From the IMG/VR virus record IMGVR_UViG_3300008120_000234, positions 1-30,802 of that record: a DNA stretch of 30,802 nt; one strand, 5' to 3'. Under the pieces are notes generated by a model, which worked only from the letters and a program-made list of their open reading frames with translations, did no database searches and was not told the DNA's origin. The stretch comes from a virus. Both the position numbers and the translations under genes were made by a program. This document shows, piece after piece, positions 1-30,802 of the stretch. Position 1 is the first letter of the stretch. The number at the start of each line of letters is the position of its first letter.

Positions 1-1
1 A

Positions 2-3000
2 GGAGGAATCCCAGCATCAGAAGCAGCCAACGCGATTAAATCATCACTAGCATCCCTAATTAATCCAACAAAACAGACTACACAAACACTTAACGCATTT
101 GGAATCGACCTTATCTCTATTGTCGATAAGAATGCTGGAGATGTAATTGGAACTCTTATAGATTTACAAGGCGCACTCTCAGGCTTGGATGAATTAAGTA
201 GGCAAAGGGCAATCGAACAAATTTTCGGTAAGTTCCAGTTTTCAAGGATTAATGCTCTATTAAATAATTTAGGTAAGGCTGGAAGTCAAACTCAAGAAGT
301 CTTAAAACTTGCTGGATTAAGTGTTGAAGACTTAGCATCCAATGCAGACCAAGAGTTAAAGGCCGTAACAGATTCCGTATCTGGAAGATTCCAGAGAGCG
401 CTAGAGAGTCTTAAGGCTAACCTTATTCCTATTGGAGAAATATTCACTAGAGTCGGCACGATGTTCCTTGAAGTGGGAAACAAGATACTAGAAATATTTA
501 ATAGTCTTCCTGGCCCAGTAAAAAACTTTGTTCAAGGTCTTCTATTCTTAACAGGACTTGCGGGACCAATTATTATGATCACAGGCGTTTTTGGTAACTT
601 CTTAGGATACTTACTTAAGGGTGTTAGCAGTTTGATGGCAATTAAACAGGCAGGAAGAGGGGTATTTGAATACTTTACTCCAGAATCTATTGCAGCAAAG
701 AATGCGTCAGAACTAATAACAAAGGCTTTCTACGATGAAGAACAGGCCATTCATACCCTTAACAATGCCCTTGAACAATTAAACAAGACTCTTGTAGAAA
801 TGCAAGCAAATTCAAATGCTGCTGTAGGGTCTATGCAAGGATTAGCATCAGGCACAATGGCTGCTGCCGAATCAGCCGCTGCTGGATCTGCCGGAACTCC
901 AAGGATTTATAGAGAAGCGGGTAAGAGTTATACATATACTGGCGGAGAACTTTCTCATTTAACTCCAGAGTCTATGCTTGCTAAAATATTTGATAAAAAT
1001 GAACTACAGTATTTAATGTCTCCTGGAACACTTCTGGGTGGCGAAGACGTTGCTGCCAAAGAGTTCCAACAAATGATGGTCGAAGACTTTGCTTCTGGAG
1101 GATACTACGATCCTTCAACTATGGGCTCAAGATCTCAAGCACTTCTATCAATGTCGGGTGGTCAGGTAGGTGGGTACGCAGACAATTTAATTAAACAGAT
1201 GAGTGAAGAATCTATGAGAAGACTTTACCCAACTATGGAAGAACATACTGCTGAAATATCAAAATATCAGATAGCGCTAGAGAACCTTTTTGACAAAGAC
1301 AAGGCTGTTATCTCTAAAGTTTCTAAAGACATACAATCTAAGATATCTGAAGGGGATATTGAAGGTGCTGCCGCAGTTCTTAGACAATCAATAGATCTCA
1401 CTGATGAACAATTAGAGCAATTAATCGCAGCAAGAGCCCAGGAATATCGTGATGAATTTAATAGAATATATGAGAGAGAAATAGCATCTGGGATAGATCC
1501 CGCAGAAGCCAGAGCAATAGCCGCTCAAGAAATGCAAATTGCTGCAACTACTAGAGAGTCAGAAACATACAGAGCAGCAAGAGAATCTGGAAAGTTATCT
1601 GGAACTGGATTTGCTAGAACTGGTGGAGATCCAAGGCGCGGTTCTGGAATGGCGGTAGCGGCCCTTGCGACAACGTTGCCAATGACAGAAGAACTGACAC
1701 AGGCAACTAGATCAAGAATAGACGCTATGAACCTAGTTGCAGACGCTGATGCTAAATTAGCAACAACAGATCAAAGATTATCTCAAATGTCTACTGAGGA
1801 ACTAGCCACTGTTAATAAAGATATTAAGTCTAGAGAAGTTCAATATGGTCTTAGGCAAAAAACAAATGCTGGAGAGCAGAGATTTGCAAGAATTCAGGGA
1901 CAGTGGGCTCAAGTTACTGCGAATGGAATAAGAGATTTAAATCTTAAAAATACTAAAGAAAAAAATCTTGCCGCAGCACTTGAGCAGAGAATGATTGCAG
2001 AAAGAAGACTTGCGGTAGCAAACGCTAGACTTGAAAGATTAAAAACAGAAGAGGCACGCGCATCTTATCTGGCTGCACAGGCCAACTTAAAAGAAGCAGA
2101 TGCATCCCTAAAGGCAGCGCAAGCAGACATAGCAGAGGCTGCAACTGGAGGAGGAGTTCCAGGAGTTTCTGGGGCTGCTGGGGGAAGAGGACTAAGAGGA
2201 AAACTTGCAGGCGGCGCAGGACTTGGAGCATTAAGCGCTTTATCTATGGCAACAATGATGATCCCAGCAGAAGAAGGATCTGGCATGGCTCAGGGCATGG
2301 ATGTTGTTGGTGGAGTAGGTATGGGTGCTTCTATGGGTGCTATGGTTGGAAGCATATTCCCAGGAATCGGAACTGCAATTGGAGCAGCCGTAGGAGGAGT
2401 AATAGGAGGAATTGGCCCCGTTCTATCAATATTCTCTGATAATGCTGCTAAGGCAGCAGCAGAAGTAGAGAACCTGAGATTGTCTGCCGAAATAGCCGCT
2501 GGCGCTGTCAGCGATTTAGAAAAGGACTTCCTTGGCCTGGACATTAAAGAATTAGAAGATCTTCCATTCCAAGTATTTGGAGATAGAACAGAAGAGGCAT
2601 CTTCTCAATTAGATCAATTTACACAAGCATTGATTGCTGCAACAGCAGCCGAAGAAGGATCTTTAGAAAAACAAAGAGTAGAAGAAATAAAGAAGTTTGC
2701 ATCAGGAGCGGAACTTGTTAACAGTTCTATGTTTATGGAAATGATTGGTCAAGCAATTATTTCTGGGACAGATCCAGAACAACTTAAACTGATGTTCCAG
2801 GCATATTTAGACGTAGCAGATAAGGAAGTGTTTGCTACAGCAGTAAATAATGCTATTGATAGTTTTATGCCAGATGGCGCATCTATTCAATCTATGAGAA
2901 AGAACTTTATTAAGAAAACCTCAGAAAGTCTAAATGCAATGATTTCTGATGTAAAGGGCGGCGGAGATGTGAAGAACCCAGACGCAGCCGCAAGATTGAT

Positions 3001-3205
3001 AGCGGAAGAAAACGCTTTAGATAAATTGCGTGCTGGCGGTGCTGCTAGAATCGGAGATAAAGATGTAGATGTATTAGACATTGTTAAACGGACCATGGAG
3101 CAAGATCCTATCATGAGAGAAATGATTATGCGAGGTGGTCAGGCAGTAAGAGACTTTGGAGGCATGAATGTTGAGTATGTTATCATCAATCACCACTATT
3201 CTTGA
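2..3205 (+). CDS. Tail tape-measure protein, N-terminal/central part (5' end off window)
   Basis: The reading frame is open to the left edge, so the gene starts upstream; 1067 residues are visible. The TTG at 185 is only an internal Leu codon: codons 2-184 encode a tape-measure-type stretch (AANAIKSSLASLINP, then LNAFGIDL) that runs on smoothly. The first 200 or so residues resemble the TP901-type tape-measure core, including an IFGKFQFSRINALLNNLG segment and a hydrophobic stretch around GPVKNFVQGLLFLTGLAG. Further on come long Ala/Glu/Arg-rich helical regions (about nt 1150-2140) and a Gly/Ala-rich hydrophobic block (about nt 2190-2440), both usual for these proteins. Tape-measure proteins set tail length and are packed in the tail tube. 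The frame ends at a TGA while a second tape-measure-like frame, which opens 38 bases earlier, continues. Confidence 0.9.
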   Translation, partial: GGIPASEAANAIKSSLASLINPTKQTTQTLNAFGIDLISIVDKNAGDVIGTLIDLQGALSGLDELSRQRAIEQIFGKFQFSRINALLNNLGKAGSQTQEVLKLAGLSVEDLASNADQELKAVTDSVSGRFQRALESLKANLIPIGEIFTRVGTMFLEVGNKILEIFNSLPGPVKNFVQGLLFLTGLAGPIIMITGVFGNFLGYLLKGVSSLMAIKQAGRGVFEYFTPESIAAKNASELITKAFYDEEQAIHTLNNALEQLNKTLVEMQANSNAAVGSMQGLASGTMAAAESAAAGSAGTPRIYREAGKSYTYTGGELSHLTPESMLAKIFDKNELQYLMSPGTLLGGEDVAAKEFQQMMVEDFASGGYYDPSTMGSRSQALLSMSGGQVGGYADNLIKQMSEESMRRLYPTMEEHTAEISKYQIALENLFDKDKAVISKVSKDIQSKISEGDIEGAAAVLRQSIDLTDEQLEQLIAARAQEYRDEFNRIYEREIASGIDPAEARAIAAQEMQIAATTRESETYRAARESGKLSGTGFARTGGDPRRGSGMAVAALATTLPMTEELTQATRSRIDAMNLVADADAKLATTDQRLSQMSTEELATVNKDIKSREVQYGLRQKTNAGEQRFARIQGQWAQVTANGIRDLNLKNTKEKNLAAALEQRMIAERRLAVANARLERLKTEEARASYLAAQANLKEADASLKAAQADIAEAATGGGVPGVSGAAGGRGLRGKLAGGAGLGALSALSMATMMIPAEEGSGMAQGMDVVGGVGMGASMGAMVGSIFPGIGTAIGAAVGGVIGGIGPVLSIFSDNAAKAAAEVENLRLSAEIAAGAVSDLEKDFLGLDIKELEDLPFQVFGDRTEEASSQLDQFTQALIAATAAEEGSLEKQRVEEIKKFASGAELVNSSMFMEMIGQAIISGTDPEQLKLMFQAYLDVADKEVFATAVNNAIDSFMPDGASIQSMRKNFIKKTSESLNAMISDVKGGGDVKNPDAAARLIAEENALDKLRAGGAARIGDKDVDVLDIVKRTMEQDPIMREMIMRGGQAVRDFGGMNVEYVIINHHYS
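3158..3162 (+). promoter_or_regulatory. Shine-Dalgarno GGAGG inside the tape-measure gene
   Basis: GGAGG lies five bases before the ATG at 3168, which opens the second tape-measure frame. It sits inside the coding part of the first frame. It supports independent initiation of the second frame, since the codon directly before that ATG is a TGA in the same frame. Confidence 0.6.
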
Positions 3206-5126
3206 AATGTCTCCAGATATTAATGAATTAACTTCAGATGTAACTAAACTTCAACAAGCCTCCAATGCAATGGCAGGAGCCATTGCCGATAGCCTTGCTA
3301 CATTGAGTGGAGCAGAATTCGCACAGGTAATTAAATCACTTGACCCAGCGATCTTTGAAAAAGATTCTGCTACATTAAATGAATTTATTGCTCAACTAAG
3401 TGCTATACCAGAAATTGGTCCAGATATAGCAAACGCCTTCCAAACTATGATTAATAATGGAACGGATGTAACTACTGCATTCAAAGCACTTAAATTAATG
3501 ACTGCTGGCACTAACATGACAATTCAAGAAATTATAGATTTAACTTCTGGTCCAGCCAGAGAATTTAATATTGTTTACAGAGAGACCTTTGTTCAAGATG
3601 GAGCCCCAGTTGGCCCAGCCATTCTACCCAGACCAACTCAAGGTGCGTCTATGCCTTCAGATGCTCTTTCTTCTGCAATATCTGCTATGGGTGGAATTTC
3701 TACGGGTGGCAGCGGCGGAGGAGGCTCCGATAATTCCGCTATCGAAGGAGCCTTTGATAAGAGGATCAAGGCTCAGGACAAGATCATTGAAGGGATAAAG
3801 AAAGAAAGAGAAGAGCGTCAGAAGTTACTCAATCTTGAAAAACAAGCATTTGATTTTGCAATGCAAGAACAAGATCTTAAGAATCAAATAGCACGCGCTA
3901 GAGCAGAGGGTAGAACTGCTGAAGCAGCGATGCTTCAGTCACAACTTGATAATGCTCGCGCTACAGAAAAGCAAGATGAGCAGGAAAGAATTCGTCAAGA
4001 AAACGAAGATAGAAGAATACGCAAGGCAGAGCGTACAAAGCAACAATTAGAAAGAGCGAAGTCTAGGGCTACAGAATCAGCCTCAGGAGGTGGAGGAGGC
4101 GGAGGAGGAATATCTCAAGAAGTTGCCGACGCTATGAAGGTAGCAATGATGGAACTTACCTCCTGGACACAATCAAAAGCATTTAAAGATATGGCTGTAA
4201 AAACAGGACCAATGTCTGCCTTCTTTGACAGCAAAAAAGTTAAAGGCTTCAGAACTGAACTTGAAAAATTAAATGTTCCAACAGAAGTAATTAATGATAT
4301 TTTAGATAGCATGTTTGATAGTTTTGTTTCAAACAATGAGGTATATGCTGAAGGGTTAGAAACTACAAGGGCTAATCTAGAAAAAGTAGGGCTTGCGGGA
4401 GAAGATTTAGAGGACGCCTTGCCAAATGTCTATGGCATTATGATAGATAAGGGGCTAACTGCTCAAGAAAAACTTGCTTTAATTGCTAAAGAATATGAAA
4501 ATGTTGGATATGGTGCAGATGAGGCTAAAAAGAAGGCTCTAGAATTTTATGATGTTTCTAGCGAAAATGTTAATGTGCAAAGAATCAAAGACATTGCTGC
4601 TGCCTATGGAGAAGTTGCTGGAAAGGCTAGAGCAGCCGCAATGGAAACCGCTGTACTCAATATTGTAACTAATAATCCAAATGTCAGTGTTGAAGAAGCC
4701 GCCTCCGCTGTAGCACTAGACTTTGCCAAGTTTGGAAGAGCAACAGGAGGATATATTGTAGGACCAGGAACATCTACTTCAGATTCTATTCCAGTAAGAC
4801 TTTCAAATGGTGAGTATGTAATTAGAGCAAGCACTGTAGACAAATTTGGAATCCCATTCTTTGACGCTCTTAATAAGGGTGTTATTCCAATGATGGCAGG
4901 AGGAGGAATGGTTTCTAGATATCCTTCCATAGCCGCTGGAATGGCAGGCGGAGGATATGTCAGGACAGGATACAACATGGGTGGGCTGGTATCTGGAAAG
5001 GAATCAGAGTATAATATTAATGTATACGTTACTGAATCTAACGCTTCCGCTGATGATATTGCAAGCAGGGTAATGCAGTCACTACAACGTAGAGATAAAA
5101 TGAATAGGGCGGGTATTAGAATATGA
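3168..5126 (+). CDS. Tail tape-measure protein, C-terminal part
   Basis: 652 residues, in the +1 frame relative to the preceding tape-measure frame and overlapping it by 38 bases. Residues 20-140 are mostly helical. Residues 176-190 are a Gly/Ser linker, residues 195-305 a highly charged coiled coil rich in Glu, Arg and Gln, and residues 307-314 a run of eight Gly. The C-terminal part (about 527-575) has GYIVGPGTSTSDSIPVRLSN followed by GEYVIRASTVDKFG, a pattern I know from the ends of many phage tape-measure proteins. The start at ATG 3168 has a GGAGG five bases upstream and an in-frame TGA directly before it, so no longer start exists. It is either a separately translated half of the tape measure, or one protein broken by a frameshift (natural or sequencing). 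It ends in an ATGA overlap with the next gene. Confidence 0.85.
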   Translation: MLSMLSSITTILEMSPDINELTSDVTKLQQASNAMAGAIADSLATLSGAEFAQVIKSLDPAIFEKDSATLNEFIAQLSAIPEIGPDIANAFQTMINNGTDVTTAFKALKLMTAGTNMTIQEIIDLTSGPAREFNIVYRETFVQDGAPVGPAILPRPTQGASMPSDALSSAISAMGGISTGGSGGGGSDNSAIEGAFDKRIKAQDKIIEGIKKEREERQKLLNLEKQAFDFAMQEQDLKNQIARARAEGRTAEAAMLQSQLDNARATEKQDEQERIRQENEDRRIRKAERTKQQLERAKSRATESASGGGGGGGGISQEVADAMKVAMMELTSWTQSKAFKDMAVKTGPMSAFFDSKKVKGFRTELEKLNVPTEVINDILDSMFDSFVSNNEVYAEGLETTRANLEKVGLAGEDLEDALPNVYGIMIDKGLTAQEKLALIAKEYENVGYGADEAKKKALEFYDVSSENVNVQRIKDIAAAYGEVAGKARAAAMETAVLNIVTNNPNVSVEEAASAVALDFAKFGRATGGYIVGPGTSTSDSIPVRLSNGEYVIRASTVDKFGIPFFDALNKGVIPMMAGGGMVSRYPSIAAGMAGGGYVRTGYNMGGLVSGKESEYNINVYVTESNASADDIASRVMQSLQRRDKMNRAGIRI

Positions 5127-5632
5127 CATTTTTAACTCCTAGTATCATCAAGGTAAGATATGCTAGTGGATCAGAGTATGATAGCGCTCTTGCAACTAGT
5201 ACTGGTACAGTCCTAACTTTGTCAGACCACTCCCGCTCTCCCTTAGCCGTAAACTACGAAATTATTGAAAAGACTTCTCGCATGGCAGACGGAACTATGA
5301 GAAGATATGTTGTTGGAAAGAAAAATAAATTTTCTTGTCAGTGGAGTTTGCTCCCAACAATAAGATCTGAGGTAGCCGATGGAAAGGCCGATGCTAGAGA
5401 TATGAAAGAATTCTATGATAGATATTGCTACTCCCCACTATCTTTAGACTTATACTATATGACTAATGCTACAGAGCGAGGTAGAGCCGTTGTTCCAGCA
5501 GATAGGAATAATGATGCCAATCATTATAAAGAAACTAAGAATGTTTTCTGGACCTCCTTTACATTTGATGTAGTAAAGAGACTTAGAAATTTTGACTACT
5601 GGAACCTTACCGCAGAGTTTACGGAGATATAA
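5123..5632 (+). CDS. Putative distal tail (Dit-like) / minor tail protein
   Basis: 169 residues. No catalytic motif is visible. The protein looks like a compact beta-rich domain with many aromatic residues (KFSCQWSLLP, FWTSFTFDVVKRLRNFDYWN). It sits between the tape measure and the large hub-like protein, the place where siphophages carry the distal tail protein that joins the tube to the baseplate. The function is inferred from position only. The start codon is inside an ATGA overlap with the tape-measure stop, so translation is probably coupled; the ribosome site upstream is poor. A TAATG overlap links it to the next gene. Confidence 0.6.
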   Translation: MTFLTPSIIKVRYASGSEYDSALATSTGTVLTLSDHSRSPLAVNYEIIEKTSRMADGTMRRYVVGKKNKFSCQWSLLPTIRSEVADGKADARDMKEFYDRYCYSPLSLDLYYMTNATERGRAVVPADRNNDANHYKETKNVFWTSFTFDVVKRLRNFDYWNLTAEFTEI

Positions 5633-8600
5633 TGCTTGGAGACTCTACATTAAAAAATCATTTTAAAAATAGTTACGCGGTAGATGTTAAGCCCCGCGTA
5701 TTTTTAGAATTTAACGGTAATGATATTGCCAAGCCATATTTTTATGGAACAGGAACTCATCCATCTGCCACATATAATGATATAGCGTTATCTATATCAG
5801 CATCAAATGGTGGCACTGTAGCCACGACAGATTCTAGAGGTTTAGCAACTGCTATATCTGGAACTAGTAAGGCAAGCCTACTAACATCAGTGAATTCTTC
5901 ATACACAACAGAGAAGTCTTTTGCGTATACAGCACAAGGTCCAGTAGGTGTTAAAAGCATTAAGTTTAATATGTTCTTGAAGTCAGACTATGCTTATCAA
6001 ATATCACAAAATAATAACACCGCCCTAGAGTCTTTCGAAGTAGTATTCAAGGCATACGGAATAAATTCAGCGGGAAGGATTATATTATCTGAAACAGTAA
6101 CAAAATCTATTACTGTAGATTCTGTAGACTGGACTCCATTCTCACTTTCTTTCGCAAATCCAGATGAAAAGTTAGCAACTATCAATAGAGTTAAATTAGA
6201 AATTTCTATTCACCCTCCAGTTGGATGGGGGTCATATTTATTAATTAGTCAACTTACTTCAGCAGCCGTATCAGAATATGAAGTTTATTCCGAAAACAGA
6301 ATGCCTATCAGCGAGGTCTTTGAAACTAACAGACCTGGGGAATTCCTAATAGATATGGATTCAGCCTCTAGGCCCCAAGTACAATTAAATACTACTGAAA
6401 CAGTACCGCAACGTTGCACTCCAGTACAGGTAGTCACAAATTATGCAGTAGGGCCAAAATATGAAAATCTTCAAAGAGCGGTAATGCCGTTTGAAGGAAA
6501 TCCTTTTAGTTATTATGTTTCAGGATCTAATACTGAAAATACAGAAAGCCAAAAAGTTTGGTGTCTATATACAAATTCTTTTAAAACAAATAAAATAGTT
6601 GTAAAGATAAACAACGTTGCTTTTAAGCCTAATTCATTTACTATAAAAATATTAACGTCTTCTGGATGGACCAACGTAGTTGCATCTGCTGACTCTATAG
6701 ATAACAATGGTATTCTAGTCCTATATTATAATGGAACATCATGGTCAACAACAAAGTGGGCTAATAATCAGTACCCCAGAATAAGAAAGTCAGATGGTTC
6801 TATAAGAATTACTGGGACAGAATTAGTTGGATCAATAAATGTTCATGGCATCGCCTTTGAGACACAGAGTTTACAAATAATTAATCCCGATTTTTATGGC
6901 GCAGGCGGCGCTTCTTTGCTAAGACTAGAGATGATAGAACTATCACCTAGATTAGAAATAGACGTTACTGATTACTTAGAATCTATAAATATAATTAAAG
7001 AATTAGATAATGAAGATGCAGTGCTTCCAATCGGAGGAATAACTTCTAACAGTGCTAACATTTCTTTATCAAATATTCTTATCACTGTACAAGAGCCAGA
7101 CATTCTAGTTCCTACAGATGGAGATCCAGACATACCTCCATTTAGTAACTTTTCTCCATTATCTCCTTTAAAGGATATGTTGAAAAAAGGAGTAAAGGTA
7201 AGAGGCGGATTTGATGTTGATACATCTGTTTCTGGAACTGGAATAAGTGGATCTAAGACATACGTCCCTGCCTTTGTTATGTACATAGATCAATGGAAAG
7301 ATAATGATTTCTCCATAGACATAGCCGCATTTGATGCTGTAAAAAATCTTCAAACAATGAACTGCCGCCCAGTATACCTAAAGGGAGCCAGGATTAATGA
7401 AGTTATTAGATCAGTATTAGATCCAATCGGATTCGGTGACTACTACTTTGATGATTTAAGATCTTTGAGAGTTCTTTCCAGGAAAAAAGATAGTCAGTTA
7501 AATTTTTCAGAAGATGAAAAGTTAGCCCACTTCTGGACTTCAAAAGATAATTCCATAACAGAAGCCCTTCAAGATTTATTTAAAATATATCAAGTAGGAA
7601 TGTACGCAGATGAATACGGTGCGTTAAGATTTATATCCTTATACGATTACAGCAGATACTACAAAGAACTAGAGGGTGGGACAAAGACGACTGATTTATT
7701 TGTACAAGATAAAACTGATGTAAACTCAGTATCTAACTTAGAGTCAGTAGAGTTCTCAGAAAACGAAAAGCCACAATCTATATCTATTAAATATAGAATT
7801 CCTAGAGTTCAATTAGAAGAGGGTGGAGCGAATACAAAAGAGGGTAAGAACCCAAGCCTAATTTCTAAGGCTAAGGAATCTACAAAGATCGTATGGACAT
7901 TGCAAGAGGATCTAGTCGCCCTACCGTACTTTGATATAACTGGAGGCGGGATAAAGGGTATTGCTCAAAACTACATCCCATATAGTCCTATACAATCAAC
8001 TTCAGCGTTTAGATATATTCCATATGCATCATTATTATTAATTGATGAAGAAATTGTTTCTTACGATGGCAAAGAGTACGAATTTAATTATTCAACTCCA
8101 ACATCTACATTAGTTACTAAAAAAATAATTATTAAAAAACCAGAAGACATAGATATGGTTATTAGAGATTTGATGGGTAATCAATCTGCCATAAATGTTA
8201 GATATTCTGAAACTGGTAATTTAATGAATGTCAGGCGCGGTCTTTATGGGACTAGGCCATCTATTCATACTAGGGCATCTACTTATGGAGATACAAGATG
8301 GAAGGCAAAACAGTTTACTATATCTCAAAAGGGATATAAGAACGGTATAAACCTAACATCTGGCTCTAAAAAGTTTTCTAATACTCCATATGGAATGCAA
8401 CTTAATTGTATTGATAATGACAAGATGATTTTCCTTAGTCCAAATAACGATGAAAGCAACGCAGATGTTTTAGGATATAAGAGAAAACTATCAGCAACTA
8501 TTAGAGTTGGGGACATTCCAGACTCTAAAGAAGGATACCTGGGTGTTGCGGTAGGAGTACAATTAGATTCAGACGACATAGACTCTGGTCTATTTATCTG

Positions 8601-9345
8601 GGTTGGAAAGACTGCAAATAAAAAGAAAAAGGAGCCAGAGGTATTTGTAGAGCAGGTAATTAATGGAGAAAGAAAAACATTGGTTGCCAAGAACGCCTTT
8701 GAGTACAGCGAGAGACTTTTTGATGAAGAGGAAAATCTAGAAATAATTGTTGCAATAAATGATAAGAGAAATGAAGCAACAATTCTTATAGGTGGCACCT
8801 CTGCATTCGCCAAGCAAGTAACGGTAAAGCCAAAGCCTGGGCAGGAGGAAGATGAATCTAAAAAGCCCAGCAAGGAATATAAAGATTTCCCTGTAAAATT
8901 AAAGAAGCCTCTAAAAAGAAATTCTAAGTTCGGAATAGTTGCCTCGCAGTTTGGATCTGGAATAGTAGGACAGTTCCTATTCGGCTCATCCAGAAAGCCT
9001 CAGGATATGAACGATTTGAATATCTATAATATGAAAGATTCATATTCTATGTATGGAAAGAAAACAGCCAATGGCGCATTCTACATTGGAGAAAATACTT
9101 TATTAGATACAATAGTATCTAAGCAACTTGTTCCAGGATTTAATGATGCAGCATCAGACAACTTTGTTTATACTGCCAATCCTGTCGGCAGAGGAATCAA
9201 GGTTTTTGAAGTAGAATATGATACATATCCAATAACTAGTGTTCCTAGAATAGAGTTCTTGGGATATAATTATGATATTAACGCATGGCAAGAAGCCCCG
9301 CTGTTTGCTAATAAATATGCAAATCCTGAGGAGGAGGAAGATTAA
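5632..9345 (+). CDS. Large minor tail / tail hub-like protein
   Basis: 1237 residues. The first 430 residues are beta-rich, with sandwich-like patterns that could be carbohydrate-binding modules. About 440-760 contains a segment starting DVTDYLESINIIKELD and a later YIDQWKDNDFSIDIAAFDAV, resembling the hub domain of siphophage tail-associated proteins. About 918-1066 looks like a jelly-roll (LamG/concanavalin-like) domain (SATIRVGDIP, YLGVAVGVQL, LEIIVAINDK). The last residues are EEEED, whose codons form the ribosome site of the next gene. GGAG about six bases before ATG 5632 supports the start. Its place between the Dit-like protein and the tail hydrolase supports a baseplate hub or adhesion role. 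Domain assignments are by eye and uncertain; tail-protein identity is fairly sure. Confidence 0.7.
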   Translation: MLGDSTLKNHFKNSYAVDVKPRVFLEFNGNDIAKPYFYGTGTHPSATYNDIALSISASNGGTVATTDSRGLATAISGTSKASLLTSVNSSYTTEKSFAYTAQGPVGVKSIKFNMFLKSDYAYQISQNNNTALESFEVVFKAYGINSAGRIILSETVTKSITVDSVDWTPFSLSFANPDEKLATINRVKLEISIHPPVGWGSYLLISQLTSAAVSEYEVYSENRMPISEVFETNRPGEFLIDMDSASRPQVQLNTTETVPQRCTPVQVVTNYAVGPKYENLQRAVMPFEGNPFSYYVSGSNTENTESQKVWCLYTNSFKTNKIVVKINNVAFKPNSFTIKILTSSGWTNVVASADSIDNNGILVLYYNGTSWSTTKWANNQYPRIRKSDGSIRITGTELVGSINVHGIAFETQSLQIINPDFYGAGGASLLRLEMIELSPRLEIDVTDYLESINIIKELDNEDAVLPIGGITSNSANISLSNILITVQEPDILVPTDGDPDIPPFSNFSPLSPLKDMLKKGVKVRGGFDVDTSVSGTGISGSKTYVPAFVMYIDQWKDNDFSIDIAAFDAVKNLQTMNCRPVYLKGARINEVIRSVLDPIGFGDYYFDDLRSLRVLSRKKDSQLNFSEDEKLAHFWTSKDNSITEALQDLFKIYQVGMYADEYGALRFISLYDYSRYYKELEGGTKTTDLFVQDKTDVNSVSNLESVEFSENEKPQSISIKYRIPRVQLEEGGANTKEGKNPSLISKAKESTKIVWTLQEDLVALPYFDITGGGIKGIAQNYIPYSPIQSTSAFRYIPYASLLLIDEEIVSYDGKEYEFNYSTPTSTLVTKKIIIKKPEDIDMVIRDLMGNQSAINVRYSETGNLMNVRRGLYGTRPSIHTRASTYGDTRWKAKQFTISQKGYKNGINLTSGSKKFSNTPYGMQLNCIDNDKMIFLSPNNDESNADVLGYKRKLSATIRVGDIPDSKEGYLGVAVGVQLDSDDIDSGLFIWVGKTANKKKKEPEVFVEQVINGERKTLVAKNAFEYSERLFDEEENLEIIVAINDKRNEATILIGGTSAFAKQVTVKPKPGQEEDESKKPSKEYKDFPVKLKKPLKRNSKFGIVASQFGSGIVGQFLFGSSRKPQDMNDLNIYNMKDSYSMYGKKTANGAFYIGENTLLDTIVSKQLVPGFNDAASDNFVYTANPVGRGIKVFEVEYDTYPITSVPRIEFLGYNYDINAWQEAPLFANKYANPEEEED
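9328..9339 (+). promoter_or_regulatory. Ribosome binding site made of Glu codons
   Basis: GAGGAGGAGGAA encodes Glu-Glu-Glu-Glu at the end of the hub-like protein and at the same time is a very strong Shine-Dalgarno stretch before ATG 9345. The two genes share the TAATG stop/start. Confidence 0.65.
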
Positions 9346-10361
9346 TGTCTACTTCAGAGGAAATAGTTGATAAGGCTATAGACTATGCTTTAAGTCAAGT
9401 TGGTAAACCATATGTAAACACTCCGCCAGGAGCGAGACCTCCAGGATCATGGGACTGCTCAAAACTAACTACCTGGGCCTATAGCATAGCAACTGGTGGC
9501 AATGGTTATAGCGGTGGTAAAATACAATTAACTCCATATACAAGAACTCAGGTTAATCAATGCGTTAAAATACCAGGAGTATCACCATCCAACGGGTCTG
9601 CTAATTTACAACGAGGAGACCTGTTGTTTTACTTTGAGCAAGGCGCTCACCATGTAACTATGTATATAGGAAGCGGACAACTTGTACATGCTGGATCTCC
9701 TGTTGAAGTTCAATCATTGTGGACGCCATGGAATACAACACACTTTACTAGTGCTGCTAGGCCTCCAACAATTGGTGTAATATCTGGGGATGGCTCAAAT
9801 GATAAAGAAGATAAAAGCAATCAGAGAGTGGTTAAGACTACTAGATCTGTAGGTAAAGGGGCTATCTCTTTATCTGGAGTATACGGAACTACTCAAACAG
9901 CCCGATTCGCAGCCATGAATCTTTCCAATGAAACCGTATTCCTGAATGCAGAGGGGTTTGGCGATGTTCTCAATGGAGCAGAAGACGGCCTTCTTCAAAT
10001 TGTTGCTAACACAGTTATCCCTGGAGATCAATACGAATTAAAGAAACTTGTGCCAGGGGGAAGAAATAGTTATGAAATAACTATTGATACTGAATCTGTA
10101 CAGAGTGAATCTCAGGCAGAAGCGGTGGCATCAATGATATCTAGATCATTCTCATACCAATATAAATCAATAAGTGTTAAAATATTCGGCAACCCGCTAA
10201 TTCAAATAGGTGACATAGTTAAATTTAATTTTTATTCTGGGAAAGTGACTAGTTCAACAAATGATTACTACATCGTAACTAGAATATCTCACGACTTTGA
10301 CGGAGGGCTATCTACAACCCTTACAATAAAACCATTGATTCAAACGGTTTCGGTGGTATAA
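9345..10361 (+). CDS. Tail peptidoglycan hydrolase: NlpC/P60 domain plus baseplate-like C-terminal domain
   Basis: 338 residues. The first 130 or so form an NlpC/P60 cysteine peptidase: ALSQVGKPYV, catalytic Cys38 in SWDCSKL, GDLLFY near 91-96, catalytic His103 in HHVTMYIGS and His115 in LVHAG as probable third residue. NlpC/P60 enzymes cut peptide bonds in the peptidoglycan stem. In a tail gene cluster this suggests local wall opening during DNA injection rather than lysis from within. After a charged linker (about 145-165), residues 165-338 are beta-rich and end in a domain (KSISVKIFGNPLIQIGDIVK, YYIVTRISHDFDGGL) resembling C-terminal domains of tail hub proteins. No signal peptide is visible, which fits a virion protein. 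The stop codon overlaps a candidate promoter. Confidence 0.85.
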   Translation: MSTSEEIVDKAIDYALSQVGKPYVNTPPGARPPGSWDCSKLTTWAYSIATGGNGYSGGKIQLTPYTRTQVNQCVKIPGVSPSNGSANLQRGDLLFYFEQGAHHVTMYIGSGQLVHAGSPVEVQSLWTPWNTTHFTSAARPPTIGVISGDGSNDKEDKSNQRVVKTTRSVGKGAISLSGVYGTTQTARFAAMNLSNETVFLNAEGFGDVLNGAEDGLLQIVANTVIPGDQYELKKLVPGGRNSYEITIDTESVQSESQAEAVASMISRSFSYQYKSISVKIFGNPLIQIGDIVKFNFYSGKVTSSTNDYYIVTRISHDFDGGLSTTLTIKPLIQTVSVV

Positions 10362-10362
10362 T
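10335..10362 (+). promoter_or_regulatory. Candidate promoter, extended -10, overlapping a stop codon
   Basis: TTGATT (10335-10340) is followed after 16 bases by TATAAT (10357-10362), preceded by TGG, making a TGnTATAAT extended -10. The TAA stop of the hydrolase gene is inside the TATAAT. A start of transcription near 10369 is predicted, just before ATG 10379. Confidence 0.45.
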
Positions 10363-10378
10363 TATATGGGAGTAGACC

Positions 10379-10780
10379 ATGAAAAAGCCAGATAATCAAA
10401 GAAATGACTTAGAGGCATTACGCAGACAACTCAGGCAAGAATTCAAAGGAATCGCCCTTGAACTGATAGAAGAAAAGATAGACTTAGTTCTTCTGGACAA
10501 TGAAGGAATTACTGGAACATCATCAACAGATGATAATCCAGAAGATGGAACAGGGGATGATGACGATGATGATAAGGACAAAGATCCAGCCCCAGCCCCA
10601 TTCGTAGAAGTAAAGTTTAGGAATAATAACGGTACTTTTACTAGGGCTACAGAGTCCAACTCCTTTGGAGACATATTAGTTGCTTCAGATGGCACTGCCA
10701 CCGTAAACGTAGTAGGAAGAATTTTTGACGATACGCCTGGAATAGAAAGTTACAAGATAAGGATAAAGAGAATTGATTAA
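10379..10780 (+). CDS. Small tail-region protein with Asp-rich linker
   Basis: 133 residues in three parts. Residues 1-40 form a charged amphipathic helix, probably a coiled coil. Residues 50-70 are an acidic linker with a run of Asp (DGTGDDDDDDKDKDP), coded by GAT/GAC repeats. Residues 75-133 are a small beta-rich domain ending in Lys/Arg. I do not recognise the family. The position between the tail hydrolase and the fibre genes suggests a structural connector or a chaperone of tail proteins. GGGAG about six bases upstream supports the ATG. It overlaps the next gene by eight bases. Confidence 0.6.
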   Translation: MKKPDNQRNDLEALRRQLRQEFKGIALELIEEKIDLVLLDNEGITGTSSTDDNPEDGTGDDDDDDKDKDPAPAPFVEVKFRNNNGTFTRATESNSFGDILVASDGTATVNVVGRIFDDTPGIESYKIRIKRID

Positions 10781-11705
10781 GGGTAGATATGTTGTAAAGA
10801 TGGATGATAACGTTAAGGAATTTAATAATGTTATCACAACAGAGGGCCTTGCTATAATAAGAAACTATCTCGCTGGGAATACATCTAATTGGGCGGGATC
10901 AATAGCAGTAGGCACTCTTAATTCATCTGCCCCATCTTCATCTGACTCCAAACTAGAATTTGAAATTGCTAGAGTGCCTGTTCTTATTTATAGTGTTGAG
11001 GACAATGAAATAGTTTTAAACGCAACTCTATCTTCAGAAATAGAAGGCAGAGTGTATGAACTTGGAGTATACCCAGCAGTATCAAACGCGGCCTCCCTTG
11101 GATTTGATGACAAGGTAATAGCAACATTTTCTGAAAATTGGACTGACGAGTTCGATGTTCCATTAGGCTCATCTAACTTTTCTGGAACAGAAGAGGCTGT
11201 AGAAGGTAGGTCAGGATATCGAAATCTAATCGTTGGTGCTAGCGGCATAGAAGCATACTTAGAATCTGGAATAGATGTTTCTGGTTATTCTCAACTAGAC
11301 AGTTTTACTGTTTTATATAATGTTACTGCTACAGGCGCAAACAGAACTGTCCGAGTAGAATTTGTAGATGATCAATTACCCACGGCGGGTACTAGATACT
11401 TTGACTTTGTTCTTAATGGATCTTCTACAGGATACAAAACTGTAACAGCACTTATAGGAAACTTTACTTCAACTGGTAATTTTAATAACAATGTTTCAAG
11501 AATTATTATTACATCAGCAGCCGCCTCAGGATGCACAGTTCAATTAGATGCTATGAAGTTTGACGACGCAGATGAAACAAACCTAGATTTTGCCCTAGTA
11601 AGCCGTGCCATAATTGGAACTGTCGGCGGGAATACTTCAAATGACTACATAGTAAAACCATCTGGCGTAGAAATGGACATAGAGTACAGGCTGGAGATAT
11701 CCTAA
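10773..11705 (+). CDS. Putative minor tail / tail fibre connector protein
   Basis: 310 residues with a TTG start; AAGGA lies nine bases upstream. The next in-frame ATG (10800) has a much poorer site, so TTG is preferred but not certain. The N-terminal part (ITTEGLAIIRNYLAGN, SIAVGTLNSS) resembles the beginnings of phage fibre or collar-type proteins. About residues 110-270 read like a beta-sandwich with alternating hydrophobic strands (VRVEFVDDQLP, KTVTALIGNFTSTG, CTVQLDAMKFDD). The C-terminus ends in DIEYRLEIS. It is placed directly before the Fn3 fibre with one base between. The tail role is from context. Confidence 0.6.
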   Translation: MIKGRYVVKMDDNVKEFNNVITTEGLAIIRNYLAGNTSNWAGSIAVGTLNSSAPSSSDSKLEFEIARVPVLIYSVEDNEIVLNATLSSEIEGRVYELGVYPAVSNAASLGFDDKVIATFSENWTDEFDVPLGSSNFSGTEEAVEGRSGYRNLIVGASGIEAYLESGIDVSGYSQLDSFTVLYNVTATGANRTVRVEFVDDQLPTAGTRYFDFVLNGSSTGYKTVTALIGNFTSTGNFNNNVSRIIITSAAASGCTVQLDAMKFDDADETNLDFALVSRAIIGTVGGNTSNDYIVKPSGVEMDIEYRLEIS

Positions 11706-11706
11706 T

Positions 11707-14337
11707 ATGGCAGTGGTTCAGGGAAAGACTCTTACATTAAAAGGGCTTGCTCCTGGTGCTACCTATGTTTTAGAAGTACAGTCAGTACCTAAAAAGGGAA
11801 AGCCTTCTAAATGGTCAAGGCCTATAAAGTTTAATACAAATAGTAAAGATGTTCCTCCACCAGCCATAACAAATCTTGAAGTTGCATTCGACGGAGCAGG
11901 ATTTACAGCAACCTGGGATGGTTCAGCCGCGCTAGCGGAGAAAGATTTTGCCTATTTTAAAATTAATCTTACCTCTCCAGACTTTCCATCTATCACAAAA
12001 ACTTACGCATCACAATCAGAAAGTTTCTCCCTTGACTACGATTCTATGCTATTTGCATTCGGAGGAATTGCTAATCCAATAACAATAGAAGTAATATCTG
12101 TAGATAGAACTGGGAATCAAAGTGCTGGGGTAAGCGCAACTGGTGGTAATGAGCCTCCCGCCGCCCCCACTAATGTTGCTGTTGTTGCAGAAACGATGGG
12201 ATATAGAGTTTCCTGGGACACTCCAACTGAAACAGATTACTCTTACTCTAAAATTTATGAATCTTCTACTGTATCTGGAACTTACACAAGTATAGATAAT
12301 GTCACCGCAACTCCATCTTCAATAAAGGTTGTTGGATACAGTACAAGATTTGTTAAGGTTTCTCATGTTGACACCTTTGGCGGTGAGTCAGAATTATCAC
12401 CATCTGTTGGAATTTCAGTAACTCCAATAAATCCAGTAACTGTTGATACTACTCCACCAGATCAAAGAACATCCATAACTTACACAGCAGGAGTCGGACA
12501 AGTAGAGGTTTCCTGGACAAACCCAACTGATCCTACTAATAATTCTGATATTGCTGGGGTAACAATTAGATATGCAAGAATATCTAGCCCTTCAAATTAC
12601 ACATGGGTAGATGTTCCATTCACTTTCGCAGCCCCAGTTACATCAGCCACAATAAGCGTACTTCTTCCTTTATCTGGATACAATTTTTCAATATCTACTT
12701 ATGATAAAACACAGAATAGAACGGCATATTCAACTTCTACTCAGGTAACTACCTTAGCAGATACAACTCCACCACCTAGACCAGTAGCACCAACCGTATC
12801 TGCTGGCGCAGCAGCGGGTGGACCTATGATGGTGAGAGTAACACAATCTGCGATAGAGCATGGAACTACCACTCCATTGCCATTAGATACATATTACTTC
12901 AGAGTATTTATGTTAAATTCTGGATTTTCTACAGCACCATCTCCAGGAGATGCAACCAATCCTAATTCTACAGAGGTAGGACTTCTATTTGCAGCATTCA
13001 ATGGCGGAGATGCACAAGAGAAGTTCTTTGTTCCATTATTAGAAGGAGAGCAACGATACTTCTATACTAGAGCAGTAGATACTAGCGGTAATGTTTCTGA
13101 TGCATCTTTAGCAGATCAGTCAGATGTTATGGTGGTATTCAACAATGCTTATATTTCAGATCTCTCTGCTGATAAAATTACTGCCGGAAGAATAAACGCT
13201 AATGAATATATCCAAGTTGGCACTACATCAGAGCAAATCACGATTAAAAGTACTAGCACTTTAGGTCAAATTTATTCTGGAGTCGGAACATATAATAATT
13301 CCAATACTGGAATATACATAGATACTGCTGGACAGTTTTCATTAAAGAATAGGCTAGCATTTGATGGAACTAACTTATCATTACAAGGTTCTATAACTGC
13401 CACTGGAGGATCTTTTACTGGTAATGTTCAATTAAATGGCGGATCTTTGTATGCTGGATCAAGTCCATCATCTGGCGCTAGATTAATAATGAACCAAAAT
13501 GGACTTACTGCATATAATTCATCCAATGTTTCAACATTTACTATTGATGCTGCTACCGGAAATATTTCATTATCTGGATATCTTCAAATTGGAGGGGCTG
13601 CCAGTGATGTTAATGCAGGCGGAACAACCATTAGCGGAAATAAAATTAGAACTGGACTTATAGCATCGGCATCATGGAATACTGTCACGCCTACTACTTT
13701 TACAACAGATGGTAGCACAGTAATAAATCTAACAGGAAATAGTATTCATGCTCCGAATTTCTATGTTGCAGGGGGCAACGCAGGATTTCTTGGACAGGTA
13801 ACAAGCACTGGTTTAATAGTAAAGGGTGGAACTACAGAATATCCATACACTAGATATAATTCAGGAGTTCAAAGTTCTCAATCATCTACTTATTCTCTAC
13901 TATCTGACGATGGTAAAGATTTAATATTTAAGGCTCCAGCCGCAGGCCCTGCAAAATTAAGATGGCTAGATGTAAGTGATAGGCAAAGAGGCACCCTTGG
14001 CTGGGAGACTGATGCAGAGCAGGGCGGAGATGCGGTTTATTCTAACACTATGGTACTTAGAGCAAATGCTATAAAAAGCGGATCAACAGATATCCCTGGT
14101 CAAGTATTAATTCATGCCCACGGCGCGGGAGGAATTATTAATTTAACTACTGGAACTGCTGGTGAAGTTAGAATAAATGGAGCAACAGTAGAAACCCCCG
14201 CATCTGTGCAAAATAGATATAAAAATGGTAATTATTCCCCAACTTCACCAAATACAATTAAGTATGGAACTGATGCTGTGACCGTTGCCTATCCAACCGG
14301 AACAGCCAGTAACGGAGATATCTACCTAAGATATTAA
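11707..14337 (+). CDS. Tail fibre/central tail protein with fibronectin type III repeats
   Basis: 876 residues. Residues 1-50 look like only the second half of an Fn3 domain (LKGLAPGATYVLEVQSVPK, then FNTNSKD). They are followed by about four Fn3-like units with the usual W..P, D....Y and G.S.LS patterns and Pro-rich joints (DTTPP at about 250 and 355). From about 484 the protein changes to a fibre stalk: YISDLSADKITAGRINANEY is typical of the C-terminal part of host-specificity J-like proteins. Then come short beta-repeats rich in Gly, Ser, Thr and Asn to the C-terminus. Such proteins lie at the tail tip and take part in host recognition. GGAG about ten bases upstream supports ATG 11707. Confidence 0.8.
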   Translation: MAVVQGKTLTLKGLAPGATYVLEVQSVPKKGKPSKWSRPIKFNTNSKDVPPPAITNLEVAFDGAGFTATWDGSAALAEKDFAYFKINLTSPDFPSITKTYASQSESFSLDYDSMLFAFGGIANPITIEVISVDRTGNQSAGVSATGGNEPPAAPTNVAVVAETMGYRVSWDTPTETDYSYSKIYESSTVSGTYTSIDNVTATPSSIKVVGYSTRFVKVSHVDTFGGESELSPSVGISVTPINPVTVDTTPPDQRTSITYTAGVGQVEVSWTNPTDPTNNSDIAGVTIRYARISSPSNYTWVDVPFTFAAPVTSATISVLLPLSGYNFSISTYDKTQNRTAYSTSTQVTTLADTTPPPRPVAPTVSAGAAAGGPMMVRVTQSAIEHGTTTPLPLDTYYFRVFMLNSGFSTAPSPGDATNPNSTEVGLLFAAFNGGDAQEKFFVPLLEGEQRYFYTRAVDTSGNVSDASLADQSDVMVVFNNAYISDLSADKITAGRINANEYIQVGTTSEQITIKSTSTLGQIYSGVGTYNNSNTGIYIDTAGQFSLKNRLAFDGTNLSLQGSITATGGSFTGNVQLNGGSLYAGSSPSSGARLIMNQNGLTAYNSSNVSTFTIDAATGNISLSGYLQIGGAASDVNAGGTTISGNKIRTGLIASASWNTVTPTTFTTDGSTVINLTGNSIHAPNFYVAGGNAGFLGQVTSTGLIVKGGTTEYPYTRYNSGVQSSQSSTYSLLSDDGKDLIFKAPAAGPAKLRWLDVSDRQRGTLGWETDAEQGGDAVYSNTMVLRANAIKSGSTDIPGQVLIHAHGAGGIINLTTGTAGEVRINGATVETPASVQNRYKNGNYSPTSPNTIKYGTDAVTVAYPTGTASNGDIYLRY

Positions 14338-14342
14338 TTATT

Positions 14343-14351
14343 TGATAGAAT
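14343..14351 (+). promoter_or_regulatory. Candidate extended -10 promoter giving a leaderless mRNA
   Basis: TGATAGAAT fits the TGn extended -10 with TAGAAT at 14346-14351. Exactly six bases separate it from ATG 14358, so the A of the start codon is at the expected +1. No Shine-Dalgarno sequence is present before that ATG. No good -35 is visible. Confidence 0.45.
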
Positions 14352-14357
14352 GACACT

Positions 14358-16556
14358 ATGCCCCTAAGAGTATACGACAATAATGCATGGCAGAGCCCCA
14401 CTAGCATAAGAATATATAATGACAGTGAATGGAAGACTGCCTCTGCCGGATATGTATATGATATGGGCATGTGGAGGGTTGTTTTCCCAGATCCAATAAT
14501 TCCATCGATAGTCTTTACTGATACAGACGCAGGAAGAGATCCAGACGATGGACTTTTTTATGTTGGAGCATCAGTAAAAGTTACTAACGGGTCTGGACAG
14601 ATTTTTGCTGAATTATTTTTGGGCTCTACTCCTTCTGGAACTCCAATACAAACTAAAAATGTTTCAGCGTTTTTTGTAGATGGTAATGATAGATACTATG
14701 AACCTTATTTTTATAGTTCATCATTTACTAATAATCAAAATTATTGCATTCGTGTAACCGCAACATCTATTACTGAAAATCAATCAGTTCTTAGTTCAGG
14801 TGCCATATACCTTGGAGTCCCAACTGTTTCTATAATATCGTTTAGTGTTCCATCTACAAGTTCGTTCTCTGTATCATGGTTATCACAAAATCAGTACAGA
14901 TGGCTAGTGACGATAAGGCCACAATCAGGATTTGGCATGGGATATGTTTCTGCTGAAGACGAGTTTGGCAATCCAATGTTTACTGTTGGATCTCAGACTT
15001 CTCATAGTGCAACTATTAGTCCTCCCCTTTTAGGGAATACTGGATATATTCTTACGGTAGAAGTTGAAAATAATAATTTTAGTGCAGTGGAAGATACAGA
15101 AACATTTACTAGTCCAAATGATCCAACTTCTAGCATTCAAATTACTGACGGCTCTATAGTCCAGACATGCAGTTCTTTAGGGCTATCATGGACTGCACAA
15201 AACACAGTATATGGATATGCAAAAATATATACCGCAGACTTTCCTGACGCAATTCCTACTTACACAGAAATAACAAGTAAAAGATTTTATTGGACTAGCC
15301 AAAGAACACATACATTTACAGGTTTAGAGTCAGGAAGGCAATATTTATTAGAAATAATTGGATACAACATTAACGATATTGCTGGACAGCCAGATAACGA
15401 ACTAACGGAGACTCTTCCCCCCTCTGCCAATGCTCCAACCAACCTTGCAGCAACATCAGATTATTGGGGTAAGAATGCTAGTTTCACATGGACAGCAGCA
15501 ACGGCAAACTGTACTACAGTAAGTGGATATAGACTTGAATATAAACTTAGTACATCTTCAACATGGACTAATCTATCAAACAGCATTGCATCTAGTGCAA
15601 CATCATTTTCTGTAGGTTCGGAGTTCGATTCCATCTTTACGCCTGGTAGGACATATAATTTTAGACTTTATGCTAAAACTTCTATATATGGGGAAGGTCC
15701 CCCTGCAAGCGTAAACCTTACAATGAATAACAATCCTTATGCCGTACAAATTACTGGAACTAACACTATAGAAACCTCTTCAACATCTACTCTTACAGCG
15801 CAACTTGTAAATGCTGCATATGAAAATCTTTCCCGCTCTGGATTTGTAATATCCTGGAGTTTTATTGCTGGCCTTCCTCCAGGGGCGGCAGGTTCTTCCG
15901 TGTCCCCAACATCATCTACAACTAATTCTTCAGGACAGGCTACTACTACTTTTTCTTCAAGTACAAACTCTGGTACAGGTACTGTTTATGCCACAACATC
16001 TGGGATAAGTACATTCGGAGGTGGGCAAAGGACCATGACTGTAAATTTGCGTGTAGGACTGACCCCCACCCTATCAACAGCAAGAACCAACTTTGGGTAC
16101 GACGTAACACACTCCAATTACAACTCTTTGTACTCATATAGCGGAACTGTAACTAATGGAGGATTTAATTTTGACGGCGTGTGGAATGATGGGTTTTATA
16201 CCATTGTTATTCCACCAATTAATACGGCATTCCCAGTAGCATCAAGGAATGCTTTGGTAAGTGTTACCTGTACTTCAGGAACATGGACCGCACAGCCATC
16301 AGCAACGACCCAGGTAACTAGTAGTAGAACTGGGTATGCTGATGCAAGTGCTTCGGTTTCTAATTCTCCAACAGGAACCTTATCTTTTTCATATACTTGG
16401 TACTTCGGTAACGGAGATTTTGCAGGGAATGGTCAGACTCTTGCTATTACTTCTGCAATGAGAGGACGGAACATGTATTGTATTGTTATTGCAACAAGAA
16501 CTGGTGGAACTCAGGGATTCCAGGCTCAGTCTAATACTATAGCAATCCCAGCATAA
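14358..16556 (+). CDS. Tail adhesin with N-terminal 14-residue repeats, Fn3-like and Ig-like domains
   Basis: 732 residues. It begins with three repeats of exactly 14 residues, each opening with an aromatic-acid-Trp motif: VYDNNAW (5-11), IYNDSEW (19-25), VYDMGMW (33-39). Residues 50-350 hold about three beta-sandwich units with Fn3 character. Residues 358-455 are a clear Fn3 (FTWTAATANCTTVSGYRLEY, YNFRLYAKTS). About 457-560 looks like a bacterial Ig-like Big_1 domain (TSSTSTLTAQLV, then TTNSSGQATTTFSSSTNSG). The last 130 residues form another Ig-like unit with CTSGTW and YTWYFGNG. It is probably a virion surface adhesin or decoration protein acting with the fibre before it. The start lacks a ribosome site and may be leaderless. 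Confidence 0.75.
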   Translation: MPLRVYDNNAWQSPTSIRIYNDSEWKTASAGYVYDMGMWRVVFPDPIIPSIVFTDTDAGRDPDDGLFYVGASVKVTNGSGQIFAELFLGSTPSGTPIQTKNVSAFFVDGNDRYYEPYFYSSSFTNNQNYCIRVTATSITENQSVLSSGAIYLGVPTVSIISFSVPSTSSFSVSWLSQNQYRWLVTIRPQSGFGMGYVSAEDEFGNPMFTVGSQTSHSATISPPLLGNTGYILTVEVENNNFSAVEDTETFTSPNDPTSSIQITDGSIVQTCSSLGLSWTAQNTVYGYAKIYTADFPDAIPTYTEITSKRFYWTSQRTHTFTGLESGRQYLLEIIGYNINDIAGQPDNELTETLPPSANAPTNLAATSDYWGKNASFTWTAATANCTTVSGYRLEYKLSTSSTWTNLSNSIASSATSFSVGSEFDSIFTPGRTYNFRLYAKTSIYGEGPPASVNLTMNNNPYAVQITGTNTIETSSTSTLTAQLVNAAYENLSRSGFVISWSFIAGLPPGAAGSSVSPTSSTTNSSGQATTTFSSSTNSGTGTVYATTSGISTFGGGQRTMTVNLRVGLTPTLSTARTNFGYDVTHSNYNSLYSYSGTVTNGGFNFDGVWNDGFYTIVIPPINTAFPVASRNALVSVTCTSGTWTAQPSATTQVTSSRTGYADASASVSNSPTGTLSFSYTWYFGNGDFAGNGQTLAITSAMRGRNMYCIVIATRTGGTQGFQAQSNTIAIPA

Positions 16557-16568
16557 TAAGGAGAGATT

Positions 16569-16784
16569 ATGGATAATGAATTAACAAATGAAGAAAAGAT
16601 AGGCATAGTAAGTAATTTAATAAAAAACATTAAATCTACTAAATATCGTGTAGAACAAGAAATACTAGCAGAGCAAAATTCCAGCCACCCCTCAGAGGGC
16701 TGGATTGAACAGGCTAATGTTCAAGTCAACAACCTGACAGAAAAAATCAATTATCTAGAGCAAAACTTAGATAATTTGCTATAA
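16569..16784 (+). CDS. Small helical protein, paralogue of the next gene
   Basis: 71 residues, unrecognised. AAGGAG stands a few bases before the ATG. The sequence is highly charged and helical with a heptad-like C-terminal half (VNNLTEKINYLEQNLDNLL), so a coiled coil is likely. It resembles the following 74-residue protein: both start M-[DE]-N-x-L, then EKI.IV....KN...[ST][KR]Y.VE, suggesting a tandem duplication. There is no membrane segment, so it is not a holin. Its place just after the adhesin suggests an accessory tail, chaperone or oligomerisation role, but this is a guess. Confidence 0.6.
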   Translation: MDNELTNEEKIGIVSNLIKNIKSTKYRVEQEILAEQNSSHPSEGWIEQANVQVNNLTEKINYLEQNLDNLL

Positions 16785-16789
16785 AATAG

Positions 16790-16795
16790 TATAAT
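16790..16795 (+). promoter_or_regulatory. TATAAT box in the gap between the two small helical genes
   Basis: TATAAT lies in the 27-base gap. No TGn and no recognisable -35 are visible, so it is a weak candidate. The predicted transcription start, near 16802, would fall inside the ribosome site AGGAGGTG (16800-16807) of the next gene. Confidence 0.3.
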
Positions 16796-16811
16796 ATATA
16801 GGAGGTGTAAT

Positions 16812-17036
16812 ATGGAAAATAATTTAGTAAGTGTGGATGAAAAAATACACATTGTAAATCAATTTATGAAAAATCTAGCATACTCTAGATATAATGTAGA
16901 GTTATCGCTGATGCTAGAAAATTCTGTTTCCAGCCCAAATCAAAACAATGTAGATAGTTTCACTACACAGTTACAAGAAATAGACGACAAGTTAGCAGCA
17001 TTACAACAAGAACTAGTAGAATTAGAAGGTCAATAA
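16812..17036 (+). CDS. Small helical protein, paralogue of the preceding gene
   Basis: 74 residues, unrecognised. AGGAGGTG is an excellent ribosome site for ATG 16812. The N-terminal half matches the preceding 71-residue protein (DEKIHIVNQFMKN, SRYNVELSL), and the C-terminal half is a coiled coil (LQEIDDKLAALQQELVELEG). The stop shares bases with the next start (TAATG), so translation is coupled. Confidence 0.6.
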   Translation: MENNLVSVDEKIHIVNQFMKNLAYSRYNVELSLMLENSVSSPNQNNVDSFTTQLQEIDDKLAALQQELVELEGQ

Positions 17037-17218
17037 TGTCAAACAATATAGAACTAATTGTACAAGAACTACAAAATAGAATTGGTCAGATAACATCTAA
17101 CTATGAACTTCAAATGGCTATGTTAAAGGCACAGGCTATGGAAGAAATCAACAAGCGTGAAGAAATTATACAAAATCTTCAGGCTACATCGGAGGAAGTA
17201 ATTGTCAGCGATAAATGA
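17036..17218 (+). CDS. Small coiled-coil protein
   Basis: 60 residues, almost wholly helical (VQELQNRIGQITSNYELQMA, EEINKREEIIQNLQ). The size and helical character match the two preceding small proteins, but I see no convincing sequence match to them. The start overlaps the previous stop. Its 3' end carries GGAGGA, which serves as ribosome site for the TTG start of the next gene. Confidence 0.5.
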   Translation: MSNNIELIVQELQNRIGQITSNYELQMAMLKAQAMEEINKREEIIQNLQATSEEVIVSDK

Positions 17219-17597
17219 AGCATACGCAAGAATTGACGTTGCTACCATTCAAGATCTCGTCAATCGTATTGCCAGCCTTGAAAAAAGAGTGTATGATGGT
17301 CCAATAGCAAAAATTAGAAATGAAGATAAGAATATTAGAGGAACTAAGATATTTGCTAGGGCAATCAATGTCCCGTCAAATTCTTCAGATAGTATTAAAA
17401 TAGAATTTGGCAGCGGGACCTTTGGCGCGTTGCCAGTTGTTACTGCTACTGCCTATGATCCAACTACAGGTAAGGGAGATTCTGAATCCCCCACCCTGAT
17501 CATGACAGATTTGAGCAAAACCTCTGTAAAGATTGATATCAAAAGGAAAACTAAGGGACGCCTTATTATCCATGTTATTGCTATCGGAGAATCATAA
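17202..17597 (+). CDS. Putative tail protein with lectin-like C-terminal domain
   Basis: 131 residues, TTG start with GGAGGA five to six bases upstream, overlapping the previous gene by 17 bases. Residues 5-32 form a short coiled coil (IQDLVNRIASLEKRVYDG). Residues 50-131 form a beta-rich domain (IKIEFGSGTFGALPVVTATA, TSVKIDIKRKTKGRLIIHVI, then AIGES) that resembles the H-type lectin-like domains at the ends of phage fibres: a coil to trimerise and a binding head. It is the last gene with a tail-like sequence; the nuclease gene starts one base after its stop. Confidence 0.55.
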   Translation: MSAINEAYARIDVATIQDLVNRIASLEKRVYDGPIAKIRNEDKNIRGTKIFARAINVPSNSSDSIKIEFGSGTFGALPVVTATAYDPTTGKGDSESPTLIMTDLSKTSVKIDIKRKTKGRLIIHVIAIGES

Positions 17598-17598
17598 G

Positions 17599-17859
17599 GT
17601 GAACTACAAGCCAATCCTAGATTGGCGAGGTAGAAAGAAAAAAGTAATAGACGGCTACGTCCTTGTATGGGTTCCAGAACATCCAAAAGGCTTTGGTGGC
17701 GGGTGGTATTATGAACACCGCCTCGTTATGGAAAAGAAATATTGTAGAATATTAAAAGACTGGGAAACTGTACATCACATAAACAGTGACAAAGAATGCA
17801 ACGAAGAGTATAATCTTTTCGTATGTACCCGTGCCCAACACATGAAGGCACATAAATAG
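17599..17859 (+). CDS. HNH endonuclease
   Basis: 86 residues from a GTG start at 17599. A longer reading back to 17533 would only cover the coding end of the previous gene. GGAGA is about eight bases before the GTG. The signature is the compact HNH type found in many phages: YYEHRLVMEKKYCRILKDWE, then VHHINSDKECNEEYNLFV and a final His pair (QHMKAHK). The EHR, VHH, N and H positions are all present, so it looks active. Such proteins can be homing nucleases or packaging/recombination nicking enzymes. No intron or insertion in a host gene is seen. It is placed exactly at the border of tail and replication modules, as mobile HNH genes often are. Confidence 0.8.
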   Translation: MNYKPILDWRGRKKKVIDGYVLVWVPEHPKGFGGGWYYEHRLVMEKKYCRILKDWETVHHINSDKECNEEYNLFVCTRAQHMKAHK

Positions 17860-17870
17860 ATAGGAATTTT

Positions 17871-18626
17871 ATGAATAACGATTTAAAGTGGATGATGGTA
17901 TCAGACGTTCACTTTCCTAGACATGACCCGCGTAAGGTAGAACTATTTCTTAAGGTTATGAAGTGGTGGAAGCCAGACGCAGTAGATTTGCTTGGAGACA
18001 TTGACGATGCTGATTCTACAAGTCGTTGGGCTGCTGACAAGCCATTAGAAATGTCAGTATCTATAGATGATGGAGGAGTGCGTGAGACAAAGCAATTTCT
18101 TAAAGATATCAGAAAGATCGTCCCCAACGCTGATTGTCATTTTCACGATGGGAATCATGGCTGGACTCGCCACGGCGAGTACCTTGCTAAGAAAGCGCCA
18201 CAGTTCCTAGAAATAGTAACTGCTGACACATTGTATGACTATTCAAATGCAGGATTTGAGTGGCACAATTGGAATGAGCCACCCGTAAAGAGATTCGGAG
18301 ATATCTATGGTCATCATGGAGAGTCTATTTCAAAGCACGCAGGAGAGTCAGTCCGTAACGATGTTAATAATTGGGGCGTTTCTCTTGTCCGTGGTCATTC
18401 ACATCGTATGGGAGCATACTTTCAAACATATAATCTTACAGGCCAGGAACTCAGAGGATACGAAATCGGTCATCTCTGTGATGAGGATCAGATGGATTAC
18501 TCTATTCAAAAGAATTGGCAGGCGGGATTCGCTGTAGCACATGTAGTAAATGATTACCCACACATTCAACTAATTCAAATTCATGATTATACATGTGTAG
18601 TGGATGGAAAGATCTTCCAGGCATGA
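17871..18626 (+). CDS. Calcineurin-like metallophosphoesterase
   Basis: 251 residues. All core metal motifs are visible: SDVHFPRHD (Asp12, His14), LLGDIDDAD (Gly42, Asp43, Asp46), DGNHGW (Asn95, His96), YGHHG (His148) and RGHSHRMG (His176, His178). The two-metal phosphoesterase should therefore be active. The substrate cannot be told from sequence; members of this superfamily act on nucleic acid ends, cyclic nucleotides or phosphoproteins. AGGA precedes the ATG. An ATGA overlap links it to the zinc-ribbon gene. Confidence 0.85.
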   Translation: MNNDLKWMMVSDVHFPRHDPRKVELFLKVMKWWKPDAVDLLGDIDDADSTSRWAADKPLEMSVSIDDGGVRETKQFLKDIRKIVPNADCHFHDGNHGWTRHGEYLAKKAPQFLEIVTADTLYDYSNAGFEWHNWNEPPVKRFGDIYGHHGESISKHAGESVRNDVNNWGVSLVRGHSHRMGAYFQTYNLTGQELRGYEIGHLCDEDQMDYSIQKNWQAGFAVAHVVNDYPHIQLIQIHDYTCVVDGKIFQA

Positions 18627-18796
18627 ATCATAAAAAGTGTAAAGGTGGAAGGGTATTTATAGATAGAGTCTTTTCTCATGAACTTAGAATAGAACTCTTC
18701 TGCCTAAGATGTGGTAAGAGATGGTTTATTAAAACTGGAAAAGGCGCATTCGGACCATGGTTAAATCAGTTAGAAAACTCAAACCTAAACCAATAA
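18623..18796 (+). CDS. Small zinc-ribbon-like protein
   Basis: 57 residues starting at the ATG of an ATGA overlap; a GTG further upstream in the same frame would lie within the phosphoesterase gene. One CxxC knuckle is clear (LFCLRCGKRWFIKTG), with a single further Cys near the N-terminus (HKKCKGG). This resembles one half of a zinc ribbon, or a degenerate one. The following TGKGAFGPW segment is reminiscent of small phage zinc-ribbon proteins. Role unknown, possibly nucleic-acid binding. Confidence 0.6.
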   Translation: MNHKKCKGGRVFIDRVFSHELRIELFCLRCGKRWFIKTGKGAFGPWLNQLENSNLNQ

Positions 18797-18912
18797 GATA
18801 TTTTTATCTTAATGGAAATCATCATAAAGTTTTAAGAATAAGTAGGGCTGAAGATATCATTGTTCCTGGGACTATGAAAATAAAAAAAGAGTCTCATATA
18901 TTTGGTCAATAA
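18757..18912 (+). CDS. Small basic protein, 51 residues
   Basis: It starts with ATG 18757 inside the zinc-ribbon gene and ends with TAA 18912. The sequence begins MVKSVRKLKPKPIRYFYLNG, followed by NHHKVLRISRAEDIIV. Without it, bases 18797-18923 would be the longest empty stretch in this compact window. From memory, actinobacteriophages often carry a short protein with a similar 'ylNGklHKVLrinR' motif directly before an HTH gene like the one that follows. I cannot verify this here. The ribosome site is weak. Confidence 0.5.
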   Translation: MVKSVRKLKPKPIRYFYLNGNHHKVLRISRAEDIIVPGTMKIKKESHIFGQ

Positions 18913-18923
18913 CAAAACAGAAT

Positions 18924-19268
18924 ATGCAAAAAGCATTTACTGTTAATGAAGTTGTAAAAATATTTGGCAGGGATAGATGGTCTATTCATACATTCATAGA
19001 AGAAGGTAAGATTAGAAGGCCAAAGCAAACCTATTCTTTAGAGAATGGTAATCCTGGAAAGTTTTTATTCAGCGAAGATGATTTAAGAGATTTACATTCA
19101 TATCTACTTACAGTACATCGCGGGAGGCCAAGAAAAGATGGCGCTATTACCCAAGGTAAAGTAATGACCCGTGCTGAACTAGAGGCTATGATGAAGCACG
19201 AAACTATTTTGTATACAAAAGACAAGGCAGGAGATTTTGTTCCAGTATGGAAACAGCCGGATTGGTAG
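18924..19268 (+). CDS. Helix-turn-helix DNA-binding protein with AT-hook-like motif
   Basis: 114 residues. The first 60 resemble a MerR/excisionase-type winged helix: FTVNEVVKIFGRDRWSIHTF, then IEEGKI and a wing with KFLFSEDDLRDLHSYL. Residues 66-71 are RGRPRK, matching the RGRP core of AT-hooks, followed by a conserved-looking C-terminal part (MTRAELEAMMKHETILYTKD). Such a protein is probably a transcription regulator or an accessory replication protein. No Shine-Dalgarno is visible before the ATG. A single DNA-binding domain with no catalytic or dimerisation domain is seen. Confidence 0.7.
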   Translation: MQKAFTVNEVVKIFGRDRWSIHTFIEEGKIRRPKQTYSLENGNPGKFLFSEDDLRDLHSYLLTVHRGRPRKDGAITQGKVMTRAELEAMMKHETILYTKDKAGDFVPVWKQPDW

Positions 19269-19271
19269 ATA

Positions 19272-19523
19272 ATGGGTAAGAAAAAAGAAGAAGTTGTAGA
19301 GATACCCCAGGTAGAAGAAATAGAATTTAAAGAGGATGATATACTTAGTGCTTGTGCCACATCACTAGATACAGCATTCACTTACGCTGTAGAACACAGA
19401 GATGTAGAAGCAATGTTGGCAGTATCAGATCGATGGCTCAGACTTTATACTATACTTGCACAAATTGAAGAAGGTAAAGAGTCATCATTAAAGTTAGGAT
19501 TTATCGATGACAACCAAGAATAG
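19272..19523 (+). CDS. Small acidic protein of unknown function
   Basis: 83 residues, not recognised. The N-terminal 30 residues are very charged (KKKEEVVEIP, EEIEFKEDD), and the remainder reads as helical (LDTAFTYAVEHRDVEAMLAV, SDRWLRLYTILAQIEEG). It overlaps the next gene by 17 bases; AGGA near its end serves as ribosome site of that gene. It is co-directional with the replication genes. Confidence 0.55.
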   Translation: MGKKKEEVVEIPQVEEIEFKEDDILSACATSLDTAFTYAVEHRDVEAMLAVSDRWLRLYTILAQIEEGKESSLKLGFIDDNQE

Positions 19524-19734
19524 TGAGTCTACTCATGTAAGAGTAGAACTTCAGTTCGTCAGAAATCTAGGTAACTATGAAAGCCTAAGAGTGTCCATCG
19601 GTGTGGAAGACTTTGTTCGACAGGGAGAAAGTGTTGACGGAGCAACCGATAGGGTGTATAGTTTTGTTGAGAATAAGTTAATCGAAAAGGTTTCTGATAT
19701 TGAGCAGGAGTTAAAGAATGGCAAAGGAAGATAG
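19507..19734 (+). CDS. Small conserved-type phage protein
   Basis: 75 residues of alternating beta and helix: VRVELQFVRNLGNYESLRVS, then IGVEDFVRQGESVDGATDR and a C-terminal helix. The 'R.lgNYES..v..gv' pattern is familiar from small proteins of many phages with replication genes nearby, but I know no function for it. The start overlaps the previous gene, and the 3' end contains the GGAG for the next. Confidence 0.55.
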   Translation: MTTKNSESTHVRVELQFVRNLGNYESLRVSIGVEDFVRQGESVDGATDRVYSFVENKLIEKVSDIEQELKNGKGR

Positions 19735-20041
19735 CAAACTTACATATTCGTTGCTGAGTCTTTATGAGACTTTATATACTCAAAAATATAGCAAGAAGCC
19801 AAGAATTAACAAGTATAAAGAGAAGTGGGCTATGGGTGATGTTATCGATTCCATTGGATTCGACCGCGCCAAGGAACTTCTACAGTATTATTTTAAGGTG
19901 ACCAAGCAAGGGCATCCACTTCAATGGTTTTTCTATAATTTTGATCGCCTAGATGATATGCTTTTACAGTCACAAGAAGATGAATTGCGTCGTAAGAAGA
20001 TGCGGGAGGCAACCAAAAAGATGGTGGAGGAAAGGTCATGA
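19718..20041 (+). CDS. Unknown protein just before the helicase; possible helicase partner
   Basis: 107 residues, mostly helical and basic, rich in Lys, Tyr and aromatic residues (LYETLYTQKYSKKPRINKYK, FKVTKQGHPLQWFFYNFDRL), ending in a Lys/Arg/Glu-rich helix. GGAG lies before the ATG, and the stop overlaps the helicase start (ATGA). In other phages a helicase loader often precedes the replicative helicase. This protein has no AAA motif, so a loader or adaptor role is only a guess from position. Confidence 0.55.
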   Translation: MAKEDSKLTYSLLSLYETLYTQKYSKKPRINKYKEKWAMGDVIDSIGFDRAKELLQYYFKVTKQGHPLQWFFYNFDRLDDMLLQSQEDELRRKKMREATKKMVEERS

Positions 20042-21264
20042 ATACAGAAGCAGCAGTAATCACTTCAGTATGTAAGAATAAGGATATCTCCACCATTCTG
20101 GCAGACAATGTGGATGAGATCTTTCAGTCTCACCGCGACGTTTGGGAGGGACTTAAGTCGTATTATTACAAGTTTAAGTCTGTTCCAGAAGTTAATGTTC
20201 TCACAGAGAAGTTCCGCGACTTTGAGCCAGTAAATGTAAACGCTGAGACTGGGTACTATGTAGATCAGTTAAAGAACGAGTACCTTGCTGGACGTATGCG
20301 TAATCTTCTCATGAAATCTGGAGCATCGCTAAAGGATAATGCCGCCGCTCGCGTTCTTTCTGATATGCAATCAGAGATTGCCTCTCTTTCACGACTGACT
20401 AGTAACGTCAGAGATGTTGACTTGACTGACTATGAGTTGGCTGAAAAGCACATTCTCGCTGTCCAGGAACGCTCTGCAATTATGGGTGGTAGCCCTGGAA
20501 TCAAAAGTGGTTTTACTGCCCTGGACCTTGCCTATCCCACAGGAATGGCACCAGGACACCTTATCGTGGCTATTGGTTGGCCTGGTCGTGGCAAGACCTG
20601 GATGACCTCCTACCTTGCGTGTAAGGCGTGGGAGCAGGGATTCAAGCCTATGATTGTCTCTCTAGAGATGAGTCCAGAGAATATGCGTGACCGCATCTAC
20701 ACTATGCTAGGTAGCGGTATGTTTAGGGCTTCAGACTTTTCCCGTGGACAGATTAACATTGATGACTTCCATCACTGGGCCAAGAAGCGCTTTGACGATA
20801 AGAATGGATTTATTCTAGTATCTAACGAGGGAACAAATGAAGTTACTCCACAGACAGTACAAGGTAAGATCGATCAGCATCGCCCCGACCTTGTTATCTG
20901 CGATTATCACCAGTTGTTTAATGACACTAAGAAGTCTAATTCTGAGGTTGAGCGGAACCGAAATATCTCGCGGGAATTCAAACTACTAGCAGTTCGTAAC
21001 AATATTCCTGTCATTGATATTACAGCAGCCACAATGGATGATGTATCTGATCAGGATGCCCCACCACTACTTTCTCAGGTAGCATGGTCAAAGGCTATTG
21101 AATACGATGCTGACATGGCTATGGCTGTTCACCGCCACCCAGATACAAACATTATTGAAGTTGTCTCACGAAAGAATAGGCACGGTACGGACTATGCCTT
21201 CTATCTTGACTGGGATATTGATCGCGGTATTGTAAAAGAGATCTATGATGATATCCCTGTCTAA
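20038..21264 (+). CDS. Replicative DNA helicase, DnaB/gp41-type
   Basis: 408 residues. The C-terminal RecA-like ATPase domain has Walker A at 180-187 (GWPGRGKT), a DnaB-type VSLEMSPENMRDR segment at 208-219, and Walker B near 286-292 (LVICDYHQL). The end (MAMAVHRHPDTNIIEVVSRK, then NRHGTDY) matches the arginine-finger region of DnaB-type helicases. The first 130 residues are helical and would be the primase-binding N-terminal domain. It should form the hexameric ring that unwinds the fork with the primase two genes downstream. GGAGG is just upstream. Arginine codons are mostly CGN, unlike the tail genes. Confidence 0.9.
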   Translation: MNTEAAVITSVCKNKDISTILADNVDEIFQSHRDVWEGLKSYYYKFKSVPEVNVLTEKFRDFEPVNVNAETGYYVDQLKNEYLAGRMRNLLMKSGASLKDNAAARVLSDMQSEIASLSRLTSNVRDVDLTDYELAEKHILAVQERSAIMGGSPGIKSGFTALDLAYPTGMAPGHLIVAIGWPGRGKTWMTSYLACKAWEQGFKPMIVSLEMSPENMRDRIYTMLGSGMFRASDFSRGQINIDDFHHWAKKRFDDKNGFILVSNEGTNEVTPQTVQGKIDQHRPDLVICDYHQLFNDTKKSNSEVERNRNISREFKLLAVRNNIPVIDITAATMDDVSDQDAPPLLSQVAWSKAIEYDADMAMAVHRHPDTNIIEVVSRKNRHGTDYAFYLDWDIDRGIVKEIYDDIPV

Positions 21265-21266
21265 TG

Positions 21267-21272
21267 TATAAT
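21267..21272 (+). promoter_or_regulatory. TATAAT box between helicase and next gene
   Basis: TGTATAAT follows the helicase stop by two bases. The ATG at 21283 is ten bases after the box, so transcription from here would give a leader of only about four bases. No -35 is visible, and the TG is one base closer than in a true extended -10. Confidence 0.35.
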
Positions 21273-21282
21273 TAAAGACAGG

Positions 21283-21561
21283 ATGAATAAAAAACTGAAG
21301 AGTTTTGGAATGCAGGGTCAGATAGCAGATGATGCCTCTATTCCACGCTTGCGTAAGCACTATGAGAACATTATAGAAACTGATATGCGTACGCAAGGGT
21401 ACGTCCCTATATTAGATCTTGACATACAATTTTCCTTAGAGTACGATGAACCTACTGATACATACAATTTTGAAATAATTGTATATGGAGTATACGTCGG
21501 AAAGAAGAAAGCCCATTCGTATATAGGCTTCTCTGGACAAACTTTAATACCTAAACAATAG
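21283..21561 (+). CDS. Small protein of unknown function between helicase and primase
   Basis: 92 residues. Residues 1-30 are basic and helical. The remainder is a small alpha/beta domain (YVPILDLDIQFSLEYDEPTD, FEIIVYGVYVGKKKAHSYIG). I do not recognise it. The placement between the helicase and the primase makes a replication role possible. A weak ACAGG lies immediately upstream of the ATG. Confidence 0.6.
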   Translation: MNKKLKSFGMQGQIADDASIPRLRKHYENIIETDMRTQGYVPILDLDIQFSLEYDEPTDTYNFEIIVYGVYVGKKKAHSYIGFSGQTLIPKQ

Positions 21562-21569
21562 GAAAATAA

Positions 21570-22526
21570 ATGCTTTTAGAAAGTTACAGCCCCTCGCATA
21601 TGCGAGCAATTGTAAAGCAATTGGGGCTACAGGTAGTTAGTGAGACTTCTAATGATTTCCTATGCCTATGCCCATTTCATGGGAACAGGCATACTCCATC
21701 CTTCTCTGTAAGTCACCAGAAGGGTCTTTATCTGTGCTTTAATCCATCATGCGGAGCCAGCGGTAACATTGTAGAATTAGTAAAGAATATGACTCAGAGA
21801 AATGAGTATGAAGCATTACGCTTTATTATGTCTGCAAAGCAAGAGGCAGCCGCACATTTTGAAGATGAGTTGGCAGAAGTTTTAGATGATAAGCCAGACT
21901 TTGAGGAGTTCTCTCAATCTACTTTAGATAAGATGTATGAGCAGATGGATGAACGTTCAGAATCCTACTTTGCTGGACGAGGTATTAATCGTGAATCTAT
22001 AGATCACTTTAAACTAGGATACTCAAAGAATCAGGATATGGTAATTGTCCCAGTGCATTCTCCAGATGGAGTTCCAGTAGGATTAGTAGGTCGATCTATA
22101 GAAGGAAAGTCTTTTAAGAATAGTACTGGCCTGCCAAGAAATAAAACTATGTTTAATATCCATAGGGCTAAAAGGATGGGCGGCGCGGTTGTAATTGTGG
22201 AGTCCTCTTTCGATGCTATTAGAGTGCATCAGTCTGGATACCCTAATGTAGTGGCGACCTTGGGTGGATTTATATCTAAGATAAACATCCAGAACCTAAA
22301 TAGAAACTTTACCAAAATTATTATCATGACAGATGCCGATCCCGCAGGACGGGAACTAGGAAAGACCATAGCATCTTCATTGAAGAATAAAGAAATCTTG
22401 TGGGCACACTACTCAAATGATATGCTATACCCACATGATGCTAAAGATGTGGGCGACATGACAGAAGAAGAAGTTAAAACTTGTATTGAAAATGCCCTTG
22501 CAGATTACGAATATAGAATGCTATAA
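21570..22526 (+). CDS. DNA primase, DnaG-type (CHC2 zinc finger and Toprim)
   Basis: 318 residues. The CHC2-type zinc finger is at 32-61: CLCPFHGNRHTPSFSV (Cys34, His37), then YLCFNPSCG (Cys56, Cys61) and GNIVELVKN. The Toprim domain includes VVIVESSFDAIRVHQSG with Glu211, and IIMTDADPAGRE with Asp255 and Asp257. It ends soon after the Toprim fold, so it lacks the helicase-binding C-terminal domain of bacterial DnaG. It would make RNA primers for the phage polymerase. AGGA lies before the ATG. The stop codon is part of the TATAAT box before the ssb gene. Confidence 0.9.
   Translation: MLLESYSPSHMRAIVKQLGLQVVSETSNDFLCLCPFHGNRHTPSFSVSHQKGLYLCFNPSCGASGNIVELVKNMTQRNEYEALRFIMSAKQEAAAHFEDELAEVLDDKPDFEEFSQSTLDKMYEQMDERSESYFAGRGINRESIDHFKLGYSKNQDMVIVPVHSPDGVPVGLVGRSIEGKSFKNSTGLPRNKTMFNIHRAKRMGGAVVIVESSFDAIRVHQSGYPNVVATLGGFISKINIQNLNRNFTKIIIMTDADPAGRELGKTIASSLKNKEILWAHYSNDMLYPHDAKDVGDMTEEEVKTCIENALADYEYRML
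21588..21628 (+). repeat. Nested inverted repeats (three-way-junction-like) at the 5' end of the primase gene
   Basis: AGCCCC (21588-21593) pairs with GGGGCT (21623-21628). Between them are the perfect palindrome CTCGCATATGCGAG (21593-21606) and two CAATTG copies (21607-21612, 21618-21623) separated by TAAAG. Together they could fold into a closing stem with two inner hairpins, within the first 20 codons of the primase gene. The closing stem and the inner hairpins share one base on each side. Confidence 0.45.
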
Positions 22527-22527
22527 T
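22498..22527 (+). promoter_or_regulatory. Candidate promoter of the ssb gene, extended -10
   Basis: TGCTATAAT at 22519-22527 is a perfect TGnTATAAT. TTGCAG at 22498-22503 with an 18-base spacer is a weak -35. The TAA stop of the primase gene lies in the box. Transcription would begin near 22534, giving a leader of about 42 bases with short inverted repeats before AGGAG (22562-22566) and ATG 22576. Confidence 0.5.
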
Positions 22528-22575
22528 TGAAAGATAGGGCATCCTATAGCCCAATTACACTAGGAGATATATATT

Positions 22576-23235
22576 ATGGGATTAGTAAAGGGCCTCAAGG
22601 CCATGAACCAAACAATTGATCGCCCATCATCATCTTCAGATGGTCCTCGCGGTCGCTGGCTGAAGTTGAATGACGGTCAGAGCGTTAAGATTAAATTTCT
22701 TCAGGAACTTGATCCTGATTCCCCCAATTACAATGACAAGGCTGGACTAGCATTTATTGCTGTTGAGCATACCAATCCATCAGACTACCGTCGCAAGGCT
22801 TTGTGTAGTGTTGATGACCAAGGCCGTTGTTTCGGATGCGAAATGCATCGTCGTGACCCAAAGGCTGGGTGGAAGGGTCGCAGCCGACTCTACTGCAACA
22901 TCCTTGTTAATGATGGAAATGAAGATCCTTATGTAGCAATCTTTAGCCAGGGAACTGGTCCTAAGTCTGCTACACCAGAAATTATCCAGTATGCTGGAGA
23001 AACTGGCAGCATCACATCTAACACCTGGCGCTTGAAGCGCACAGGAGAGCGCACAGATACAAATTACAGCATCATCCCACTACCTACTGATTCAGACCCA
23101 GTAGACTTTGACGCACTTGAACTATTTGATCTTGAAAAGATTGCAGTTCGTGACGTTCCCTATGATGAGCAAGAGGCCTTCTACACAGGCGCATCATCTT
23201 CAGATGACTCTTCCTCATCAGCAGTTGAGTGGTAA
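22576..23235 (+). CDS. Single-stranded DNA-binding protein (gp32/gp2.5-like role)
   Basis: 219 residues. The features are those of phage-type ssDNA-binding proteins: a basic N-terminal part, a core with RWLKLNDGQSVKIKFLQELD, a Cys-containing segment (CSVDDQGRCFGCEMHRRDP) that could hold a zinc ion, a YCNILVNDGNEDPYVAIFSQ strand pair, and an acidic/Ser-rich tail of the kind that contacts helicase and polymerase (SSSDDSSSSAVEW). All 14 arginines use CGN codons, none AGA/AGG. The gene has its own candidate promoter and is closed by a strong terminator, fitting a protein needed in many copies. The exact family is inferred from layout and neighbours. Confidence 0.75.
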   Translation: MGLVKGLKAMNQTIDRPSSSSDGPRGRWLKLNDGQSVKIKFLQELDPDSPNYNDKAGLAFIAVEHTNPSDYRRKALCSVDDQGRCFGCEMHRRDPKAGWKGRSRLYCNILVNDGNEDPYVAIFSQGTGPKSATPEIIQYAGETGSITSNTWRLKRTGERTDTNYSIIPLPTDSDPVDFDALELFDLEKIAVRDVPYDEQEAFYTGASSSDDSSSSAVEW

Positions 23236-23246
23236 TTAATATGCTA

Positions 23247-23285
23247 TGCTAGGGGGCGTAGAAATGCGCCCCCTAGCAGTATTTT
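23247..23285 (+). terminator. Strong intrinsic terminator after ssb
   Basis: TGCTAGGGGGCG (23247-23258) pairs perfectly with CGCCCCCTAGCA (23267-23278). The loop extends the stem by a T-G and an A-T pair around a GAAA tetraloop (23261-23264), and TTTT follows at 23282-23285. It separates ssb from the polymerase gene. The ribosome site AGGAG (23286-23290) of the polymerase begins right after the T run. Confidence 0.8.
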
Positions 23286-23294
23286 AGGAGATAA

Positions 23295-26200
23295 ATGTCA
23301 GACTTAGTACACCTTCATGTCCATAGCCACTATAGCCTAATGGATGGTCTATCATCCCCAGCAGAGTTACTTTCAGCAGCCAAGGATCTAGGACAGACCG
23401 CATTAGCCGTTACAGATCACGGCACACTATCTTCACACCGCGATATGCAGAAGTCTGCACGCGAGGCGGGATTAAAGCCTATCCTGGGAGTAGAGGCATA
23501 CATCTCAGAAACAGACAGGTTTGACAAGCGAGACATTAAAAGTCGTGACGATAACACTCAGGTATTTAACCATATAATCCTTCTAGCAAAAGACCAAGAG
23601 GGTCTTCAGAATCTTCAGAAGTTGTCTGAGTTGGCATGGAACGAGGGCTTTTACCGTAAGCCTCGCATCGACTTTGAGGTATTGAGCGATTATGGAGATG
23701 GACTTATTGTTCTCTCAGGATGCCTTAATGGTTTAATCTCTAAGGCTATTCAGCGCGGGGATGAAGATAAGGCTCGCACTATGCTTAAGTGGTTTAAGAA
23801 TCGTTTCAATGATGATTTCTACATGGAAGTGCAGCCACATAATCCGCCAGAAATTAATCATCAATTGCTGTCATTGGCAGATGAATATAAGATTAAGCCA
23901 GTCACTACCTCAGACTGCCATTTTGCGCGGGAAGATCAAAGAGCCGTAGAAGAAGCCCTACTTATTCTATCTACTAAGCCTAACATGAATAAGGATTCCT
24001 CATACGCATCAGGCAAGGCTATCAAGGATGTATTTGAGAGGCTTAACCACCTGTATCCAGATCGTCCCATTTCCTTTGAGGGCTGGGATCTATTTATTCA
24101 GAGCCGTCTAGACATTGATAGTTGGTATAAGAAGTCTGGAATTGATCGAACAGATATTTATGAAAGTACTTTAGAGATTGCTGATAAGATCGGAGAATAT
24201 GAATACTATGAGAATCTATCCTTACTTCCCAGGCCAAAGAAAAACTCCAACACTCAACTCAGGGAACTCTGTGAGAAGTCAATGGAAGAGCGCGGCATTA
24301 CAGATCAAACATACATTGATCGACTTAACGAGGAACTTTCGGTAATTGAAGACAAGGACTTTGCCTCGTACTTCTTAGTTGTTGCCGATATGATTCAATA
24401 CGCTAAGGGTAATGATATCTTAGTAGGTCCAGGACGAGGATCAGCCGCTGGATCTCTAGTATGCTATCTGCTGGGAATTACAGAAGTAGACCCAATTGAG
24501 TATGATCTACTATTCTTCCGATTCATCAATCCTGAGCGAAATGACTTTCCTGATATTGATACTGACTTTATGGATAGGCGTCGTAACGAGGTAAAAGAAT
24601 ACCTACGCAAAAAGTTTAAGAATGTTGCGAGCATTTCTACATTCCAATACTTTAAGGATAAGGGCGTAGTTCGTGATGCTTCCCGTGTCTTTGCTGTACC
24701 TCTAGGTGATGTGAACAAGGCACTAAAGGGTATCGAAACCTGGGAGGATTTTGAGTCCAACCAGAATACAAGATGGTTCCGTGACAAGTACCCAGAAGTA
24801 ACAGATTTAGCAAGCAAGTTGCGTGGTCGCATTCGTGCAGTTGGAGTTCACGCAGCAGGAGTAGTTGTTGCTAAGGAGGCTATTTCTAAATATGCCCCGA
24901 TGGAAGCTAGAAGTGATGCTAATGATAAAGTTAGCGGTCGCGTCCCAGTTATTGCTTATGATATGGAGCAAGCGGCAGATATTGGTCTAATTAAGTTAGA
25001 TGCTCTAGGGCTAAAGACTCTATCTGTTGTTAAAGACACTCTAGATATCATTAAAGATAGAACTGGTAAGGACATTGGTCTACATTCTATCTCCTTAGAA
25101 GATGATTTAGTTTATCAAGACTTATCTAACGGGTTTACCAAGGGAGTCTTCCAAGCAGAAGCAACACCGTATACGAATCTTCTAATCAAGATGGGCGTGG
25201 AAAGATTTGAAGACCTAGTAGCATCCAATGCTCTAGTTCGCCCAGGTGCTATGAATACTGTAGGTACAGCGTACATTGCACGCAAGCAGGGGCGGGAACA
25301 AATTAAATACGTCCACGATATCATGAGGCCATTTACTGAGCGTACATATGGTGTTATTATCTATCAGGAGCAAGTCATGCAGGCCTGCGTCCATCTTGGC
25401 GGTATGACATGGGCAGAGGCCGATAAGGTTAGAAAGATTATTGGAAAGAAGAAGGATGCTAAAGAATTCGAACAGTTCAGAGAGAAGTTTGTTTCTGGCG
25501 CTACAAAGCACATTAGCAAAGAGGACGCAGAGCATCTATGGCACGACTTTGAGGCACACGCAGGCTATTCATTCAATCGTTCCCATGCAGTTGTGTACTC
25601 CATGCTCTCTTATTGGACTGCTTGGCTTAAGCACTACTACCCTCTGGAATTCATTTTTGCTATCCTCAAGAACGAGGGGGATAAAGATGCACGAACAGAA
25701 TACTTACTGGAGGCTAAAAGGTTAGGTCTTAAAGTTCTACTACCTCATGTCAATGAATCAGATATTGAATTTAGTTTGACAGGTAATAGCATTCGATTCG
25801 GTCTAGCAGACATTAAATTTATTTCTGAGGGAATTAGCAATAAACTAATTGCTGCCCGTCCATTTAAAAACTATGAAGAACTATTAGAATTTTCTAAGGC
25901 TAAGGGAAGTGGAGTCAATAGTCGCGCCATTGCAGCATTGAATGCTATTGGAGCAGCAGCATTTGATGATAATCCTAGAAGTGGAAACGAGAGTGAAAAT
26001 TTCTATGAGTATCTAAACATCCCCAAGTTTGATGTAAAAGGTCTAGAACCATTCATTAAGGCACAGGTTTCTCCACTAGAAGATTTCACTGAAGATGGAT
26101 GCTATGTTCTTATGGCAATGGTTAAATCAATCAAGAAGGGAAGTGGATGGTCCAGAGTAGAGTTAGTAGACGATACAGGAGCAATTGGCATTTTCCACAC

Positions 26201-26570
26201 AGAAAATACTCAGATCGAAACAGGGAATATGTATTTCTTCCTAGTTGGAGACAATCGAATTCATCGATATGTTACCATAGAAGATGTAGTTGAGCGTAAG
26301 CCAGATCCATTCGTAGAATTTCTATATATGCAAGAGACTCTTGCAGGAGAAGGCGAAAAGTATGTAGTTGACTTTACTAACTACAAAACCAAGGCTGGGA
26401 AAATGATGGCACACGTTATAGTCGCCAATGGTAATAAAGAAATGCAAAGACTTATCGTATTCCCGAAAACATATCCAATAGCGCTAGGCAAAATGAAGGC
26501 GGGAACTATTGTTGATGTGCAAATAGGTAAGATGGAAGATGGAACACTAACAGTTAGGAATGTAGGATGA
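23295..26570 (+). CDS. dnaE: DNA polymerase III alpha subunit (C-family, DnaE-type)
   Basis: 1091 residues, close to the length of bacterial DnaE. The PHP domain comes first: HLHVHSHYSLMDG at 6-18, then VTDHGT, GVEAYI, YMEVQPHN and TSDCHF. Metal-binding positions appear intact, so proofreading by PHP is possible. The palm has GPGRGSAAGSLVCYLLG near 378 and the catalytic PDIDTDF at 419-425. GVHAAGVVVAKEA and the fingers/helix-hairpin-helix regions follow, and a C-terminal OB-like part is near 940-1090. The phage therefore carries its own replicase core. AGGAG is five bases from the ATG. The terminator just upstream means that it is read either by readthrough or from a promoter I cannot see. 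ATGA overlap with the next gene. Confidence 0.93.
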   Translation: MSDLVHLHVHSHYSLMDGLSSPAELLSAAKDLGQTALAVTDHGTLSSHRDMQKSAREAGLKPILGVEAYISETDRFDKRDIKSRDDNTQVFNHIILLAKDQEGLQNLQKLSELAWNEGFYRKPRIDFEVLSDYGDGLIVLSGCLNGLISKAIQRGDEDKARTMLKWFKNRFNDDFYMEVQPHNPPEINHQLLSLADEYKIKPVTTSDCHFAREDQRAVEEALLILSTKPNMNKDSSYASGKAIKDVFERLNHLYPDRPISFEGWDLFIQSRLDIDSWYKKSGIDRTDIYESTLEIADKIGEYEYYENLSLLPRPKKNSNTQLRELCEKSMEERGITDQTYIDRLNEELSVIEDKDFASYFLVVADMIQYAKGNDILVGPGRGSAAGSLVCYLLGITEVDPIEYDLLFFRFINPERNDFPDIDTDFMDRRRNEVKEYLRKKFKNVASISTFQYFKDKGVVRDASRVFAVPLGDVNKALKGIETWEDFESNQNTRWFRDKYPEVTDLASKLRGRIRAVGVHAAGVVVAKEAISKYAPMEARSDANDKVSGRVPVIAYDMEQAADIGLIKLDALGLKTLSVVKDTLDIIKDRTGKDIGLHSISLEDDLVYQDLSNGFTKGVFQAEATPYTNLLIKMGVERFEDLVASNALVRPGAMNTVGTAYIARKQGREQIKYVHDIMRPFTERTYGVIIYQEQVMQACVHLGGMTWAEADKVRKIIGKKKDAKEFEQFREKFVSGATKHISKEDAEHLWHDFEAHAGYSFNRSHAVVYSMLSYWTAWLKHYYPLEFIFAILKNEGDKDARTEYLLEAKRLGLKVLLPHVNESDIEFSLTGNSIRFGLADIKFISEGISNKLIAARPFKNYEELLEFSKAKGSGVNSRAIAALNAIGAAAFDDNPRSGNESENFYEYLNIPKFDVKGLEPFIKAQVSPLEDFTEDGCYVLMAMVKSIKKGSGWSRVELVDDTGAIGIFHTENTQIETGNMYFFLVGDNRIHRYVTIEDVVERKPDPFVEFLYMQETLAGEGEKYVVDFTNYKTKAGKMMAHVIVANGNKEMQRLIVFPKTYPIALGKMKAGTIVDVQIGKMEDGTLTVRNVG

Positions 26571-26755
26571 GTGAACAAGAAGTAGAATTAAATCTGGGCA
26601 AAGTGCTTATGGCTATCCTTAAAGGATATGGCAAAGTTGAGGTAAGCCCACAGGCGCTACTTGAAGAAGTAGACGAGAACTACCAATTAAGAATTGACTT
26701 CAATGATGAAACAGAAATGTTTGAGATTACTTTAGAGGATGAAAATGCATCTTGA
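26567..26755 (+). CDS. Small acidic protein
   Basis: 62 residues, unrecognised. An N-terminal helix (LNLGKVLMAILKGYGKVEVS) is followed by a two-strand acidic part (YQLRIDFNDETEMFEITLED). It starts inside the polymerase stop (ATGA) and ends inside the start of the MazG gene. A polymerase accessory role would be a guess. Confidence 0.5.
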   Translation: MSEQEVELNLGKVLMAILKGYGKVEVSPQALLEEVDENYQLRIDFNDETEMFEITLEDENAS

Positions 26756-27086
26756 TGATTTAGCAAAAAATTTAAATGATACAGCAGTAGAAAAAGGATT
26801 CTGGAGCCCATTGACAAGAATGGAGCAGCAGGACGACTTTATTTTCTTTGCCAAGCAACTGGCAATGGTTCACTCAGAAGTGACAGAAGCATTAGAAGCA
26901 TTGCGTAAAGACCAAGGAAATGATAAGTTTGTTGAAGAATTAGCAGACATTATCATTCGCGTATTAGACCTATGGGCAGGAATGGATAAAGTTCTCGTTG
27001 GAGGGCTACCATCTATTCACAATACCTTAGTTAGTAAGTCATTAGTAAACAAGACAAGAGATAAACTGCACGGTACTCGCGGGTGA
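26745..27086 (+). CDS. MazG-like nucleotide pyrophosphohydrolase
   Basis: 113 residues from ATG 26745. The ATG at 26739 directly touches GAGG and so lacks spacing, while 26745 has GAGG six bases away. The MazG pattern is present: AKQLAMVHSEVTEALEALRK with Glu45, Glu48 and Glu51, then FVEELADIIIRVLDL with Glu64, Glu65 and Asp68. The protein is one helical half, the usual phage size, and would dimerise. MazG enzymes hydrolyse nucleoside triphosphates to monophosphates. In phages, roles in dNTP balance or alarmone level have been proposed. The TGA stop doubles as part of a candidate extended -10 element. Confidence 0.8.
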   Translation: MHLDDLAKNLNDTAVEKGFWSPLTRMEQQDDFIFFAKQLAMVHSEVTEALEALRKDQGNDKFVEELADIIIRVLDLWAGMDKVLVGGLPSIHNTLVSKSLVNKTRDKLHGTRG

Positions 27087-27092
27087 TATAAT
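27084..27092 (+). promoter_or_regulatory. Candidate extended -10 promoter overlapping a stop codon
   Basis: TGATATAAT is a perfect TGnTATAAT, with the TGA stop of the MazG gene forming the TGn. Nine bases separate it from ATG 27102, and no ribosome site lies between. A leader of zero to three bases is predicted. No -35 is seen. Confidence 0.45.
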
Positions 27093-27101
27093 AGATATAT
27101 C

Positions 27102-27371
27102 ATGGAAGGCTATGTCCTTACTGGTATACAAGATGAATACCTGTTAGTAGTGAAGTCAGAAGACTATGAAACTATCTTATATCTGATAGATAGAATAGCC
27201 GCCAGCAGAAGAAAAGAATTTAAAGAGTTCGCTCTAGAATTAGAAAAGAGTTTAAATGATGATGGTCGCAGAAGAAATTCTAGCGAAACTAGATCCAAAA
27301 ACAAGACAAAGGATTCAACTAGCAACAGAGGTAGACGTAAAAAAGCAGCCGACCCCAAGCATAGGGCTTAA
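27102..27371 (+). CDS. Small protein with basic tail overlapping the recA gene
   Basis: 89 residues. Residues 1-50 form an alpha/beta unit (EGYVLTGIQDEYLLVVKSED, LYLIDRIAASRRKEFKEFAL). From about residue 52 the frame overlaps the recombinase gene by 116 bases, and there the protein becomes strongly basic (GRRRNSSETRSKNKTKDSTS, NRGRRKKAADPKHRA). The basic tail is therefore written in another frame of the recombinase N-terminus. I do not recognise the family. No Shine-Dalgarno; the start may be leaderless. The first 50 residues look more like a normal protein than the tail. Confidence 0.5.
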   Translation: MEGYVLTGIQDEYLLVVKSEDYETILYLIDRIAASRRKEFKEFALELEKSLNDDGRRRNSSETRSKNKTKDSTSNRGRRKKAADPKHRA

Positions 27372-28254
27372 TTTAGCACTCAAGGGTGGTCTAGGTCATG
27401 GTCGTCAAGTTCTAGTATGGGGAAATAAAAGTGCTGGTAAGTCTTCTTTCTGCCTACAAATGATAGGAATGGCTCAAAAAGAAGGAAAGACCTGTGCATG
27501 GATCGATTCAGAATCTTCATATTCAGCAGACTGGGCGGAGGGTCTAGGAGTAGATTCATCACAATTGATTTATTCTCCAGCCAAAACTATTAATGATATG
27601 GTAGATGTAGGAACTAGCCTCATGACTGCTGGAGTAGACATTATTGTAGTTGATTCCATATCAGCACTTCTACCCGCCATCTACTTTGATAAAGATGGAG
27701 ATGAATTAAAGCAACTACAAGACACCAAGCAAATTGGCGCAGAAGCAAAAGACATGACACATGCAGTCAAAATGCTTAACTACGCTAATCAGAACACCCT
27801 CTTGGTACTCATCAGTCAGCAAAGGAACCAGTTTGGTAGTATGCACGCATCACATATCCCAACTGGAGGAATGGCAGTTAAGTTTTTCTCTAGCACGGTA
27901 ATCAAACTCTGGTCATCAGAAGCAGAAGCAAACCAAATAAAAGATGATGTACAAGTTGGAGATAAACTAATCCAGCAAAAAGTGGGTCGCCCAGTCAATT
28001 GGATTATTGACTATAATAAACTTGGACCACCTAATCTTTCTGGACAATACGATTTTTATTATCAGGGATCTCGCGTTGGAGTAGATCGTGTCGCAGAAGT
28101 TCTAGACGTTGCAGAAATGATGGGCAAGGTGGAGCGAGGCGGAGCATGGTACACAGTGCTTGGAGAAAGGCTTCAGGGACGCGCTAAGGCTGTTCAATAT
28201 TTAAGAGATAACCCACAGTCAGTTGATACATTAGAGGCTATGATTTATGGCTGA
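27256..28254 (+). CDS. RecA/UvsX-like recombinase
   Basis: 332 residues. Walker A is GNKSAGKSS at 56-64, the RecA-type catalytic Glu is in WIDSESSYS (Glu86), Walker B is DIIVVDSISALLP (Asp133), and LLVLISQQRNQFGSMHA gives the signal/Gln region. It lacks the long C-terminal domain of bacterial RecA. It would form filaments on single-stranded DNA and drive strand exchange in repair and recombination-dependent replication, with the nucleases downstream. The start is one of three successive ATG codons (27256, 27259, 27262), with AAGAG about five bases upstream. It overlaps the previous gene by 116 bases and the next by eight. Confidence 0.9.
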   Translation: MMMVAEEILAKLDPKTRQRIQLATEVDVKKQPTPSIGLNLALKGGLGHGRQVLVWGNKSAGKSSFCLQMIGMAQKEGKTCAWIDSESSYSADWAEGLGVDSSQLIYSPAKTINDMVDVGTSLMTAGVDIIVVDSISALLPAIYFDKDGDELKQLQDTKQIGAEAKDMTHAVKMLNYANQNTLLVLISQQRNQFGSMHASHIPTGGMAVKFFSSTVIKLWSSEAEANQIKDDVQVGDKLIQQKVGRPVNWIIDYNKLGPPNLSGQYDFYYQGSRVGVDRVAEVLDVAEMMGKVERGGAWYTVLGERLQGRAKAVQYLRDNPQSVDTLEAMIYG

Positions 28255-28426
28255 GTCTCTAGAAGAATTCTTAGATGTTAAAAAACGCAAATATTCTCAG
28301 AAGGTATCTGGATCTATGGAATGCCAGGAATGCTTCTTAGTTGTAAATGATGGATATTTATATGATGACGGATCTACCATAGAGTACGTTTGTCAAGAAG
28401 GCCATGTATCGGAAATAAGAATTTAA
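28247..28426 (+). CDS. Small zinc-finger-like protein
   Basis: 59 residues from ATG 28247, GAGG nine bases upstream. The sequence has Cys-x-x-Cys (MECQECFLVV), then a loop and VCQEGHVSEIRI, making a possible C2-CH zinc site. The N-terminal part is charged (MAESLEEFLDVKKRKYSQKV). It overlaps the recombinase end by eight bases and shares TAATG with the next gene. Without it a gap of 170 bases would remain in a zone with no other gaps. Unknown role, possibly DNA or RNA binding. Confidence 0.6.
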   Translation: MAESLEEFLDVKKRKYSQKVSGSMECQECFLVVNDGYLYDDGSTIEYVCQEGHVSEIRI

Positions 28427-28737
28427 TGTCAGAAGCAAACGAAATAAAAAGAGATGGCGCTAAAGGACAAAAAAATTCTGGTCGCGGACAGTACCAGAAA
28501 GGTGATGCCAAATGGCATAACTTCGTGGTTGATTATAAAGAAACTGCTAAATCCGTAGCAGTTAATAAGGAAATGTGGGCTAAGATCTGTACAGATACAT
28601 TCCGCGTAGATAGAAGTATGCATCCACTTCTTAAGTTAATCATTGGAGAGGGCGCATCAAAGGTCCGACTGGCGGTAGTAGAGTGGGAAATTCTAGAAGA
28701 ATTGGTAGAGGCTTATGAACGTAATCGAAACAGTTAG
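28426..28737 (+). CDS. Small PD-(D/E)XK-like nuclease, possible Holliday junction resolvase
   Basis: 103 residues. ATG 28426 is chosen because it sits in the TAATG overlap; a TTG at 28390 would fall inside the previous gene. The order of elements resembles small phage PD-(D/E)XK nucleases: basic GAKGQKNSGRGQYQKG, Asp27 in KGDAKW, then Asp36-x-Lys38 in FVVDYKET, and a helix with WAKICTDTFR followed by LKLIIGEGASKVRLAVVEW. The acidic-x-Lys core and a preceding Asp are the usual metal and catalytic residues. It is shorter than most, and the family call is by eye. Next to RecA and the Cas4-like nuclease, a recombination role is likely. Confidence 0.55.
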   Translation: MSEANEIKRDGAKGQKNSGRGQYQKGDAKWHNFVVDYKETAKSVAVNKEMWAKICTDTFRVDRSMHPLLKLIIGEGASKVRLAVVEWEILEELVEAYERNRNS

Positions 28738-29032
28738 TCAAATTACAGAGTTTAATGAACTCTCAGAATATATGCAAGACCCAGACTTAGATGCTGCAAT
28801 GGAATTGATTATTAAATTGATAGCAAAGCCTGATGTTCCTGCTGCCAAGGCCCCTGAAATAATTACTAGACTTCAAGCGATTGCTGCTAAATTGGCAATC
28901 ATGTCAAGGTACTACACAACTTTTGAAAAGGGTCCAGAGGCTTCAAAGAAAAAGAATGTCTACTATACTACTGCGGAAGCAGTAAATAAACTAGTAGATG
29001 CTCTCAAATATAATGCGAGATTTGGTATATGA
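28715..29032 (+). CDS. Unknown helical protein in the recombination operon
   Basis: 105 residues, nearly all helical (MNVIETVSQITEFNELSEYM, MELIIKLIAKPDVPAAKAPE, IITRLQAIAAKLAIMSRYYT), with a Lys-rich middle. It overlaps both neighbours, by 23 and 4 bases. GAGG lies before the ATG. Unrecognised; small helical proteins of this kind often accompany nucleases in phages but I know no function. Confidence 0.55.
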   Translation: MNVIETVSQITEFNELSEYMQDPDLDAAMELIIKLIAKPDVPAAKAPEIITRLQAIAAKLAIMSRYYTTFEKGPEASKKKNVYYTTAEAVNKLVDALKYNARFGI

Positions 29033-29808
29033 GTAAGCAAATTGTTAAGAGTTTGAAGTTTAAAAAAGTAGACGGATTCGACTATGGCGAATTCTCTAAA
29101 ATGATTGATAAGGCTTACAACGATAGACGCCGTGAGAAGCGGGAAATGAAAAAGAAAACCTTTAGCCCTAGTACCGTAGGGTACGGACATGGAAACTGTC
29201 CCAGGTATTGGTTTATAGCATTTAGTGGCGCGGAATTTGATGAGAAATTTGATGCTACAGCAATTGCAAATATGTTGAATGGAACATATGCTCATGAAAG
29301 ATTGCAAAAAATAATTGAAGAAACAGGCGTCCTTAAAGAGATTGAAAGAGAAATTATATCTGAAGATCCCCCAATCAGAGGGTTTGCTGATCTCATACTA
29401 GATTGGAATGATACAGAAATTGTAGGCGAAATAAAGACTACTAAGGACGAGCAGTTTGTTCATAGACAGTCTTCTATGAAGCCGTCTTCTAATCATTTGC
29501 TACAGATTCTTACATATATGAAGGTTACAGGTGCGGAAGAAGGATTTTTATTGTATGAGAATAAAAATACTCAAGAACTCTGTATCATCCCAATTAGTAT
29601 GAATGAAAGAAACTCAAAGGTCATCGATGACACCTTTGAGTGGATGAGGGAAGTCTATAAAAATTATGTTGATGGGCTTTTACCAGATAGGCCATTCGCC
29701 AAGACGACGTATACTTGTCAGAATTGTCCAGTAAGAAAGCCATGCTGGAATAAGAGTGGGTTGGGCGATGGAGTAATTGAGATTGGAGCGTTAGTTCCTC
29801 CGAAATGA
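29029..29808 (+). CDS. Cas4/RecB-like nuclease with probable Fe-S cluster
   Basis: 259 residues. PD-(D/E)XK motifs are complete: His89 in GTYAHERLQ, Asp121 in IRGFADLILDW, Glu134-x-Lys136 in IVGEIKTT, and Gln159/Tyr163 in LLQILTYM. Four cysteines are placed as in Cas4: Cys57 (GNCPRYW) and Cys230, Cys233, Cys239 (CQNCPVRKPCW). The enzyme should be a single-strand exonuclease that processes DNA ends. It is not beside CRISPR elements; a free-standing phage version would serve RecA-like recombination. ATGA overlap with the gene before; the last four bases overlap the next gene. The ribosome site is weak, so coupling is likely. Confidence 0.85.
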   Translation: MSKQIVKSLKFKKVDGFDYGEFSKMIDKAYNDRRREKREMKKKTFSPSTVGYGHGNCPRYWFIAFSGAEFDEKFDATAIANMLNGTYAHERLQKIIEETGVLKEIEREIISEDPPIRGFADLILDWNDTEIVGEIKTTKDEQFVHRQSSMKPSSNHLLQILTYMKVTGAEEGFLLYENKNTQELCIIPISMNERNSKVIDDTFEWMREVYKNYVDGLLPDRPFAKTTYTCQNCPVRKPCWNKSGLGDGVIEIGALVPPK

Positions 29809-30089
29809 TATGCGCTAATGATGGTTGCGAAAACACATTTGAAAAATCAACACATAACCAGAAATATTGTTCTGATGAATGTTGTAGAATAGCGACTAAT
29901 AAAAAGATTAGAGATAAGTATTATCAGGAGCGCGAGCGCTTGGCTGGTAAGAAAAGAGTATGCTCAACTAAGTCGTGTAAGAATATCTTAAGTAGATATA
30001 ACGAAGGCACAATCTGCAATGAATGTCTGGCTAAAACTGAATCAGATAGTAGAGATGAATTATTTAGGATGTTAAATGTCTCTGGCTAA
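29805..30089 (+). CDS. Two-zinc-cluster small protein
   Basis: 94 residues. The first zinc cluster is CANDGCENTFEKSTHNQKYC, continuing SDECC. A basic helix follows (NKKIRDKYYQERERLAGKKR), then a second cluster CSTKSC and CNECLAK. From memory, proteins with this layout (CNCxF...NQxYCSxxC, linker, second C-pairs) are common in actinobacteriophages next to RuvC-like genes; function unknown, probably nucleic-acid binding. It overlaps the nuclease by four bases and the RuvC-like gene by 14. It has no good ribosome site. Confidence 0.65.
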   Translation: MICANDGCENTFEKSTHNQKYCSDECCRIATNKKIRDKYYQERERLAGKKRVCSTKSCKNILSRYNEGTICNECLAKTESDSRDELFRMLNVSG

Positions 30090-30639
30090 ATTAGTAAAAG
30101 TTCCTGAAAGTACTGTATTAGGAATAGATGCTAGCACACACTCTATAGCCTTCTGCCTATTCAAAGACAAGACTCCGATAAAGTGGGGAGAGGTAAACTT
30201 TGATGGAGGAGATGTTTACGAAAGAATATTAGACGCCAAGCGTAAGGTGCGTGGGATCATGAGTCAAATCCCGTCCGACTTCGTGGCTATTGAAGCAGCA
30301 GTCATGGTGCGTAGCGCCAACACAGGATTGAAGATGGCGTATATCTTTGGAGCGATCATGGCTGAACTTATTTCAGATGGTCGTAAAGTTGTAGAGGTTC
30401 ATCCGATAACTTGGCAGTCATTCATTGGTAACAAGAACTTTACCAAGGCGCAGAAGGAAGAAGTAAAAAATACTTTCCCAGGAAAATCTGAGAATTGGTA
30501 TAAGAATAAGATTAGAGAGATGCGTAAGCAGAAGACTATTGACTTCTGCCAGGGCCTAGGGGTTACGGTAGAAAGTGACAACGTGGCTGATGCCTGCGGC
30601 ATTGGCTGGTACGCTACGAACAACATGGTGAGAATATGA
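30076..30639 (+). CDS. RuvC-like Holliday junction resolvase
   Basis: 187 residues. The RNase H-fold acidic residues are in place: Asp18 in LGIDAST, Glu73 in AIEAAV, and Asp168/Asp172 in SDNVADACGIG. The size matches bacterial RuvC, but there is a basic insertion (NKNFTKAQKEEVKNTFPGKS, KNKIREMRKQK) before the last motif. It would cut four-way junctions arising from recombination and release branched DNA before packaging. AGGA precedes the ATG. ATGA overlap with the next gene. Confidence 0.85.
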   Translation: MSLAKLVKVPESTVLGIDASTHSIAFCLFKDKTPIKWGEVNFDGGDVYERILDAKRKVRGIMSQIPSDFVAIEAAVMVRSANTGLKMAYIFGAIMAELISDGRKVVEVHPITWQSFIGNKNFTKAQKEEVKNTFPGKSENWYKNKIREMRKQKTIDFCQGLGVTVESDNVADACGIGWYATNNMVRI

Positions 30640-30797
30640 AATTGTACGAAGATGTAAATTGGCTACGAAAGCGCTACGTTGTGGAAAAGAAAACAACTCA
30701 GCAGATGGCGAAAGAAGCGGGATGCTCACACATGACTATTCAGCGCTATCTAGAAAAGTATGGATTGATTAAGAACCAGAGAAAGTGGACGAAGTGA
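30636..30797 (+). CDS. Small helix-turn-helix protein
   Basis: 53 residues, complete within the window. It holds a helix-turn-helix of the type seen in recombinase and homing-enzyme DNA-binding modules: TTQQMAKEAGCSHMTIQRYL, followed by EKYGLI. No other domain is visible, so it is a stand-alone DNA binder or regulator. The start overlaps the RuvC stop (ATGA), with GGTGAG upstream. Only five bases remain after its stop. Confidence 0.65.
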   Translation: MKLYEDVNWLRKRYVVEKKTTQQMAKEAGCSHMTIQRYLEKYGLIKNQRKWTK

Positions 30798-30802
30798 TTC
30801 CA

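Follow-up and report, generated by a model that had tools for sequence, protein, structure and literature searches.

Leaderless mRNAs are reported for Streptomyces lividans (PMC8079986). In actinobacteria more widely, such mRNAs have a -10 box 6-9 nt upstream of ATG and are without a Shine-Dalgarno sequence. In phage T4 the genes e, soc, 49 and I-TevI have a sequestered ribosome site and, upstream of it, a late promoter, which sits where the 5' strand of the hairpin that hides the site is encoded, so long transcripts are silent, while the short transcript is open (PMC3014915, PMC2988022). Further, T4 gene 32, which codes for the single-strand DNA-binding protein (SSB), has an autogenous operator made of a structured 5' element, a pseudoknot, behind which the leader stays unpaired across the ribosome site. 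The gene 43 operator of T4 and RB69 is a short hairpin with a conserved loop, placed near the ribosome site of this replication gene, and its ligand is the DNA polymerase (PMC3014915).

Here we compare these systems with a stretch of phage DNA of 30,802 nt, hereafter the window (IMG/VR virus record IMGVR_UViG_3300008120_000234, positions 1 to 30,802). Coordinates are those of the window, and all features given below lie on its + strand. The gene order DnaB - hypothetical - primase - SSB - DnaE - hypothetical - MazG - hypothetical - RecA is that of Stanwilliamsviridae, and in this comparison DnaE is 55-57% identical; judged by these features the phage is Stanwilliamsviridae-like. The host is a lake-dwelling actinobacterium. 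WhiB is found in 11 of the 14 long relatives. The Pfam model Sigma70_r2 has no match in these 14, which are fragments and in which a divergent factor could escape the model; this absence is consistent with use of the host primary sigma factor. In the literature that we looked at there was no published transcription work on Stanwilliamsviridae.

The hexamer TATAAT occurs at gene junctions at 10357, 16790, 21267, 22522 and 27087, and TAGAAT at 14346. Every gap of 15-49 nt in the window contains a box. Four of the six have the TGn extension (at 10354, 14343, 22519 and 27084), while those at 16790 and 21267 lack a correctly spaced one. Stop codons are part of three boxes: TAA at 10359-10361 inside the box at 10357, TAA at 22524-22526 inside that at 22522, and TGA at 27084-27086 as the TG extension of that at 27087. 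An earlier note on this DNA had listed these boxes, their extensions and the use of stop codons, and it is correct base for base. A perfect TGCTATAAT, absent from its list, is also found at 10850 within coding sequence.

The boxes correspond to the sigma70-type extended -10 element (TGnTATAAT-like), and no -35 element was seen when searched for at the boxes. Very probably they are genuine promoters of the actinobacterial primary-sigma type, placed at particular junctions, which give selected genes their own transcripts and set translation by where the transcript starts. The host polymerase would read the boxes, and the selected genes lie within a block of genes that all point the same way. Four classes of box-preceded genes can be proposed. 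In the first the transcript would start directly ahead of ATG, giving a leaderless mRNA (14358 and 27102); in the second it would start about 10 nt ahead of ATG and carry a strong Shine-Dalgarno sequence (10379 and 16812). In the third a hairpin predicted to cover the ribosome site has the box in its loop (21283), and in the fourth the box lies upstream of a 5'-end hairpin that would lead the SSB message (22576).

The SSB gene (22576-23235, phrog_9721) is preceded by the extended -10 box TGCTATAAT at 22519-22527, the putative SSB promoter, which holds the primase stop codon. About 70 of 75 relatives have a box here, as do Streptomyces and Rhodococcus phages. Near position +4 of the predicted transcript begins a hairpin, GGGC-AUCCUAUA-GCCC (22537-22552), followed by a leader rich in A, U and C that is predicted to be unpaired (22553-22575), with the Shine-Dalgarno sequence AGGAG at 22562-22566. 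Taken alone, the hairpin of the window is not steadier than shuffled sequences (z 0.08) and is visible only through comparison. Among the distinct junctions that have the box, all 49 have a compensating hairpin of 4-5 bp near +4. The covariation amounts to 28 double-change cells, a level reached in none of 500 shuffles, and double changes occur in all five pairs. A structured 5' element, as in an autogenous SSB operator of the T4 gene 32 type, is thus supported by covariation.

The element is specific to SSB: 76 of the 79 box-plus-hairpin matches are found there and only 5 on the other strand, and no convincing copies were found when sought at other genes. Gene clusters 26 and 34 were considered as further genes with the SSB spacing and rejected; their boxes lie within coding sequence and have no such hairpin. 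Rfam gave no match at gathering, and a single chance-level match elsewhere. The hairpin ranges from freshwater actinophages to Streptomyces phages, with a weaker form in Rhodococcus phages. While the stem is free to vary in sequence, the loop is conserved: it has 7-8 nt, with A at the start and UAUA or UACA at the end. By eye only, no consistent pairing was seen between loop and leader.

What such a hairpin does can be read in two ways. It might only shield the mRNA against decay at its 5' end, with no regulator bound, and we regard this as a real possibility, although on the unlikely side: the hairpin starts close to +4, a position suited to a protective 5' stem, and the stem sequence is changeable. 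However, the conserved loop, the restriction to SSB and the unpaired leader to the Shine-Dalgarno sequence are better fitted by a protein-binding operator. This candidate operator shares with that of T4 gene 32 the structured 5' element and the unpaired leader through the ribosome site; it differs in being a short hairpin instead of a pseudoknot, and in that the SSB belongs to another family. With the gene 43 operator it has in common that a short hairpin whose loop is conserved precedes a replication gene, but here the hairpin leads the mRNA of SSB and not of the polymerase.

After SSB, in the gap before the DnaE polymerase, there is a terminator-like hairpin of 14 bp at 23247-23278 (-32 kcal/mol and z -6.5 for the gap), and many relatives have hairpins in the same place. 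With a promoter ahead and this hairpin after it, SSB has the look of an independent unit.

At gene 21283 (21283-21561, 92 aa, phrog_17515), between DnaB and primase, the box itself is part of a hairpin. The 5' arm CCTGTCT (21256-21262) lies upstream of the predicted transcription start, the TATAAT (21267-21272) is in the loop, and the 3' arm AGACAGG (21276-21282) adjoins the ATG. In the window this hairpin has -9.7 kcal/mol (z -2.87; P=0.01 against shuffled 5' flank). Most relatives carry a box at this junction, often TGATATAAT or TGGTATAAT. Against shuffled 5' flanks, 15 of 32 junctions of this gene are at P<=0.05, with none or few elsewhere. A hairpin around the box is found in 16 of 30 cases here, compared with 4 of 118 in all other gene clusters, where it is not above chance. 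The pairing was judged by shuffles and arm swaps, and not by column-wise covariation counts, since the pairing register slides between relatives: native arms fold at -9.2 kcal/mol and swapped arms at -5.3 kcal/mol, with none of 20000 permutations as low. In the close relatives L008, L018 and L016 the arms are not clear.

The hairpin probably hides the gene start from read-through messages. RNA reading through from the DnaB side would fold and mask the start, while RNA started at the box would lack the 5' arm, and its start would stay open. The calculated cost of opening the ribosome site agrees with this: over the junctions, read-through RNA needs 8.9 kcal/mol and box-started RNA 2.9, and in the window, where the stem adjoins the ATG, the values are 3.6 and 0.7 kcal/mol. 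The gene thus resembles those of the T4 gene e type in both respects: in the long RNA a hairpin is predicted to lie over the ribosome site or start codon, and the promoter, with its start as predicted, strips the 5' arm from the short RNA. The differences are that the box lies in the loop, that by its consensus it is a host-type extended -10 rather than a gp55 late promoter, and that phage family, host and gene are unrelated; further, the arrangement is here a prediction from sequence.

Two other explanations should be weighed for gene 21283. A ribosome ending DnaB could open the hairpin and so make the gene readable on the long mRNA. The 5' arm starts a few bases at most from the DnaB stop in the main clade (ATGTAA, columns 1-6) and overlaps it in the window, and therefore a terminating ribosome would cover the arm. 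Such coupling is conceivable but rather unlikely as the explanation, as it does not account for a -10 box kept in the loop, where it strips the 5' arm from the new transcript; coupling and promoter switching may also act together. It is improbable that the inverted repeat is a DNA site at which a dimeric repressor, perhaps the product of the gene, covers the -10 box. It has a precedent in T4 I-TevI, which represses itself via an operator overlapping its promoter (PMC2988022), and an inner TTGATA-TAAT-TATCAA is palindromic in many relatives. However, the arms vary widely in sequence and length with the pairing kept, and 57 of 436 arm pairs are G-U, which RNA tolerates but DNA symmetry does not. 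The product has no Pfam match and no PDB relative; its confident alpha/beta model has one viral protein as the only significant structural match, and no DNA-binding relative.

Taking both elements together, we tentatively propose that the SSB leader hairpin serves a second, independent viral SSB family as its autogenous translational operator, and that a T4-style promoter within a hairpin hiding the ribosome site evolved independently in the same phages. We consider this combined proposal more doubtful than probable.

The remaining boxes are predicted to give short leaders or none. TGGTATAAT at 10354-10362 holds the stop codon of a minor-tail gene and would be the promoter of gene 10379-10780, which has a short leader with GGGAG; a stop codon built into the box recurs in relatives, where L108 and L109 carry TGGTATAAT at the 10361 junction, and L009 has TGGTAGAAT there. 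TATAAT at 16790-16795, without TGn, is followed by a strong Shine-Dalgarno sequence, AGGAGGTG, and is a putative short-leader promoter for gene 16812-17036. In relatives this gene family has TGATAATAT-class boxes, mostly TGATATAAT, 15-18 nt upstream of ATG. The box TGATAGAAT at 14343-14351 lies upstream of a tail gene containing fn3, and L010 has TAGAAT in the same place. Its predicted +7 start is the A of ATG 14358, and the mRNA would therefore be leaderless. For TGATATAAT at 27084-27092 the predicted start, 27099, is 3 nt ahead of ATG 27102, so this mRNA would be nearly leaderless; a box immediately upstream of this ATG is also found in relatives and in phages Daubenski and Moab. These sites resemble the leaderless mRNAs of actinobacteria, with the difference that they belong to phage genes and that the leaderless state is predicted from sequence only.

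Over the whole window TATAAT is at chance, with 37 occurrences and 39.9 expected on both strands (27 on + and 10 on -). In the 13 small gaps, each taken with 6 nt upstream, it is modestly enriched: there are 5 copies, where dinucleotide shuffles give 1.59 (P=0.010) and mononucleotide shuffles 0.42. When 80 freshwater relatives are added to the window, the gaps hold 136 copies of TGnTATAAT, compared with a mean of 5.0 (maximum 11) in shuffles; this is 27-fold over dinucleotide shuffles, and we take it as decisive. In the same set the motif occurs 243 times on the + (gene) strand and 35 times on the - strand, about 7:1. Neither the reversed pattern TAATATnGT (8 against 5.0) nor the reverse complement ATTATA (53 against 92) is enriched in this set. 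All six boxes of the window recur at orthologous junctions in relatives. The predicted start, at +7, is a purine at 90% of sites, and box-to-ATG distances peak at 6-8, 15-17, 21-23 and 45-47 nt. A Shine-Dalgarno sequence of a 4-mer or better is present in a fraction of 0.33 of the 5-10 nt class compared with 0.85 of the 15-18 nt class. That AT-rich gaps and TAA stops yield TATAAT without any promoters, as the whole-window counts and the P=0.01 of the window gaps alone might suggest, is extremely improbable, and for the box family it appears already refuted by the gap enrichment, the bias to the gene strand, the fixed distances to start codons and the orthologous junctions.

The earlier note is strongly supported in its reading of the boxes as extended -10 promoters, by their enrichment in gaps, their bias to the gene strand, the purine at +7 and their recurrence at orthologous junctions, and the count it proposed, of TGnTATAAT in gaps against shuffled sequence, shows enrichment. 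Its further suggestion of many nested starts in one long operon holds in part. Promoters do appear to lie at gene junctions, but most junctions, among them those of DnaB, UvsX and many others, have no box; each promoter goes with a particular gene, and SSB, between its promoter and its terminator-like hairpin, looks like a separate unit. Leaderless starts, the hairpin in the SSB leader and the placing of a promoter within a hairpin at the ribosome site were absent from that note.

The freshwater actinobacteria that these phages infect are abundant and hardly cultured, and sequence comparison by itself yields a map of promoters, a class of leaderless mRNAs and two RNA elements that covary. The two elements mirror the logic of T4 gene e and gene 32 in an unrelated lineage, so that convergence in the timing of phage genes can be tested. 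The cultured Streptomyces phages BillNye, Moab and Daubenski carry the SSB element and could be used for this.

TATAAT occurs at chance level over the entire window, and in its 13 gaps it is about threefold more frequent than in dinucleotide shuffles (P=0.01). The earlier note had read TATAAT at 10357, 16790, 21267, 22522 and 27087, and TAGAAT at 14346, as promoter boxes; when the sequence was re-checked every coordinate was correct. Its proposed comparison of gaps with shuffled sequence favours promoters: in the window and its relatives, where genes were called by a simple script and some starts are approximate, TGnTATAAT is found 136 times in gaps versus 5.0 in shuffles. Split by strand the counts are 243 versus 35, and the reversed and complementary patterns show no enrichment in this set. 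A perfect TGCTATAAT that the note did not list lies at 10850-10858, within the coding sequence of gene 10800-11705.

In the aligned gap sites no -35 element is seen, and position +7 is A or G in 90%. No Sigma70_r2 domain was found in the 14 long relatives; recognition by the host primary sigma would be the simplest reading. Judged from sequence, it is highly probable that the boxes are promoters.

The window is a complete IMG/VR virus record of 30.8 kb and 39% GC, with all genes on the + strand, among them tape-measure, minor-tail, DnaB, primase, SSB, DnaE polymerase, UvsX, Cas4-type exonuclease and RuvC. As drawn, UvsX (27256-28254) shares 116 nt with the gene before it and may therefore actually begin further downstream. 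DnaE is 55-57% identical to that of Stanwilliamsviridae Streptomyces phages, and the helicase-to-RecA gene order is that of BillNye, Daubenski and Moab. WhiB is present in 11 of the 14 long relatives and, among 14 control genomes, matched in Corynebacterium only; the host is therefore very probably an actinobacterium.

The relatives are 80 viral loci fetched via the polymerase, and since they are not independent of one another, counts over them are not event counts. The boxes are restricted to some junctions: a weak or strong box precedes SSB in 70 of 75, and further clusters lie before the gene after DnaB, the 16812 family and the gene preceding UvsX. Each of the six boxes in the window recurs at the equivalent junction of other phages, for 14346 in one relative (L010). 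With gene starts in relatives predicted, box-to-ATG distances peak at 6-8, 15-17, 21-23 and 45-47 nt, and a Shine-Dalgarno 4-mer is present in 33% of the 5-10 nt class versus 85% of the 15-18 nt class, a difference that sets putative leaderless starts apart from those with a short leader. Daubenski and Moab retain the pre-RecA box, with ATG at the predicted start point. In several loci (L029, L035, L046, L048 and others, ~19.6-22.4 kb) TATAAT or TATACT lies ~8 nt or less from the ATG of small genes directly 3' of tRNA-like sequence, suggesting leaderless starts there as well.

At gene 21283, between DnaB and primase, most relatives place the box in a hairpin loop, with the ribosome site covered by the 3' arm. 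In the window (fold z -2.87) the arms are CCTGTCT (21256-21262) and AGACAGG (21276-21282), the latter directly 5' of the ATG. With shuffled 5' flanks as the control, 15 of the 32 junctions are significant at P<=0.05, versus none at SSB, 16812 and other control junctions (27102: 14%); the box-hairpin test over all clusters gives 16/30 here and 4/118 elsewhere. Swapped between relatives, the arms fold less stably (-5.3 instead of -9.2 kcal/mol), and in read-through RNA it takes 8.9 kcal/mol to open the ribosome site, versus 2.9 in box-started RNA. Hiding the start is probably at least part of the hairpin's function, the logic documented for T4 gene e (PMC3014915) and I-TevI (PMC2988022) and here predicted. 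The repeat may instead, or in addition, couple gene 21283 to DnaB translation, a rival explanation to be taken seriously. The corresponding gene 3' of DnaB in Moab and Daubenski lacks the hairpin-box layout, suggesting that the element is particular to the freshwater group.

Another hairpin element, limited to SSB, lies in its leader: all 49 distinct junctions having a box carry a 4-5 bp stem, in 12 versions, 8-11 nt after the box (9 in the window; 4 in two cases, where a different hexamer is taken as box). The loop is 7-8 nt in 46/49, with A first and mostly UAUA or UACA at the end. Double changes occur at all five stem pairs (28 cells; 0/500 shuffles as high) among 37 distinct hairpins, which were excised by stem search and hence biased towards pairing, the outermost pair forming in only part of them. 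Native arms pair better than swapped ones. At the same place Streptomyces Stanwilliamsviridae have a TGnTACAAT-class box and, after it, an AGGCT/AGCCT-type stem, and three Rhodococcus phages TGnTATAAT and then a weak 3-4 bp stem. T4 gene 32, also an SSB, is a known parallel (PMC3014915); binding here is hypothetical, and autoregulation through the leader hairpin is a tentative possibility, somewhat on the doubtful side. Some Streptomyces relatives (L085, L096, L098) have a terminator-like hairpin between primase and the SSB promoter.

Before the polymerase (23236-23294), the terminator-like hairpin 3' of SSB shares its 5' base with a -10-like TGCTATGCT, and TGnTAnnnT is found at this place in four further distinct relatives; a second hairpin-embedded promoter is possible but weak. 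The hairpin itself (23247-23278) is strong, and relatives have similar ones. With a promoter before it and this hairpin after it, SSB would be a separately regulated unit.
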